Assembly: GCA_903934285.1 (NCBI GenBank)
Contig: CAIZNN010000278.1
Coordinates: 1 to 64,000 of the forward strand
DNA from: Akkermansiaceae bacterium
Lineage (GTDB): Bacteria; Verrucomicrobiota; Verrucomicrobiia; Verrucomicrobiales; Akkermansiaceae
Direction: 5' to 3'
Length of the DNA stretch: 64,000 bases
Every line of letters starts with the position of its first letter. Positions within the stretch are counted from its first letter, which is position 1. Positions 1-64,000 of this stretch are shown piece after piece. A program made the translations under genes and the position numbers. The notes under the pieces were generated by a model that ran no database searches, was not told the DNA's origin, and saw nothing but the letters and a program-made list of their open reading frames with translations.

Positions 1-1
1 C

Positions 2-1624
2 CGCCAGTCCGACGCCGCCCAATTCGCCGGGGCCATCGATGACGCGCGCATCTATGCCGGGGCCTTGACCGCCGCGCAGATAGCCGCGCTGCAACCCAAT
101 GTGGCCTCAGAGTTGAAACCTTGGGCATGGTGGTCATTCGATGACAAGGAGGCCAAGGACCGCACCGGGCGCTTTGTCAGCACCGAACTGGTCGGCGGTG
201 CCAAAGTGGAGGATGGCAAACTCGTGTTAGACGGGGTGAGCGGCCAATTGCTGGCCAAGACCGGCACGGAAGTCCCCATCGTTTACGAGCAACCGGCGTG
301 GCCGGCCAAGCCGCCCGCGGAGTGGCTCACCTATCACCTCGCCCATCCCGGGCCCGGCAACGGCATGCCCGGCGACCCGAATTGCGCGTTTTTCTGGAAA
401 GGCCGCTATCACCTCCACTATATCTATGCCCACCAGGCCGGCTTCTCATTCGCCCATGTCTCCAGCGCCGACATGGTGCATTGGAAATGGCACCCGACCA
501 CCCTCACGCCGCCCAAGACCGGCCACGGCATGTTCAGCGGCACGGGCTTTTTCACCAAGGATGGCAAGCCGGCCATCATCTATCATGGTGAAGGCTCCGG
601 GCGCAACCAGATCGCTTTCGCGCTGGACGACAACCTGGAGAAATGGAGCACGCCGATGCCGATCATGCCCAAGGAACCGTCCGGGGCCCCATCCACCGTC
701 AAGCAGTGGGATCCGGATTGCTGGCTCAATGGCAACACCTATTATGGCCTCTCCGGCGGCGGCCCGCCCTACCTGATGAAGTCGCCCGATCTAACCAACT
801 GGGTGAATCTCGGCGAATTGATGCACGAGAGGATGCCGACTACCTTGGGGGTGAGCCGCAAGGAAGACGTCTCCTGCGCCAACATGTTCCGCCTCGGCAA
901 CAAGTGGATGTTGCTCTGCATCAGCCACAATCTGGGCTGCCGCTACTACCTCGGTGACTTTGTGGACGAGAAATTCCTGCCCGAGTTCCACGCCATGATG
1001 AACTGGCGGGCCTGGGAGTTTTTCGCGCCCGAAAGCCTGCTCACCCCGGACGGCCGCCGCGTCATGTGGGCGTGGTGCAATCTGGGCTACCCGCAAAGCG
1101 GCATCCAATCACTGCCGCGCGAATTGAGTCTGCCGGCCGACGGGGTGCTGCGCATCAAACCGCTGCGGGAATTGGAACAACTCCGTGAGGAGGCGAAACA
1201 CGAAGCCACCGTGAGTCTGAAAAGTGAGGTGGCCCACCCCCTCAAGGAGATTGCCGGCGATGCGCTGGAGCTCAAGATCCACTTCCAGCCGGGGACGGCC
1301 AAGGAGTTTGGGGTGGAGGTGTATTGCGATGCCGCTGGCAACAACGGCTTCCCAATTATCATCGAACCGGGCGGCAAAATCCTGCGTCTGGGCGACCTCA
1401 AGGTGCCCTTCGAATTGCGCGCCGGCGAAGCGCTTGACCTGCGCGTCTTTCTCGACAAAAACGTCATCGAGGTCTTCGCCAACGAGCGCCAGGCCGCAGT
1501 GGCATCCCACCGCTATACCGTCGGCAACCACGGCATTCGCCTCGTCAGCCGCGGCGGTGATGCCGTGGCCAGCGACATCACCGGCTGGAAAATGAAGTCC
1601 ACTTATCCGCAACCCAAGCCTTAA
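2..1624 (+). CDS. LamG-GH32 family glycosidase (5' truncated by window)
   Basis: The reading frame is open from base 2, so the gene begins outside the window. The first residues (AGAIDDARIYAGALTAAQIA) are the typical end of a concanavalin/LamG domain, followed by a partial second such segment (WWSFDD). From about base 330 the protein matches glycoside hydrolase family 32 (invertase, levanase or inulinase fold). GDPNCAFFWKGRYHLHY corresponds to the WMNDPNG nucleophile block, QWDPDCW to the RDP block, EDVSC to the catalytic EC block, and LPRELSL with VIEVFANERQA belongs to the C-terminal beta-sandwich. GH32 enzymes cleave beta-fructosides, although divergent LamG-GH32 proteins in this type of bacterium may use other glycans. 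An ATG-like start at base 65 (TTG) is unlikely because homology continues upstream. The exact substrate cannot be read from sequence. Confidence 0.85.
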   Translation, partial: RQSDAAQFAGAIDDARIYAGALTAAQIAALQPNVASELKPWAWWSFDDKEAKDRTGRFVSTELVGGAKVEDGKLVLDGVSGQLLAKTGTEVPIVYEQPAWPAKPPAEWLTYHLAHPGPGNGMPGDPNCAFFWKGRYHLHYIYAHQAGFSFAHVSSADMVHWKWHPTTLTPPKTGHGMFSGTGFFTKDGKPAIIYHGEGSGRNQIAFALDDNLEKWSTPMPIMPKEPSGAPSTVKQWDPDCWLNGNTYYGLSGGGPPYLMKSPDLTNWVNLGELMHERMPTTLGVSRKEDVSCANMFRLGNKWMLLCISHNLGCRYYLGDFVDEKFLPEFHAMMNWRAWEFFAPESLLTPDGRRVMWAWCNLGYPQSGIQSLPRELSLPADGVLRIKPLRELEQLREEAKHEATVSLKSEVAHPLKEIAGDALELKIHFQPGTAKEFGVEVYCDAAGNNGFPIIIEPGGKILRLGDLKVPFELRAGEALDLRVFLDKNVIEVFANERQAAVASHRYTVGNHGIRLVSRGGDAVASDITGWKMKSTYPQPKP

Positions 1625-1748
1625 GTGCGCGCAGGGTTGGGCTTGACCGGAGTGGATTTTGCACGGATGCTGCGCGCCGTGCTTGGCGCGCCAGTTCACC
1701 CGGTGTGGCTGCGCCACGGCCGACCCGAACCATCAACCCCAATCCCTT

Positions 1749-2576
1749 GTGCTCCTCCACTTTTATAAAATGAACGGTGCCGGCAATGACTTCATTGTCG
1801 TCGATAATCGCGACCTGTCGCTCAGCGCCGCGCTGGATGCCGATACGATTGCCGCGCTGTGCGACCGCAATCGCGGGATCGGGGCGGATGGCTTGCTGGC
1901 GGTGGAGCCGGCCCGCAAGGGCGCGGACTTCCGCTTCCGCTATTACAATGCGGACGGCTACGAAGCGGAGATGTGCGGCAACGGGGCGCGCTGTTTCGGC
2001 CGCTTTACCGCCCACCTCGGCGAGACGTTGCGCGAGCGGGTGAGCTTCGAGACGATGGTGGGCACCCTAACCGCCGAGATGATTGGCGACAACGTCCGCA
2101 TCGCCATGTCCGAGCCGACCGGTCTGCAGCTCGACACCGGAGCCACGGTGCCCGGGCTCGACGCCGCGCTGCACTTCATCAACACCGGCGTGCCGCACGT
2201 CGTCGCCTTCGTGGCTAGTCCCGAGGCGCTGGATGGCTTCGATGTCACCCGCCACGGCAGCGCCATCCGCCAGCATCCGGCATTCGCCCCAGCCGGCACC
2301 AATGCCAATTTCGTGGCACTGCTGGCACCCGGCCACCTCGCCATTCGCACCTTTGAGCGCGGCGTGGAGGACGAAACCCTCGCCTGTGGCACCGGCATGG
2401 TCGCCTGCGCCTTGGTGCACCACTTGCTCAGCGGCGCGCCCAGCCCGATCCTAGTCGACGTCGAGGGCGGCGACACCTTGGAAATTGGATTTGAGAACAA
2501 CGGCGCGCAGGCATTCACGCATGTCACGCTCACCGGTCCGGCGGATTTTGTGTTCGACGGCGAGATCGACTTGTAA
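1749..2576 (+). CDS. dapF: diaminopimelate epimerase DapF
   Basis: DapF interconverts LL- and meso-diaminopimelate, the last step before lysine and a source of the peptidoglycan cross-link residue; it is cytoplasmic. I chose the GTG at 1749, giving VLLHFYKMNGAGNDF, which is the usual DapF N-terminus, rather than the longer frame from ATG 1659. The product is 275 residues, normal for the family. Both catalytic cysteines are present in their motifs: Cys76 in MCGNGARCFGRF and Cys213 in ACGTGMVAC. The duplicated epimerase fold and the conserved ERGVEDETLACGTG block are intact. It is followed after 46 bp by dapA, so the two are probably cotranscribed as a lysine/DAP unit. Confidence 0.95.
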   Translation: MLLHFYKMNGAGNDFIVVDNRDLSLSAALDADTIAALCDRNRGIGADGLLAVEPARKGADFRFRYYNADGYEAEMCGNGARCFGRFTAHLGETLRERVSFETMVGTLTAEMIGDNVRIAMSEPTGLQLDTGATVPGLDAALHFINTGVPHVVAFVASPEALDGFDVTRHGSAIRQHPAFAPAGTNANFVALLAPGHLAIRTFERGVEDETLACGTGMVACALVHHLLSGAPSPILVDVEGGDTLEIGFENNGAQAFTHVTLTGPADFVFDGEIDL

Positions 2577-2622
2577 AATACCGCTTGGTGGAACCGTCCG
2601 GATAGGCCATGCTCCGCGCGCC

Positions 2623-3510
2623 ATGCAATTTTCCGGCTGCTATACCGCCCTGATCACACCGTTCCGCGACGGCCGGCTTGATGTCCCCGCCTTGCGCGCG
2701 CTCATCGAGCGCCAGATTGCCGGCGGCGTCGACGGCATTGTCCCTTGCGGCACCACCGGCGAATCCCCCACCCTCGACACCGCGGAGCACCTTGAAGTGA
2801 TCCGGCTGACGATTGAGTTTGCCGCCGGCCGCTGCCAAGTGGTGGCCGGCACCGGCTCGAACTCGACCGCCGAGGCGATTGAACTCACCAGCGCCGCCGC
2901 GGCGCTCGGCGCCACCGGCTCGCTGCAAGTCTGTCCGTACTATAACAAGCCCTCGCAGGACGGTCTCTACTTGCATTTCAAGGCCATCGCCGAGGCCACC
3001 GCACTGCCGCTCATGCTCTACAGCGTGCCGGGCCGCGCCGGCATTGAAATCGCACCGCACACCGTGGCCCGCCTCGCCGCGGCTTGCCCTAACATCACCG
3101 CCATCAAGGAAGCGGGCGGCTCGGTGGACCGCGTCAGCCAATTGCTGCAGGAGGTGCCTGAGGATTTCGCCATTTTGTGCGGCGACGACCCGCTCACCCT
3201 GCCTTTCATCGCCTGTGGCGCCACCGGCTTGGTGTCGGTGGCCTCCAATCTCATTCCCGACGTCATCGCCCGCTTGGTGCGCGCATGTCTGAATGGCTCG
3301 TTTGATGAAGCGCTGGTCATTCACCGGCAATATTACCCGCTGCTGCGCGGCCTGATGTCGCTGGATGTCAATCCGGTTCCGATCAAATCGGCCGTGGCCC
3401 TGCAAGGCCATTGCAGCGCCGAACTGCGGCTGCCGCTCGCGCCGCTGAGCCCGGGCAATACCACTGATCTAGCAAAACTGCTGGAGTCCTACAACCTGCT
3501 TTCCTGCTAA
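2623..3510 (+). CDS. dapA: 4-hydroxy-tetrahydrodipicolinate synthase DapA
   Basis: DapA condenses pyruvate with aspartate semialdehyde, the first committed step of DAP/lysine synthesis. ATG 2623 gives a 295-residue protein starting MQFSGCYTALITPF, the canonical N-terminus; the open frame further upstream overlaps dapF and has no homology. Active-site residues are all in place: the GTTGES loop, Tyr133 in LYSVPGRAG, Arg138, and the Schiff-base lysine Lys162 in AIKEAGG. YYNKPSQDGLY is also conserved. It sits between dapF and an aminotransferase gene on the same strand. An 8-C run lies a few bases after its stop codon, and a second one abuts the next gene's start. Confidence 0.95.
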   Translation: MQFSGCYTALITPFRDGRLDVPALRALIERQIAGGVDGIVPCGTTGESPTLDTAEHLEVIRLTIEFAAGRCQVVAGTGSNSTAEAIELTSAAAALGATGSLQVCPYYNKPSQDGLYLHFKAIAEATALPLMLYSVPGRAGIEIAPHTVARLAAACPNITAIKEAGGSVDRVSQLLQEVPEDFAILCGDDPLTLPFIACGATGLVSVASNLIPDVIARLVRACLNGSFDEALVIHRQYYPLLRGLMSLDVNPVPIKSAVALQGHCSAELRLPLAPLSPGNTTDLAKLLESYNLLSC

Positions 3511-3545
3511 CAATCACCCCCCCCACCGCCAACACCCCCCCCGCC

Positions 3546-4610
3546 ATGTCCAAACTCTACATTCCCGGTCCGATCAATGTCTCCAAGGAAACCTTTGCCG
3601 CGATGAGTCATCCGATGATCGGCCACCGCGGCAGCGAATTTGAAGAGTTATATGCGTCGACCCAACCCATCCTGCAACAACTGGCCGCCACCACCCGCCC
3701 GGCCTATCTTTCCACGTCCTCGGCCTGGGGCGTGATGGAGGCCTCGCTGCGCAATCTGTGCGCCAAGAAAGTGCTCACCCTGTGCTGCGGCGCGTTCTCT
3801 GACAAATGGTTCGATGTCGCCCTCAAACTCGGCCTGGCCGCGGAAAAAATCCAAGTCGAGTGGGGTGAGGCGATTGCTCCGGAAGCCGTCCGCGCCAAGC
3901 TTGCGCAAGGCGGCTTCGATCTGGTCACCCTCATCCACAACGAGACCTCCACCGGGGTGATGAACGATCTGGCAGGCATCGCCGCAGTGGTCAAGGAGTT
4001 TCCCGGGGTGCTGCTGGTGGTCGATTCGGTGTCCTCGTTTTCGGCCGTACCCATCGCGATGGATGCGCTAGGCATCGACGTGCTGCTGGCCGGGGTGCAG
4101 AAGGCGCTGGCGCTGCCGCCGGGCATGGCGGTGTTCTTTTGCTCCGCCGCGGCGCTGGAGCGCGCCAAGAGCGTGCCAAACCGCGGCTATTATTTCGATT
4201 TCATCGAGTTCGCCAAAAACGCCGAGAACAACAACACCCCGTCCACCCCGGCCATCTCCCTGATTTTCGGTCTCCAACACATTCTCGGCACCATCGCGGC
4301 AGAGGGCCTGGAGCAACGGTTCGCGCGGCATGCCGCCACCAATGCCATGATCCACGACTGGGGCGCGCGCCACGGGTTCCCGCACTTCGCACCCGCCGCC
4401 AACCGCTCGGTGACGCTAACCTGCTTCAAAAAGCCGGAGGCGTTCGACCAGGCGGCGTTCATCAAAAACCTCAAGGCCAAGCACGGCTATATCATCAACG
4501 GCGGCTACGGCAAAATCAAAGGCCTCACCTTCCGCATTTCCAACATGGGCAACGAAACCGCCGCCACCATGCAGGAACTCATTGCCGCCATGGATGATGT
4601 GTTAGGATAG
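3546..4610 (+). CDS. class V PLP-dependent aminotransferase
   Basis: The 354-residue protein belongs to the alanine-glyoxylate / serine-pyruvate aminotransferase group of fold-type I PLP enzymes. The N-terminus (YIPGPINVSKETFAAMSHPM) with the GHRGSEFEELY block is characteristic. VVDSVSSFSA contains the PLP-ring aspartate, and GVQKALALPPG carries the Schiff-base lysine, Lys186. The gene follows dapA by 35 bp and is likely in the same transcript, so a role in amino-acid metabolism is likely. It is not DapL or ArgD/DapC, which are different subfamilies. Whether it acts on serine, phosphoserine or glyoxylate cannot be told. The leader between dapA and this start contains two 8-C runs. Confidence 0.85.
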   Translation: MSKLYIPGPINVSKETFAAMSHPMIGHRGSEFEELYASTQPILQQLAATTRPAYLSTSSAWGVMEASLRNLCAKKVLTLCCGAFSDKWFDVALKLGLAAEKIQVEWGEAIAPEAVRAKLAQGGFDLVTLIHNETSTGVMNDLAGIAAVVKEFPGVLLVVDSVSSFSAVPIAMDALGIDVLLAGVQKALALPPGMAVFFCSAAALERAKSVPNRGYYFDFIEFAKNAENNNTPSTPAISLIFGLQHILGTIAAEGLEQRFARHAATNAMIHDWGARHGFPHFAPAANRSVTLTCFKKPEAFDQAAFIKNLKAKHGYIINGGYGKIKGLTFRISNMGNETAATMQELIAAMDDVLG

Positions 4611-4826
4611 GGTAGTCCGTCCTACAGACTGTGTTTTATCCGAACTGATTGACGATTGCCGATTGTTGAAGTGAGCTTGAAATTGAGCGACTGCGCCAAA
4701 CAAGCGCACATCATCAATCATCAATCGAATCTGATAGCGTCAGTCTACAACAAGTATTTTCGATAATGTGCAATCTGCATGGCGGCCTACAATAGGGCGC
4801 CGGCGCCTGCTGGCGGCGGCAGTCTG
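4611..4826. other. convergent intergenic region with a GC palindrome
   Basis: This 216-bp space separates convergent gene ends. It is A+T-richer than its surroundings and contains no convincing gene. A perfect 12-base palindrome, GGCGCCGGCGCC at 4796-4807, lies just beyond the minus-strand gene end and could be part of a terminator, but no clear T-run follows it. The copies of AATCATCAATC-like sequence near 4710 are short and of unknown meaning. Confidence 0.3.
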
Positions 4827-6485
4827 TCACTGCTTGTAGCGCTGGCCGCGCAGATACAACTCCTCGGCCTGGGCGAAGGTGAGGCTGTAAATATCCCCCT
4901 TGACCGGCACTTCCAGCGGGATTCTGCCGCTCTGCGGATCCACCGGCATCAACTCCCGCAATGCCGGCACATTGTCAAAGGTATCCGGCGGCAGCGTGAT
5001 GCGAAACTGCCCCTCATACACCAGGCTGTGCGACTCCCGCTCCGCCGCCCGCTCCGCCAGCACGCTCGTCTCAAAACTCTGGTCGATCCGGTCTAGCAAA
5101 GAAGTCGCCGTCCCGCCAGGTGCCCCGCCAGTTGTCTTGTCCTTGCGCGCCGCGCGCGCAATCCGTTGCAACGTGAAATCCGTCTCATCCTCCAAGCTCG
5201 TGGCCGCGCTCGGCTCCTCCTTGGCTTGACTGGCGGTCGGCGAGGCACTGCCCGCCCGGTTGCGCCGCAACTCTGCCGCAGTCTCCTCAGGCGTGGGGCG
5301 GCGCACCCGCATCTGTCCTGCCAAGGTCATCAGGTCGCCTGCCTTCAAGGCCACCTCGCTGACCTCCATGGTCCCGCCCTGGGTTTTGATTCGCAGCGAG
5401 CCCTCGCTGAAGGGCACCGACTTGTAGTTGTTGAAAACATCGAATTCCGTGAGTGCCCGCAACAAATACAGGCGATCCCGCAGTTTGATGACATTTTCCC
5501 CATCCAACACGAACTTGCCCTCAAACCCGATGCCCTCGGTCGTATTGGTGGACCCGAAGACGCGGAGGTCGCCGGAGACGGCACCCTCAATGAAGTTGCG
5601 GGCCGCCGGCGGCACCAACTCCTCCAATGCCACCCTGCGCACTTTGACGCTGCCGCTCACCTCCGGCCGCGGTCCCGCCGCCACCTTAAGCCCGGCCATA
5701 CTGACGCTGCCCGCGCCCTTGCGAAACTCCGCCTTCTCAAACACCACGCCGTTGCGCGTACAGGTGGCCATGATCTCAACAATCTCCAAGCGCCGCCACC
5801 ACGCCTGGGTGAAAGTGCCGCCGGTCAGATGAATCCGCCAGCCCTCCGCCAACCGCTGCAGCTTCAGGTGACTGCCTGCAATCTTGCCATGGGTGCGCTC
5901 GGAGTAGCCCCAGCGCAGCGTGGCGTCCTTCACCTCCACGCTTTCCAATTTGAATTCGCCGAAATCCCGGAACACCGCCTCCGCAATCGCCTCCGCCGAT
6001 TTATCGTCGTCGGCGCCGGCATGCAGTTCGATGTCAAGCTGATTGATCAACAGCGCGCCGGGATGCCACTCGCCGAGCAAACCACTGAGCAAGCCCATCT
6101 GACAGCGGAGGTTGCGCGCCTCCATGGTGGCGTAAAAGGTCGCATTGCCGCCTTGGCTGACCAAGCGTGACATCAGCAATTGGCCTTGAACGCGGCGAAA
6201 CCCGCTCATTTCCACCTCGCTGGCCCCCAGCTTGGACCCAATCGCCTCTTGCAGCTTCGTATGGAATCCGGCAGTGCCCGACAGCCTCGCCAAATACACC
6301 ACCAGCCCGATGAGCAGCACCAGCAGAAAAATCAGGAGGCGGCTGGCCAAGCGCAGCAAATGGAACATCACCGCCGACTTGGAGCCGACCCCGGCCAGCG
6401 AGTAGCGCATCTGAAACCAGAACCCCTGACTTGCCACCCAATGGCTCAAACGTTCGTTGAAATTATTTGATTGGTCAGATGCCAT
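4827..6485 (-). CDS. AsmA-like single-pass membrane protein
   Basis: A 552-residue protein with one strong N-terminal membrane segment at about residues 43-66 (LLIFLLVLLIGLVVYLARL) after a cytoplasmic leader. The rest is predicted to lie in the periplasm. The long beta-rich region, with phrases such as GALLINQLDIELHAG, LESVEVKDATLRWG and GEVSGSVKVRR-like repeats of short strands, resembles AsmA/TamB/YhdP-type proteins, which take part in outer-membrane lipid traffic. Residues about 395-470 are a charged, low-complexity stretch. The gene is divergent from scpA with about 120 bp between the starts. The family assignment is by overall texture rather than a diagnostic motif, so a lineage-specific function is possible. 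Confidence 0.6.
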   Translation of the reverse strand: MASDQSNNFNERLSHWVASQGFWFQMRYSLAGVGSKSAVMFHLLRLASRLLIFLLVLLIGLVVYLARLSGTAGFHTKLQEAIGSKLGASEVEMSGFRRVQGQLLMSRLVSQGGNATFYATMEARNLRCQMGLLSGLLGEWHPGALLINQLDIELHAGADDDKSAEAIAEAVFRDFGEFKLESVEVKDATLRWGYSERTHGKIAGSHLKLQRLAEGWRIHLTGGTFTQAWWRRLEIVEIMATCTRNGVVFEKAEFRKGAGSVSMAGLKVAAGPRPEVSGSVKVRRVALEELVPPAARNFIEGAVSGDLRVFGSTNTTEGIGFEGKFVLDGENVIKLRDRLYLLRALTEFDVFNNYKSVPFSEGSLRIKTQGGTMEVSEVALKAGDLMTLAGQMRVRRPTPEETAAELRRNRAGSASPTASQAKEEPSAATSLEDETDFTLQRIARAARKDKTTGGAPGGTATSLLDRIDQSFETSVLAERAAERESHSLVYEGQFRITLPPDTFDNVPALRELMPVDPQSGRIPLEVPVKGDIYSLTFAQAEELYLRGQRYKQ

Positions 6486-6606
6486 GTGCCGGATCCTTGC
6501 TTGCTGCGCCGAAAGTAAGGCTCAGTTCCACAGCCGATGCCAGCTAAAATTCGCCCGCGGCACTTTCCCCTCGCACAAGCGCGTGCTTTCCCCTACCACC
6601 CCGTCC

Positions 6607-7377
6607 GTGGACGCCACTGACTACAAAGTTCGCCTCGAAATCTTCGAAGGCCCGCTCGACTTGCTGCTCTACCTCATCAAGAAGGACGAGGTGGACATCC
6701 AAGCCATTTCCATTGAGCGCATCACCCGCCAATACCTCGATTACCTCAACACCTTCAAGCTTCTCAACATCGATCTGGCCTCCGAGTTCATCGTCATGGC
6801 GGCCAATCTGATGTATCTGAAGAGCCGCACGCTGTTGCCGCGGGTCGATCAACCGCCCGACGACGAGGCGGAAGACGACGACCCGCGCTGGGATTTGATC
6901 CGCCAACTCATAGAATACAAGAAATTCAAGGATGCGGCGGGCTTTCTGAGCTTGCGCGCCATCGAGCAGGAAGGCCGCTTCGCCCATCAGCCCGACACGC
7001 CGGAAAAGCCCGCGGCGGAGCCCGCGCCGCTGGCCGAGGTGTCCATCTTCGATCTGATCCGGGCGTTCCAGAACGTGCTCAAGCGCTTCGAGCAATCCCA
7101 CGACTTCGGCGACATCATCGACGACCGGTATACCGTCTCGGACAAAATCGACTTTCTGCTTGGCAACTTCGCGCCGGGCGAGGCCAAGAGCTTTGACACC
7201 TTGTTCCAATCGGCCACCACCAAGGCGGAGGTCATCGTGACCTTTCTGGCGCTGCTCGAGCTGATGAAGCTCAACCAATTCATCGTGCGCCAAAGCACCC
7301 TGCTCGGCAGCATCGCCATTGAGCGGCGCACCCACCACGCCATCGCCGAGCTGCAAGCCGTGACCGCCGACACCTGA
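6607..7377 (+). CDS. scpA: segregation and condensation protein ScpA
   Basis: ScpA is the kleisin that bridges the SMC heads in the bacterial condensin complex and so helps organise and segregate the chromosome. The N-terminal block, YKVRLEIFEGPLDLLLYLI followed by KKDEVDI, is the SMC-binding kleisin signature, and the C-terminal winged-helix region (VIVTFLALLELMKL) is also standard. The GTG at 6607 gives 256 residues, the normal size. The frame is open upstream to ATG 6457, but that would overlap the divergent gene and add non-homologous sequence. scpB is not adjacent. A 13-bp tandem repeat begins inside the last codons and contains the stop codon. Confidence 0.9.
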   Translation: MDATDYKVRLEIFEGPLDLLLYLIKKDEVDIQAISIERITRQYLDYLNTFKLLNIDLASEFIVMAANLMYLKSRTLLPRVDQPPDDEAEDDDPRWDLIRQLIEYKKFKDAAGFLSLRAIEQEGRFAHQPDTPEKPAAEPAPLAEVSIFDLIRAFQNVLKRFEQSHDFGDIIDDRYTVSDKIDFLLGNFAPGEAKSFDTLFQSATTKAEVIVTFLALLELMKLNQFIVRQSTLLGSIAIERRTHHAIAELQAVTADT

Positions 7378-7405
7378 GCCCGACACCTGAGCCCGACACC
7401 TGGCC
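7368..7405. repeat. 13-bp tandem repeat, three copies
   Basis: The unit CGACACCTGAGCC occurs at 7368-7380 and 7381-7393, with a third, slightly diverged copy at 7394-7405. The first copy contains the scpA stop codon TGA, so a change in copy number would not alter the protein. It lies between the convergent ends of scpA and infA. Confidence 0.85.
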
Positions 7406-7426
7406 GCCGACATCCGGGCCCGGCCC

Positions 7427-7732
7427 TCAGTTCATCCGGAACACGATCCGCGCCTTGGTCAGGTCGTACGGCGACATTTCCATTTTCACCTTGTCACCGA
7501 TCACCAGGCGGATGAAGCGCTTGCGCATTTTGCCGGAGATATGAGCCAACACCTCATGGCCGCTGCTCATCTTGACCCGGAACATGGTGCCCGCCAGCAC
7601 CGCTGAAATAACCCCTTCCACTTCCACTGCCTTCTCTTCATCATCCTTGGCGGCTGATCGCGACGGCGGCCCGTATCCCCCTCGCGACTTGTTCGAGGAC
7701 CGACGGGAAGAAAATTTGGGACGTGCTGGCAT
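7427..7732 (-). CDS. infA: translation initiation factor IF-1 with N-terminal extension
   Basis: IF-1 binds the ribosomal A site during initiation. The C-terminal 66 residues are a complete S1/OB-fold IF-1: [20 protein letters not shown], then [35 protein letters not shown] chose ATG 7732, giving 101 residues; a TTG at 7744 would add four more. Normal IF-1 is about 72 residues. The extra 30 or so at the N-terminus are basic and serine/glycine-rich ([19 protein letters not shown]), followed by an acidic DDEEK stretch, and resemble an unstructured RNA-binding tail. The gene is convergent with scpA. Confidence 0.93.
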
Positions 7733-8020
7733 GGGAGGTGGCAATGAAAATCACCGGAATCACAACATACGGCTCCGGCGGCGTTCACCCTAAACCACAA
7801 GCCCCCGCTCGACAACCCCAAAAAGCCAATCCTGGCACAATTGTCGCTGTCTTATGGGCGATACCAGCAATTTTCGCGGTATGGCGCGAAACTATCAACC
7901 CGATGGCACCGTACAGCACCGAGCCGGTCGCCACCCTGCCCGCCGGCGGCATCGCCCGGGTCATCGTCGAAAAGCGCCCCCGCCCACCCCATCCCCACGC
8001 CCATCCCATCCATCGTTGCC

Positions 8021-11000
8021 ATGAAACCTGAAATTCTCGCCGCCATTCTCAGTCTTGCCGCCGCAGGCATCCCGGCCTGCCTTGCCGCATCCGAGCCACC
8101 CGCCGCGGCCAGTCCCGCCCTGGCCCCGTTCCTCAACAGCTGGCTGGTGTGCGGCCCGTTCGACACCGCCGCCGCGGCCGAAAAATCCCGCCCCGCAGTG
8201 GGCGCCACGCTGGATGGCAAGGCGTGGGAATACTTCGACGACCGGCTCTGGAACCGCAATTATGATAACTATCAAGACCTGGCCGGCTACTATGCCGTCA
8301 AAAAGGGCGTCGATACCCGCAACAAGTATGTGTATGCCGCGGCCGACGTGTTCAGCCCGGCCGGGCAAACCGTCGAGTTTCGTTTCGGCCTCAGCGGCAC
8401 CGGCCGGCTGATCGTCAACGGCACCGAGTTGCAGCGCATCGACACGCCCAAGGAAGTCCAACGCGACATGTACAAGCAGGCCGTGACCCTAACAAAGGGC
8501 TGGAACCACCTCCTGCTGGAAATCCGCCACGACTTCACCGACGACAAGAACGCCAACGGCGCCTCCATCGCCAAGGACGCGGCGGTGTCCTACCTCGGCT
8601 TCTACGGTCGGGTCTCGGATACAAACGGCAACCAGGTCCCAGGCATCCTCTACTCCACCAGCGGTGACACCGCCGCCTTGACCATCGACGCCCAGGCGCT
8701 GGCCGCGACGGATGTGGTGACAGCCCCCCCCGCCAAAGGCCGCGGCTTGCCACCTAACGCCTTGCCGACCGGCTACGTCGAGTGGCCCTACGTCTGGAAT
8801 AAATCGCTTTATGGCCGCGAAAGCCGCCGCATCTGGGCCGACGCCTACCGCTTCCAAGCCGGCGGCGGGTCGCCCGGCTACCGCTGGGAGCTCGCTGCCG
8901 GGGCTCTGCCCGCCGGCCTGACGCTCCAGCCCGACGGGTCGATTGACGGTTTTTGCACGCAACCCGGCGAGTTCCGATTCACCGTGCAGGTGACCGACGG
9001 CGCAGCCCAAACCGCCCGCAAAGACCTCGCCATCACCGTCAAGGAGCGCCCCAACCGCTGGTTCGAGCTAGGACGCGTCGGCGCCCTCAGCCATTGCGCT
9101 CCGGTCTATAGCTTCTGGGTGGACGCCAATTACTCCGCCGACCTGTGGGCCGACCGCGCCCGCCGCCAGGGCCATGCGCTGGTCTCCATCGAATCGCTCC
9201 AACAGAATTACTACTGGCCATCCGGCTTCGAGGACCCCAAGCACCCGCGCAATCTCTATCAACCCCGCGACAGCGCCGGCAAGGTGCTCGACGGCCTCAA
9301 GCCCTTCGCCGATGCGGTCAAACGCCACGGCATGAAATTCGGCCTCTACTACGCCACCGAAGGCGGCGGACTCGGACACTTTTCCACCGATGTGTTCGTG
9401 CAGAACTGCGCCGACCTGATCCGGCGCTACGACCCCGCCTACCTCTATTTCGACGGACCGCAGACCATGAATGACGCCAACTATGATGTGATGTACAGCA
9501 ATGTGCGCAACTTCGGCGACGACCTCATCATCAACTCGAATGTGTGGGCGGGCCAGGGCGAATACGGCGATGCCGACCTCGGCACCAGCGAGGCGTCCCA
9601 CATCTACGCCCAGGCCGAACCCGCCCGCTTCACCAAGCGCATCATCGTCGAGCCGTGGAAGAGCATCATCACCAAGAACAACTTCAACCCCTACTACGGC
9701 AAACGTGACGACTTCCGCCAGGTGGCCAAGGAAATGGTCATGAACGCCGCCCGGGGCTATGTGGACAACAACGACCAAATGCCGCTGATGAGCCGCGGCC
9801 CGAACTGGGACTCCCCCGCCGAGATCGCGAAACGCTATCCCAAGTCCATCCAGGAATTCAGTGATGTCCGCGAGGGCACCGCCGCATGGTTCGCCCCGCC
9901 GGGAAAACCGGAACGCCACGAGTCCACCACCGGCACCGTCCCCTATTTCCTCGATGGCTGCGGCTACCAGGACGACGGCAAAGGCAATATCGCCGCCTTT
10001 GCCCAAGGCAAGGGCCCGTCGTGGGGCTATGCCACTGCCAGGGACAACCAGATCTATCTGCACTTCATCCAAGGCCCGGACGGCAAAAAAGGCTACAGCG
10101 GCGAGCGCACCATCACCGTCGGCCCGATCCCCGCCGGCGTGCAACAAGTGCTTTGGCTCAACGAGAACAAACCCCTGTCGTTCACCCAAGCCGGCCCGGA
10201 TCTAACCATCACCCTCGAGGGCGTCAGCGCCGATCCGGTCGACACCATCGTCAAAATCGTCACCGCCAACCCGGCACGGCAATACAAGCTGACCAATCTG
10301 CGTGCCACTGGCCGGCAACTCACCCCCGCCTCGCTGCAAGTCCAGGTTGAGGGATTCATGACCTATCCAGCCCTCAAGGTGGCCTTCGCCACGGGGGCCC
10401 TCCGCTTTTCCTCCGGCGACCCCGCCGTGGCCAAGGTCGACGCCGCCGGCACGGTCACCGCCATGGCTGCGGGCAAAGCGGTCATCACCGTGGAAGGCGT
10501 GCACGAAGGCACAACCGCCAAGGACTCCCTCGCAGTCGTCGTGGATGCGGCCAAGAACCTCCGCGTGGACGACTCGCTGATCGGCGTGGTGCTCAAGGTG
10601 AATGGCAAGGAGGCCCACACCAGTTGTGCTGGCACCACAGAACTTCCGTTCACCCTCGAAGGCCGCTCGCAAAAGGGCGGCCCCGTTGCGCTCCACACCG
10701 CGAAAATCACCATGAAGTCCGGTGTGGTAGACTACGCCAAGGGCACGCCCGCGCACCCGGTTTTCATCACCGAACGGCCCGTCGGCACCTTCAAGGACCA
10801 CACCTTGGTCCCCTTCCAAGCCAAGGAGGCCACACGCGCCGCCGTCTGGGCCGAGGTCGATCTCGACGGCGTGAAATCCACCACCAACAAGGTGTTCCTC
10901 GACATGGACCCGGCCGTCACGCTCACCACTCCGGCGAGCCGGATCACCGCCAGCAGCCACCTCGGCGATTTCACCCCGGCCCTGGTCAATGACGGCATCG

Positions 11001-11767
11001 GCATCGCCGGGGATGGATCGGACCGCTCCAAGTGGTCCACCTCCGGCAAGCAGGCATCATGGCTCGCCTTCGATCTGCTCAATACCGTCAAGGTGTCCGA
11101 GGTGCAGATCCTCTTCAACATGCTCGACCAAGCTTACCTCAACACGCCCGAATCCATCGAGATCCAAGCCAGCAACGACGGCAACGCATGGACCACCCTC
11201 GCGACGGTGACGCCCCCACAGCCCGGAAGCGGCGCCTATTTCGGATTTCCCGACACGTTCCGCTTCAAGCCGGTGTCGGCGCGCCACCTGCGTCTGGCCT
11301 TCCCCAAAGGCAACCCCAAGGGCGACACCGTGGAGCTGCTAGAGGTGACAATCAACGCCAGCCTCATCCACAATCTGGCACCTTTCGCCAAGCTCTCGGC
11401 CTCCTCGCTTTCCAACGAACACTATGGCTGTGAAAATGTCGTGGATGGCATCATCGGCGAACACGGCCGCGGTGAGTGGGCCAGCAAGGGCGAAGCCAAT
11501 CCGTGGCTGCGCCTGGAGTGGCAGGACGCCACCGCCGTCGACAAGATCGTCCTCCATGACCGCCCCAACCCGGATGACTACCTCCGCCAGGGCAAGCTCT
11601 CATTCAGCGATGGCAGCAGCATCGAGGTGACCGACATCCCTAACGACGGATCCGCCAAAACCGTCGAGTTCGCCACCAAGACCGTGCATTGGATCAAGTT
11701 CGAAGCCACCGCCAACACGCCCGGCAACAACGGCTTGTCAGAGTTGGAAGTGCACGGCCCGCAATAA
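8021..11767 (+). CDS. secreted GH29-like multidomain glycosidase
   Basis: A 1,248-residue exported protein. ATG 8021 opens a clear signal peptide (MKPEILAAILSLAAAGIPAC); the open frame upstream has no such feature. Domains in order: a beta-sandwich carbohydrate-binding-like region (about 30-220); a putative Ig/He_PIG domain (280-345, ALPAGLTLQPDGSIDG); a TIM-barrel resembling GH29 alpha-L-fucosidases (about 350-720, DAVKRHGMKFGLYYA); a bacterial Ig-like 2 domain (about 760-840); an unassigned domain; and two C-terminal F5/8 type C (discoidin) domains (about 960-1248). Asp478 in YLYFDGPQ is the likely catalytic nucleophile by analogy with the family WFDG motif. It probably removes fucose-like sugars from complex glycans outside the cytoplasm, but substrate and even activity are inferred. 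An 8-C run lies at 8724-8731 within the gene. Confidence 0.75.
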   Translation: MKPEILAAILSLAAAGIPACLAASEPPAAASPALAPFLNSWLVCGPFDTAAAAEKSRPAVGATLDGKAWEYFDDRLWNRNYDNYQDLAGYYAVKKGVDTRNKYVYAAADVFSPAGQTVEFRFGLSGTGRLIVNGTELQRIDTPKEVQRDMYKQAVTLTKGWNHLLLEIRHDFTDDKNANGASIAKDAAVSYLGFYGRVSDTNGNQVPGILYSTSGDTAALTIDAQALAATDVVTAPPAKGRGLPPNALPTGYVEWPYVWNKSLYGRESRRIWADAYRFQAGGGSPGYRWELAAGALPAGLTLQPDGSIDGFCTQPGEFRFTVQVTDGAAQTARKDLAITVKERPNRWFELGRVGALSHCAPVYSFWVDANYSADLWADRARRQGHALVSIESLQQNYYWPSGFEDPKHPRNLYQPRDSAGKVLDGLKPFADAVKRHGMKFGLYYATEGGGLGHFSTDVFVQNCADLIRRYDPAYLYFDGPQTMNDANYDVMYSNVRNFGDDLIINSNVWAGQGEYGDADLGTSEASHIYAQAEPARFTKRIIVEPWKSIITKNNFNPYYGKRDDFRQVAKEMVMNAARGYVDNNDQMPLMSRGPNWDSPAEIAKRYPKSIQEFSDVREGTAAWFAPPGKPERHESTTGTVPYFLDGCGYQDDGKGNIAAFAQGKGPSWGYATARDNQIYLHFIQGPDGKKGYSGERTITVGPIPAGVQQVLWLNENKPLSFTQAGPDLTITLEGVSADPVDTIVKIVTANPARQYKLTNLRATGRQLTPASLQVQVEGFMTYPALKVAFATGALRFSSGDPAVAKVDAAGTVTAMAAGKAVITVEGVHEGTTAKDSLAVVVDAAKNLRVDDSLIGVVLKVNGKEAHTSCAGTTELPFTLEGRSQKGGPVALHTAKITMKSGVVDYAKGTPAHPVFITERPVGTFKDHTLVPFQAKEATRAAVWAEVDLDGVKSTTNKVFLDMDPAVTLTTPASRITASSHLGDFTPALVNDGIGIAGDGSDRSKWSTSGKQASWLAFDLLNTVKVSEVQILFNMLDQAYLNTPESIEIQASNDGNAWTTLATVTPPQPGSGAYFGFPDTFRFKPVSARHLRLAFPKGNPKGDTVELLEVTINASLIHNLAPFAKLSASSLSNEHYGCENVVDGIIGEHGRGEWASKGEANPWLRLEWQDATAVDKIVLHDRPNPDDYLRQGKLSFSDGSSIEVTDIPNDGSAKTVEFATKTVHWIKFEATANTPGNNGLSELEVHGPQ

Positions 11768-11817
11768 GCCAGGATATGTGTGAATGGCGATGTGCCATGA
11801 GCAGGGAAACGCCGGGT

Positions 11818-11967
11818 CACCTCCATCGCTTGCTGGTCGAGACCCCAGCCGCCGGAGTCGGCGAATTGTTCGGCTTCGAGCAGGACCTGGCTGGCGTGGG
11901 CGGCGAGGGGCAGCACCGCGAGCAAGCCGAGGCGCATCAAGCCGGACGATGGGTTCTTATGCTTCAT
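11818..11967 (-). pseudogene. 5' remnant of a secreted FAD-dependent oxidoreductase-type gene
   Basis: Only two bases beyond the stop codon of the giant RCC1 gene, and on the same strand, an ATG at 11967 opens a good signal peptide (LMRLGLLAVLPLAAHA) followed by LLEAEQFADSGGWGLDQQAM. This looks like the start of the exported FAD-dependent oxidoreductase ('xanthan lyase'-type) family, in which an EAE-F-GGW-D-Q block follows the leader. After about residue 50 the family likeness stops abruptly, where MGSP-type sequence would be expected, and the frame runs on into the antisense of the GH29-like gene. I read this as a decapitated downstream gene left at a breakpoint. A short secreted peptide is an alternative. 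Confidence 0.55.
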
Positions 11968-11969
11968 GA

Positions 11970-14900
11970 TTAGCGCGCCTTAACCGAAACCTTCAGCCGC
12001 ATAAAGCCCTGCGCGGCCCCTGTCAGTGGAATGGCGAAGCGGTGCTCGCTGCCGCTGCCCGTGTCGGGCAACTCCAGCCAGCAGCCCGGCTGCAGCGTCG
12101 CACTCCACTCGGCACCATACACGACATCATCGACCGTGGCAGGCTGGGTGAAACGAATCTCGTAGTTGCCATCGATCAACCGCCCTGCAGGCACCTGCGC
12201 AACCCCCGGTCGCAAGGGGTCGAGCTGGAATGCGTAGCCGATCAGATCCACCCCTGTTAGATGGGCCGCCACGGCTCCCAGCGTGCCCTCCCGCGCCATC
12301 GGCATGGCCTGCAACGCCAGATTGTGCCGCGCCGCCACGCCGCTGGCCACCACCATGATGCGACCAGTGACCGCTGTCACCTCCGCAGGGATGGCCCGCG
12401 AAAGCATGCTGCCGTCGCCTAACTGGCCGCTGGCATTTTCGCCCCAGCCAACCAACCGCCCGTCTGCCAGACGCAACAAGCTATGATTGCCCCCGGTTGC
12501 AAGCGCCGCGATCCCGTCGGCGGCGGCCAGGCCGGTTAGATCCACCGCCACCGGCACGGCACTCCGGGCGGCCCCGGCCCCGCCCACCTGGCCGTGATTG
12601 TTTGAGCCCCAGGCGACCAGGGTGCCGTCCGCGCACCACGCCAGGTTGTGATAGCCACCCGCACTGATGGCCACGGGCGTCCTGCCCGCAAGCGCACCAT
12701 GGCCGCCAATCGCCACCGGCGACGCCACTGCCGTCGTGCTGTTGTTGCCCAATTGGCCGGTGTTGTTATATCCCCAGCTCACCAAGGTTGCGTCGGTGCA
12801 TAGTGCCAGGGTGTGGTATTGGCCGGCGGCCAGACTTGCCACCCGCTTGCCTGCAAGTGCCCCGCCGCGGTCCACCGCAACCGGGAGCAAGCTGCCAGCC
12901 GTGCTGCCATCGCCCAGTTCACCTTCGTCGTTATAGCCCCAGGCCGCCACCGTGCCATCCGCGCCGAGCGCGAAACTCTGATAGGCTCCGGCCGCCACCG
13001 CCACCACCTGCATGTTAGCAAGCGCGCCCAGCCGTGGCACCACCACCGGCGCGCGACGGGTCAGCCTGGTGCCATCGCCGAGTTGCCCATGATTGTTATA
13101 GCCCCAGGAAACGATCGTGCCGTCCTCGCACAATGCGAGGTTGTGGAACGGCCCGGCGGCGATCGCCACCACCGCCTTGCCGGCCAGCGCGCCGGTTTGA
13201 TCCAGCGCCACGGGAACCGAACTGTTAGCCGTGCCATTGTTGCCCAGCTGGCCATGCACATTGTAGCCCCACGCCGCCAGCGTGCCATCGGCACACAGCG
13301 CCAGACTATGCAAATAGCCGCCGGCCACCGCCAGCACGGTCGTGTCCGCCAACACGGCCGCGGTGCTTACCGGCGTCGGGATCAAACGCTGCTCCGTCGT
13401 GTCATCGCCGAGTTGGCCAAACCCATTGCCACCCCATGCCAACAACTGCGTATTGGCCCATTGCAGCACCAGGTCGTTGCCGGTGCCACCATGATAGTTG
13501 GCGACGAAGTCATAGTGCTTTGCGTTATAGGTGAGAGTCACCCGCTGCCCCTGGGCCAGGTTGCCGAAGCGGCCATAGATGAAGCCGCGCCCGGAGTTGT
13601 TGACCATGGTTAGAACCGTGCCGGGAGCCGGCGCAAAGCCGAGCACCAGCCTGACCGGATGGCCACCGGCCGCGAAGCCCTCGCTGGTCAGCGGGACGTC
13701 CGAGGCGGAGTTGAAGACAAACGCCTGCGGCAATCGGTTTACCACAAGGGTATAACTTAGCACAGTCACCCCATCCTCCGCCGTGACGACGAGCGAGACG
13801 AGATTATTGCCCACCGCAAGCGCGACCGGCACCTTGACCGCCGCACCATTGGCCGCCACGCCATTGATCGCAACGGTTGCCCGCGGGTGATCGACCACCG
13901 CGCTCACCGTGACCACCGCCGTTTCAAACGGCACCGCCGAGAAATAATCAAGCCGTTGCTTTTCAAACTCCGGCGCGATGACGCCGCCATCATGGCCGAG
14001 CCCCGCCAGCAAGGCGTTGTCGCTGAGCGTGGTGAAGGTCATGTCGGCACCCCGGATGGTGCCACCATAGGTCGTCGCCACCACGCGGCAGTGATAGCTC
14101 GTGCCGGGCCTCAGGCCGGCAAGCGCGGCACTGACCGGAGTGTCCGTTTTGCCCGTGATCTCCGCAGGCGTCGCCGTCGCCGTGCTGCCGTAGGTTTCAT
14201 CCAGCCCGTATTCAAACGACACATTGACCGCATTTTGCCAGGCGTTGACGGTCCCGTGCACGGTGGCGCTGGTGCCCGTCACCGCGGTGGTGGCCAGGCT
14301 CGTAGCGACCGGCAGTGGCAGGTCCGAAATGGCCAGGTTGCTGAGATAGTTAGAGCTCACCCGGATCACCCGTTCACCGGTGATCAAGCCGCTCAGATCC
14401 ACTGCGGCCGGCGACAGGTTGCTGGTCTGCCGCGTGCCGGTTTGGCCTTGTGAATTGGTGCCCCAGCCCGCCACGCTGAAGTCGTCGCACCAAGCGACCG
14501 TGTGCGTTTCCCCACCGGCCGCCCCCAGCACGGTCTTGCCTGCCAGGCCCCCCGTCCGCTCAACCAGGACGGGCACGAGCACGGAGCTGGTGGTGGTGCC
14601 TGTACCCAGTTGACCGCTTGAATTCAGCCCCCATCCCGCCAAGCTGCCATCGGCGCAGCCTACCAGGCTGCTTCGATAGCCAGGATACACCCGCGTGATT
14701 GTCTTGCCGGCAAGCGCACCGGCCCTGTTGACGACTATGGCCTTCGTCTGCGAGACGCTGGTTCTACCATCGCCCACCTGGCCATTCGAATCGTTGCCCC
14801 AGGCGAGCAGGGTGCCATCGGCGGTCAGGGCGAGGATGTGGGTGGCACAGGCCGCAAAACTAACCACCGGTTGGCCCGCGGCCGCAGTCAGATCGACTTG

Positions 14901-17900
14901 CACGGGTAAACTGCGGTTGGAGAAATCGCCGACACCCAATTGGCCACTGGAATTAGAGCCCCACGCCACCAGCGTGCCGTCCGCGCACAGCGCCAGCGAA
15001 TAGTCATAGCCGGCCCCAATCGCCGTGATCCGCTTACCGGCCAAAACCCCGGTTTGATTGACCCGCACCGGCAGCGCGCGGTTGGTCATGGTGCCATCAC
15101 CCAACTGACCGGACACGTTGGCCCCCCAGGCGACCAGCGTGCCATCATCACACAACGCGAGATTCTGCCTGCCACCGACGGCGATCCGCACCACCAACTT
15201 GCCGGCCAGCACGCCGGCGCTATCCACCAGCACCGGCAGCGCACTGCTGGAAACCATGGAGCTGGAGCCGTCCCCCAATTGCCCGTAGGTATTGTCACCC
15301 CAGGCCGCCAGGGTGCCGTCGGCGCACAACGCCAATGCGCTGTCGTATCCCATGGCAGTGGCAATGACCGTTTTCCCGGCCAATACCCCTGTCATGGTCA
15401 CCGGCACGGGAGCGGGAGCATCGACGGTGCCGCCGATGCCGAGCTTGCTCTGGTAGTTGTCACCCCAGGCCAGCACGCGCCGGTTGGCCCACTCCAGCAC
15501 CAAATCATTGCCGCCACCACCGCAATAGCTGGCCACAAACTGATAGGTATTCCCGCCGCAGGCGAGGGCGACCTTGGCTCCTTGGGGCAGATCGGAGAAC
15601 CTGCCACGCAGCGGCGCAGTTCCCGCATTCTTGAGCAAGGTCAGGATGGATCCAGGTTGCGGCACAAAACCGAGCACCACCGCCGGCAGCTCTCCTGATA
15701 GAGTGAACTCGTCCGCTTGGAACGGCGGCGTGTCTGGCGAATTGAGCACGAAGGTCTCCGGCAACCGGGTCACGGTCACGGTGTAGGTGCGGATGTTCAA
15801 ACCATCAGCGGCAGTCACCACCACCGGAATGACCCGCTGCCCGACGGTTAGGCCAAGCGGTGCGGAAGGCATGCCCGACGCCGTCGCCACCCCGTCGACC
15901 GTCACGGCCGCCGAGGCGTGCGTCAGCGTGGGCGTGAGCACGAGCTGGGCGGCGCCGAACGGCACCGTGACTTGATAGTCATTGCAAACCCCGGAGAACG
16001 CGGGCGAAAACCCGCCATGGCTGAGCCGCAAGCCGGCCAGAGTGGCAAAGGTGGTGGTGGTGAAGGTGAAATCCTCGCCCAGCGTCACCCCGCAGTCCGC
16101 GCTGGCAACGCAGCGGAAATGATAGGTGACACCCGGCGTCAGGCCGCTGATGACCGCGCTGGTGGCAACGGCGGCACCCGCGTCAACCGCGGCAGGATTC
16201 CCCGGAATACTATAACCATAGTCGGTTGTGAGTCCATACTCAAAGCCAATGGAAACGTTGGAGTTGCCATTCGGAACCACGGAGCCGTTGAGGGTTCCGC
16301 CGGTGTCGAGAATGCCGGTGGCCGCCAACGTCGCGGTGATCGGCGGCACCGGCGACGCCGCCAGCACGAGATTGTGATAGAAGCAGGCCAACGCCGTCAC
16401 CCGATCGCCAGCCAACAGGCTGCCGCGACTCATTTCCACCGGACTGAGGGCATCGCCAACCGTCGTCAATTGGCCATAGCCATCGTCGCCCCAACCGGCG
16501 ACAACACCGTCCGCACACAGGGCCAGCGAGTGACTCATGCCAACATGGATTTGAGTCACGGTGCGACCTGCCAGCACTCCGGTCTGATCGACCAGCGTTG
16601 GCACCCGGCGCTGGGTGGTGGCGCCGTCGCCCAACTCGCCCGACTCATTGTTGCCCCAGGCGGCGAGGGTTCCGTCGGTGCACAACGCCAGGCTGTGCAA
16701 GCTACCGGCGGCCAGGACCTGGACGGTTTTGCCGAGCAGGGCACCGGTCCGGATCCGCACCGGCAGGTTCCGCGCGATGGTGGTGTTATCGCCTAACTGG
16801 GCTTTGCTGTTATCCCCCCAGGCGGCGAGCGTGCCATCGCTGCAATAGGCCAGGCTGTGGCTCCCCCCGGCCGCGATGGCAATCACCGTCTTGCCCGCCA
16901 ACGCGGTGGAGCAGTCCACCAGGACCGGCACCCGGCGGTCCATGTTAGTGCCGTCACCCACCTGGCCGAGGTCATTTTCGCCCCATGCCACCAGCGTGCC
17001 ATCCTGGCACAGGGCGAGGCAGTGGCGGGCACCGGCGGCGATGGCCGTGATTCGCTTGTCGGCCAGCACGCCGGAACGATCCACCCAGCCGGGAACGGCG
17101 GTGTAGGAGGCACTCAAGTTGATACCGAGCTGACCGCTGCCATTGGCTCCCCACGCGGCCAAGCCGCCGTCGGTGCAAAGCACCAGATTGTAGCCGTTGC
17201 CGCAGGCGATGAGCGCCGGCATCTTCCCGGCCAGCACGCCGGACTGGTTTACCGCCATGGGCACGGCGACCGCAACCGGCCCCGCGACACCGGTCCCCAA
17301 CTGACCGGACTGGTTGCCGCCCCAAGCGAGCAAGGTGCCATCGCCGCAAAGTGCCAGGCTGTGGTCCGTGCCGGCCGCCGAGGCCAACAGCGTCTTGCCG
17401 GCCAGGGCCCCCGACGAGATCACGGGCACGGCGGCGGATTTGGATACGACGCTGCCGTCGCCCAACTGGCCGGTGCCGCCACGCCCCCAGGCAAACAGCC
17501 GGGTATTCGCCCAGCGGAGCACCAGGTCATTGCCAGTGCCGCCGAAATAGTCGGCCACAAACGGATAGATCGTGTCGCCAAAGCGGAGATCCACCCGCTG
17601 GCCATGGGCGAGATTGGCAAAGGCCCCGCTGAGCGGGCCGGTCCCCGTGTTTTCCACCAGCATCAGCGAGGTGCCCGGCGACGGCGGGAAATTCAGGGCG
17701 ATGGCCGCGGCGTGGCCGGTAGCGGCGAGGCCCCCGACGGAAAGTGGCAGCGTGGACGGCGAGTCGAAGGTGAACGTCGCCGGCAACCGGACGACTGTGA
17801 CCTGATAGATTGTGGCGGGAGACACCCCGGCAAGTGCCACCGTGATGGGATTGTCTCCCAGGACCAGCGGAATCGGTGCGCTGGTGGCACCGGAGGCCAG

Positions 17901-20900
17901 CGCCGTGCCATTGACCAGCACGGTGGCATCCGCCCGGGGAGCCACCGGGGTGACCGTCACGAAGTCGGTGCCGAACGGCACCGTGGCCAGATAACGCGTC
18001 TGGGTGGTGGCAAACGCCGGACTGAGGGCGGCATCATGGAGCGTGAGTGAGGCCAGCGTGCCTTGCGCCGTGGTGGTGAACACCCGGTCCTCACCGCTCG
18101 TCCTGCCGTTGGGACCCGATGCAACAACCCGGCAGTGATAGGTGGCGCCCAACGCCAACCCGTCCAACACCGCGCTCACCGGAATCAACCCGCTGCCAGC
18201 GACGCTGGCGGGCATGACGGAGGCCGTGCACCCGTAGGCGGTGGTCGGGCCGTACTCAAAATATACCGCCGCGGACAAACCCAACGGGTTGACCTCGCCG
18301 CGCAACGTGGCGCCGGTGTCCGCAATTTCGGTGGCGGCCAGCGTGAATGCGGCGGGCGGCGGCGGCACCGCGACGAGCGCGAGACTGAAGGAGGACGCGG
18401 CGACGGGCATGAACTCCGCCACCCGCGAACCAGCCGGAAATTTGCTAGAGGCGAGCGCCACCGGCACATTGCTGCTCGACGAAGTGCCATTGCCAAGTGT
18501 GGAAGAGCCCCAGACGGCGGCGGTGCCGTCGGCGGCAATGCCGTAGCTGCGCCCGGTGCCGGCAACCGCGGCTTGCAATGTCTTTGCCGCCAGCACCCCG
18601 GCCGCTTGCACCAGCACTGGCGCCTGCCGGTTGGTGGTGGTGCCGTCGCCAAGTTGGCTGGCATTGTTGTAGCCCCATGCCACGAGACTGCCATCGGCGC
18701 AGAGCGCCTGACAGTGCCCTTCGCCGGCGGAAAACGCCACCACGGTCCGGTCCCTGAGCACGCCGGTGGCGTCCACCAACACCGGGGTGGTCCGGTCCAC
18801 CAGGCTGTTGTCGCCCAACTGGCCGTAATTGTTCCTGCCCCAAGCGACCAGCGCGCCATCCGCACACAGCGCGTAGCTGCTCACACTGCCGGCCGCGATG
18901 GCCGTGATCCTGCGGCCTGCCAGCACGCCGGTCTGGCTGACCGCTGCCGGATACTTGCCGTTGGTGGTGCCGCCGTTGCCCAACTGACCGTAGACGTTGT
19001 AACCCCAAGCGAACAGCGTCCCATCCTCGCACAAGGCGAGACAGTGGCTGCCGCCCGCCGCGATCGCAGTGACCTTCCGGCCGGCCATCGCACCGGTTTG
19101 TTGGAGCACCGCCACCGGCACGTTCGCCTGATAGGTGGAGCCGTTGCCAAGCTGCCCGTAACTGCTGGCGCCCCAGGTGTGGATCGTGCCATCGGCGCAC
19201 AGCACCAGGCTGTGGTAGCCACCCACGGCCAGATCAATGACCCGCTTGCCCGCCAGCACGCCGTCCTGGGTCACCCGGAGCGGAGTGGGGTTGGCGCTGC
19301 TGGTGGTGCCGACCCCCAACTGGCCGCTCTGATTGTAACCCCATGACACAAGGGTGCCGTCCGTGCACAGCACCACGCTATGGGAGGCCCCGCCGCCGCC
19401 GGTTAGAACCGTCTTGGCGGCCAGTTCGCCGCCCATATCGACCGGCGTGGGCAGCAGGCTGGAGGTGGCCGTGCCATCCCCCAACTCGCCATTGTAGTTT
19501 CCACCCCAGGCGAACAAGCGGCTGTTAGCCCACCGCAGTACCAGCTCGTTACCCGTGCCGCCGTAGTAGTCGGCGACGAATGGATAGATGACGCCGCCGT
19601 ACGGCAACTGGACCGTTTGCCCGTCCGCCAGATTGGTGAAGCGGCCGGCAATCGGCTCCGGGCCGGTGTTGTCAAGCACGGTGAGCGCGGCGCCCGGCAC
19701 GGGCGCGTGGTCGAGCCGGAGGGCGACGGCCAGCCCGGCGAGCGAGAATCCGGAGGCGACGGCCGGAACGGTGGCCGGGGAGCCGAAGGCCAGCACCGCC
19801 GGCAGCCGGGTGGCGCTGATTTGATAGGTCCGCTCCTCGCCACCCTCACCGGTCACTTGGATCGTCACCCGCGTGGTGCCGGTGCCGAGCGGAATCGGCG
19901 GACTGGCCACGCCGGCGGCCAGCGGGTCGCCATTGACCTCGAGCACCGCGGCGGGATGCGCCGGCGAGGCTGTTAGAGTGAGCGCGGCCACGGAACCCGG
20001 CAGGGTGACATGATAGCTGTCGGTATCAGGCTCGAATGCGGGTGCCAGCGTCCCGGCGCTCACGCGAAGTTGCGCCAACGTCGCCGACGCGGTGGTGGTG
20101 AACGTCCGGTCAGGTCCCACGGCGGTGCCGCCCGGCCCGCTGGCGATCACCCGGAAATGGTAGGTGGCACCGGCGCGCAAGCCGACCAGCGCGGCTGCCA
20201 CCGGCACGGGCGTGGTGCCGGACAAGGTGTCGGGAATCGCGGGCGTGGTGGCGCCGTAGGAATCTGTTAGACCGTATTCGAAAGCGACGGTGGCGGCGTT
20301 GCCGCTGGGATTGACCCGGCCGTTGACGTTGGCGGTGGCGTCCGCCAGCTCCGTCGCCGCCAGGGTTTCCAGGGCGGGTTTGAGCGCGGAGGCAACCAGG
20401 GCGAAGGCCGGATATTCCCCGGCCATCACCGCCGCAAAGACTTCGCCGGTGCGGAGCACGCCGGTAGCTACCGGCCCGGGCCGGTAGCGGCTGTAGGGGC
20501 TGGAGCCATCGCCCAAGCGACCGTCGTTGCCATTTCCCCAGGCCGCCAGAGTGCCGTCAGCGCACAGCGCGTAGCTGTTTCGGCCGCCCGCCGCGATCCC
20601 GGTGATGGTCTTGCCCGCCAGGGTGCCGCTGCGGTCCACCAGCACGGGATCGCCGGTGGCCGAGGCGACCCCCAATTGTCCGTATTGATTATCGCCCCAA
20701 GCAACCAAACTCCCGTCCGTGCACAACGCAAGGGTGTGGCGCGAGGAGGAAACCACCGTATCAACGGTTCGTCCGACCAACACGCCGGTTGGGCTCTTCA
20801 GCACTGGCACGGTGGTGGTGCCGCCCCAGACCGCGCTGGCGCCATCCGCGCACAGCGCCCAGGTGCTACCGATGGCAACAATCTGCCTGCCCGCCAGCAC

Positions 20901-23900
20901 GCCGTCGGTTTTGACCAACACCGGGACTGAACTGCTCACCTTCGAACCATTACCCAATTGGCCTTCACTGTTGCGGCCCCAGGCGGCCAGGGTACCGTCC
21001 GCGCAGAGGACCACAGTGTGAGACTCGGCGCACGCCATGGCGGTGATGGTTTTGCCAGCCAACACGCCGGATTGCACCACCCGTACCGGCAGGAACCGGT
21101 TATTGAGCGTGCCATCGCCCAGTTGGCCGCTTTCATTATAGCCCCAGGCGGCCAAGGTGCCGTCTTCACACAGCGCCAGACTGTCATAATAGCCTGCAGC
21201 CACGGCGACCACCTTCTTGCCGGCGAGCACGCCGCTAGCATCCACCAAGCCCGGCAGATTCCGGTTAATGTTGGTGCCATCCCCCAGGCTGCCCACGCCA
21301 TTGAGCCCCCACGCGGCGATCCGCCCGTCCGTGCAAAGCGCCAGCGTGTGGGATGTTCCGACCGCCACCCGCGCCACCGTTCGGGAGGCCAGCGCACCCA
21401 GCCCCAGCGCCACCGGCACCCCGCGGTTGTCTGTGGTGTCATCACCCAGATTGCCATAAAGGTTGCCGCCCCAGCCCACCAGCCGCCGGTTGGCCCACTC
21501 CAGCACCAGGTCGTTGCCGGTGCCGCCGTAGTAGTTGACCAGAAACGGATAGGTCAGTCCGTCGAAGCTCAGGTTCACCGTCTGCCATTGGGCCAAATTC
21601 GCGAAACGGCCTTGGATCGGGGCGGTACCCGTGTTTTTCAACACCATGAGTTGGGTGCCGGGAGCCGGCGCGAAACCCAACGAAAATGCGGCGTTCCAGT
21701 CGTCCAGCGCCACGGCGGCGGCGGTCACCGGCACCGTGGCGGCGGTGGCAAAATCGAACGCGGCGGGCAGGCGGGTCACCACCACTTGATAGGTCCGGGT
21801 TTGCCCGCCCGCGCCATTCACTTCCAAGGCGATCGGGTTGGCGCCCTCCGCCAGAGCGATGGGATCACTGGCCGCACCCGAGGCGACGACCGTGCCATTG
21901 ACCGTCACCACCGCCGCCGCGTCGGTGGTGACCGGCGTGAGGGCGACGCTGGCGGTGGGGTTGGCCACCGTGGCTTGATAGAGCGTGCGGTTGGCCTCGA
22001 AGGCAGGCTGGAGCAGTCCTGGAGCGATCAGCAGTCCGGCCAAGGCGGCTTGCGTCGTGGTGGTGAGAACCTGATCCGGGCCGGCTACATCGCCACCGGC
22101 TCCGGCGGCGATCGCGCGGCAATGATAGGTGGTGCCGGAGAGCAGACCGCCGATGACGGCGCTTACCGCCGTGGGGGTGGTGCCGGTGACCGTGCCGGGA
22201 GTAGCGGCGGTGCGCGTGCCGTAGGCCGTCGTCAGTCCGTATTCAAACGCCACCGTGGTGGCCGTGCCGTTGGCCATCACCTGGCCGTTCAGCATGGCGG
22301 AGGTGTCCGTGACCTCGGTCGCGGGCTGGGTTGTCAAGGTGGGCGGGGGTGGTGAGGACACCCAAACCAGGCTGTGGCCGCTCCCGGCACCCACGGCGGC
22401 GATTCGCTCGCCAGGCCGCAGCGCGCTGCTTGGTACCAGCACGGGAGTGAGGCGGTTGGTCGCGGAGTTATCACCCAACTGGCCCGAGGAGTTGTAACCC
22501 CACGCAACCAAAGTGCCATCACTGCAGCCGACCAGGTGATGGCCCCACCCGCTGGCCATCACCACCGGCGTCTTGCCGGATAGAACCCCGGTGCGGGTGA
22601 CCAACACCGGCGTGGTTTGCGCATCGGCCAATTGCCCGTTGCCCAACTCACCATTTTGGCCAAACCCCCAACTTGCGAGCGTGCCATCGGCGCACCGGAC
22701 GAGACAGGTATCGGCGCACGAGCTAAGCCCGATCACGGTCTTGCCAGCCAGCACACCCGAACTAACCACTGCCGCCGGCACAAAACGCCCGGTGCTGCTG
22801 GTAGTGCCATCCGCCAGGTTTCCGAAAACATTGTAGCCCCAGGTGACAACCGTGGCGTCGGCACACAACACCAAGCTATGATTGGCACCCGCCGCAATGT
22901 TAGTGATGACCTTGCCCGCGAGAATCCCCGCCTGATTCACCCGCACGGGCGACAGACCGGTGACGCTCGTGCCATCGCCCAATTGCCCGAACCCATTGTA
23001 GCCCCATGCCACCAGCGTGCCATCGGCGCATAGCGCTAGGCAGTGGGACCCATTTCCTGCCACCGCGACAACCTGCTTGCCAGCCAGCACCCCGGAACGG
23101 TCCACCCACACCGGTTTCAGCCGATTGGTGGTGGTGCCATCTCCTAACTGCCCGCTTGCATTTCCGCCCCAGGTGGCCACCGTGCCGTCGTCACAAATCG
23201 CGACGCTGTGCCGGCCATAGGCTACCAGCCCGATGATCGTCTTGCCGGCCAACACCCCGGAAGTATCGACCGCAACGGGTATCGCGCGGTCAGTGGTGGA
23301 ATTATCGCCGAGCTGTCCATCACTGTTGCTCCCCCAGGCCACCAGCGTGCCGTCCGAGGCGAGCGCTAGATTGTGGTAACCGCCCGCCGCCACCCGCACC
23401 ATCGTCTTGCCGGCCAACACGCCGGGCAACACCGGTGCGGGCACCGCACGATTCGCCGTTGTCCCGTCGCCAAGGTTGCCGCTGTAGTTGGCCCCCCATG
23501 CCAGCAGCCGGCGGTTGGCCCACTCCAACACCAGATCGTTGCCGGTGCCGCCGTAGTAGTTGACAACGAACGGATAGTCGATGCCGCCGAACGACAGGGT
23601 GATGGTCTGCCATTGGGCGAGATTGGCAAACCGCCCCTGGATCGCCCCCCCGCCGGTGTTGTTCACCACCGTGAGCATCGTGCCCGGCACCGGGGCAAAA
23701 CCTAACGAAACCGTGGCGTCGCCCGCCGCCGTCAGCGCGCCGGCGGTCACTGGGATGGTGCTCGCGGAAGCGAAGGCGAACGCAGCCGGCAGGCGGGTGA
23801 CCGTCACTTGATAGGTCAACGCCGCGCCATCCTCGCCGGTCACGACGACATTGATGGAATTGCCACCCACCGTGAGCGGCAGGGTTTCGCTGGCGGCACC

Positions 23901-26900
23901 GGAGGCGACCGTTTGGCCATTGATGCGCAGCGTGGCGGCCGGGTGCGTGGTGACCGGCGTAAGCGCGATGCCGGCGGTGGCGTTCGGCACGGTGACGTGA
24001 TAGGACGTTTGGCTGGCGACAAAGCCCGGGAACAATCGACCGCTATCCACCGCCAGGCTGGCAAGCGTCGCCGCATCGCGGGTGGTGAACGAAGCGTCCG
24101 CACCGTAGAACAACTTGCCCGAACGAGTGACAACCACGCGGTAGTGATAGGTGGCGGCCGGCAGCAAACCGGTCAGCGCGGCACTCACATTGACAACTGC
24201 GGTGCCACTCACCGTCGCGGGCACGGCAACCACGGTGCTGCCGTAGCCGGTGCTGAGGCCGTATTCGAAAGCTACGGTGACGGTGTTGCCACTGGGGCCT
24301 ACGCGCCCCGCCAAGCTGGCGGCAGTTCCCGTGACCGCAGTGGCGGCCAGGGTCTCGGGCACCGGCGGCGGCAGAATCCCCACCATGGCCATTGCTCGCA
24401 CGCCCCAGACCTGCGCCGCCGAGAATCGCTCGGATGGTCCCAAGCCGCTGGTATTGACCAGCACCGGTGCGCTGCGGCTGGTCGTACTGTTGTCACCCAA
24501 CACGCCGCTGTAATTGTTCCCCCAGGTGACCACGGCACCATCCGCGCAAAACGCGAGCGCATTGGATTGGCCGGCCGACACTGCGGTCACCGTCTTGCCG
24601 GTGAGCACTCCGGTCCGGGTGACCATGGCGGGCGCACTGCTGCTGGTCGTGGTGCCATTGCCCAATTGCCCGTCGGAGTTCGAGCCCCACGCGGCCAAGG
24701 TGCCGTCCGCACACAACGCGAGACTGAAGCTTTCCCCCGCCGCCACGGCGGTGACCGTCCTGCCGGATAGCACCCCGGTTCGGGTCACCAGCACCGGCAC
24801 GGGGCTGTTAGACGTGCTGCCGTTGCCCAATTGGCCGAACGTGTTGTATCCCCACGCGGTCACCGTGCCATCCGCACACGCCGCCAAGCTGAAGTAATAG
24901 CCGGCGGCAATGGCGGTGACCGTTTTGCCCGCCAGGACTCCGGTTCGATTCACCGCCACCGGCACGGCACTCGCTGTCGTCCCGCCGTTGCCCAAAGTCC
25001 CGTAGCCGTTGTCTCCCCAGGCCGCCAAGGTCCCGTCGGTGCAGAGCACCAGTGTGTGGGTGGCTCCGCAACTTGCTGCCTTGACGGTCTTGCCCGCCAG
25101 CACCCCGTCCATTTTCACCCGCACCGGCACATTCCGGTTGGTGGTGCTGCCGTCGCCCAATTGGCCGCTGGTGTTTTCGCCCCAGGCCACCAAGCTGCCA
25201 TCCGCCAACAGCGCCACGGAGTGGACCCGACCGGCCCACAACCCAACAATTTCCTGACCGCCGAGCACGCCGCTGCGATCCACCAACACCGGCAGGTACG
25301 CATTCGAATTGGTGCCATCACCCAGTTGGCCGTACGAATTGCCACCCCAGGCCGCCAAGGTCCCATCCGCGCACAGGGCCAACCCGTGACTACCACCGGC
25401 CACGATGCGGGAAACGAGCCTACCTGCCAGCACTCCCTCGAGCATGGCGGTTGGGACGGACCGGGAAGTCGTGGTCCCGTCGCCAATCTCGCCGCCCTGA
25501 TTGTAACCCCAGCCGACCAAGCGGTTGAGGCCCCACTCCAATACCAGGTCATTGCCATCCCCACCCTGGTAGTTCACCACAAACGGATACTCGATGCCGC
25601 CGCAGGCCAACCGCAGCACCTGGCCCTGGGTGAGGTTGGTGAACCGTCCTTGAATCGGCAGGTTGCCCGTGTTCTTGAGCACCGTCAGCAGGGTTCCCGC
25701 CGCAGGGGTGTAACCCAGCGTGAAATCCGCCGTTAGACCAGCCACCGCAAAGCCGCCAGCCGTGGCCGGCACGGTCGTTGCCGACGCGAACGTCATCAGC
25801 GCCGGCAACCGGGTGGCGATGACCTGATAGGTCTGGGTGTTGCCGCCGGCGCCGCTCACCACCACGTTGATCGTGTTAGACCCGGGATTGAGCGCGATGG
25901 CGGGGCTCGCCGTGCCGGACGCCACCGCCGCGCCATTGACTGTGACCGTCGCCGCCGCATCGACGGTCACGGGAGTTAGAGCGAGTTCCGCGCCTGCCAG
26001 CGTGACATCGTAGCGGGTGGTCTCAGGGCCGAAGGTCGGTGACAACACTGCCACACTCGGGGTTAATCCGGCAAGGCTGGCGAGACTGGTGGTGGTGAAC
26101 ATTTGATCGTTGCCATAGACCACCCGCCCGGCGGCGGTGCCGACGCAGCGGAAATGATAGATCGAGCCCGACCGCAATCCGCTCACCGGGGCGCTTACCG
26201 CTGTGCTGGTGGTGCCGCTCACGCTGGCCGGGGTCGCCGCCACCGTGCTGCCGTAAGCGGTGGTGAGGCCATACTCGAAGGCACCCGCGGTGGTGGTGTT
26301 ATTGCCATTCACCCGCCCGTTGAGGGTGGCTGAGGTGTCTTTCAGCTCGGCGGCGGCCAGGGTTTCCACCACCGGCGGCACCGGTTGGGCGACGGCCGCC
26401 AGCGAATGATTGGTGCCGCCCGCGGCAAGCACAAACCGCTCCCCGGCACGCAGCGCGGTGGTGGTTACCAAGACGGGCGTCGCGATGGGGTTCGTGGTGG
26501 TGTTGCCCAGCTCGCCGTTGTCATTATTGCCCCAGGCGGTGAGCGTGCCATCGGAACAAATGGCCAGACTGTGGCTATTGCCGCCCGCGATGGCCGCCAC
26601 GGTCTTGCCGGAGAGCACCCCGGTCCGGGTCACCAGCACCGGCAGCCACTTGCCTGTGTAATCATAGAGCGTGCCATTGCCTAACTGACCGGACATGGTG
26701 GACCCCCATGCGGCCAAGGTCCCGTCCGAGCACAGCGCCATGCTGTGCGCCCCGCCGCAGGCAACCGCCGTGACCGTCTTGCCGGCCAGCACGCCGCTGC
26801 GGTCCACCAGGGTCGGTGCGGTCGCGTCCAAAATGGAGCCATTGCCCAACTGACCATACGGATTGTCGCCCCAGGCGGCCATGTTGCCATCCGTGCACAT

Positions 26901-29900
26901 CACGAGATTGAAACTCTCACCACTGGCAATCGCGGCAACCGATCGGTTAGACAAGACCCCGGCCTGGTTGACCTTTACGGGCGTCGTGCGGTTGGTCACC
27001 GTGCCGTCGCCCAATTGGCCGTTGGAATTGTCGCCCCAGGCGGCCAAGGTGCCGTCGCCGCACCAGACCAAGCAGTGGTTGCCGCCGCAGGCGATGGCCA
27101 CCACCGATTTTCCGGCCAGCACGCCGGCCTGCTCCACCCGCACCGGAGTTGACCGATTGGTGGTGGTGCCGTCGCCCAACTGACCCTTGTCATTGAGTCC
27201 CCAAGCCACCAGCGTGCCGTCGCTGCACAAGACCAAATTGTGGGAACTGCCGGCGGCCAGGGCGACCGGGATCTTTCCAGCCAGAACGCCGGACATGTCC
27301 ACCCGCGCAGGCACGTTCTGGTCCACGGTATCGCCCATCCCTAACTGGCCGCTCGCGTTGTAGCCCCAAGCGGCCAAGGTGCCATCGGCCGTCAGTGCCA
27401 GGTTGTGAGTTCCTCCCGCCACCGACCGTACGATCCATTTGCCAGCCAGCGCACCATTAGCCACGGCGGTCGGCATCGTGCGGGCCACCGTCGTGCCGTC
27501 ACCCAGCCTGCCATTGGCATTGACTCCCCATGCCAGCAACCGGCGACCCGCCCATTCGAGCACCAGGTCGTTGCCGGTGCCGCCGAAGTAATTGGCCACA
27601 AACGGGTATTGGATATTGTTATAGGACAAGGCCACCGCCTGCCACTGGGCGAGGTTGCTAAATGTCCCTTGAATCAATCCCGCACCGGTGTTCTTGAGCA
27701 ACGTCAACTGGGTGCCCACCGGTGGCGCGAAGCCCAGACTCAGTTCCACCGGCAGCCCGCCCACCGAGAACCCCGCCGCAATCGCCGGCACCGCGACCGC
27801 CGACGCCAACACCATTACCGCCGGCAAGCGCGTGACCACCACCTCATACGTCCGCGTTTCCCCGGCGGCCGTCACCGCGATCATGATCGTGTTAGAACCT
27901 GCGGCCAGTGCCAGCGGCCCACTCGCGGAACCGGAGGCGACGTCGCCGCCGTTGACCTTCACCGTGGCAGCGGCGGCGGCCGCCACCGGCGTCACCGTGA
28001 CACTCGTGGTGGCATTGGCCACCGTCGTTTCATAATGCGCCACCTCAGCACTGAACGCCGGCGCCAAGGCGGCCGCCCCATCGACCGTTAGAGAAACCAA
28101 TTTGGCCACATCGGTGGTCGTTAGAGTTTGATCCGCGCCGGTTGTCACGCCACCCGGTCCGGAGGCGAGCACCCGATAGTGATAGGCCGTGCCCGGTCTG
28201 AGATTGGCCAGCGTGGCGCTGACGGCAGTGTCGGCACTGCCGGAAACCGTGGCGGGCACGGCAGCCACGCTGCTGCCATAAGCGGTGGTCAGGCCAAACT
28301 CAAAGCTAACCGCCGCGGTGACACCCGCGGCGCTGACCCGCCCGTTGATGGTGGCGGTGGTGTCCCCGCCGCCGGTGGCCGCCAGGGTTTCCGCCACCGG
28401 CGGCGGCGGCGTGGCAGTCACCACCATCGAATCGGATGACAGCCCGCCGATCAACTTGGCAATGCCCTCTCTGGTCCTCCGCTCGCCATTGAGCACCAGC
28501 ACGGGCGCCGTTCGACTGGTCGTCGTGCCGTCCCCCAGTTGACCATCGTAGTTGTAACCCCAGGCGGTTAGGGTGCCGTCGGAACACAGGGCCAAACTGT
28601 GCTGGAAACCCGCCGCAATCGCGGTCACCGTCTTGCCCGCCAATACCCCGGAAGCGGTCACCACCCCGGGCACCGTCGCGTCGGTGGTCGTGCCATTGCC
28701 GAGCTGGCTGTAATAGTTGTCGCCCCAGGCCGCCAGCGTACCGTCGGTGCACAGGGCCAGACTGTGATAGGAACCGGCGGCGATGGACTGGATCGTCTTG
28801 CCGCCCAGCACCCCGGTGCGGGAAACCACCGCCGGCAGCGGATAGCCCCCCGACTGATTCGCTGGCTCGGTCGAGCCGACCTGACCATCGGAGCCTGCCC
28901 CCCATGCCGTCAAGGTGCCATCCGCACACAACGCCAACGAGTGCCCGCCGCCCACCGCGATGGAAACGACCTCCTTGCCGCCCAGCGCGCCCTGGTTCAT
29001 CGCTACCGGAGTGCCGGTATCCGACCATTCCGCCACGGTGCCGTCGGTGCACAGGGCCAACCGGCGGCTTGACGCCACCGCGAGCGACGCGATCGATTTT
29101 CCGGTGAGGGCGCCACTCATCGCCACCGGCCCCGGCAACACGCCATAACCCGAGCCCCACGCGAACAACACGCCGTCCTCACACAGCGCGAAGCTGGTGT
29201 TTGAGCCGATTACCAGCGAGAGAATCGTCCGGCCGGCCAGTTCACCCTCGGTGTCCACCGGCACCGGCACACTCGACGCCACCTTGTCGCCGGTTCCCAA
29301 CTGACCGCTCGCATTGTCCCCCCACGCGAACAGCACACCATCCGAGCGCAACGCCAGGCTATGGACGGGCCCGATCGCGCTCGCCACCACCGTCCGGCCG
29401 TTTCCTAACACGAGGCCCGGCGCGGTCGGCGTGAGCCGGTTCGTCACCGTGCCGTCACCAAGCTGGCCTGAGCCGTTAGCCCCCCACATCAACAAGCGCT
29501 GATGGCCCCAGCGGAGGACCAGATCGTTGCCGGTACCGCCGAAATAGTCGGCCACAAACTGATAGGTCACGCCGCCATAGGCGAGGCTGACCGTCTGCCA
29601 CTGCCGCAGGTTGCTGAAACGCCCGGCGATCGGATTGTTGCCCGTGGTATTCACCACCGTCAGCACCGCCCCCAGCGCGGGCGTGAACCCCAGCGCAAAC
29701 GCCGCCTCACCGCCCGCTTGGAAATTCCCGGCCGTTACCGGAACGGTGTTAGACGCAGCAAAGGCAAAGGACGCCGGTAGCCGGGTCACCTCTATCTGAT
29801 AGGTCGCCGTCTCGCCGCCGGCCCCGGTCACCAACACCTTCACCGCCGTATTTCCCACGGCCAGCGGCAGTTCCTGGCTCGGCTGCCCCGAGGCCACCAC

Positions 29901-32900
29901 CTCCCCATTGATCCGCAGCGTGGCATCCGGATGTTTTGGAACTGCGGTGAGGGTGAGGCCGGTGGTGGCATGGGGCAGGGTCACGTTGTAGGAAACCCGG
30001 TCGGAGTTGAATCCGGGCTGCAGCGCGCCGGCACTCAGCGACAGGCTGGTTAGAACCGCCAAATCGTTGGTCGTGAACGTTTGGTCGGCACCGTTCAGCG
30101 TGTGGCTGCCGATTGTTGCCACCACCCGGAAATGATAGGTTCGGTCGGGCAGCAAGCCGCTGAGCGCGGCACTGACCGCCACCGCCGCACTGCCGTTCAT
30201 CGTGAGCGGCGTTTGTGGTGCGCTGGAGCCATACGCCGTGGTCAGCCCGTATTCAAAATACACCCGGGTGCCCAAGCCGTTTGCATTCACCCGCCCATTG
30301 AGCGTGGCGGTGGTGCGGGTGACGTTTTCAGCCGCCAAGGTCTCCGGCACGGGCAGGGTGGCGGGCTGCGACGCGACCACCCCGAGGATGAAAGCAGAAT
30401 TCGCGGAGGCATCGATCCACCGCTCGCCTGCCCGCAATGCGGTGGTGACAGGCAGCACCGGCCGGGTCCGGTTGGTGGTGGTGTTATCGCCCAATTGACC
30501 GTAGTTATTCCCCCCCCAGGTGGCCAACACCCCATCGGTGCAAACGGCGACATTGAAACTCGAGCCGGTATTGCTGATGCGGCTTACTGTCTTGCCTGAG
30601 AGCACGCCGTTGCGGTCCACCGCGACGGGAACCAGCGAGTCCACTCCCGACACACCATTGCCCAATTCACCCGCGTAGTTGCCACCCCATGTCACGAGAC
30701 TCCCATCGGTGCAGAGGACCAAACTGTGGGTGAATCCGGCGGCCACCGCTGCCACGGTCTTGCCCACCAACGCCCCCACCATTTTCACCAAGACCGGACG
30801 GCTGGCCGAGACACTTGAGGCGCCATTGCCCAGTTGCCCCTTTTCGTTGCTGCCCCAGGCGACCACCGCACCATCCGCGCACAAGGCCAGATTGTGAGCC
30901 CAGCCCGCTGCCACCGCCACCACGGTCCGCCCCTTGAGTTCACCACTCATATCGACCCATACCGGGCTGCTGCGATTGGTGGTGGTGCCGTCGCCCAACT
31001 GCCCCTTGTCATTGTTCCCCCAGGCGGCGACCGTGCCATCCCCGCACAGCGCCAGGCTGTATGACGAACCGCACATGATCGACATCACCCGCTTGCCCGC
31101 CAACACCCCGGAACGATCCACCAGCACCGGGCGGTAGCGATGGGTGGTAGTGCCGTCACCCACCGCCCCCGCGAAATTGTATCCCCACGCCGCCATCTCA
31201 CCGTCGGAACACAGGGCCAGACTGGTGGTTCCAGCCGCCAGCGCGACGATCGTCCTGCCCGCCAACACGCCCGAGCGGTCCACCGGAACAGGAAAGGTGC
31301 GGCCCGTGTAGCCGCCATCGCCCAGTTGACCTTCACTGTTGCGGCCCCACGCCACCAGCGTGCCGTCCGCACACAAGGCCAAATTGTGGCTGCCTCCCAC
31401 CGCGCAACGGACAATCACCTTGTCCGTCAGCAAGTCACCGCCCACCGGGGTGGGAAGCTTCCGGTCGGTAGTGGTGCCATCCCCTGCTCCCCCTGTGCCG
31501 TTGTAGCCCCAGCCCAACAACCGCTCGCCGCCCCACTCCAACACCAAATCGTTGCCATCGCCGCCGAAGTAGTTGGCCACAAACCGGTATTGCGTCCCGC
31601 CGTATGGCAGATACACGGTTTCCCATTGCCCGAGATTGGCAAAGGTCCTCTCAAACACCCCGCTTCCGGTATTCTTGATCACCGTCAGTCGCGTGCCAAT
31701 GACCGGCGCGAAATTGAGCACCAAATTGACCATGCCCGAGGGCTGGAAATTCGCGCCGGTGGCTGGCACGGTGGTCGCGGAATCGAACACCATGGCTTCC
31801 GGCAACCGCGCGACCACGAGGCGATAGGTTTGCGTGTTCGCCCCGGCACCCGCCACCTCGATGACAATGGTGGTATCGCCGGCCTCAAGTGGCACGACCT
31901 GGCTGGCCGCGCCGGACTCGGTTGCCGTACCATTCACCCGCACGGTCGCTGCGGCGTGGCGTGCCGTCGGTGTGACGCTGATGCCGGTGGTGGCGGTGGT
32001 CACGGTGAGGGTGTATGCCATCCGCTTCGGGTCAAACTCCGGCAGCACCTCGCCCGCGCTGGTGGCAAGCCCCGCGAGCACCGCCGCATCGGTGGTGACG
32101 AACGTCAGATCCTGCCCCTTGACCGTGCCGCCCGCACTGGTCGCGACCACCCGGTAATGATAGGTGGTGCCAGGCAACAGACCGGCGGCAGTGGCCGCCA
32201 CTGCGGTGGCGGTGGTGCCGGTGACCGTGGCGGGAGCGGCGGCCAGGGTGCTGCCGTAGGCGCTTGTCAGACCATATTCGAAAACAACCCCGGCAGCCGA
32301 ACCGTTGCCATTCACTTGGCCATTGAGCGCCGCGGCACCATCTCCCACAGCGGTTGCAGCCAAGGTCTCCACCAGCGCTGGCGGGGGCATCGCCACCAAT
32401 GCCAGACTATGATAGGAACCGGCCACCACCTTGACCGGTCGCTCGCCGACAGCCAAGGCGGCGGAGTTGACCCGCACCGGGACCAAGGAGCTGTTAGATG
32501 AACCATCACCGAGTTGTCCCGAGCTGTTGCCCCCCCATGCGGCGATCGTTCCATCGGTGCACAGTGCCAGGCTATGGCTGACACCGGCGGCGATTGCCAC
32601 CACCTCCTTGCCAGCCAGCACTCCAGCGGCGCTGACCCACGCCGGTGCCGTGTGTTTGGTGGTGCTGCCATCACCCAACTGCCCGGACCCGTTGTAGCCC
32701 CATGAGGCCACCACACCACCATCGCATAGCGCCAGGCTGAAGTTCCCCCCGGCCGCCACCGCCAGCACCTTCCGGCCATTGAGAATGCCCGTTGCTCCCA
32801 CCTGACCCGGCGTCGTCGTTGCCGTGCTGCTGCGGCCCAATTCGCCAAAATCGTTACCGCCCCAGGACGCCAGGGTGCCGTCCGGGCAAAACGCCAGGCT

Positions 32901-33560
32901 GTGGGTGTAACCTGCGGAAATGCCGGTCACCGTCTTGCCGGCGAGCACTCCCGAGCGAACGACCGGCCCCGGCAGCGCCGCGCTGCCGGTCACCCCATTC
33001 CCTACCCGCCCGTCATCGTTCCTGCCCCAGCCAACCAGCAGCGACCCGACGCCATAGCTGAAACAATGTTCATTTGCGGCGATCCCGAACAACGGGCCGC
33101 CCTCCACGCCGTCCGTGCCACTCACCACAGCCGGCACATTTCTGGATGTCACCAAGAGGCTCTCCCCCAATTGCCCGTTGGCGTTACTCCCCCATGCCAT
33201 CAACCGCGTGCTGCCCCACTCCAACACCAGGTCATTGCCCGTGCCACCGTAATAGTTGGCCACAAACGGATAGACCATCCCGCCGAACGCCAGGTTCACC
33301 CGCTGCCCTTGGGCCAGGTTGTCAAAATCCCCTTGGATCAGGTCCAGCCCGGTGTTGTTCACCACGCACAAATTCGTCCCGGTCGCCGGGGCGAATTTGA
33401 GTTCGAACGACGCCGTTTGGCCCGCCGCGTCAAAGGCGGCCACTGTCAGCGGTTGCGAGGTGGCGGAAGCGAACTGGAAGTTCAGGCCGTTGACAGCGTC
33501 CGCGGCAGTGGCGGAAGCGGGACTGAGGGCGAGCACGGCAAGCAGGGATAACAGTTTCAT
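11970..33560 (-). CDS. giant secreted RCC1 multi-propeller protein (about 7,196 aa)
   Basis: One uninterrupted frame of 21.6 kb. I start it at ATG 33560 because MKLLSLLAVLALSPASATAA is a textbook signal peptide; the longer frame adds 22 unrelated residues. The mature protein is a chain of eleven units. Each unit has a roughly 95-residue beta domain ending GGTGNDLVLEW, an RCC1 propeller, a fibronectin-III-like domain (ETLAATxxxxTxATLNGRV to TYHYRVVA) and a cadherin-like beta-sandwich (LTPVxxHPAATVxVNG to TYQVxVTRLP). The last unit instead ends in a roughly 105-residue cap (FAIPLTGAAQGFMRLKVSVK). I count about 75 RCC1 blades of 55 residues, with the consensus SLALCADGTLAAWGYN-GQLGDGT. No membrane anchor, PEP-CTERM motif or barrel is visible. 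RCC1 repeats bind proteins in eukaryotes; here an extracellular or surface scaffold or adhesin role is inference. It is divergent from the autotransporter gene. Confidence 0.9.
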   Translation of the reverse strand: MKLLSLLAVLALSPASATAADAVNGLNFQFASATSQPLTVAAFDAAGQTASFELKFAPATGTNLCVVNNTGLDLIQGDFDNLAQGQRVNLAFGGMVYPFVANYYGGTGNDLVLEWGSTRLMAWGSNANGQLGESLLVTSRNVPAVVSGTDGVEGGPLFGIAANEHCFSYGVGSLLVGWGRNDDGRVGNGVTGSAALPGPVVRSGVLAGKTVTGISAGYTHSLAFCPDGTLASWGGNDFGELGRSSTATTTPGQVGATGILNGRKVLAVAAGGNFSLALCDGGVVASWGYNGSGQLGDGSTTKHTAPAWVSAAGVLAGKEVVAIAAGVSHSLALCTDGTIAAWGGNSSGQLGDGSSNSSLVPVRVNSAALAVGERPVKVVAGSYHSLALVAMPPPALVETLAATAVGDGAAALNGQVNGNGSAAGVVFEYGLTSAYGSTLAAAPATVTGTTATAVAATAAGLLPGTTYHYRVVATSAGGTVKGQDLTFVTTDAAVLAGLATSAGEVLPEFDPKRMAYTLTVTTATTGISVTPTARHAAATVRVNGTATESGAASQVVPLEAGDTTIVIEVAGAGANTQTYRLVVARLPEAMVFDSATTVPATGANFQPSGMVNLVLNFAPVIGTRLTVIKNTGSGVFERTFANLGQWETVYLPYGGTQYRFVANYFGGDGNDLVLEWGGERLLGWGYNGTGGAGDGTTTDRKLPTPVGGDLLTDKVIVRCAVGGSHNLALCADGTLVAWGRNSEGQLGDGGYTGRTFPVPVDRSGVLAGRTIVALAAGTTSLALCSDGEMAAWGYNFAGAVGDGTTTHRYRPVLVDRSGVLAGKRVMSIMCGSSYSLALCGDGTVAAWGNNDKGQLGDGTTTNRSSPVWVDMSGELKGRTVVAVAAGWAHNLALCADGAVVAWGSNEKGQLGNGASSVSASRPVLVKMVGALVGKTVAAVAAGFTHSLVLCTDGSLVTWGGNYAGELGNGVSGVDSLVPVAVDRNGVLSGKTVSRISNTGSSFNVAVCTDGVLATWGGNNYGQLGDNTTTNRTRPVLPVTTALRAGERWIDASANSAFILGVVASQPATLPVPETLAAENVTRTTATLNGRVNANGLGTRVYFEYGLTTAYGSSAPQTPLTMNGSAAVAVSAALSGLLPDRTYHFRVVATIGSHTLNGADQTFTTNDLAVLTSLSLSAGALQPGFNSDRVSYNVTLPHATTGLTLTAVPKHPDATLRINGEVVASGQPSQELPLAVGNTAVKVLVTGAGGETATYQIEVTRLPASFAFAASNTVPVTAGNFQAGGEAAFALGFTPALGAVLTVVNTTGNNPIAGRFSNLRQWQTVSLAYGGVTYQFVADYFGGTGNDLVLRWGHQRLLMWGANGSGQLGDGTVTNRLTPTAPGLVLGNGRTVVASAIGPVHSLALRSDGVLFAWGDNASGQLGTGDKVASSVPVPVDTEGELAGRTILSLVIGSNTSFALCEDGVLFAWGSGYGVLPGPVAMSGALTGKSIASLAVASSRRLALCTDGTVAEWSDTGTPVAMNQGALGGKEVVSIAVGGGHSLALCADGTLTAWGAGSDGQVGSTEPANQSGGYPLPAVVSRTGVLGGKTIQSIAAGSYHSLALCTDGTLAAWGDNYYSQLGNGTTTDATVPGVVTASGVLAGKTVTAIAAGFQHSLALCSDGTLTAWGYNYDGQLGDGTTTSRTAPVLVLNGERRTREGIAKLIGGLSSDSMVVTATPPPPVAETLAATGGGDTTATINGRVSAAGVTAAVSFEFGLTTAYGSSVAAVPATVSGSADTAVSATLANLRPGTAYHYRVLASGPGGVTTGADQTLTTTDVAKLVSLTVDGAAALAPAFSAEVAHYETTVANATTSVTVTPVAAAAAATVKVNGGDVASGSASGPLALAAGSNTIMIAVTAAGETRTYEVVVTRLPAVMVLASAVAVPAIAAGFSVGGLPVELSLGFAPPVGTQLTLLKNTGAGLIQGTFSNLAQWQAVALSYNNIQYPFVANYFGGTGNDLVLEWAGRRLLAWGVNANGRLGDGTTVARTMPTAVANGALAGKWIVRSVAGGTHNLALTADGTLAAWGYNASGQLGMGDTVDQNVPARVDMSGVLAGKIPVALAAGSSHNLVLCSDGTLVAWGLNDKGQLGDGTTTNRSTPVRVEQAGVLAGKSVVAIACGGNHCLVWCGDGTLAAWGDNSNGQLGDGTVTNRTTPVKVNQAGVLSNRSVAAIASGESFNLVMCTDGNMAAWGDNPYGQLGNGSILDATAPTLVDRSGVLAGKTVTAVACGGAHSMALCSDGTLAAWGSTMSGQLGNGTLYDYTGKWLPVLVTRTGVLSGKTVAAIAGGNSHSLAICSDGTLTAWGNNDNGELGNTTTNPIATPVLVTTTALRAGERFVLAAGGTNHSLAAVAQPVPPVVETLAAAELKDTSATLNGRVNGNNTTTAGAFEYGLTTAYGSTVAATPASVSGTTSTAVSAPVSGLRSGSIYHFRCVGTAAGRVVYGNDQMFTTTSLASLAGLTPSVAVLSPTFGPETTRYDVTLAGAELALTPVTVDAAATVTVNGAAVASGTASPAIALNPGSNTINVVVSGAGGNTQTYQVIATRLPALMTFASATTVPATAGGFAVAGLTADFTLGYTPAAGTLLTVLKNTGNLPIQGRFTNLTQGQVLRLACGGIEYPFVVNYQGGDGNDLVLEWGLNRLVGWGYNQGGEIGDGTTTSRSVPTAMLEGVLAGRLVSRIVAGGSHGLALCADGTLAAWGGNSYGQLGDGTNSNAYLPVLVDRSGVLGGQEIVGLWAGRVHSVALLADGSLVAWGENTSGQLGDGSTTNRNVPVRVKMDGVLAGKTVKAASCGATHTLVLCTDGTLAAWGDNGYGTLGNGGTTASAVPVAVNRTGVLAGKTVTAIAAGYYFSLAACADGTVTAWGYNTFGQLGNGSTSNSPVPVLVTRTGVLSGRTVTAVAAGESFSLALCADGTLAAWGSNSDGQLGNGTTTSSSAPAMVTRTGVLTGKTVTAVSAGQSNALAFCADGAVVTWGNNYSGVLGDNSTTSRSAPVLVNTSGLGPSERFSAAQVWGVRAMAMVGILPPPVPETLAATAVTGTAASLAGRVGPSGNTVTVAFEYGLSTGYGSTVVAVPATVSGTAVVNVSAALTGLLPAATYHYRVVVTRSGKLFYGADASFTTRDAATLASLAVDSGRLFPGFVASQTSYHVTVPNATAGIALTPVTTHPAATLRINGQTVASGAASETLPLTVGGNSINVVVTGEDGAALTYQVTVTRLPAAFAFASASTIPVTAGALTAAGDATVSLGFAPVPGTMLTVVNNTGGGAIQGRFANLAQWQTITLSFGGIDYPFVVNYYGGTGNDLVLEWANRRLLAWGANYSGNLGDGTTANRAVPAPVLPGVLAGKTMVRVAAGGYHNLALASDGTLVAWGSNSDGQLGDNSTTDRAIPVAVDTSGVLAGKTIIGLVAYGRHSVAICDDGTVATWGGNASGQLGDGTTTNRLKPVWVDRSGVLAGKQVVAVAGNGSHCLALCADGTLVAWGYNGFGQLGDGTSVTGLSPVRVNQAGILAGKVITNIAAGANHSLVLCADATVVTWGYNVFGNLADGTTSSTGRFVPAAVVSSGVLAGKTVIGLSSCADTCLVRCADGTLASWGFGQNGELGNGQLADAQTTPVLVTRTGVLSGKTPVVMASGWGHHLVGCSDGTLVAWGYNSSGQLGDNSATNRLTPVLVPSSALRPGERIAAVGAGSGHSLVWVSSPPPPTLTTQPATEVTDTSAMLNGQVMANGTATTVAFEYGLTTAYGTRTAATPGTVTGTTPTAVSAVIGGLLSGTTYHCRAIAAGAGGDVAGPDQVLTTTTQAALAGLLIAPGLLQPAFEANRTLYQATVANPTASVALTPVTTDAAAVVTVNGTVVASGAASDPIALAEGANPIALEVNGAGGQTRTYQVVVTRLPAAFDFATAATVPVTAAAVALDDWNAAFSLGFAPAPGTQLMVLKNTGTAPIQGRFANLAQWQTVNLSFDGLTYPFLVNYYGGTGNDLVLEWANRRLVGWGGNLYGNLGDDTTDNRGVPVALGLGALASRTVARVAVGTSHTLALCTDGRIAAWGLNGVGSLGDGTNINRNLPGLVDASGVLAGKKVVAVAAGYYDSLALCEDGTLAAWGYNESGQLGDGTLNNRFLPVRVVQSGVLAGKTITAMACAESHTVVLCADGTLAAWGRNSEGQLGNGSKVSSSVPVLVKTDGVLAGRQIVAIGSTWALCADGASAVWGGTTTVPVLKSPTGVLVGRTVDTVVSSSRHTLALCTDGSLVAWGDNQYGQLGVASATGDPVLVDRSGTLAGKTITGIAAGGRNSYALCADGTLAAWGNGNDGRLGDGSSPYSRYRPGPVATGVLRTGEVFAAVMAGEYPAFALVASALKPALETLAATELADATANVNGRVNPSGNAATVAFEYGLTDSYGATTPAIPDTLSGTTPVPVAAALVGLRAGATYHFRVIASGPGGTAVGPDRTFTTTASATLAQLRVSAGTLAPAFEPDTDSYHVTLPGSVAALTLTASPAHPAAVLEVNGDPLAAGVASPPIPLGTGTTRVTIQVTGEGGEERTYQISATRLPAVLAFGSPATVPAVASGFSLAGLAVALRLDHAPVPGAALTVLDNTGPEPIAGRFTNLADGQTVQLPYGGVIYPFVADYYGGTGNELVLRWANSRLFAWGGNYNGELGDGTATSSLLPTPVDMGGELAAKTVLTGGGGASHSVVLCTDGTLVSWGYNQSGQLGVGTTSSANPTPLRVTQDGVLAGKRVIDLAVGGYHSLVLCADGTIHTWGASSYGQLGNGSTYQANVPVAVLQQTGAMAGRKVTAIAAGGSHCLALCEDGTLFAWGYNVYGQLGNGGTTNGKYPAAVSQTGVLAGRRITAIAAGSVSSYALCADGALVAWGRNNYGQLGDNSLVDRTTPVLVDATGVLRDRTVVAFSAGEGHCQALCADGSLVAWGYNNASQLGDGTTTNRQAPVLVQAAGVLAAKTLQAAVAGTGRSYGIAADGTAAVWGSSTLGNGTSSSSNVPVALASSKFPAGSRVAEFMPVAASSFSLALVAVPPPPAAFTLAATEIADTGATLRGEVNPLGLSAAVYFEYGPTTAYGCTASVMPASVAGSGLIPVSAVLDGLALGATYHCRVVASGPNGRTSGEDRVFTTTAQGTLASLTLHDAALSPAFATTQTRYLATVPFGTDFVTVTPVAPRADATVLVNGTALASGATSAPIPLVLGDNPITVALAGVSPATIYQVTVVRLPATFTFDSPSTLPLSVGGLAATGHAAAIALNFPPSPGTSLMLVENTGTGPLSGAFANLAHGQRVDLRFGDTIYPFVADYFGGTGNDLVLRWANTRLFAWGRGGTGQLGDGSVVSKSAAVPVISSGALAGKTLLASAAGTDHSLALCGDGTLLAWGGNQSGQLGTGVAGPVAVAVPMAVNQSGVLAGKMPALIACGNGYNLVLCTDGGLAAWGANGSGQLGINLSASYTAVPGWVDRSGVLADKRITAIAAGARHCLALCQDGTLVAWGENDLGQVGDGTNMDRRVPVLVDCSTALAGKTVIAIAAGGSHSLAYCSDGTLAAWGDNSKAQLGDNTTIARNLPVRIRTGALLGKTVQVLAAGSLHSLALCTDGTLAAWGNNESGELGDGATTQRRVPTLVDQTGVLAGRTVTQIHVGMSHSLALCADGVVAGWGDDGYGQLTTVGDALSPVEMSRGSLLAGDRVTALACFYHNLVLAASPVPPITATLAATGILDTGGTLNGSVVPNGNSNVSIGFEYGLTTDYGYSIPGNPAAVDAGAAVATSAVISGLTPGVTYHFRCVASADCGVTLGEDFTFTTTTFATLAGLRLSHGGFSPAFSGVCNDYQVTVPFGAAQLVLTPTLTHASAAVTVDGVATASGMPSAPLGLTVGQRVIPVVVTAADGLNIRTYTVTVTRLPETFVLNSPDTPPFQADEFTLSGELPAVVLGFVPQPGSILTLLKNAGTAPLRGRFSDLPQGAKVALACGGNTYQFVASYCGGGGNDLVLEWANRRVLAWGDNYQSKLGIGGTVDAPAPVPVTMTGVLAGKTVIATAMGYDSALALCADGTLAAWGDNTYGQLGDGSSSMVSSSALPVLVDSAGVLAGKLVVRIAVGGRQNLALCDDGTLVAWGANVSGQLGDGTMTNRALPVRVNQTGVLAGKRITAIGAGYDYSLALCADGTLVAWGSNSSGQLGVGDFSNRSLPVQVDLTAAAGQPVVSFAACATHILALTADGTLLAWGNDSNGQVGDGRTSVSQTKAIVVNRAGALAGKTITRVYPGYRSSLVGCADGSLAGWGLNSSGQLGTGTTTSSVLVPVLVERTGGLAGKTVLGAAGGETHTVAWCDDFSVAGWGTNSQGQTGTRQTSNLSPAAVDLSGLITGERVIRVSSNYLSNLAISDLPLPVATSLATTAVTGTSATVHGTVNAWQNAVNVSFEYGLDETYGSTATATPAEITGKTDTPVSAALAGLRPGTSYHCRVVATTYGGTIRGADMTFTTLSDNALLAGLGHDGGVIAPEFEKQRLDYFSAVPFETAVVTVSAVVDHPRATVAINGVAANGAAVKVPVALAVGNNLVSLVVTAEDGVTVLSYTLVVNRLPQAFVFNSASDVPLTSEGFAAGGHPVRLVLGFAPAPGTVLTMVNNSGRGFIYGRFGNLAQGQRVTLTYNAKHYDFVANYHGGTGNDLVLQWANTQLLAWGGNGFGQLGDDTTEQRLIPTPVSTAAVLADTTVLAVAGGYLHSLALCADGTLAAWGYNVHGQLGNNGTANSSVPVALDQTGALAGKAVVAIAAGPFHNLALCEDGTIVSWGYNNHGQLGDGTRLTRRAPVVVPRLGALANMQVVAVAAGAYQSFALGADGTVAAWGYNDEGELGDGSTAGSLLPVAVDRGGALAGKRVASLAAGQYHTLALCTDATLVSWGYNNTGQLGNNSTTAVASPVAIGGHGALAGRTPVAISAGGYHNLAWCADGTLVAWGSNNHGQVGGAGAARSAVPVAVDLTGLAAADGIAALATGGNHSLLRLADGRLVGWGENASGQLGDGSMLSRAIPAEVTAVTGRIMVVASGVAARHNLALQAMPMAREGTLGAVAAHLTGVDLIGYAFQLDPLRPGVAQVPAGRLIDGNYEIRFTQPATVDDVVYGAEWSATLQPGCWLELPDTGSGSEHRFAIPLTGAAQGFMRLKVSVKAR
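12290..13466 (-). repeat. propeller 11 (C-terminal, seven RCC1 blades)
   Basis: Seven blade motifs, from AWGGNGFGQLGDD to GWGENASGQLGDG. Only four inner positions keep cysteine. It is followed by the C-terminal cap instead of a fibronectin-like domain. Confidence 0.8.
14325..15497 (-). repeat. propeller 10 (seven RCC1 blades)
   Basis: Seven blade motifs, from AWGDNYQSKLGIG to GWGTNSQGQTGTR. Five of six inner positions are cysteine; the fourth reads ILALTADG. Confidence 0.8.
16358..17516 (-). repeat. propeller 9 (seven RCC1 blades)
   Basis: Seven blade motifs, from AWGRGGTGQLGDG to GWGDDGYGQLTTV. All six inner positions are cysteine. Confidence 0.8.
18372..19540 (-). repeat. propeller 8 (seven RCC1 blades)
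   Basis: Seven blade motifs from AWGGNYNGELGDG; the last is shortened to VWGSSTLGNGTSS. Two blades have the double-cysteine form CLALCEDG or CQALCADG. Confidence 0.78.
20392..21503 (-). repeat. propeller 7 (seven blades, one degenerate)
   Basis: Six full blades plus a shortened fifth (WALCADGASAVWGGTTTVPV) that has lost the GQLGDG turn. All six inner cysteine positions are kept. Confidence 0.78.
22358..23525 (-). repeat. propeller 6 (seven RCC1 blades)
   Basis: Seven blade motifs, from AWGANYSGNLGDG to AWGYNSSGQLGDN. Its leading beta domain shares NYYGGTGNDLVLEWANRRL exactly with unit 7, so neighbouring units may be exchanging sequence. Confidence 0.8.
24375..25540 (-). repeat. propeller 5 (seven RCC1 blades)
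   Basis: Seven blade motifs, from GWGYNQGGEIGDG to TWGNNYSGVLGDN. Five of the six inner positions have cysteine; the exception reads SVALLADG. Confidence 0.8.
26386..27557 (-). repeat. propeller 4 (seven RCC1 blades)
   Basis: Seven blade motifs, from AWGVNANGRLGDG to AWGNNDNGELGNT. One blade has the variant CLVWCGDGTLAAWG, with two cysteines. Confidence 0.8.
28410..29515 (-). repeat. propeller 3 (seven blades, one degenerate)
   Basis: Six recognisable WG blades plus a fourth blade reduced to AEWSDTGTPVAM, about 60 bp shorter than usual. The third blade (FAWGSGYGVLPGP) is also shortened. Confidence 0.75.
30365..31538 (-). repeat. propeller 2 (seven RCC1 blades)
   Basis: Seven blade motifs, from GWGYNGTGGAGDG to TWGGNNYGQLGDN. 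All six inner 'L-C-x-DG' positions carry cysteine. Confidence 0.8.
32388..33222 (-). repeat. propeller 1 (N-terminal, only five RCC1 blades)
   Basis: Five WG-N-GQLG blade motifs (AWGSNANGQLG, GWGRNDDGRVG, SWGGNDFGELG, SWGYNGSGQLG, AWGGNSSGQLG). It is about 330 bp shorter than the others, equal to two 55-residue blades. Confidence 0.8.
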
Positions 33561-33897
33561 GAAAATTCCGGGTTGGATAGGAAACGATGACAATTCGACA
33601 TCTGACAATAAAAGCCGCCCGACCATCCGTCGGACACTCGGGCAAGTCCAAACTCTGACACGTTGTTAGCATGTGGCGTTGCGCCGTTCCAACAAGCAGA
33701 AAATCCACCCCAACAGCGGGCTGCGGGCGATTCCGCAAAGCCATGCGCAGCCCGCGGCAGGATATGCGCGATCCGGCTTGCTTGTTAGCTAGCGATTTTG
33801 TTTGACCTCGGTGGCATCACCCAAATACCGTTGCGACTTCCGTGCCAGCACGGAGGCTCCGTGCCAGCACGGAGGCGCTAACCTCGCTTCTTTCGCC
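33561..33897. promoter_or_regulatory. divergent promoter region between giant gene and autotransporter
   Basis: These 337 bp separate two divergent exported-protein genes and must hold both promoters. Visible structure is a short hairpin, CCGAC-catcc-GTCGG, near 33617-33631 and the tandem palindrome at 33840-33877. I see no gene here and no strong -35/-10 pair, and neither start has a clear Shine-Dalgarno sequence. Confidence 0.45.
33840..33877. repeat. tandem 19-bp repeat, each copy a palindrome
   Basis: CCGTGCCAGCACGGAGGCT (33840-33858) is followed directly by a second copy differing only in its last base (33859-33877). Each copy contains CCGTGC-CA-GCACGG, a perfect inverted repeat with a 2-base centre. 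The pair ends about 20 bp before the autotransporter start, so it may be a leader hairpin, an operator or a REP-like repeat. Confidence 0.85.
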
Positions 33898-36435
33898 ATG
33901 AAAGCCCGCTCCTGCCCGCGCCTGCTGCCGCTGTTTGTTATTGCCGCCAGCATTTCCACCGTCAACCTCACTGTTCCCGCAGTGGCCGCCACCAGCCAGT
34001 ACTGGAACTTCGCCAGCACCGGCGGCGGCGGCATCTGGGGCACCGGCCCGGGCGACAAGAACTGGAATCTAACTGCCGAAGCGGCGGCCGGCAACACCAC
34101 CTGGCCAGACACCGGCAATGACATTGCCGTCTTCCAGGACACCTTTGGCGGCACCGTCACCGTGTTCGATCCGGTCCTAACCAACGGACTCAGCCAGACC
34201 GGCGCCGCCTACACCCTCGACGCCGGCACCATCACACTGGTGCCGGACTCCGCCGCGGCCGCTCCATTCGTCCATGTCCAATCCGGCACCCTCACCCTCA
34301 ACACCACCATCGCTGGCACCCACGGCCTGCTCAAGACCGGCAGCGGCACGTTGTTGCTAGCCCATGCCAATACGTTCACCGGCCCCACCACCATCAGCGC
34401 CGGCACCCTCGATCTAACCGGCACGCTGACCTCTCCCACCGTCGCGATTCTCGCCGGTGCCGCGCTGCGCGACTCCGCCGGCGGTCTTGACGCCACCACC
34501 GCCCTCAGCAACGCCGGCACCCTCACCAACGCCGCTCCCGAAACCATCGCCACCTATGTCTCGAACGGCGGCTCTCTAACCGGAACCGGCCTGCTCACCG
34601 CCACCACCGCCACGCTCAATGATGGGTCGGCGGTTTTCGCCACGCTCGCCGCCACCACTCTCACCTCCAACGGCCTGGTCGCCATCAGCGGCACGGCCAG
34701 CGCCAACGCCATCAACATCGCCAGCGGCAGCCTCACCAATACCGGCACGCTCGGCGACTCCGGCACCGCCCTCAATCTGACATCAGGCGCCACCCTGGTC
34801 GGCAGCGGCACGCAGCGCTACAACCTCTTGACCACCGCCGGCCCCGGCACGGGCACCTGGCAGGGGAATCTCACCAACCCCACCACCGTAGCTCCCGGCG
34901 GCGTGGGCGCCACCGGCAGCCTCGCCGTCACCGGCCATTTCACCAACGCCCCCACCGCCACGCTCAAGCTCGACCTCGGCGCGGGCGTCCGCGACCTCAT
35001 CACCGTCGCCAACACCGCAACCTTCGGTGGAACACTGGATCTCAACCAGCTCAGCCCCATCGCCCCATTTGTCCCGGTCCAGATCGTGGCCGCCGGCGCC
35101 TACGCCGGCAACTTCACCACTCTAACCGAAAACCTCGACGCCGCGGTGTGGTTCAATCCCGCCACCGGCACCGTGATGACGCTCGCCTTGCCGCCAGCAA
35201 CCGGTGACGCGCTGTGGGGGGCCACCGCCAACCAGACCGCCGTCTGGACCTCGCTCTACGACGATGTGATCGACCCGGGCGTGACAAACGTCACCGCCCT
35301 GCCCGGCGGCGGCTACAACCTCACCAGCGGTCTCGCCGATTCCGGCAACCCCGACCTGTGCAACGCGCTCGTCGCCAGCTTCAAGCCGGGCGGACTCAAC
35401 CCCGAGGTGTTAGACCGGCTCTCGCCCGAAGTTTACGCCGGCTTCCAGGACTACGCGGTACACGCCACGCGGTCCCACCAGCGCGCCGCGCTCGATGCCC
35501 GGACGCTCGGTTTCATCCAGCCGCCGCGCTGTTCCCGTTCCGGCGGAGGCAAGGACGCGCTGCCCGCTCGCGCTGCCGCCAACCCTTGGGAGTACTTCGC
35601 CGCCGTTGATTATTTCGACGTCGAGACCGACAACTCCCCCAACCGTGCCGACTACGGCATCAGCGGCTTCGGACTCATTGCCGGTGCCCGCACTGCGATA
35701 TCCGACTCGGTCCGCGTCGGAGGCTACGTCGCGGCCGATAACGGCTCGGTGGATGGCACCCTGATAGATGGCGATGCCAGCGGCTGGTCGCTCGGTCTCT
35801 TTGCCAAGGCGCTGGTCCACGCCGCCACCCACACCCTCATCACCGGCGGCCTGTCCTACGGCAGCTACACCTTCGACGGCACCCGCGGCAGCCTCATTGC
35901 CAGCGACGGCGGCTGGGCTCGCGCTGGCGCCGGCTTCCGGGGCGTCGCTAGCGACGCGCTCGAGTTCTCGGTGGCGGCCAGCAGCCTGGTCTATCAAACG
36001 GAGCGGTTCCGGCTGATCCCGGCCATCGGTCTGCGCTATGTCTGCGGCGACAGGGACGGCTTCGCCGAAGCAACGGGAGCTCCCGCATCGCCCGTTGCGC
36101 TGGCAGTCGGTGGTGATGCCTACCACAGCGCCCTTGCGGAACTGAGCCTGCGGGCGGAGGCCGACCTCACCGCTGGGATCACCGCGCACGGCATGGTAGG
36201 CTTCAGCAAGGGCATCAACGATGATCCGGCCGTTCTCACCGCCCGCTTCGCCACCGGCAGCCGACCGCTGCGGGCCACCGCCACCGGGCTTGACGAAGAT
36301 GCCGTCTTCCTCGGCCTCGGCGCCACCTGGCGGATCCGCCACAACGTCGGCCTGGGCGTGAACTGGCGCGCGGATTTCCGCTCCGACGCCGACATGGAAA
36401 ACACCCTCGGCCTTTCCACCAGCATCCAGTTCTAA
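33898..36435 (+). CDS. autotransporter with strand-repeat passenger
   Basis: An 845-residue protein from ATG 33898, which begins a signal peptide ending near PAVAA; the longer frame upstream is not supported. The passenger (about residues 32-560) is rich in Thr, Ala and Gly and contains an autotransporter-associated beta-strand repeat, GLLKTGSGTLLLAHANTFTG, followed by TTISAGTLDLTG (about residues 138-175). This predicts a right-handed beta-helix. From about residue 560 (NPWEYFAAVDYFDVETDN) to the end it matches the type V autotransporter beta-barrel, finishing with the outer-membrane-type terminal phenylalanine in LGLSTSIQF. It should export its own passenger across the outer membrane. It is divergent from the giant RCC1 gene, and the two may be coregulated. 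What the passenger binds is unknown. Confidence 0.85.
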   Translation: MKARSCPRLLPLFVIAASISTVNLTVPAVAATSQYWNFASTGGGGIWGTGPGDKNWNLTAEAAAGNTTWPDTGNDIAVFQDTFGGTVTVFDPVLTNGLSQTGAAYTLDAGTITLVPDSAAAAPFVHVQSGTLTLNTTIAGTHGLLKTGSGTLLLAHANTFTGPTTISAGTLDLTGTLTSPTVAILAGAALRDSAGGLDATTALSNAGTLTNAAPETIATYVSNGGSLTGTGLLTATTATLNDGSAVFATLAATTLTSNGLVAISGTASANAINIASGSLTNTGTLGDSGTALNLTSGATLVGSGTQRYNLLTTAGPGTGTWQGNLTNPTTVAPGGVGATGSLAVTGHFTNAPTATLKLDLGAGVRDLITVANTATFGGTLDLNQLSPIAPFVPVQIVAAGAYAGNFTTLTENLDAAVWFNPATGTVMTLALPPATGDALWGATANQTAVWTSLYDDVIDPGVTNVTALPGGGYNLTSGLADSGNPDLCNALVASFKPGGLNPEVLDRLSPEVYAGFQDYAVHATRSHQRAALDARTLGFIQPPRCSRSGGGKDALPARAAANPWEYFAAVDYFDVETDNSPNRADYGISGFGLIAGARTAISDSVRVGGYVAADNGSVDGTLIDGDASGWSLGLFAKALVHAATHTLITGGLSYGSYTFDGTRGSLIASDGGWARAGAGFRGVASDALEFSVAASSLVYQTERFRLIPAIGLRYVCGDRDGFAEATGAPASPVALAVGGDAYHSALAELSLRAEADLTAGITAHGMVGFSKGINDDPAVLTARFATGSRPLRATATGLDEDAVFLGLGATWRIRHNVGLGVNWRADFRSDADMENTLGLSTSIQF

Positions 36436-36629
36436 CCATTCTGCCGGCGGCGTGCGACCTGTCCGAGACCCGCTGCGACCGTCGCACCCAACCCCGGGGC
36501 TCCGCTCCCCAGCGCGGGCATGCCGCAGGCAACCGGGGAGATTCGGCAAGCCCGGATGTCGCAGCCACGCCCGGGCGGTCGGGCGCAACCGCCGCAGTGC
36601 ACCCGGGCCCGCCGCCGGCTTTGCACCGG
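36436..36629. terminator. convergent intergenic region with small hairpins
   Basis: Between the ends of the autotransporter and sulfatase genes lie two short inverted repeats: TGCGAC-C-GTCGCA (36474-36486) and GGGG-ctccgct-CCCC just after it. Neither is followed by a T-run, so intrinsic termination is possible but unproven. Confidence 0.3.
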
Positions 36630-37991
36630 TCAGGGTGCTGGCTGCCAGGGCACCGCGCCGCCGCGTTGGACTTGCTTGCGCAACGCGGCGGAGAGGGCGT
36701 TGAACACCGCCCCATTCTGCGCGGCCACGTTGTTGGTTTCCAACGGATCGGTTTGCACGTTGTAGAGTTCCAACGGGGCGAAGGGACTGTCTTGCAGGAG
36801 TTTCCAATCGCCCCGCCGCAGGGCCTCAATGGTCTTGCCGGCATAGGCGCTGCCACCTTCGCGCCGGACAAAATAAAGGTCGCGCGCGGCGGCGGGCGGC
36901 GTTTCCCCACGCAGCTCGGGCAGAAAGCTCACCCCGTCGATGTGCGCGGGGGCCGCCACCCCAGCCACGGCGCAGGCAGTGGCGAAAATGTCCATCGTCA
37001 TGGTCATGCGTGCGCTCTGGCTGCCGGCGGCGATGACGCCAGGCCAGCGCGCCGCGCCGGGCACGCGCAGTCCGCCCTCATACATCTGGCCCTTGCCGCC
37101 GCGCCACGATCCATTGTTGGCACCGCTGGCCAGATCCCCGCCATTGTCCGAACTGAAAATAACCAGCGTGTTGGCAGCCAGGCCGGTGCTGTCGAGCGTC
37201 GCCAACACCTTGCCGATGCCCGCGTCAAGGTGCTCAATGAGGGCGACGAGCTTCGCGCGCGCTTCCGTCATTTGCGGTTCGCGTTGGCGCACTGTCGCCA
37301 GCCATGCCGGTGGCGGCTGCAACGGACCGTGGGGTGCATTGTAGGCGAGGTAGAGGAAAAACGGCGCGGCGGTGTGGGCGCGCGCTTCCAGATAGGCACA
37401 GGCCCAATCGCTGAATAGATCGGTGGCATGGCCCTTCGGGTCGATGACCTCGCGGTTATGCCGCATGTAGTTCGCCCCGTTGCGCTGATGGGTCCAGTAG
37501 TCGTCCATCATATCTCCCAAAAAACCGTCGAACTGGTTGAACCCTCGCTCATTCGGCAGATTGGGCGAAGACAGGCCTAAATGCCACTTGCCGATGAGTG
37601 CGCAGTGATAGCCTGCGGAGGCCAGCACTTGCGGGAGCAGTTTGACGCGCGGTGCCAAGCAGCCCCAAGAGTCATCTGACAGCTCATCGCGGATGACTCC
37701 CGGCACGCCGACGCGATCCGGAAAACAGCCGCTTAATAGCGCCGCCCGCGTCGGCGAACAAACGCAGCTGTTGGCGTAAAAATGCCGGAATGTCAGGCCC
37801 TCGCGGAACAATCGGTCCATCTGCGGCGTCTGAATGTCCTTGGTCCCGCAGGCCCCATAATCACCGCGCCCCTGATCGTCGGTAAGAATGACGACGATGT
37901 TGGGTTTGGTCGCAGGCTGCGGCGCCGCAGCGACCTGAGGCACGACCAGCGATGACAGCAACAGCAAGAACCTGGGCAGGATGGCTTTCAT
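36630..37991 (-). CDS. secreted type I sulfatase
   Basis: A 453-residue exported sulfatase (alkaline phosphatase superfamily) that hydrolyses sulfate esters, most likely on polysaccharides. A signal peptide (LLLLSSLVVPQVAAA) precedes NIVVILTDDQG, whose Asp38-Asp39 bind calcium. Cys78 in C-S-P-T-R (78-82) is the residue converted to formylglycine, so maturation needs a formylglycine-generating enzyme or anSME. IGKWHLG and FSSDNGG supply the other metal and catalytic residues. Length is normal for this group. It lies beside a locus that includes a sulfotransferase, but it is divergent from it and a degradative role is equally likely. No true maturase is visible; the FGE-fold protein at 50.2-51.1 kb lacks the needed cysteines. 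Confidence 0.93.
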   Translation of the reverse strand: MKAILPRFLLLLSSLVVPQVAAAPQPATKPNIVVILTDDQGRGDYGACGTKDIQTPQMDRLFREGLTFRHFYANSCVCSPTRAALLSGCFPDRVGVPGVIRDELSDDSWGCLAPRVKLLPQVLASAGYHCALIGKWHLGLSSPNLPNERGFNQFDGFLGDMMDDYWTHQRNGANYMRHNREVIDPKGHATDLFSDWACAYLEARAHTAAPFFLYLAYNAPHGPLQPPPAWLATVRQREPQMTEARAKLVALIEHLDAGIGKVLATLDSTGLAANTLVIFSSDNGGDLASGANNGSWRGGKGQMYEGGLRVPGAARWPGVIAAGSQSARMTMTMDIFATACAVAGVAAPAHIDGVSFLPELRGETPPAAARDLYFVRREGGSAYAGKTIEALRRGDWKLLQDSPFAPLELYNVQTDPLETNNVAAQNGAVFNALSAALRKQVQRGGAVPWQPAP

Positions 37992-38189
37992 AGGGTGGTT
38001 TTCCGCGGTGCGCTCAAGTCGGCCTTGGAACTACTCACTCACACGCCCAATCCTTTCAGGCAAACGCCGCTGAGAACGCCCCTTTTTCGGGCACACCTGT
38101 TACTGCGCCACGCCTCTGCACCGAATCGAGTTGTGGTGCAGCACGAGCCACAGGAAACCACCCACAAACCGGATTACCTCAAAATGATG

Positions 38190-38218
38190 TTGACACTTAC
38201 CGAGGAATTGCTTAGGCA
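38190..38218 (+). promoter_or_regulatory. candidate promoter of the exopolysaccharide locus
   Basis: A perfect -35 box, TTGACA (38190-38195), is followed 17 bases later by a poor -10 box, TAGGCA (38213-38218), 27 bp before the start of the outer-membrane barrel gene. The region is locally A+T-rich. Spacing is ideal, but the -10 match is weak. Confidence 0.4.
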
Positions 38219-38244
38219 ATGTCCTATCCGTTGAATCAATTCAT

Positions 38245-39495
38245 ATGTTGCATCCACCTCATGCTTTCAGAAGCAAGGCGACGCTTGTTCTAATGATGGC
38301 CGGCAGCGGCCTTTGCCTCCAGCCGTGCCGTGCCGCGACCGTGCAAGTCCCCACAGGCCCACCTGAGGGCTCACGACTCTTGGGGTTGAGAGCCACTCCG
38401 CCCGCTAGCGACGGGCTGCTGCTCGGCCCCCTCAAAGCCACCAAGGGCAGCTTTGATTACGGCATCGGTATGGAATCGGTCTACAACTCAAACTTTTTTC
38501 TCAGGGAGAACCATCCCACCAGTGAGCTTACTACCGATCTCCTGCCATGGGTCAGTTACCGCAGCGATCCGGAGGGCCGCGCGCCATTCTCGTTCACTGC
38601 AAGTTACCAACCGAGCATCCACACCTATCTGAAACATCCGGACCTCAACGGGGTCGATCAGTCCGGGAGTGCCACAATCACGCTGGCCGGCTCGAAAACC
38701 TTGATTTCGGCCGACTTCAGTTACCTCACGCTCTCCGGAACCGACCGCCTCAGCGGCACTTTTGCCACGGGTTCCACTCTGGACATCGGCATGACTGCCA
38801 CCTACCAGATAGCACCAAGGACGTCGTTGTTCGCCAATTGGAAAGTCACCCAGTCTGATTATGGCTCGAGTTCACTTGTCGGATCCAACAGTTGCGGCGC
38901 CGGGATGGGCGGTTACTGGTCGGCGACCGAGTGTTTCAGCTTTGGACCATCCATCCGCTACGATCAGGACGAATCCACCAACACGGGAACCCGCGACGCC
39001 TGGGCCTTCAGCATGCAGACGCGTTACCTGATGAGCGCCAAGCTGCAGTTGCTGGGTTCGCTCGGCCTCCAATACTCGAAAAACTCCCGCGACGCGGGCG
39101 CATGGCAGTTAGGACCCGTTGGTGGTCTTGTGGCGGATTATGCCATCAATGAAAGACTGCAGTGGCACAACTCCATCCAGTATACAATCGTGCCATCGAC
39201 AACCGAAACGAATTATCTGATTAACAATCTGACGATTTCCACCGCGTTAACACGGCAGCTGCTCAGGGCATCAATATCCTTCGGGGTGGAAATGGATTTC
39301 TCGGATTACCAGCAAGTTGGGACGGTTGGCACCAAGCCGGGCACCGAGGAGAATCTCAGCGCCGTGCTGACGTACCGCAGGAAATTGTTCTCGGACCGCC
39401 TGGATTTTGATTCTTCGGTTCGTTACACCGTGAACCAGGGTAATACCGATTGGTCGCAAGTGCAACTCACCGCCGGCCTCAGACTGGAATTCTAA
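38245..39495 (+). CDS. outer-membrane beta-barrel protein of the EPS locus
   Basis: A 416-residue protein with an N-terminal signal peptide (TLVLMMAGSGLCLQPCRA). After it come alternating amphipathic strands (FSFTASYQPSIHTYLKH, SATITLAGSKTLISADFSYL) and a C-terminal strand ending in LRLEF, the classic outer-membrane signature. It resembles the beta-barrel proteins (BBP2/EpsL-VpsM-like) that open many exopolysaccharide clusters and are thought to help secrete or anchor the polymer. It is the first gene of the plus-strand locus and is followed by a 1.1-kb spacer. The specific family is assigned from topology and context, not from a catalytic motif. Confidence 0.78.
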   Translation: MLHPPHAFRSKATLVLMMAGSGLCLQPCRAATVQVPTGPPEGSRLLGLRATPPASDGLLLGPLKATKGSFDYGIGMESVYNSNFFLRENHPTSELTTDLLPWVSYRSDPEGRAPFSFTASYQPSIHTYLKHPDLNGVDQSGSATITLAGSKTLISADFSYLTLSGTDRLSGTFATGSTLDIGMTATYQIAPRTSLFANWKVTQSDYGSSSLVGSNSCGAGMGGYWSATECFSFGPSIRYDQDESTNTGTRDAWAFSMQTRYLMSAKLQLLGSLGLQYSKNSRDAGAWQLGPVGGLVADYAINERLQWHNSIQYTIVPSTTETNYLINNLTISTALTRQLLRASISFGVEMDFSDYQQVGTVGTKPGTEENLSAVLTYRRKLFSDRLDFDSSVRYTVNQGNTDWSQVQLTAGLRLEF

Positions 39496-39848
39496 CCAGC
39501 CCATTCCGAGCGCTGGTCCTGTGGCCGATCCCTCACCCCACCCGCAGGGACTATCTCACGCCACATGGCCCGCGGACTAGCCGGTGCCATCCCCAAGACG
39601 GGGGGGCGGCACCCAATCCGCAACCCGATCACGCCACCGTGGCATTCGCTACAGCCATGCCACAGGCCCAGGCTTGACTCCTGGCGCCGCCCTCATACGC
39701 CGCCCCCGCACTAACCGAAGCAAGAGGCGGGCATGGCCGCAGCGGAGCGATTTAGTTCGACCTGCTCCACGGCAATCCACTGGGTTTGAAATAACCGAAA
39801 AAATATACCAAAGTACATCTTACGCCGCAAAACAAATTAAGTAAAGTG

Positions 39849-39858
39849 CAAGCGCTTG
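39849..39858. promoter_or_regulatory. 10-bp perfect palindrome, possible operator
   Basis: CAAGCGCTTG is a perfect palindrome directly beside an A+T-rich stretch in the long spacer. It could be a repressor or activator half-site pair, but only one copy was noticed. Confidence 0.25.
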
Positions 39859-40552
39859 GTCGTCCCTCATCATTCATTCCCGGTTCTATAAATGAAATTC
39901 CACCTCCGTCAACGATGGCTTGTCGCGTGCCGCGCGATGGCCTCAGCTGTTCGCGTTAGACCAGGCGCCGCCGCACCTGCGCGACAACATGACGCGCAGT
40001 TTCACACGCCAGACGTGAGACTGGAATCCTTTTCCATGGCTGCTTCCGAGGCGTTAGGCAGCTCTCTGCCCGCGCTGATTCGCAAGCGGCCCCGGGGCGC
40101 GCACCGCCCGCTCCTGCCCCCGCTGGCCAGCGCATCCTTCAGCCCCATGATCTGCCTTTGCACCGCGCCAACCGCACGGATGCTCGCCCCTCAATCGAGG
40201 GCACTGCAAAACATGGCAACTTTCCTGAACTTTTTCAAACTTGTAAGCTTTTCTTTATATACTTTCTGATATTCGTTATTATTCGGTAAATTCAAGTAAC
40301 TGTCTGTGTAGGCGTTTATGTATGGGGCATCGTTTCGTTAGCGAGACGGTGGCCCCGGAAGAATTTCGCACCGGGTATGGCGAGCATTCGTTCTCTAACA
40401 CATAATCGCAGTGGTTTTAGTGCACACCAGCCCTAAGCGACCAAGGGCGGCAGCGTGCCGACCGCAGGCACATGGCACGATGACACCGCCATCAATCCAC
40501 CGCCTACCAGCATTCATCCGCGCAGAGCAACGCACTGAGGCCATGCGCACAG

Positions 40553-40564
40553 CCCCCCCCCCCC
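40553..40564. repeat. 12-base poly-C tract upstream of sugar transferase
   Basis: Twelve consecutive C residues end 7 bp before the ATG used for the initiating sugar transferase. An upstream ATG at 40543 is out of frame with that gene. One added C, or two lost, would bring it into frame. Confidence 0.9.
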
Positions 40565-40571
40565 GCTCTCC

Positions 40572-41468
40572 ATGGTCACCCTCGCAAATCCAAAGACCGC
40601 GCCGAAACATGCGCCACCGGCTCGTAAGCACGCCCCCCGGCGTGGCGCCGAGGGGCGTGCGGGCCGCGCTCGCGAAGTCTACCGCAAGGTCGCCGCTGGC
40701 GCCTCTGGCAGCGCAATTGCCGGTGAGCACCGCGCCGTGAGAGCCGCCACCACCGGTCGTACCCGGGCAGCGGCAAGGGTACCGGGGTGGAAACGCCGAC
40801 TCGACCTTGCCTGCATCGGGATCAGCCTGCCGCTGATCCTGCCGCTGATGGCGCTGCTGGTGCTATGGATCAAGCTGGTTTCACGAGGGCCGGCGTTGCT
40901 CCGCCAACCCCGCATCGGGCGGGACGGCAGGCCGTTTGTTCTCTATAAGTTTCGCAGCATGCGGCTGAATGCCGACCCCGCGCGCCACGAGGAGCACGTC
41001 AAAGGCCTGGTCAACTCGGATCGGCCGATGCTCAAGCTCGACCTGATCCATGACTCGAGGTTGATCGCCGGTGGGTGCTTGATGAGAACTGCGGGACTTG
41101 ATGAATTGCCCCAGTTGTTCAATGTGCTGCGTGGAGACATGAGCATCGTGGGGCCACGCCCATGCCTGCCCAGTGAACATGCCTATTATTCCCCGAAACA
41201 ACGGGAACGCTTCCAAGCGCTTCCCGGACTCACCGGATTTTGGCAAGTCAATGGCAAGAACCGCGCCACCTTCCGCGAAATGAACGCCATGGATATCCAC
41301 TATGTGCGCCACGCCTCGGTAATGATGGATGTGCGGATCATGCTGCGGACTCCAGCGGCACTGCTGGTGCAAATGGTCCTGGCATTCCAACAAAGGCAGT
41401 TGACCTTCCGGACTGCGGCGATGGCGCCCTCCGGCACTAAGGCCGACCATGGCAACCTCTCGCGGTGA
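40572..41468 (+). CDS. initiating sugar-phosphate transferase (bacterial sugar transferase family)
   Basis: This polyprenyl-phosphate hexose-1-phosphate transferase puts the first sugar on undecaprenyl phosphate at the inner membrane. The core begins at KRRLDLACIGISLPLILPLM, which includes the re-entrant membrane helix. It continues with FVLYKFRSM, RTAGLDELPQLFNVLRGDMS, VGPRP and PGLTGFWQVNGKN, all hallmarks of the WcaJ/WbaP/PglC family. ATG 40572 gives 298 residues with a roughly 66-residue basic, proline-rich N-terminus. A GTG at 40737 would give 243 residues, closer to the minimal family size, so the start is uncertain. The gene overlaps the acetyltransferase by four bases (GTGA), indicating translational coupling. 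Confidence 0.9.
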   Translation: MVTLANPKTAPKHAPPARKHAPRRGAEGRAGRAREVYRKVAAGASGSAIAGEHRAVRAATTGRTRAAARVPGWKRRLDLACIGISLPLILPLMALLVLWIKLVSRGPALLRQPRIGRDGRPFVLYKFRSMRLNADPARHEEHVKGLVNSDRPMLKLDLIHDSRLIAGGCLMRTAGLDELPQLFNVLRGDMSIVGPRPCLPSEHAYYSPKQRERFQALPGLTGFWQVNGKNRATFREMNAMDIHYVRHASVMMDVRIMLRTPAALLVQMVLAFQQRQLTFRTAAMAPSGTKADHGNLSR

Positions 41469-41989
41469 CACCAGCAGTGGCTATGATTCCGACCCTCAAT
41501 CCGGGCATGCTCGAAGGACACCCGAATGGTCTGCGCGTCGCCGCGGACGTGAAGCTGGGCAGCGGGGTGACCCTCTTTGCTTTTGTGAACCTGTATGGCT
41601 GCCAGATCGGCGATGAAACCCGGATCGGTTGCTTCGTGGAAATCCAGAGCGGAGCTAAAATCGGCGCACGCTGTAAGATCTCAAGTCATGCCTTTATTTG
41701 CGAGGGAGTGACGATTGAGGATGGGGTTTTCGTCGGGCATGGCGTGATCTTCACCAATGACCGCTGGCCGAGAGCCACCGCCGCGGATGGCGAGGTCGTG
41801 GCCGCAGGCGATTGGGAGTGCCAGTCCACCTTGGTGCAACGTGGCGCCTCGATCGGATCCGGCACCACCATCCTCGGCGGCCTCACCATCGGCGCCAACG
41901 CCATGGTCGGTGCCGGCAGCGTGGTGACCCGCGATGTTGCGGCTGGCTCGACCGTAGCTGGCAATCCGGCTCGCCCAATCAAGCCCTAG
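41465..41989 (+). CDS. hexapeptide-repeat N-acetyltransferase (WbpD-like)
   Basis: A 174-residue left-handed beta-helix acyltransferase built of hexapeptide repeats (VKLGSG, CQIGDE, AKIGAR, VTIEDG, ASIGSG, LTIGAN). IFTNDRWPRA matches the loop of WbpD/WlbB, which N-acetylates the 3-amino group of UDP-GlcNAc3N-uronic acid using acetyl-CoA. The GTG at 41465 overlaps the previous stop; an ATG at 41483 is the alternative. In this locus it lies immediately before an oxidoreductase and an aminotransferase that fit the same pathway, so the specific assignment is reasonable though not proven. Confidence 0.82.
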   Translation: MTPAVAMIPTLNPGMLEGHPNGLRVAADVKLGSGVTLFAFVNLYGCQIGDETRIGCFVEIQSGAKIGARCKISSHAFICEGVTIEDGVFVGHGVIFTNDRWPRATAADGEVVAAGDWECQSTLVQRGASIGSGTTILGGLTIGANAMVGAGSVVTRDVAAGSTVAGNPARPIKP

Positions 41990-42074
41990 GCGGAATTCAT
42001 CACCGGGCGAACCTCCGCCCAGGTGCCCCACAGATCCCCCACACCTGCAATAACTTCTAACGAAAATCAAACCA

Positions 42075-43199
42075 ATGAGCATGCAACGCGTGTTGACAGT
42101 GGGTGTGGTGGGCCTCGGCTATTGGGGCCCCAATCTCGCGCGCAATTTCGAGCAACTCCCCGGTTGCCGTCTGGGGGCCTTGTGCGATCTCGATCCGGAG
42201 CGCCTGGAAAAAATGCGAAGGTTGTACCCGGATGCCGCCTGCTATGTGAGTTTCAATCAAATGCTGGAAGAGGCCAACCTTGATGCCGTGGTGGTGGCAA
42301 CGCCGGTGCACCAGCACTTCCCCCTCGGCAAGGCGGCGATGCTGGCGGGCAAGCACGTGTTGATTGAAAAGCCCCTGGCCTCCAACACGGCCGAGTGCGA
42401 GGAACTGATCGCATTGGCGGAACGTTGCGAGCTGACTCTGATGGTGGGGCATATCTTCGTGTATTCGGCGGCGGTCCAGATGATCCGCAGGATCATCGAC
42501 TCCGGGGATCTCGGCGAAATCCGCTATATCAACAGCCAGCGGCTCAGCCTCGGATTGTTTCATAATGATATCAACGTGGTCTGGGATCTCGCCCCGCACG
42601 ACCTTTCGATGATCCTGTATCTGCTCGGCCGTTCTCCGGGCGCGGTCAACTGTCAGGGGCATGCCAACATCACGCCGGGCATCGAAGACGTGGCGAATGT
42701 TTCCCTATCCTTTGAATGCGGCCGCTTCGCCACCATCCAGAGCAGCTGGTTAGAGCCGCGGAAGGTGCGGCAGATGACGATCGTGGGATCACGGCAAATG
42801 ATTGTTTATGATGACATTGAGCCACTGGAGAAGATCCGGATCCACGACACGCGGATTGAACGCCCGCCCCACTACGAAACCTTCGGGGAGTTCCAGTATA
42901 CCTACCACTATGGTGATAGTTTCATTCCACGCCTCGAGCAGATCGAGCCGCTGCGGCAAATGTGCCAGCACTTCATTGCTTGCAGCCTGAGCGGTGCCCC
43001 GCCGTTGAGCAGCGGCGAGAGTGGTCTGGAAGTGGTTAAGATTCTCGAGGCGTGTTCCAAGTCATTGAAGGCCAACGGCGGGTTGATTTCCATCACGGAA
43101 ACGTCGCAGGAGCATCGGTCCTTGTCCGGCGTAATGGTAGCGCGCCGTGTGAACGGCGGCGGGAATCCCGGCGAACTCCATGCTACGCGCGTGGTCTGA
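42075..43199 (+). CDS. Gfo/Idh/MocA oxidoreductase (WbpB/WlbA-like)
   Basis: A 374-residue NAD-dependent sugar dehydrogenase. VGVVGLGYWGPNLARNF is the Rossmann nucleotide-binding motif, and GKHVLIEKPLA contains the EKP catalytic lysine. HNDINVVWDLAPHDLSM supplies the conserved aspartate/histidine helix. Relatives (WbpB/WlbA) oxidise C3 of UDP-GlcNAc-uronic acid to the 3-keto sugar, which an aminotransferase then aminates. The neighbouring WbpD- and WbpE-like genes support that role. Myo-inositol-type dehydrogenase activity would be the generic alternative. Confidence 0.87.
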   Translation: MSMQRVLTVGVVGLGYWGPNLARNFEQLPGCRLGALCDLDPERLEKMRRLYPDAACYVSFNQMLEEANLDAVVVATPVHQHFPLGKAAMLAGKHVLIEKPLASNTAECEELIALAERCELTLMVGHIFVYSAAVQMIRRIIDSGDLGEIRYINSQRLSLGLFHNDINVVWDLAPHDLSMILYLLGRSPGAVNCQGHANITPGIEDVANVSLSFECGRFATIQSSWLEPRKVRQMTIVGSRQMIVYDDIEPLEKIRIHDTRIERPPHYETFGEFQYTYHYGDSFIPRLEQIEPLRQMCQHFIACSLSGAPPLSSGESGLEVVKILEACSKSLKANGGLISITETSQEHRSLSGVMVARRVNGGGNPGELHATRVV

Positions 43200-43266
43200 T
43201 TGTTAGCGGAGTTCTGATGCGAGCTGCTTGGTGGGATGCACCCGGTGGCACGATTCCGGTTGCACA

Positions 43267-44427
43267 ATGACTTCCCCGCAGCCCCCCCAACTCAGAAGCA
43301 AGATGATGAACGTGCCGTTTCTTGACTTGAGGGCCCACCACGCATCCCGGCGGGGAGAACTGGCAGATGCCATCAATCAGGTGGTCGATGTCGCCGCCTT
43401 CTCCGGAGGACCGTTCGTCAGCTGCTTCGAAGCGGACTTCGCTGACTTTTGCGAAACCCGCCACGCGGTGGGCGTGGGCAGCGGCACCGACGCGTTGTGG
43501 CTGGCGCTGATGGCGTTGGGGATCGGCCCCGGCGACGAGGTGATCACGGTGCCGATGACTTTCATTGCCACGGTGGAGGCCATCAGCCGGACTGGTGCCC
43601 GGCCGGTGTTTGTCGATATCGAAGAGACGACCTACACGTTGGATCCGGCGGGTCTGGAACGGGTGGTGACACCACGAACCAAGGCCATTCTGCCGGTGCA
43701 TTTGTTCGGCCAGGTGGCCGATATGGAGCCGATCCTCAAATTTGCCCGGGCGCGGGGCATCGCCGTGGTCGAGGATGCCGCACAAGCGCACGGTGCCCGC
43801 TATGACGGTCAGCGGGCGGGAAGTCTCGGCAGCGCCGGTTGTTTCAGTTTCTATCCCGGAAAAAATCTGGGGGCCTTTGGTGAAGCGGGAGCCGTGGTCA
43901 CCCAGGATGCGGGGCTTGCCGAGCGGGTCCGGGTGTTGCGCGATCACGGCCAGATGCGCAAGTATGTCCATGCCACTCCCGGCTGGAACTGCCGGATGGA
44001 TGGCATTCAAGCGGCGGTCTTGCGGGTCAAGCTGCGGCACCTCGAGCACTACAACGAACGGCGCCGGAAACACGCCGCGCATTATGCCCGGGCGCTGGCT
44101 GGAATGCCCCACCTTGTCCTGCCCTTCTGCGATCCGCGCCGGACTCATGTTCATCACATTTATGCGATCCGGGTTCCCGCCCGGAGTATTTTCATGCAGC
44201 AACTGGCATCCCTCGGCATCGGCTGTGGCATCCACTACCCAGTGCCAGTCCATCTCCAGGAGGCCTATGCCGGTCTCGGCCATCGCCGCGGCGCCTTCCC
44301 GGTCGCGGAGCGTTGCGCGGCGGAATTCGTCTCCCTGCCGATGTATCCGGAACTCACCTCCGACCAAATCGACGCGGTGGCACAGGCCGTGGAGACGGCA
44401 CTTCTTTCTTCTCCAGCCTACGCGTGA
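43267..44427 (+). CDS. DegT/DnrJ/EryC1 sugar aminotransferase (WbpE-like)
   Basis: A PLP-dependent sugar aminotransferase of about 386 residues. NVPFLDLRAHH at the N-terminus, VGSGTDALWLAL, VEDAAQAHGA and the PLP-lysine block FYPGKNLGAFGEAGA are all standard. HHIYAIRVPAR and IHYPVPVHLQEAY are also typical. In the Wbp/Wlb pathway it aminates the 3-keto-UDP-uronic acid with glutamate. I used ATG 43267; ATG 43303 or 43306, immediately before NVPFLD, are plausible. Its stop overlaps the next start as TGATG (44425-44429), implying translational coupling to the FemAB-like gene. Confidence 0.88.
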   Translation: MTSPQPPQLRSKMMNVPFLDLRAHHASRRGELADAINQVVDVAAFSGGPFVSCFEADFADFCETRHAVGVGSGTDALWLALMALGIGPGDEVITVPMTFIATVEAISRTGARPVFVDIEETTYTLDPAGLERVVTPRTKAILPVHLFGQVADMEPILKFARARGIAVVEDAAQAHGARYDGQRAGSLGSAGCFSFYPGKNLGAFGEAGAVVTQDAGLAERVRVLRDHGQMRKYVHATPGWNCRMDGIQAAVLRVKLRHLEHYNERRRKHAAHYARALAGMPHLVLPFCDPRRTHVHHIYAIRVPARSIFMQQLASLGIGCGIHYPVPVHLQEAYAGLGHRRGAFPVAERCAAEFVSLPMYPELTSDQIDAVAQAVETALLSSPAYA

Positions 44428-45512
44428 TGGTTACTCATCTGCAATCTCCTGCGCTGGTGCCTCAAGCCAGCCCGGACATCCACGCCGAACGGATCGATCC
44501 TCTCGTGGGCGCGGTCTGGGATTCACACATCACGGCGCGGCCTGACCACTCGGTGTTTCACCGCGCGGCTTGGGCGCGGGTCCTCGCCGAAACCTATGAG
44601 CACCGTCCGTTCTATCTGAGAATCCTGGTCGAGGGGATCGAGGCGGCGCTGGTGCCGCTGATGGAGGTCCGCAGTCCGGTCACCGGCCGACGCGGGGTCT
44701 CGCTACCTTTCGCCGATTTCGCCGCCCCGTTGTGGACCGAACCCCGGCAACATGCGGCAGTCTCACAGGCCTTGCTGGGCGTGGCCGCAGAGCGCAAATG
44801 GAAGCACCTCGAGCTCCGCGGCGGCTCATCTCCAGCACCCGGAGCCGGTTGCTTCCGCAGCTATTGCGCCCATGAACTTGACCTGAGTTCCGGCATCTCC
44901 CGGCTCGCACAGCAACTCCCGGCGTCCACCCGCAGGTCCATCCACAAGGCGGAGCGCAGCGGACTCACCATCACCATCGGCCGCGATGCACACGCCATGC
45001 TGGATTTCTATCAACTCCACAGCCGCACCCGCCGCCGCCATGGGTTACCGCCCCAGCCGTTCGGTTTTTTCCAGGCGATCGACCGTCACCTGATCGAACC
45101 CGGCTTGGGCGCCATTATCCTGGCCCACCATGCCGGCACGGCGGTGGCCGGCGCGGTGTTTTTCCACTCGGGTGGCCACGCCATCTACAAGTTCGGCGCC
45201 TCCGACAAAGCCCACTGGGACCTCAGGCCCAACCATGGAGTGATGTGGAGTGCCATCCAATATTTGACTGCGGCCGGCTGCCAGTCACTTCATTTTGGCC
45301 GCACCGCGACCACTGACGCCGGCTTGATCCGCTTCAAACAGTCCTGGGCAAGTACCGCCGGAACCCTGAACTACTTCCGTTATCACACCGGCAAACTGGC
45401 CTGGATCACCGCCGCCAGGCCGCCCGCGGAAAACCTGCCCCTGGTCTTCGGCCACCTCCCGCTGTCCCTCAACCGGATCGCAGGCCGCCTGATCTATCCG
45501 CATCTCGACTGA
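44427..45512 (+). CDS. FemAB/GNAT-like acyltransferase 1
   Basis: A 361-residue protein of the FemAB/'BioF2-like' acetyltransferase group often found in exosortase-linked polysaccharide loci. It has tandem GNAT folds: an N-terminal half with YLRILVEG-EAALVPLMEVRS and SLPFADFAAPLWTE, and a C-terminal half with TRRSIHKAERSGLTI, LHSRTRRRHGLPPQP, YKFGASDKAHWDLRPNHGVM and LHFGRT-GLIRFKQSWA. The last blocks are the family's most conserved part. FemAB proteins transfer amino acids from aminoacyl-tRNA, and GNAT relatives transfer acyl groups. The target here is unknown, but the aminated sugar made by the upstream genes is an attractive candidate. Translationally coupled to the aminotransferase. Confidence 0.8.
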   Translation: MVTHLQSPALVPQASPDIHAERIDPLVGAVWDSHITARPDHSVFHRAAWARVLAETYEHRPFYLRILVEGIEAALVPLMEVRSPVTGRRGVSLPFADFAAPLWTEPRQHAAVSQALLGVAAERKWKHLELRGGSSPAPGAGCFRSYCAHELDLSSGISRLAQQLPASTRRSIHKAERSGLTITIGRDAHAMLDFYQLHSRTRRRHGLPPQPFGFFQAIDRHLIEPGLGAIILAHHAGTAVAGAVFFHSGGHAIYKFGASDKAHWDLRPNHGVMWSAIQYLTAAGCQSLHFGRTATTDAGLIRFKQSWASTAGTLNYFRYHTGKLAWITAARPPAENLPLVFGHLPLSLNRIAGRLIYPHLD

Positions 45513-45535
45513 AAGCCTTTCACCCACATGGCTTT

Positions 45536-47818
45536 ATGAAACCCGCACCTACCACCCCCGCCAACTCCAGATCCCAAAACCGCCAGCGCAGCGGTCTGAA
45601 TGTCTATGACATTCTTTTCGTGCTCTTCAAACACAAGTGGAAAATCATCCTGTTTTCCTTGTTGGGCTTCGCTGGCGCCGGTGTCTTCTTGTATTGGGAC
45701 ACGCGTTCACCCAGCTACGAGACGGAGGCCAAGCTGCTGGTCCGCTATGTCCTCGAACGGAGCGCCGTGGACCCCTACGAGTCCAAGGTCGATGCCAGTG
45801 GGATCCATGGGATGGCAGTGATGGACGCCGAGATCGAAATCATCAAAAGTACTGACCTTGCCATCGAAGTGGCCGACAAGATCGGCCCGGAGAGAATTCT
45901 CACAACGACGGTACCCCCCCCGACCAAAGTCGATGCTGCGATAGACATCGCCAAGAACCTCGTTGTCAAGGCGGAGCGGGGCAGCAATGTCATCCACCTC
46001 AGATACCACCATTCGGACCCAGCCGTGACCGTAGCCGTGCTCAAACAGTTGATTGAGTCCTATTTCGAGAAACATCTGGAAATCCACCGCTCCACCGGGG
46101 CCTTTGAGAGCGTGGCGAGGCAAACCGATCAGGCCCGCAGCCGATTGAGTCAAACCGAACAGGAACTCAACAAACTCAATACCGAGGCGGGCTTCCTGTC
46201 TCTCACCGATGCCAAAGTCGCCATGGATGCACGGCGCAATTCGCTGCACTCCAGCCTGATGGCCGCGCAGGTCGAACGCGCCGAGCAAAAGGTCAAAGTC
46301 ACTTCTCTGGAGAACTCCATGGGCGTGGCGGAGCCCACAGCGCCCGTGATCGACCCGGGACAAGCCGATGGGCCTTCGCCAGATCGGATGGCGCGCGCAA
46401 GGGCGCTGGAGAAACTCCACGATCTGGTCGCGCAATCGACCCTGTTCAAGCAGCGGCGCAACACCTTGCTGATGAGCCGCAAACCAGGCGACCCGATGCT
46501 CACGGCATTGGACCGGCAACTGGCCGAAATCCAACAACAAGGGCTCGATCTCCTCGAGTTGTATCCCGAACTCGCCAGTCAGACGAAGGCCCAGGACGCA
46601 CCTTCACCGCAGACCACCGGCACCGATCTGAATGCCGAACGGGCCCAATTGGCTGCGGTTGAGGCAAAGTGCAAGGAACTCGCCGGACAAACCAAGAAAG
46701 CCGACGAGGACATGGAGAAGCTCTCTGCCAGCAGCCAGGCATTCACCAACCTGGAGCGGCGGCGAGAATTGGAAGAGGAAAAATACCGCTATGCGGAAAC
46801 CAGTTTGGAGAAGGCCAGGGTCGACGAGACGCTCAATCCGGCCAAGATGCCTAACATCGGCGTGGTGCAGAACCCTACCGCACCGCTCAAGGCGCTCGCC
46901 GTTACCACCCGCAGGCTGGCTTTGGGACTTGCCGCATCCGGGATTCTGACCGGACTGGCACTTGCCTTTCTCATCGAATGGGTCATTGACCGCCGGGTGT
47001 CGCGGCCAATCGAGATCCAGACACGCTTGCAACTGCCGCTGATGATGTCGATCCCCCACATCCGCTCCAAGGACGGGATGGCGAAACTCATCGCCAATGA
47101 GCCGGGTCACAGATTGCTGGGAGGCGCCGCCAACCTAACAGTCCCGCATGCCTCACATAACGGCAGCGGAGAGTCATCGTCTCAAGAGAACGAACATTTC
47201 ATCACGCCTTATGCCTCGGCGATTCGTGACCGCATCATGTTCAACTTCGAGTTAAACAATCTTACCCACAAGCCGAAGTTGGTCGGCTTAACCGGCCTCT
47301 CGCAAGGTGCCGGAACCTCTACCATCGCAATTGCTTTGGCGAAGGCTTTTGCCGAGCACGGCAAGTTCAAAGTGTTGTTGGTGGATCTCAACTCTTCATG
47401 GAGTGTCTTATTGCCGGCGTATCCCGTGGAATCGCTCGATACCGCCTTGCATATCTCACGGACTGAAACCTTCCGGCAGAGCCCGAGGAGCCTCTACTTT
47501 GCCGGCGCGCCAACCCGTCGCGGCAGCAAGGGCGCACAATCACTCGCGTCCGTCGCGATGCATGAACTGATGCCGCAGCTTGAGGTCAGCGATTTTGATT
47601 ATATTGTATTCGACATGCCGCCTGCAGGACCGACCAGTCCAACCCTTGGGATGGCGGGCTTCATGGACAAGGTCCTGCTAGTGCTGGATGCCGAAAACAC
47701 CAACCGCGAAAGCCTCAGTTGGAGTTATGCGGAACTCGAGAAGGGACGCGCCGACGTGTCGTGTGTGTTCAACAAGACGAAACCCCACGCCCCGCGCTGG
47801 GTGGGCGGCGAAGTGTGA
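45536..47818 (+). CDS. Wzz-type chain-length protein fused to degenerate BY-kinase-like ATPase
   Basis: A 760-residue GumC/Wzc-like inner-membrane protein. The first membrane helix is at about residues 35-55 and the second at about 455-480 (LGLAASGILTGLALAFLIEW). They bracket a periplasmic Wzz domain and long helical, coiled-coil-forming stretches (SRLSQTEQELNKLNTEAG). The cytoplasmic part (about 575-760) has the P-loop fold of bacterial tyrosine kinases with VLLVDLNSS and IVFDMPPAG. The P-loop reads GLSQGAGTST, with Thr where the Walker lysine should be, and there is no C-terminal tyrosine cluster. It probably sets polymer length but should not be an active kinase. An 8-C run lies in the gene at 45914-45921. 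Confidence 0.83.
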   Translation: MKPAPTTPANSRSQNRQRSGLNVYDILFVLFKHKWKIILFSLLGFAGAGVFLYWDTRSPSYETEAKLLVRYVLERSAVDPYESKVDASGIHGMAVMDAEIEIIKSTDLAIEVADKIGPERILTTTVPPPTKVDAAIDIAKNLVVKAERGSNVIHLRYHHSDPAVTVAVLKQLIESYFEKHLEIHRSTGAFESVARQTDQARSRLSQTEQELNKLNTEAGFLSLTDAKVAMDARRNSLHSSLMAAQVERAEQKVKVTSLENSMGVAEPTAPVIDPGQADGPSPDRMARARALEKLHDLVAQSTLFKQRRNTLLMSRKPGDPMLTALDRQLAEIQQQGLDLLELYPELASQTKAQDAPSPQTTGTDLNAERAQLAAVEAKCKELAGQTKKADEDMEKLSASSQAFTNLERRRELEEEKYRYAETSLEKARVDETLNPAKMPNIGVVQNPTAPLKALAVTTRRLALGLAASGILTGLALAFLIEWVIDRRVSRPIEIQTRLQLPLMMSIPHIRSKDGMAKLIANEPGHRLLGGAANLTVPHASHNGSGESSSQENEHFITPYASAIRDRIMFNFELNNLTHKPKLVGLTGLSQGAGTSTIAIALAKAFAEHGKFKVLLVDLNSSWSVLLPAYPVESLDTALHISRTETFRQSPRSLYFAGAPTRRGSKGAQSLASVAMHELMPQLEVSDFDYIVFDMPPAGPTSPTLGMAGFMDKVLLVLDAENTNRESLSWSYAELEKGRADVSCVFNKTKPHAPRWVGGEV

Positions 47819-47884
47819 TTCCTTGCCCCTCACGCCCTTCGCCGGTCTTACCGGCCTACTCTCCGCGGATCTCCAAATCGAACC

Positions 47885-49957
47885 ATGATCGAAAGCGACC
47901 CGTCATTGCTCACCCGGGTTTACTATCATGTGAAGCCGTTCGTGCCACAGACCATCCGCTGGGCGTTGCGTCGGCACCGGGCGACAGCCATCCGCCAGGG
48001 CCATGCCGCCGAGTGGCCGATCAATGAATCCGCCGGAACTCCCCCCGGCGGTTGGCCGGGATGGCCGGAGGGCAAAAAGTTCGCCTTGGTTCTCACCCAC
48101 GACGTAGAGAGCCAGCAGGGGGTGGACAAGGTGCGGGCGTTGGCCGAGGTTGAAATGAGATACGGCTTCCGTTCTTCATTCAACTTCATTCCAGAAGGCG
48201 GATATCGTGATCCCGCCGCACTCCGCGAGTGGCTATTTGAACGGGGTTTCGAAGTCGGGGTTCACGATCTCAATCACGACGGTAAACTCTACCAATCGCG
48301 CGCTGGTTTTGCCGCCAAGGCGCAGCGTATCAATCATTACCTGCACGCGTGGAAAGCCACTGGATTTCGCTCCGGGTTCATGCTTCGCCGGCTCGATTGG
48401 CTACACGCTCTAGACATCGACTACGAGTGCTCAACCTTTGATACCGACCCGTTCGAGCCGCAACCGGCCGGAACTCACACGATTTTCCCATATTGGATCT
48501 CACGCCCCAACGGGGCCGGAGGGAAGGGCGCGGGCCAAGGATATGTTGAGATTCCCTACACCCTTCCGCAGGACTCGACGTTGTTCCTGCTCCTGCGTGA
48601 ACCGGACGCGGCGATTTGGCAGCGGAAAACCGAGTGGATCATCCGCCGGGGCGGCATGGTTCTGATGAATGTGCATCCGGACTACATCGACATGACGGGA
48701 TCAGGCAAGCGCATGACGTACCCGCTGGCCCACTATGAAGGGTTCCTCCGCTGGGTCAGGCACCAATACCACGGGGAGGCCTGGCAGGTGCTGCCCCGCG
48801 AGATCTCGCGGTTTGTCCTCGCCCACCACCCGGTGCTGCCGGCAGCCGCTGCGGCACCGCCGCGCGTTGCCTCCGCCCCCCGGGCCTCCGGAATCAAGAT
48901 TTGGATCGATCTGGAGAACACGCCACACATTCCGTTCTTCCGGCCAATCATCCGTGAACTGCGCAAGCAAGGACATCAAGTGGTTCTAACGGCCAGAGAC
49001 GGCTATCAGACGTGCGAGATGGCGCGCTTTCACGCGCTGGACTACCAACAAGTCGGCCATCACTACGGCCGCCATTTGCTGGCCAAGGCGTGGGGAATGT
49101 TAGTCAGAAGCGGCCAGTTACTGCGTTTCGCCCGCCACGAGAAACCAGCCTTGGCGCTCAACCTCGGCTCCAGAAGCCAGAACCTCGCGGCCAAAATGAT
49201 GGGCATCCCTGTGGTCGAAATCATGGACTATGAGCATACCGCCGCGTCACGGATGTTAGAGTCGCGCTGGTATCTGACCCCCAAAGTCGTCTGCGCCGCC
49301 GTCCATGGCGGCGAGCCCACCCGGCGCATCCGCACCTATGACGGCATCAAGGAGGATGCCTATGTGCCGGAGTTCCGGCCGGATGGATCAATCCTGGACC
49401 TGCTGGGTTTGCACGATGCCAAGGTGGTGGTCACCGCGCGCCCCCCAGCCACCGAGGCCCACTACCACAATCCGGCAGCGGATCTGCTGTTCGCACGATT
49501 CATCGAGCGGGCGCTGGAATGCCCCGATGTCACCACCGTGCTGCTGCCCCGCAACCGGCGCCAAGAGGCGGACTTGCGCGACCGCTATCCGCAATGGTTT
49601 GCCCACTCCAAACTGGTGGTTCCGCAAGCGGTCGTCGATGGCCTCAACCTGATCTGGCACTCCGACCTGGTGGTCAGTGGCGGTGGCACGATGAACCGCG
49701 AGGCGGCCGCCATGGGCGTGCCGGTCTATAGCGTCTTCCGCGGCCCGAGCGGCGCGGTGGACCGCCTGCTCTGCGAACAACACCGCCTCGTCCTGATCGA
49801 AAGCGCCGCCGACGTCGCTAACAAAATCCACCTCGTGCCGCGGACCAAAAGCCCCCTGCCCGTCACCCCAGCCTCCAGCGCACTCACCGACATCCTCAAG
49901 CACCTCTATGCGATCATCAACTCGCTGCCCCAAAACGCCGCAACGACCCCGGCCTGA
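47885..49957 (+). CDS. polysaccharide deacetylase-like / DUF354 fusion protein
   Basis: A 690-residue two-domain protein. Residues about 60-320 look like a NodB-type polysaccharide deacetylase: LTHDVES carries the His-Asp pair, VGVHDLNHDG has the second metal-ligand block, and FNFIPEGGYRDP fits too. After an Ala/Pro linker (about 318-335) a DUF354 domain runs from IKIWIDLENTPHIPFFRPII to the end. It has the two-lobed shape of a GT-B glycosyltransferase and the VVSGGGTMNREAAAMGVPVY signature near its end. Both halves are usually separate proteins. The fusion suggests that a residue is transferred and deacetylated, or that the product is processed, at one site. The reaction itself is unknown. 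Confidence 0.78.
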   Translation: MIESDPSLLTRVYYHVKPFVPQTIRWALRRHRATAIRQGHAAEWPINESAGTPPGGWPGWPEGKKFALVLTHDVESQQGVDKVRALAEVEMRYGFRSSFNFIPEGGYRDPAALREWLFERGFEVGVHDLNHDGKLYQSRAGFAAKAQRINHYLHAWKATGFRSGFMLRRLDWLHALDIDYECSTFDTDPFEPQPAGTHTIFPYWISRPNGAGGKGAGQGYVEIPYTLPQDSTLFLLLREPDAAIWQRKTEWIIRRGGMVLMNVHPDYIDMTGSGKRMTYPLAHYEGFLRWVRHQYHGEAWQVLPREISRFVLAHHPVLPAAAAAPPRVASAPRASGIKIWIDLENTPHIPFFRPIIRELRKQGHQVVLTARDGYQTCEMARFHALDYQQVGHHYGRHLLAKAWGMLVRSGQLLRFARHEKPALALNLGSRSQNLAAKMMGIPVVEIMDYEHTAASRMLESRWYLTPKVVCAAVHGGEPTRRIRTYDGIKEDAYVPEFRPDGSILDLLGLHDAKVVVTARPPATEAHYHNPAADLLFARFIERALECPDVTTVLLPRNRRQEADLRDRYPQWFAHSKLVVPQAVVDGLNLIWHSDLVVSGGGTMNREAAAMGVPVYSVFRGPSGAVDRLLCEQHRLVLIESAADVANKIHLVPRTKSPLPVTPASSALTDILKHLYAIINSLPQNAATTPA

Positions 49958-50182
49958 TTCGACTTCCGGCATGCCGCGCTAACCGCCAATAGCATGCTCA
50001 CCCTCGAACCGGTCCGCCTCAGCGAAAAGCCGACTGGGTCGAGTGCCGCTGCCCTTGTGGCAAGAACAGCTGACGAGACGGTGGCTCAACGGTCACCATG
50101 CACCCCAACCCGCCCAGCTTGCCAACCCACATCCCGCCTGGCCCGGGGCACCGCCTCGTTAGATTCCAAATCTCATGAAGCC

Positions 50183-51097
50183 ATGACAACTTCAGCCATC
50201 TGTCAACGCGCCACCCCCTCTCTCCTCACCGCATTGGCCGCACTGGCCGGCGCTTTGCCCGCCGCTCCGGCTTTTGCCGTGGTCAGCATCGACTATGTTA
50301 GCATTGGCAACGCCGGCAACGCAGCGGACCCTCTCACCAGCTACGGTGCGGTGGTATACGCTTATCAGATCGGAAAATACGAGGTAACCAACGCCCAATA
50401 TGTGGAGTTCCTCAATGCCAAGGGAGCTACCAACAGCGCCGTGATTTTCAATGGGGCCATGGCCGGCTATGGTATCACCCAAAGCGGCAGCAGCGGCAGT
50501 TACAGCTACAGCGTGTCCAGCACCTATGCGAACATGCCGGTTGGCGGCACAACCTGGTTCGATGCGGCGCGCTTCACCAACTGGCTGGGCAACGACCAGG
50601 GCGGCGGCAGCATGGAAACAGGGGCCTACACTCTGAACGGTGCCATGAGCGGAGTGTTTCCCGCAAACGCCGGGGCTCAGGTTTACATTCCATCCGAGAA
50701 CGAGTGGTACAAGGCGGCATATTACAATGGTGCAACGTCGGCCTACTCGCTCTATCCTAACGGGCAGAACTCGATCACCCCAGCGGATGCCAATTACTAT
50801 GGCTTCGGACCAGCCGATGTAGACTATGGCACGCCGGGTTCGTACGGCACCTATGGCCAAGGCGGGAATGTCTGGGAATGGAACGACGCCGTCATATCCA
50901 GCGCGGCGCGCGGGAAGCGCGGGGGCGCTTACGGCTATGGCTCCGCCGCCTTCCTGGCCTCCTCGTACCGCTACGGGGCCGTCCCGACGCAAAGCGAATC
51001 CAACATCGGGTTCCGTATTGCCAGCGTCCCTGAACCAGGCTTGGTCGTCCTAGCGATGTTCACCAGCGGGGTGTTGGTGGCCCGCCGGAAACGCTGA
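50183..51097 (+). CDS. PEP-CTERM protein with FGE-sulfatase-like domain
   Basis: A 304-residue exported protein. ATG 50183 starts a signal peptide (LLTALAALAGALPAAPAFA). The middle is a formylglycine-generating-enzyme fold domain: YQIGKYEVTNAQYVEFLNA, PVGGTTWFDAARFTNWLG, IPSENEWYKAAYY, GNVWEWNDA and NIGFRIAS. The C-terminus is a PEP-CTERM sorting tail: SVPEPG, a hydrophobic helix, then ARRKR. Exosortase should cut it and attach or release it at the surface. The catalytic cysteine pair expected near the C-terminal part of a working FGE is absent, so it is unlikely to mature sulfatases; related domains bind other ligands. It is located in the middle of the EPS locus, though the exosortase is not in the window. 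Confidence 0.85.
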   Translation: MTTSAICQRATPSLLTALAALAGALPAAPAFAVVSIDYVSIGNAGNAADPLTSYGAVVYAYQIGKYEVTNAQYVEFLNAKGATNSAVIFNGAMAGYGITQSGSSGSYSYSVSSTYANMPVGGTTWFDAARFTNWLGNDQGGGSMETGAYTLNGAMSGVFPANAGAQVYIPSENEWYKAAYYNGATSAYSLYPNGQNSITPADANYYGFGPADVDYGTPGSYGTYGQGGNVWEWNDAVISSAARGKRGGAYGYGSAAFLASSYRYGAVPTQSESNIGFRIASVPEPGLVVLAMFTSGVLVARRKR

Positions 51098-51183
51098 TTC
51101 TCTCTCATTGAATGATGACCTGCCAATTTCATAGGCATGCTAACAAGCAACCCGACAGACCTGGTCACCCGAGTCACCTTGCC

Positions 51184-52293
51184 ATGAACAATTCTCTGAA
51201 ACTGCTGCTGGTCTCCGGTGCGCGGCCCAATTTCATGAAAATTGCGCCCGTCATTCACGCGATCCGCGCCCACAACGCGGCCTGCAACGGCGGCCGGACG
51301 ATCAGCTTCCGCCTTGTCCACACCGGCCAACATTACGATGAGAAAATGTCCGGGGTGTTTTTCCAGGAACTCGGCCTCCCGGCCCCGGACTACAATCTCG
51401 AAGTCGGTTCGGCTTCCCACGCCGCGCAAACCGCCAACATCATGCTCGCCTTCGAACCGGTCTGCCTGCACGAAAAACCCGACTGGGTGGTGGTCGTTGG
51501 CGACGTCAACTCCACCGCCGCCTGCGCCCTCGTCGCAGCCAAACTCGGCATCGCCGTGGCCCACATCGAGGCCGGCCTGCGCAGCTTTGACCGCGCCATG
51601 CCGGAGGAACTCAACCGCCTCGTCACCGATGCCCTCGCTGACCTGCTTCTCACGCCCTCGGCCGATGCCGATGACAACTTGTGCCGCGAAGGCGTGTCCG
51701 GGGCGAAGATCCGCCGGGTCGGCAATGTGATGATCGACTCGTTGATGGGCCAACTCCCGCAGGCGACCGCAGCCAACACCCTCGAGCGGATGGGGCTGGA
51801 AAATGGCCGCTTCGTCTACGTCACGCTGCACCGCCCGTCAAACGTCGATATCCGCGAAAATCTCGCGGTCATCGTTCGCGAACTCACGACCTTGTCCGTG
51901 CAGTGGCCCATCATCTTTCCGATCCATCCGCGGACCCGCCGGCGAATGGCCGAGTTCGGCCTCAGCTTCGACGCCCATCCGGGCGTGCGCCCGCTCGAAC
52001 CGCTCGGCTATCTTGACTCGCTCAATCTAACACGTAACGCGCGCTTCCTGCTCACCGACTCCGGCGGCCTGCAGGAAGAGAGCACCTACTTCCGCACCCC
52101 CTGCCTCACCCTGCGGCCCAACACCGAGCGTCCGGTCACCATCACCGTCGGCAGCAACCGCCTCACCTCGGTGGCCACCCTGCGCGACGACATCACCAAA
52201 CTGCTCGCCGAACCGGAACGTCTCGGCGCAACCCCGCCGCTGTGGGACGGTCGCACCGCCGCACGCATCGTCGCCGAACTGCTGGCGGAATGA
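51184..52293 (+). CDS. wecB: non-hydrolysing UDP-GlcNAc 2-epimerase (WecB/WbpI-like)
   Basis: A 369-residue enzyme that interconverts the gluco and manno forms of UDP-N-acetyl sugars at C2. SGARPNFMKIAPVIHAI, HTGQHYDEKMSG, EAGLRSFDRAMPEELNR, HPRTRRR and TDSGGLQEES are all hallmark blocks. In most organisms it supplies UDP-ManNAc. Here, with WbpB-, WbpD- and WbpE-like genes in the same locus, the WbpI role (making UDP-ManNAc3NAc-uronic acid) is equally possible, and the two cannot be told apart by eye. ATG 51184 is chosen because the family N-terminus starts there; the open frame begins earlier. Confidence 0.92.
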   Translation: MNNSLKLLLVSGARPNFMKIAPVIHAIRAHNAACNGGRTISFRLVHTGQHYDEKMSGVFFQELGLPAPDYNLEVGSASHAAQTANIMLAFEPVCLHEKPDWVVVVGDVNSTAACALVAAKLGIAVAHIEAGLRSFDRAMPEELNRLVTDALADLLLTPSADADDNLCREGVSGAKIRRVGNVMIDSLMGQLPQATAANTLERMGLENGRFVYVTLHRPSNVDIRENLAVIVRELTTLSVQWPIIFPIHPRTRRRMAEFGLSFDAHPGVRPLEPLGYLDSLNLTRNARFLLTDSGGLQEESTYFRTPCLTLRPNTERPVTITVGSNRLTSVATLRDDITKLLAEPERLGATPPLWDGRTAARIVAELLAE

Positions 52294-52390
52294 GTCGAGG
52301 GGCGGGGCGTCGGAAACAATCGACCCCGAGGACATTTTTCTAACCGGCTCCTGACTCCCTCTTCCGCCCTCGATCTCATATTCTCAACCC

Positions 52391-53839
52391 ATGTCTCTTC
52401 GTGTCCTCGCTGCCGTCGCCAGCGTCCTCTTTCTGATGGGCTATGCATGGAGTCCCGGTTGGCGGGCTTGGCGGCCAGGGTGGTTGTTCTCGACCTGCGC
52501 CGCAGTCACGATGATGGCACTGCTTGAGCATCAGGACATGCCGCGCAGCATAGGAGTTCCAGGAATCAACCTATGGAACCTCTTGGTCATCAACAATCTC
52601 GTGGCATGGCTGGCACTGCGAGAGTCGGCGGGGTTTTCTTGGGATCTGCCGTCGCAGGTGAAAAGCCGTGGCTTGCTGTTCTGCGCCGTCATGTTGGTGG
52701 CCTTTCTCCGCGCGTTAATCGGCAATGGGCCTCTCGCCCCCTTGCTCGGCTTCGATGCGTTCGCGGCTTATTTCATCAATTGCTTCAAATGGTTCATCCC
52801 GGCGCTCATCTTGTTCGACGGTTGCCGGTCCGAGCAACAAACCCGAAGGGCCCTGCTGCTGGTCCTGTCAACCTATGTTTTGATCGCCCTGCTCACGATC
52901 AAGGCGATGCCTCTGAGCGGCATCGGTTCGGGCGAAGAACTCAGCGCTCAGGCGGCGAGGAGAATCAGACGCGACGTCGGCTATCACCGGGTGGACGTCT
53001 CGATGATGCTGGCCGGCGCGACCTGGGCAATCTACTGCTGCGCCGGGCTGTTCACGGCAGCATGGCAACGCATGGTGATCTTGGGCCTTAGTGGGATCAC
53101 GCTGCTTGGGCAGGCGCTCACCGGTGGCCGCATGGGATATATCGCGTTCGTGGGAATCGGGGCTCTGCTCGCGTTTGCAAAGTGGCGCAAGCTCCTGCTC
53201 GTCGGACCGGTGTGTTTGCTTGGCCTCTGTTTGTTGGTGCCGAGCGTGCGTGAGCGCATGCTGATGGGCTTCGGTGCGATGCAAGGCGGCATCGTAACCG
53301 AACGCAGCGACGACCAGATCACTTCGGGCAGAGTCAACATCTGGCCCCTCACCATCGAACGCATCAAAGAACGCCCGCTGTTTGGATGGGGCAGGGCCGG
53401 TTTCCAGGTCGCCGGACTTCAGCAAGTCTCGCTGGCCGAGTTGGGGGAAGAGTGGCCGCATCCCCACAACGCATACTTGGAGTACCTGCTTGACTCAGGC
53501 ATCATGGGGATGCTCCTCACCATCCCGATCTACGCCACGATGGTGGTATGGGCATTCCATCTCCTCCGCAAGCCGGAGGCATTTCTAACCGCTGTTGGAG
53601 GCGCTGCCTTCTCGCTGTTCATGGCACTGCTGCTTGCCAGCATGGGATCCCAGACGCTGTACACGCGTGAAGGCGTCGTGATGATGTGGGCCGTTGCCGG
53701 GTTGCTGGCCCGATGCTGGCTCGAACACGACAAAGTAGAGCATGAGGAGGAAACCGATTTCTTCGCCGCGGACCTCCAATCGGTCTGCTTGGAAGAACTG
53801 GAAAGCGCTCCTCAAAGAGTGCCGAACCAAATCCCTTAA
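52391..53839 (+). CDS. O-antigen ligase / Wzy-type polymerase
   Basis: A 482-residue polytopic membrane protein with about 10-12 hydrophobic segments and the Wzy_C/O-antigen ligase signature. A large periplasmic loop holds RPLFGWGRAGFQ and, 40 residues later, EEWPHPHNAYLEYLLDSGIM, the His-Asn block conserved in ligases and polymerases. The C-terminal 40 residues are charged and probably cytoplasmic. With the Wzx-type flippase and Wzz-type protein in the same locus, it most likely polymerises the repeat unit at the periplasmic face, and is not expected to act as a LPS ligase. Confidence 0.86.
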   Translation: MSLRVLAAVASVLFLMGYAWSPGWRAWRPGWLFSTCAAVTMMALLEHQDMPRSIGVPGINLWNLLVINNLVAWLALRESAGFSWDLPSQVKSRGLLFCAVMLVAFLRALIGNGPLAPLLGFDAFAAYFINCFKWFIPALILFDGCRSEQQTRRALLLVLSTYVLIALLTIKAMPLSGIGSGEELSAQAARRIRRDVGYHRVDVSMMLAGATWAIYCCAGLFTAAWQRMVILGLSGITLLGQALTGGRMGYIAFVGIGALLAFAKWRKLLLVGPVCLLGLCLLVPSVRERMLMGFGAMQGGIVTERSDDQITSGRVNIWPLTIERIKERPLFGWGRAGFQVAGLQQVSLAELGEEWPHPHNAYLEYLLDSGIMGMLLTIPIYATMVVWAFHLLRKPEAFLTAVGGAAFSLFMALLLASMGSQTLYTREGVVMMWAVAGLLARCWLEHDKVEHEEETDFFAADLQSVCLEELESAPQRVPNQIP

Positions 53840-53906
53840 CGGGTATGGCCGGATCTCCCGGCTATTGCGCTGTGGCTTGATCCTCAAATCGAAACCACCC
53901 CAGCCG

Positions 53907-55664
53907 ATGAATACCATTTCGATCAACCCACCGGTAGCCCCCCCCCGTGGCAGGAGCCCGGGCGTTTGGACTTTCCGCTGCGTCGGGGGCGCTCTCGTTC
54001 TCGCAACGATCACTGGCGTCCTGTTCGTGAGCTTCTGCGCGCCTGAGACCTTGGGAATCTTCAGTAGCGACGACTCCTTTTACTACTTCCTCACCGCCCG
54101 CAACATCGTGCTGGGAAAGGGGGTAACCTTCGACGGAATCAACCCCACTAACGGTTTCCATCCCCTGTGGATGCTTGCATTGATTCCGGTTTACACACTG
54201 ACCGGAGGCGACTACGACCTTTCCCTGCGACTCGTCTACGTCCTGTTGTTGCTGCTCTTCAGTGGTTCCATCGCATTGACGTTCAAGCTGCTGCATGCAA
54301 GCGCCGGACCGACTCCGGCCCTGCTGACCCTGCTGCTCTTCGTCAATCCTGTCGTCTTCAATCTTTTCTTCAATGGGCTCGAAAGCGCGCTCCTGATCTT
54401 CCTGCTGCTTCTCCTGCTCAACATCGCGCGCCGAACCGACCTCGTCTCGCCCCGGATGGGTATTCGGAACCAAGCCTTGGCGGGCCTGCTGTTAGGGCTC
54501 CTCTTCCTAAGCCGGTTGGACTGCGCGTTCCACCTCATCGGGCTCGGGTTGGTGGCTTTCGTCGTGTATCGTCTCCCGCTGTGCAACCCAAAGGAGCTTC
54601 CGTCCCTGCTCCGATCCTACGGGCTTCTACTCCTCGTGTTCGCGCTGGCGGTGGCACCGTATTTTGCCTGGAATCTCACTGCGAACGGTCACCTCACACC
54701 GATCAGCGGCGCGCTGAAATCGTCCTTCCCCCACCCCGAACTGCGGATTCGTTCCCTCATCGCCGTGACGCGCGCGCCGTATACCTTGTTTATCCTGTTC
54801 TCGATTGCCCTTGCGGTGTTCCAATCCTGGAACCCGAACTCGCCGCTGCGGCGCCTTGTCGCCACCCGCGGCGCCGGCCAACCGTGGGCCGTTCTGTTCG
54901 TCGGACTCTGGTTAGGCTGCCTTCTGCACTACGGCTATACCTTGTTCTTCACCACTTGGGGAACCCACCAATGGCACTTCGCCAGCTACATTCCCGTCGC
55001 TCTGCTGTGCATCGGGTGGCTCATGGCGCGGGCGACGACCGACCGTCGGTGGATCGCTCCTGCCTTGGCCTTGGTTATGGTGGTAGTCAACTGCGCCATG
55101 CTGAGACTCTCGGTTGTCGAAAAGGCCGTACAGCACGGCAACTGGAGCGATGCCGCCATCTGGGCGCGGCAACATACCCCGCCGGATAGCGTCTTCGGCA
55201 TGACCGATGCCGGATACTTCGCCTACTTCAGCCGACGCAGCACCGTGAACCTCGATGGGCTCATCAACGGCTATGAATACCAGGCGGCCCTCGCCAACGG
55301 AACACTCGACCCATACTTCGCACGCTGCGGAATCAACTACGTCAGTGACTATGAGGTTCCGGCATCCACGGAGCGATACCACGGAATAAGGCTGACCCGC
55401 CTCTTCCACGCGGAACAAAAAATGGGTAAAATGGGCTACGATCTGGTCTTCCCATTAGACCAAACCGTCTATCGATCCCCCCCCTACGCGCCCTACGAGT
55501 TCTACGTCCATCAGCGTAGCAATCAGCGAATCCTCTTCTGTATCTGGCCCTATAAGTGCGGACGTTTGATGTCTTCTAGCGTCCTGCCGCGAGCTGCCAC
55601 AGGGCAGACCGCAAGGGAAGCATCTCCCTTACTCCAGAAGATCCCGCGCCCTGCCCCGCAATAG
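53907..55664 (+). CDS. GT39-like polytopic membrane glycosyltransferase
   Basis: A 585-residue integral membrane protein from ATG 53907, with about a dozen hydrophobic segments. The periplasmic loop after the first helix has SSDDSFYYFLTARNI and FDGINPTNGFHPLW. The paired acidic residues resemble the catalytic Asp motif of dolichyl/undecaprenyl-phosphate-dependent transferases (GT39/PMT/ArnT group). It likely adds a sugar from a polyprenyl-phosphate donor to the polymer at the outer face of the inner membrane. A 9-C run (53938-53946) and an 8-C run (55477-55484) lie within the gene. The donor and acceptor are unknown, and the family match rests mainly on topology and this motif. Confidence 0.72.
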   Translation: MNTISINPPVAPPRGRSPGVWTFRCVGGALVLATITGVLFVSFCAPETLGIFSSDDSFYYFLTARNIVLGKGVTFDGINPTNGFHPLWMLALIPVYTLTGGDYDLSLRLVYVLLLLLFSGSIALTFKLLHASAGPTPALLTLLLFVNPVVFNLFFNGLESALLIFLLLLLLNIARRTDLVSPRMGIRNQALAGLLLGLLFLSRLDCAFHLIGLGLVAFVVYRLPLCNPKELPSLLRSYGLLLLVFALAVAPYFAWNLTANGHLTPISGALKSSFPHPELRIRSLIAVTRAPYTLFILFSIALAVFQSWNPNSPLRRLVATRGAGQPWAVLFVGLWLGCLLHYGYTLFFTTWGTHQWHFASYIPVALLCIGWLMARATTDRRWIAPALALVMVVVNCAMLRLSVVEKAVQHGNWSDAAIWARQHTPPDSVFGMTDAGYFAYFSRRSTVNLDGLINGYEYQAALANGTLDPYFARCGINYVSDYEVPASTERYHGIRLTRLFHAEQKMGKMGYDLVFPLDQTVYRSPPYAPYEFYVHQRSNQRILFCIWPYKCGRLMSSSVLPRAATGQTAREASPLLQKIPRPAPQ

Positions 55665-55783
55665 TCTGAGAGTGGTCACAAAGGTTTCCAATGATGGAAG
55701 CCCTCACAATCTGGATTCAATGGATCATCTGCTCCGGACGGGCGGAGACTGACCATCTTCGTCCCCTGTCATCTCTTCCCCCT

Positions 55784-56758
55784 ATGCCCAAACTTGCCTA
55801 TCTCCTCGCTGCCAGCCATTCCGGCTCCACCCTGCTGGCCATGTTACTCGGGGTCCAGCCCGGGGCCTGCACTGCCGGCGAATTGAAGGCGACCTCGCTT
55901 GGTGATCCGGATCAATATCGCTGCTCCTGCCGGGAACGCATCCGTGGCTGCGCCTTTTGGCAAGAAGTCGGCAAGGCCATGGCATCTCGTGGTTATTCTG
56001 AGTTTGACATCACCTCGGCCGGAACCAGCATCTTCGAGACGCAGAGCCCCTACGTGCGCCGCCTGCTGGCCCCGCTCTATCGGCATGGAGCTCTCGAAGC
56101 GTTGCGCGATCTCGCGCTCGCCTTCTCGCCCGCATGGCGTGCCAGTCTGGCCGACAGTAATGACCGCAACCTTGCGCTGATTGAATCCTTGCTGGAAGTT
56201 ACCGGCAGCAAAGTCGTGATCGACTCTTCAAAGTCAGCGCTTCGGCTTAAATACCTGCTGAGGATCTCCGACCTCGACTTGAAAGTAGTCCGGGTGATCC
56301 GCGATGGCCGGGCGGTTGCCCTTACTTACACCGATGAGTGGAATTTCGCCGATTCTAAGGATCCAGAAATGAGGAGTGGGGGCACCGGCACCCGCCGCCC
56401 GCCACAGCGCCGCTCGATGCCAGAAGCCGCCAGCTCATGGAAACGCAGCAACGAATCATGCGACGCACTGACCACCCTGCTTCCTGCCTCGCAACGGACT
56501 GAAGTCCGCTACGAGGAGCTCTGTGCCGATCCGGCAGCCACCCTGAATCGGCTCGCGGCTTTCCTCGATTTAGACCCCAAGAGAACGCGCCTCGATTTCC
56601 GCGCCGTCACTCAGCACGTCATCGGCAACGGCATGCGGATGGACTCGACCTCGGAAATCCGCTTGGACGAGAGATGGAAATCCCATCTCAGCGATGACGA
56701 TCTGCGAGTCTTCGACAAAATCGCTGGCACTCTAAACCGGAGTTATGGGTACGTTTGA
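55784..56758 (+). CDS. sulfotransferase family protein
   Basis: A 324-residue cytoplasmic sulfotransferase. ASHSGSTLLAMLL (residues 10-22) is the PAPS 5'-phosphosulfate loop, and VVRVIRDGRAVALTY (from about residue 168) is the 3'-phosphate-binding block. RYEELCADPAATLNRLAAFL is the conserved C-terminal helix region. It should transfer sulfate from PAPS to a hydroxyl or amino group, most simply on a sugar of the locus's polymer. Its neighbours are a membrane glycosyltransferase and the flippase. PAPS-making genes are not in the window. ATG 55784 is used because the family N-terminus begins there. Confidence 0.87.
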   Translation: MPKLAYLLAASHSGSTLLAMLLGVQPGACTAGELKATSLGDPDQYRCSCRERIRGCAFWQEVGKAMASRGYSEFDITSAGTSIFETQSPYVRRLLAPLYRHGALEALRDLALAFSPAWRASLADSNDRNLALIESLLEVTGSKVVIDSSKSALRLKYLLRISDLDLKVVRVIRDGRAVALTYTDEWNFADSKDPEMRSGGTGTRRPPQRRSMPEAASSWKRSNESCDALTTLLPASQRTEVRYEELCADPAATLNRLAAFLDLDPKRTRLDFRAVTQHVIGNGMRMDSTSEIRLDERWKSHLSDDDLRVFDKIAGTLNRSYGYV

Positions 56759-56908
56759 AGAGCAAGGACGGAACACAGAGCCGAGCGCAGTCCGAAGAGG
56801 CTGACCTCCGGCCTCTGACCTCGAATTCCTATCTGTCCACTGCATGGACGGAGAGGCGCCCACCCTCCTCGTCCTCCATCCCCCGTCTCCCGGCTTCCTT
56901 TACATCCC

Positions 56909-58486
56909 ATGTCCTCCACCCCTTCCATTTCCGAGGCCGGACCGGCTTCTGATGGCCGTGACCGCTTCGGGCTCAACGTGGCGTTTGCCTGGGGCGCATA
57001 CATGGTGAATATCATCTCGGGATTCATCGTCCCGCGCATGATCAGCGATCATCTTGGGCAAACGACCCTCGGTATCTGGGATTTTTCCTGGAGCCTCGTT
57101 TCATATTTTGGTCTGGTGGAGCTCGGCCTTGGTAGTTCGATCAGCCGTTACGTTGCCTATTACCGCTCGAAAAATGATATTCCAGGCCTGAACCGCTCGG
57201 TAGCGACGATCGCGGTGTTCCAGCGATCGGTGGGTTGGTTGGCGCTGGTTTTGGCGGTGATATCGGCTTGGTGGCTGCTGCCGCTTTTCGGGCCACGTCT
57301 GGGAGATGACCTTGGCACAGCCCGCTGGGTGCTCCTATTCCAAGGAACCGAAATTGCTATCATCATTTCGTTTTCAGTGTATGCATCGGTCATCGCAGGA
57401 TGTCACCGCTGGGATCTGCAAAACACGGTCACTGCTATCGCCAACAGCTTGGTAGCATTAGGGATGATCACGGTGCTGTTGCTCGGCGGAGGGTTGCCCG
57501 CCCTTGCCCTGGTCCACTGCGTGATCATGGCCGGTTCCGCACTGGTACGCAAGCGTTTGACGAAACGCGTCTGCCCGGAGCTCGTCATCAAGCACCACCT
57601 AGCCTCATGGTCGACGTTTGTTGAACAAGCCCGCTTCGGCATCAAAAGCCTGACCCCATCGGCCGCTAATCTGCTTTCCAACCAAGCCCTGAGTCTGCTG
57701 ATCGTGGCATCTATCGGCCCGGCCAGTCTGGCAGTATTTTCCCGCTCCAGGAGCCTGATGACCACTCTGAGAAGCCTTGCCGCGAGATTCGGCATGATCG
57801 TGATTCCAATCGCCAGTGGGCTCCAAGCACGGAACGATCAGGCCGCCCTGCGGCATACCCTGCTGACCACTCCGGCCATCATCTCCAGCCTGGCGTTGCC
57901 CATTCTGATTGCGCTAGGTCTATTCGGCAATCATTTGATACGCCTCTGGATGGGACAAGCCTATGTTCAACCCGGACTGTTGGCCGTTCTAACGATTGGA
58001 ACCTATGCCACACTGGTTCAGGAGCCTGTGTGGAGCGTGCTCTGCGGGATGAACCGTCACGGCCAGACCGCGGTTGCCAAGTTGATAGCGGCCGGGGTTT
58101 CAACGACTCTGCTTGCAATTGGGCTGTGGACCCTGCACTGGGGTCTCCTCGGAGCGGCTGTCTGCTTTGTAATGCCACAGCTGATTGCCGATGGCTTCAT
58201 CACCACATGGTATGCCTGCCGAATTGTTGGGGTGTCGAAGCGCCGCTACCTCTGGTGCACGTTCGTTCGACCCATGCTCTGTGTCGCGCCGTTTGCCGCG
58301 GCGCTGGCAGCTGGCACCCAGCTTGGTCCGGAGCACCCTCTCTGGGCCATGGCCTTGATTTCCGTCGGCTCCTTGGTCAGCGCTCTCCTGTACCTGAAAT
58401 GGCTGCTTCCCACCGCAATGAGAAAATTCCTGACAGTGGCATTCCGGAGATTCCTTCCTAATCATTCCATGGGCACGTGCCAGTGA
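56909..58486 (+). CDS. Wzx-type polysaccharide flippase
   Basis: A 525-residue membrane protein of the MOP/Wzx superfamily with about 12-14 hydrophobic segments. The N-terminal block NVAFAWGAYMVNIISGFIVP, with GIWDFSWSLVSYFGLVELGL and SRYVAYY, is typical of lipid-linked oligosaccharide flippases. It should move undecaprenyl-linked repeat units to the periplasm for polymerisation. It lies between the sulfotransferase and a GT4 gene. Confidence 0.88.
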   Translation: MSSTPSISEAGPASDGRDRFGLNVAFAWGAYMVNIISGFIVPRMISDHLGQTTLGIWDFSWSLVSYFGLVELGLGSSISRYVAYYRSKNDIPGLNRSVATIAVFQRSVGWLALVLAVISAWWLLPLFGPRLGDDLGTARWVLLFQGTEIAIIISFSVYASVIAGCHRWDLQNTVTAIANSLVALGMITVLLLGGGLPALALVHCVIMAGSALVRKRLTKRVCPELVIKHHLASWSTFVEQARFGIKSLTPSAANLLSNQALSLLIVASIGPASLAVFSRSRSLMTTLRSLAARFGMIVIPIASGLQARNDQAALRHTLLTTPAIISSLALPILIALGLFGNHLIRLWMGQAYVQPGLLAVLTIGTYATLVQEPVWSVLCGMNRHGQTAVAKLIAAGVSTTLLAIGLWTLHWGLLGAAVCFVMPQLIADGFITTWYACRIVGVSKRRYLWCTFVRPMLCVAPFAAALAAGTQLGPEHPLWAMALISVGSLVSALLYLKWLLPTAMRKFLTVAFRRFLPNHSMGTCQ

Positions 58487-58555
58487 CTGAGGTCCGCAAC
58501 TCTCATCGATTGCTACTCTTCAACTGCCAGAAACCATTTCATAATCCCATCTCCA

Positions 58556-59749
58556 ATGCCCGCGCTGCTTCCAGAGAATAACAAAAGCTCGCACCAAGAG
58601 CAGACGGAAGCCCGGAAAGTTTCGGTCTGTATCGTCTCCCATAATGGTTACGGAGCGATCTCCGGTATGAGGGGGGGGCATGTGGGCGGAGTCGAACGCC
58701 AGACGAGTTTGCTGGCACTATGGCTTGCCGCGCACGGACACAAGGTCAGCATTCTGACGTGGAATGAAGGTGGACCGGATGAGGAGGTGATCGCTGGAGT
58801 GCGAGCCATCAAGATCTGCCGCAAGAACGCCGGCCTTCCAGGACTGCGCTTCTTCCATCCGAAGTGGAGTGGCTTGTTAGCCGCGTTGCGCAAAGCCAAT
58901 GCGGATATTTACTATCAGAACTGCGGAGGCTGCGTGACGGGGCAACTGGCAATCTGGTGCCGACTGCACGGGAAGCCATTCGTGTTCTCCTTGGCGAGCG
59001 ACGCCGACTGCGATCCGAATCTGCCGGAATTGCGGATGCGGCGCGAGCGTATTCTCTATAGATATGGGCTCCGCCATGCCTCGCGCCGGGTCGCGCAAAC
59101 AGCGACACAATCCAAACGCCTGGCTGAGCATTTCCGCGTCAATTCAGAGATCATTCCCATGCCCGCGCCGGATCCGCAAACCACCGTCACCACCTCCACC
59201 GAGCGGACCTTAGGACGCATCGTATGGGTCGGGCGGGTCTGCCGGGTGAAGCGCCCGGATCTCCTGCTGGACATTGCAGAGAAATGCCCGGATCTCGGCT
59301 TCGACATCGCAGGGCCGGTTTACGATGATGAATACTCCCGCTCGGTGGCCAGGCGGGCGACCATGATTCCGAATGTCCGAATGCTGGGCACCGTGCCACG
59401 GGAGGGAATTGCGACTCTGTACCGCAGCGCCTCGCTGCTCTGCTGCACCTCGGATTATGAGGGTTTTCCCAACACCTTCTTGGAGGCGTGGAGTCATGGA
59501 CTGCCGATCGTATCAACAGTCGATCCCGATGGATTAATCGCTAACCGAAAGCTCGGCCGGGTCGGCCGGAATCCCACTTCCTTGGTCGCCGGAATCCGCG
59601 AGCTACTTGAGAATCCTGCATGCTTTACAGAGACCTCGTCGAGAGCCCGGGAATATTACTTGAGGCACCATACGATGGAGGCCGTGATGCCCCGATTCGA
59701 GCAGATGTTCATTAACCTTGTCCACGATAAAGTAATAACAATAGAATGA
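58556..59749 (+). CDS. GT4-family glycosyltransferase
   Basis: A 397-residue GT-B glycosyltransferase. The N-terminal lobe has the glycine-rich GGHVGGVERQTSLLALWLAA, which contacts the acceptor or donor. The C-terminal lobe has RIVWVGRVCRVKRPDLLLDI, TVPREGIATLYRSASLLCCT and SDYEGFPNTFLEAWSHGLPI, in which the EGFP-E block is the retaining GT4 signature. It adds one sugar to the lipid-linked repeat unit in the cytoplasm. The glycine-rich loop is encoded partly by an 8-G run (58671-58678), so slippage there would truncate the protein after about 40 residues. Confidence 0.9.
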   Translation: MPALLPENNKSSHQEQTEARKVSVCIVSHNGYGAISGMRGGHVGGVERQTSLLALWLAAHGHKVSILTWNEGGPDEEVIAGVRAIKICRKNAGLPGLRFFHPKWSGLLAALRKANADIYYQNCGGCVTGQLAIWCRLHGKPFVFSLASDADCDPNLPELRMRRERILYRYGLRHASRRVAQTATQSKRLAEHFRVNSEIIPMPAPDPQTTVTTSTERTLGRIVWVGRVCRVKRPDLLLDIAEKCPDLGFDIAGPVYDDEYSRSVARRATMIPNVRMLGTVPREGIATLYRSASLLCCTSDYEGFPNTFLEAWSHGLPIVSTVDPDGLIANRKLGRVGRNPTSLVAGIRELLENPACFTETSSRAREYYLRHHTMEAVMPRFEQMFINLVHDKVITIE

Positions 59750-59755
59750 CCCACC

Positions 59756-60868
59756 ATGACCATGTATGATGTGATTGTCCCGGTAAATCTGCTTTTCGCA
59801 AGCCAGCCAAGGCTGGCTGCTTCTCGCCGATCATGCACTGATTCAGGCACCATGTCCACTTTCCCAATTCCCATTGTCGTATTGACGGCAATGGAGGCCG
59901 TCGATTGCATATTCCAGGGCCGGGGGAACGTTGCATCCTACCACCAGGATTGCGTCGCGTCCGGCTTGTGTCAGCCGGATATCAGCGAGACGGATTTCCT
60001 GCTGAACTTCCGGCGGAGAATCCGTGGTCTTCGCTGGAATCCGTTCTGCCACCGACCGATCATTTCCGACCTTCAGAATGACTGCCTCATCGTTCAAGAT
60101 GGCATTGAGCTATGTTGTCTCTCGAAGGCGCTTGGCAAGTCATGGGTGAAAGTTTCCATGCCGGAAGATGTCCATGCCAGATGGCTTGCCCGCAGCACGG
60201 ATGACCTGGACAATGCTGTCGTTCGGTTCTCGAGAAAGTCCTTCTACAACCCCGTCGAACACCCAGCATATCGCAAGGCGAAAATCGGCCGTCCTGATTC
60301 GATTCGATTGGATCGGATCAGGAAACTGCTTGGCCCCATCGGACCAGGCCTCTGTGGCTTGGATATTGGCTGCAACATGGGGTACACGTCCCATCATTTG
60401 CAGCGGCAGGGTTTCCGTATGACCGGGATTGATTACGATGAGAATCATCTGGCCGTAGCCAGGGCGCTCACTACAACCTATGGATTGGATGTTCGGTTTG
60501 AGAACTGCTATTTCCGGCAGTTCCAGACGGATAAACCGTTTGATGTCGTAGTGGCATTGACAGTTCTTTACCACATGTTCTATAGGCAGGAAGAACAGGA
60601 TATCCCGGAGTGCAGCCGGATGGACAAGGGCGCTGTCATGAAGAAACTCGACGCCCTGACCCGGCACGCGCTCCTATGGGAGAGCGGTCCCGATCCTGGG
60701 CGGGAAATTGACTTCATACGGTCAAATAGCGGGTTAACTGACTACTATTCCCTTGGCCCCACGCAGGGGACTGGAAAGAAGAGGGAGCTGGGTGTCTTTC
60801 TGCGGCCTGATTCCAGTTTAAACGATTACTTGAAAAAACGACACGCCGCGCACTTTGCGGGGCGCTGA
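59756..60868 (+). CDS. SAM-dependent methyltransferase
   Basis: A 370-residue protein whose C-terminal half is a class I methyltransferase: LDIGCNMGYTSHHL is the SAM-binding motif I, GIDYDENHLAVARAL motif II and FDVVVALTVLYHMF motif IV. The N-terminal 150 residues match nothing I recognise; they hold two cysteines in GLCQPD and ELCCLSK but no clear domain. In an EPS locus the usual role is O-methylation of a sugar or of a phosphate or lipid intermediate. The gene starts seven bases after the GT4 stop. The position of the true start is uncertain. Confidence 0.78.
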   Translation: MTMYDVIVPVNLLFASQPRLAASRRSCTDSGTMSTFPIPIVVLTAMEAVDCIFQGRGNVASYHQDCVASGLCQPDISETDFLLNFRRRIRGLRWNPFCHRPIISDLQNDCLIVQDGIELCCLSKALGKSWVKVSMPEDVHARWLARSTDDLDNAVVRFSRKSFYNPVEHPAYRKAKIGRPDSIRLDRIRKLLGPIGPGLCGLDIGCNMGYTSHHLQRQGFRMTGIDYDENHLAVARALTTTYGLDVRFENCYFRQFQTDKPFDVVVALTVLYHMFYRQEEQDIPECSRMDKGAVMKKLDALTRHALLWESGPDPGREIDFIRSNSGLTDYYSLGPTQGTGKKRELGVFLRPDSSLNDYLKKRHAAHFAGR

Positions 60869-60901
60869 CCCTCCAGTTCCAACGGCTTCCACATCCCTAC
60901 T

Positions 60902-61957
60902 ATGAACAAGAGTAAACGTATAAGCGTCGTAATTCCAACGTTCAATCGGTGCCGTTTCATCAGGGAAGCAGTTGACAGTGTCCTGAACCAGGACATTCAG
61001 GGTTATGATTTGGAGATTCTGGTCATTGATGATGGCTCAACAGACGGCACGCAAGCGGAATTAAAAAGGTATGGGAACAAGATCCGATATTTTTACCAGG
61101 ACAATAGTGGCGCGGGGGCAGCCAGAAACAGAGGAATCAAAGAGGCACAAGGGGAATGGCTGACGTTTTTGGATTCAGATGATCGCTGGCTTCCTTTTAA
61201 GCTTTCACTACAAATGGCTATTATCGATCGTGCCCCGGATTGCAGGGTGCTTTATGGCAATTTCCTGATTTTCAAAGAGGGTCGTACAATCTCAGAAAGG
61301 GGCGTGGATTCCTGGGCGGAATCCCTGCGCCTATCCAAGCACAAGGAATGGAAGGAGATGTTTTCATCACGATTCGATTCAGCGGATATTGGAATCACTC
61401 ACAACGGGAAAGCCTTTTCAATCTACAAGGGAAATATTTTCGGTGGATTGATATTCCAGATATGTATACCCTGTTGGACAGCGATCATCTCGAAACAATG
61501 CATCACTGATCACATCAGGTTTTCAGAGACCCTTCCCACCTGGGAAGATGTCTGGTTTTTCTGCCAGTTGGCGGAAGAACACGAGATATATTTTATGGAT
61601 ATTATTACTGCGGAGAATCGCGGTCACACCGGACCTCGGTTGACACAGGCGGGCTCCGTGAAAACATTGCTATGCCATATAAATATCTGCGATGGCATCT
61701 ATTTCAAATCGAGCAGTTCACATAGGCCACCTGATATTGAACTGAATGCTCTTTATCGTGAGCTCCATAAAAGACTTTTCAAGCAATATCTGAGGAATGG
61801 CATGCACAGTGAGGCAGCGGCAGTAAGAAATAAATTGGACAGGATGGGAGTTGGTCTCAAGGATATTTCCTATCTACTTTACCGGACAGCCTTCCTGTTT
61901 CCATGGAACCCTATTCATCAATTGGTTAAAATGAAACAGCGGTTTGCTAAAGATTGA
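60902..61957 (+). CDS. GT2-family glycosyltransferase
   Basis: A 351-residue GT-A glycosyltransferase. SVVIPTFNRCRFIREAVDSV, LEILVIDDGSTDGT, QDNSGAGAARNRGI and LTFLDSDDRW are standard, the last being the DxD-type metal and nucleotide-sugar motif. It adds a sugar to the growing repeat unit. The gene is noticeably A+T-richer than its neighbours, with many AAA, AAT, ATA and TTT codons, which fits recent acquisition. Its stop overlaps the next start as TGATG, so it is still embedded in the operon. Confidence 0.9.
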   Translation: MNKSKRISVVIPTFNRCRFIREAVDSVLNQDIQGYDLEILVIDDGSTDGTQAELKRYGNKIRYFYQDNSGAGAARNRGIKEAQGEWLTFLDSDDRWLPFKLSLQMAIIDRAPDCRVLYGNFLIFKEGRTISERGVDSWAESLRLSKHKEWKEMFSSRFDSADIGITHNGKAFSIYKGNIFGGLIFQICIPCWTAIISKQCITDHIRFSETLPTWEDVWFFCQLAEEHEIYFMDIITAENRGHTGPRLTQAGSVKTLLCHINICDGIYFKSSSSHRPPDIELNALYRELHKRLFKQYLRNGMHSEAAAVRNKLDRMGVGLKDISYLLYRTAFLFPWNPIHQLVKMKQRFAKD

Positions 61958-63243
61958 TGAGTGAAGTCGCAATGCTTTCAGAAACATTACTAATGAATCG
62001 CTTGGCAAAAGAGGAGCACGTGCCGGATTTGCTTGTGCAAACACAACCACAACACCCCCCCCGGCCTGAGGAGACGAGCCGCCGCCCGCATCCACAAGCT
62101 GACCTCCAGATAGCGGTATTCAGGGGGCGGCAGGGCCTGGAGCAGATTCGGCAGGATTGGCAAGCAATTACCGACCGTATGGTTGAGCACCGGCACTACT
62201 TTCACCTATGGGAGTGGCATCACAGTTATCTGGAGACGATTGCCAGCGAACCCGATGCAGCGGTCTATCATGTGGCCTATCTGGCATCGGTCCCCATGGC
62301 CGTGCTGCCTCTGCGCTCCTCGACAATGCGGCAAGGCGGGTGCCGCTTGAGGATTCTCGAGAGTCCGTATCACAAGCACATGCCCCTGTGCGACATCATC
62401 TGCGATCCAGATCCAGAGCATTCGGACATTCTCGAGCGGATGGTTCATCACCTCCGCTACTCCTTGCGAAATACCTGGGATGCTATCCTCTTGCGTGGAT
62501 TGCTGGCGGAGTCCTCAGCCGCCTGTCGGTGGTGGGCGGCATTGCCGGGCCCACGGATCCAGATCGCACGGGGCCGCTGTGACTCTCTGCATTATGCCAA
62601 CCATGGGGAAATGTTGGCGAACATCTCGAGGAAATTCCGCAACAATCTCCGTTATGCGCGCAATCGATTGGCGAAACTTCCGGAGGCCCGATTCGAGATC
62701 GTGCGCGATCCAGCATTGCTGCCGGCGGCTTTTGCGCATTTCATCCGGGTGGAGGCCTCCGGTTGGAAGGGCGAAAGTGGGACGGTCAGCGCAATCGGCC
62801 TTCATCCGCAACTCTGTGCCTTTTATGAAAAATTAGCGAGTTGCTTTGGCGCCACCGGGAAATGTCAGATCAATTTACTCATGCTGGGAGATGAGTGCAT
62901 TGCCGGGCAGTTTTGGCTGCGGCTGGATGGGACCCTCTACATGCTCAAGACTGGTTACGCCCAACACCAAGCCCATATCTCCCCTGGCCACATGCTGTTG
63001 GAGGAATGCATCCGCCAGTCATCCTCTGAAACGAACCCTATCCACTGCTGGAATCTGAACAACCGTGTCAAGTGGCTAGACCCCTGGAAACCGTCTTACG
63101 AGGCAGTCTGTGACCTGTGGATTTTCAATCGCACGCCGCACGGACTGGCGATGTATGGTTGGGCGTCTGTAATCCGCGTGCTCCGTTCGATCTATCGAAA
63201 CCTAAAGTCCTGTCGACCCTGCCAAGTGCCCAGCGGAAGCTAG
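61957..63243 (+). CDS. FemAB/GNAT-like acyltransferase 2
   Basis: A 428-residue protein of the CelD/BcsL-type GNAT group. The conserved parts are IRQDWQAI, FHLWEWHHSYLETI, ISRKFRNNLRYARNRL, FIRVEASGWKGESGTV and MLKTGYAQHQAHISPGHMLL, with a terminal NNRVKWLDPWKPSYEAV. Members occur in cellulose and exopolysaccharide clusters and are presumed to acylate, or aminoacylate, a sugar or lipid carrier. The 61957 ATG overlaps the GT2 stop. Codons near the N-terminus contain an 8-C run (62055-62062). Confidence 0.8.
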   Translation: MSEVAMLSETLLMNRLAKEEHVPDLLVQTQPQHPPRPEETSRRPHPQADLQIAVFRGRQGLEQIRQDWQAITDRMVEHRHYFHLWEWHHSYLETIASEPDAAVYHVAYLASVPMAVLPLRSSTMRQGGCRLRILESPYHKHMPLCDIICDPDPEHSDILERMVHHLRYSLRNTWDAILLRGLLAESSAACRWWAALPGPRIQIARGRCDSLHYANHGEMLANISRKFRNNLRYARNRLAKLPEARFEIVRDPALLPAAFAHFIRVEASGWKGESGTVSAIGLHPQLCAFYEKLASCFGATGKCQINLLMLGDECIAGQFWLRLDGTLYMLKTGYAQHQAHISPGHMLLEECIRQSSSETNPIHCWNLNNRVKWLDPWKPSYEAVCDLWIFNRTPHGLAMYGWASVIRVLRSIYRNLKSCRPCQVPSGS

Positions 63244-63305
63244 ATCTATCGTATCGCGCCTGATTCTAGGCCCCGCAACTCCGCTCCTATAACACCTCCC
63301 AAAAC

Positions 63306-64000
63306 GTGTCCAAACCTTCATCCCATCCGGCTGCGGTGCGCGTGCTGAAACCCGCCGAGTTGCAGTCCCACCACTTGTTGGCCTGGCGCAGCATGGTTGT
63401 GGAGAATCCGCAACTATCAAGCCCGTTCTTCAGTCTGGAGTATAGCCTCGCGGTGGCGCGGGTAATTCCCCATGTGTGGATTGGTGTCCTGGAACAAAAA
63501 GGCACACCGGTGGCCTTCCTGGCTTTCGAGCGCAGCGCCGGCGGGATTGGCAAACGGATTCGCCTTTGTGACTATCAGGGCTTGGTGTCAAAGCCTGGAT
63601 TGGCTTTTGACGTCCGTTGGTTCATCCATGAATGCGGTTTGCGGACTTGGGACTTCAACCACTTACTTGCGACACAAGAAGTGTTTCAGCCCTTTCATCT
63701 CGGATGCGGGGTATCACCCATTATGGACATCTCCAATGGCTATGCAGCGTACCTTGAAGAACGCCGCATCACAGGCAGGATGGAACTTATCAAACGCTGC
63801 GCCGGAAAGTTGCGAAAACTCGAGCGTGAGACCGGTGAGGTCCGTTTAGAGATTCACCGGGAGGACAGCGACATTCTGCAGCAGTTGTTGACATGGCGGG
63901 CCGCGAAATATGAATCGCACCATAGTCAGGAACTGCTGGTGTCTGTTTTGCAATCGCTCCTTCCTGTGCAGACCGGCCAGATGAAGAGCACCCTTTCCGT
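63306..64000 (+). CDS. FemAB/GNAT-like acyltransferase 3 (3' truncated by window)
   Basis: From GTG 63306 the frame is open to the window's end (about 231 codons). The start is provisional: no ATG with a Shine-Dalgarno sequence is nearby, and ATG 63394 is an alternative. The text matches the same GNAT/CelD-like group as the preceding gene: FFSLEYSLAVARVIPHVWIG, VAFLAFERSAGGIGKRIRLC, DYQGLV, and a basic helix IKRCAGKLRKLERETG followed by LTWRAAKY. The missing C-terminal GNAT half lies beyond the window. It is a third member of this family in the locus and is clearly distinct from the other two. Confidence 0.7.
   Translation, partial: MSKPSSHPAAVRVLKPAELQSHHLLAWRSMVVENPQLSSPFFSLEYSLAVARVIPHVWIGVLEQKGTPVAFLAFERSAGGIGKRIRLCDYQGLVSKPGLAFDVRWFIHECGLRTWDFNHLLATQEVFQPFHLGCGVSPIMDISNGYAAYLEERRITGRMELIKRCAGKLRKLERETGEVRLEIHREDSDILQQLLTWRAAKYESHHSQELLVSVLQSLLPVQTGQMKSTLS

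Follow-up and report, generated by a model that had tools for sequence, protein, structure and literature searches.

A predicted exported giant of a lake Akkermansiaceae bacterium, built as a string of RCC1 propellers

A 64-kb window of DNA (the whole stretch that was analysed, 64,000 nucleotides) from an Akkermansiaceae lake bacterium related to Akkermansia contains one very large gene, which raises the question of how so long a protein is built and enlarged, and what it might do once exported. The giant open reading frame runs unbroken on the minus strand, from 11970 to 33626. Its likely start is Met-23 at position 33560, with a typical Sec signal sequence directly after it, giving a protein of 7,196 aa with a mature mass of about 718 kDa. 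The predicted signal peptide is also the strongest 12-aa hydropathy window of the giant. An earlier sequence-only reading of this DNA had placed the start at 33560 and proposed a secreted protein, roughly 7,200 residues long, with a signal peptide; start and length match ours, and the Sec-type signal sequence supports the predicted export.

Every blade was read, and 75 RCC1 blades were found in eleven runs of 5, 7, 7, 7, 7, 7, 7, 7, 7, 7 and 7, which reproduces the count given before (five, then seven in each of ten units, about 75 in all). The tryptophan of the 'WG' motif is kept in 75/75 blades. Surplus WG matches in a simple motif count proved false on reading and were discarded. Rings 3 and 7 contain some short blades (41-44 aa), which leave the blade count unaffected. 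When the giant is cut at each 'GG.GN[DE]LVL.W' end, eleven units result, the first of 561 aa and the next nine of 652-677 aa, so that the previously noticed 2.0-kb period (a repeat of about 670 aa) is real. In a Pfam scan which covered about half of the giant (both ends), PF00415 (RCC1) scored 545.6 bits over one third of the giant in 23 stretches, above the curated cut-off; RCC1, RCC1_2 and the whole-propeller model WD40_RLD were all far above cut-off, and cadherin-like PF12733 and Fn3-like domains were also detected. All three families for which a profile search had been proposed (RCC1, Fn3-like and cadherin-like) were therefore matched. The middle linkers were placed by alignment to the end linkers, and the three inter-propeller domains described by the sequence-only reading were found in 10/10 linkers. 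The third of them, here called b, ends in GGTGNDLVLEW and had no match in Pfam or NCBIfam. In the following list, propellers were delimited by blade reading, and linkers by Pfam and linker alignment.

11970-33560, minus strand: giant gene; a Sec-type signal peptide, ten repeats of b domain, RCC1 propeller, Fn3-like and cadherin-like domain, then one more b domain with propeller 11, and the T domain at the C-terminus
33495-33560, minus strand: predicted signal peptide, MKLLSLLAVLALSPASATA-A (sequence reading and hydropathy)
33216-33494, minus strand: first beta (b) domain, end GGTGNDLVLEW (AlphaFold2 pLDDT about 90)
32385-33215, minus strand: propeller 1, five blades only
31533-32399, minus strand: linker 1 (Fn3-like, cadherin-like PF12733, b domain)
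30366-31532, minus strand: propeller 2, seven blades; closed-ring model, Z 52.1 to HERC2 RLD2
29508-30380, minus strand: linker 2, same three domains
28410-29507, minus strand: propeller 3, seven blades, of which two are short (44 and 41 aa)
27552-28424, minus strand: linker 3, same three domains
26382-27551, minus strand: propeller 4, seven blades; model Z 52.8 to HERC2 RLD2
25533-26396, minus strand: linker 4, same three domains
24372-25532, minus strand: propeller 5, seven blades
23520-24386, minus strand: linker 5, same three domains
22350-23519, minus strand: propeller 6, seven blades
21495-22364, minus strand: linker 6, same three domains
20388-21494, minus strand: propeller 7, seven blades, of which one is short (43 aa)
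19530-20402, minus strand: linker 7, same three domains
18360-19529, minus strand: propeller 8, seven blades
17511-18374, minus strand: linker 8, same three domains
16341-17510, minus strand: propeller 9, seven blades
15489-16355, minus strand: linker 9, same three domains
14313-15488, minus strand: propeller 10, seven blades
13458-14327, minus strand: linker 10, same three domains
12294-13457, minus strand: propeller 11, seven blades

Two AlphaFold2 models were made, one of unit 4 (9-row alignment) and one of the b domain, ring 1, linker and ring 2 (43 rows), and both were compared with known structures by Foldseek and VIA-align. The unit 4 propeller had pLDDT mostly above 90 and matched HERC2 RLD2 from the first strand through the last (Z 52.8, rmsd 1.9 A, 365/370 residues). 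Against the closed rings of UVR8, RCC1 and HERC1 its Z was about 50, and against BLIP-II (1jtd) 31, over 271/273 residues. The ring 2 model was closed in the same way (Z 52.1 to HERC2 RLD2). Units 2 and 4 are hence predicted to form closed seven-bladed RCC1 rings, and an open or merged solenoid is ruled out for both by their models. Structure prediction, as the sequence-only reading had proposed it, thus gave closed rings in both units assessed. For the five-bladed ring 1 the model is of moderate confidence, and confidence is low over residues 225-240.

The blade number appears to be a property of the whole family. Across all relative loci retrieved, complete runs preceded by a b domain were counted; 181 of 183 distinct runs in related Akkermansiaceae had seven blades by profile, and 183/183 did so after the two seeming exceptions (L017 and L037) were read by hand and found to be profile misses. 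Among 17 related RCC1 ORFs, the paralogue in the window's own genome included, the number of rings per chain ranged from 2 to at least 12, and runs uncut by contig ends all scored seven by profile except one six. To judge from these sequences, the family fixes blade number at seven while ring number per chain varies, and together with the models of units 2 and 4 the family-wide count supports the earlier picture of whole seven-bladed propellers on a string. When 289 genomes were drawn from across the phylum, full giant units turned up outside the genus in a single genome, which belongs to a different genus of the family; one further genome, from a different family, gave a partial match. The shorter paralogue mentioned above (G000:C60:21404-25969) carries two seven-bladed RCC1 propellers. 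In another genome of the genus, G018, four RCC1 giants (L101-L104; 7355, 5947, 2635 and 1553 aa) lie within 72 kb of one contig (G018:C17:43001-123000).

The exception to the seven-blade rule is ring 1 of the window's giant. Its collinear orthologue (G018:C17:85050-107114; 7,355 aa, eleven units) has seven blades in ring 1, and the alignment indicates that about 109 aa, that is two blades, are absent from the window's copy between blades 5 and 7. Because the orthologous ring has seven, this would be the result either of a deletion of two blades or of an error in the local assembly.

32470-32510, minus strand: approximate junction of the missing two blades in ring 1 (alignment to the G018 orthologue)

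At its C-terminus, the giant reads ...RLKVSVKAR, with neither LPxTG nor a hydrophobic tail, and none of the PEP-CTERM features (PEP motif, hydrophobic helix, basic tail) was seen there on reading. The absence of a sorting tail, as claimed by the sequence-only reading, is nevertheless doubtful: the last 85 aa form a strictly C-terminal domain, the T domain, which is common to dozens of large proteins across Verrucomicrobiota (e.g. L122, L137, L177-L195) and also terminates most complete giants.

11973-12251, minus strand: C-terminal T domain, unnamed, candidate sorting domain (profile search and alignment)

Its motif is DGxxNLxEYAxGLxP ... FxRLKV. A profile detected 27 copies in the genome that contains the window, against 81 copies in G018; across the phylum, 36/145 genomes contained a match, several of them from another genus of the same family. 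In 52/52 cases (32 + 20) the domain ends 0-6 aa ahead of the stop codon. It belongs to no family in Pfam or NCBIfam, its alignment gave no match to the T9SS C-terminal domain in either collection at E up to 1, and by sequence it is neither LPxTG nor PEP-CTERM. We regard it as a candidate sorting domain.

The other claim made about export, that the giant has no barrel, holds for the protein itself, as no barrel domain was present in its last 1,476 aa (Pfam scan), but an autotransporter-barrel gene is a recurrent neighbour of giants and lies 337 bp away in the window.

33898-36435, plus strand: divergent neighbour, an autotransporter that combines a signal peptide, a PATR/beta-helix passenger and an outer-membrane barrel (PF03797; Pfam)

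Homologues of this gene, 44-68% identical, adjoin giants at eight loci including the window (the others in G018, G006, G002, G057, G104 (L022) and G029:C802 (L016), and at L028). They are mostly divergent to the giant, with one same-strand and one convergent case. Among 73 genomes of the genus, both genes occurred in 12, the giant only in 1 (G054), the barrel gene only in 0 and neither in 60 (Fisher test, 7e-13, ignoring phylogeny). For this scoring, one full unit or one full linker sufficed to count as a giant, and a barrel gene meant a match with E up to 1e-100; these thresholds were set after the matches had been seen. No barrel homologue was found near the giants at G054:C83, G047:C47 (both), G029:C464 and the second cluster of G018:C17, so the partner need not be present in cis. 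On this genomic evidence, the barrel gene appears linked to giants in the genus as a recurrent partner.

The sequence-only reading knew of no described system of this exact design. This was too strong: honeybee bifidobacteria possess LPxTG-anchored surface proteins in which 2-4 RCC1 domains, each of about 7 repeats, occur per chain, encoded in tandem gene clusters and subject to diversifying evolution (PMC4449606), so that bacterial surface proteins built as strings of seven-bladed RCC1 rings were, in kind, known before. Both groups of proteins are exported, by prediction in the case of the giants, carry several RCC1 domains of about seven repeats per chain and show duplication and divergence. 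They differ in ring number (2-4 in bifidobacteria versus 2 to at least 12 in giants) and in what precedes each RCC1 domain, which is a Flg_new (Listeria-Bacteroides) repeat in bifidobacteria and Fn3-like, cadherin-like and b linkers in the giant; no Flg_new was found in the Pfam scan of the giant's two ends (about half of it), and the middle linkers align with the Fn3-like/cadherin-like ones. Moreover, the bifidobacterial proteins are Gram-positive and LPxTG-anchored, while the giant is Gram-negative, lacks LPxTG and has a T domain and a barrel partner. Judged by sequence comparison, the giant family would be new in its linkers and number of rings, in its occurrence in Gram-negatives, and in having a T domain and a barrel partner, and we found no description of the giant's architecture in the open-licence literature.

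As for single propellers, the rings of RCC1, the RLDs of HERC2 and UVR8 share fold, blade motif and blade number with those of the giant. RCC1, HERC2 and UVR8 are eukaryotic and intracellular, have between one and three of these domains per chain, and are not secreted arrays. BLIP-II, a secreted beta-lactamase inhibitor of Streptomyces (1jtd), is likewise a secreted bacterial seven-bladed RCC1-type propeller, but unlike the giant it is a single small ring with short blades and a known protein ligand. Vibrio cholerae Bap1 and RbmC, whose secreted propellers bind biofilm matrix polysaccharide (PMC10102183), are analogues in mechanism, not in design, having one eight-bladed propeller of another family together with beta-prism domains. 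Finally, the neighbour gene is a classical (type Va) autotransporter with PF03797 and PATR, while the giant is without barrel.

We propose, with a probability of roughly 60%, that the giant is a surface-displayed multivalent binding scaffold which grows by whole rings. Each 2-kb repeat would supply one closed RCC1 propeller between small beta domains of a string-like scaffold, the chain would lengthen via tandem duplication of whole units, and the blade number of each ring would stay at seven, since a ring would fold only when closed. In 13/16 proteins, the two whole units most alike are neighbours in the chain, as expected from such duplication. Propellers amplified from single blades are documented (PMC9218822); in giants, by contrast, the growth unit appears from the sequences to be the whole ring plus its linkers. 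Inheritance of blades position by position across units was not apparent (similarity of 0.48 at same versus 0.45 at different positions), which indicates that blade-level history is blurred. After Sec export, we infer that the giant would most likely reside at the cell surface or in the matrix, and that the T domain and/or the co-encoded autotransporter-barrel protein may help it to reach or stay there. By analogy with other secreted adhesin propellers, its many diverging propeller faces could together provide a multivalent array that binds polysaccharide, matrix or partner cells.

The array itself, or at least its five-blade ring, might be thought an assembly artefact, as the window's contig comes from a 282-contig assembly and ring 1 alone is five-bladed. 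We consider this very improbable. DNA identity between repeat copies is only about 60-72%, with no near-identical repeats, so that copies should neither collapse nor multiply during assembly; dozens of similar arrays exist in other assemblies; and the eleven-unit orthologue of G018 is independent and collinear, 10/11 window units having their best match in the same-position unit (identity 0.53 to 0.80), although the margin is narrow for unit 7 and unit 8 is too diverged to be placed. Mis-assembly of the array, which the sequence-only reading had named as its refuting case, is therefore unlikely; for the two blades absent from ring 1, a local error may nevertheless be the cause. The same divergence bears on whether the rings bind anything. 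A passive structural filament or coat, in which rings serve as spacers for length and stiffness (S-layer- or stalk-like) with no specific ligand, would accord with the regular 670-aa modules and short fixed linkers, with a ring design that is constant while ring number varies, and with a long chain of folded beta domains. However, the units have diverged (propellers to 42-55% and linkers to 40-57% protein identity, units overall to 40-57%) with the fold kept, and loop positions diverge fastest, even between orthologues, a diversity of faces which would be no gain for a pure spacer. When orthologous units are compared, the framework residues W, G, D, P and Cys are kept, and the blade positions that change most include the x of 'WGxNxxGQLG' and of 'AGxxHS' (ortholog identity 0.24-0.39). 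The x pair of 'AGxxHS' aligns with Trp-Arg of the UVR8 GWRHT motif, which lies on the interaction face of UVR8. This pattern suggests that propeller binding faces diversify; the variable loop positions may also be relaxed instead of selected. Overall, we judge a ligand-free filament to be unlikely, and prefer the binding scaffold.

As for the route across the outer membrane, the neighbouring barrel might be a dedicated exporter of the giant, the two forming a new variant of two-partner secretion. Recurrent adjacency and near-perfect co-occurrence of the two genes speak for such a pair, which we nonetheless hold to be quite improbable: the barrel protein has its own signal peptide and PATR/beta-helix passenger, like self-transporting autotransporters, the barrel is not of the Omp85/ShlB type, and some giants lack the barrel gene. 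No ShlB/FhaC-type partner lies beside the giant, where the neighbour is PF03797, and the sole match in the genome is weak, ShlB-like and on another contig. To our knowledge, there is no precedent for a PF03797 barrel exporting a separate protein. Secretins are present in the window's genome; SprA_N had no match there, nor in any control genome. Going beyond the binding scaffold, giant and barrel neighbour might constitute a dedicated two-gene surface system, in which the barrel docks or exports up to a dozen diversified seven-bladed rings, with the T domain as a phylum-wide sorting signal of an undescribed Verrucomicrobiota surface-display pathway, also in other genera of the family; we put this forward tentatively and think it rather doubtful.

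With seven blades held in nearly 200 propellers while ring number and sequence are free, the family offers a natural experiment on propeller closure number and on the way in which giant proteins enlarge by whole domains. With the barrel partner and the T domain, an anonymous giant of common lake bacteria becomes a surface system that can be tested, and the T domain may label some of the proteins exported throughout the phylum.

Several minor observations were made in and around the gene. Between 12294 and 33215, a Cys occupies one shared blade position (LALC-x-DG) in 55/75 blades of the exported giant, which has 86 Cys in total. A perfect palindrome, CCGTGCCAGCACGG, occurs twice in tandem (at 33840 and 33859, within 33839-33876) between the giant and the barrel gene, with 0.06 expected in the window; considered as a conserved operator of the two genes, it was rejected, since it is significant in the window and none of the relatives compared has it. 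The region flanking the giant encodes a GH32 enzyme (65-1624), a large F5/8C-domain protein with weak similarity to alpha-L-fucosidase (7841-11767) and a sulfatase (36630-37991), which suggests a polysaccharide-using neighbourhood. Further downstream, the G+C content of 60001-62000 is 0.489 versus about 0.62 for the window, indicating a possible foreign segment.
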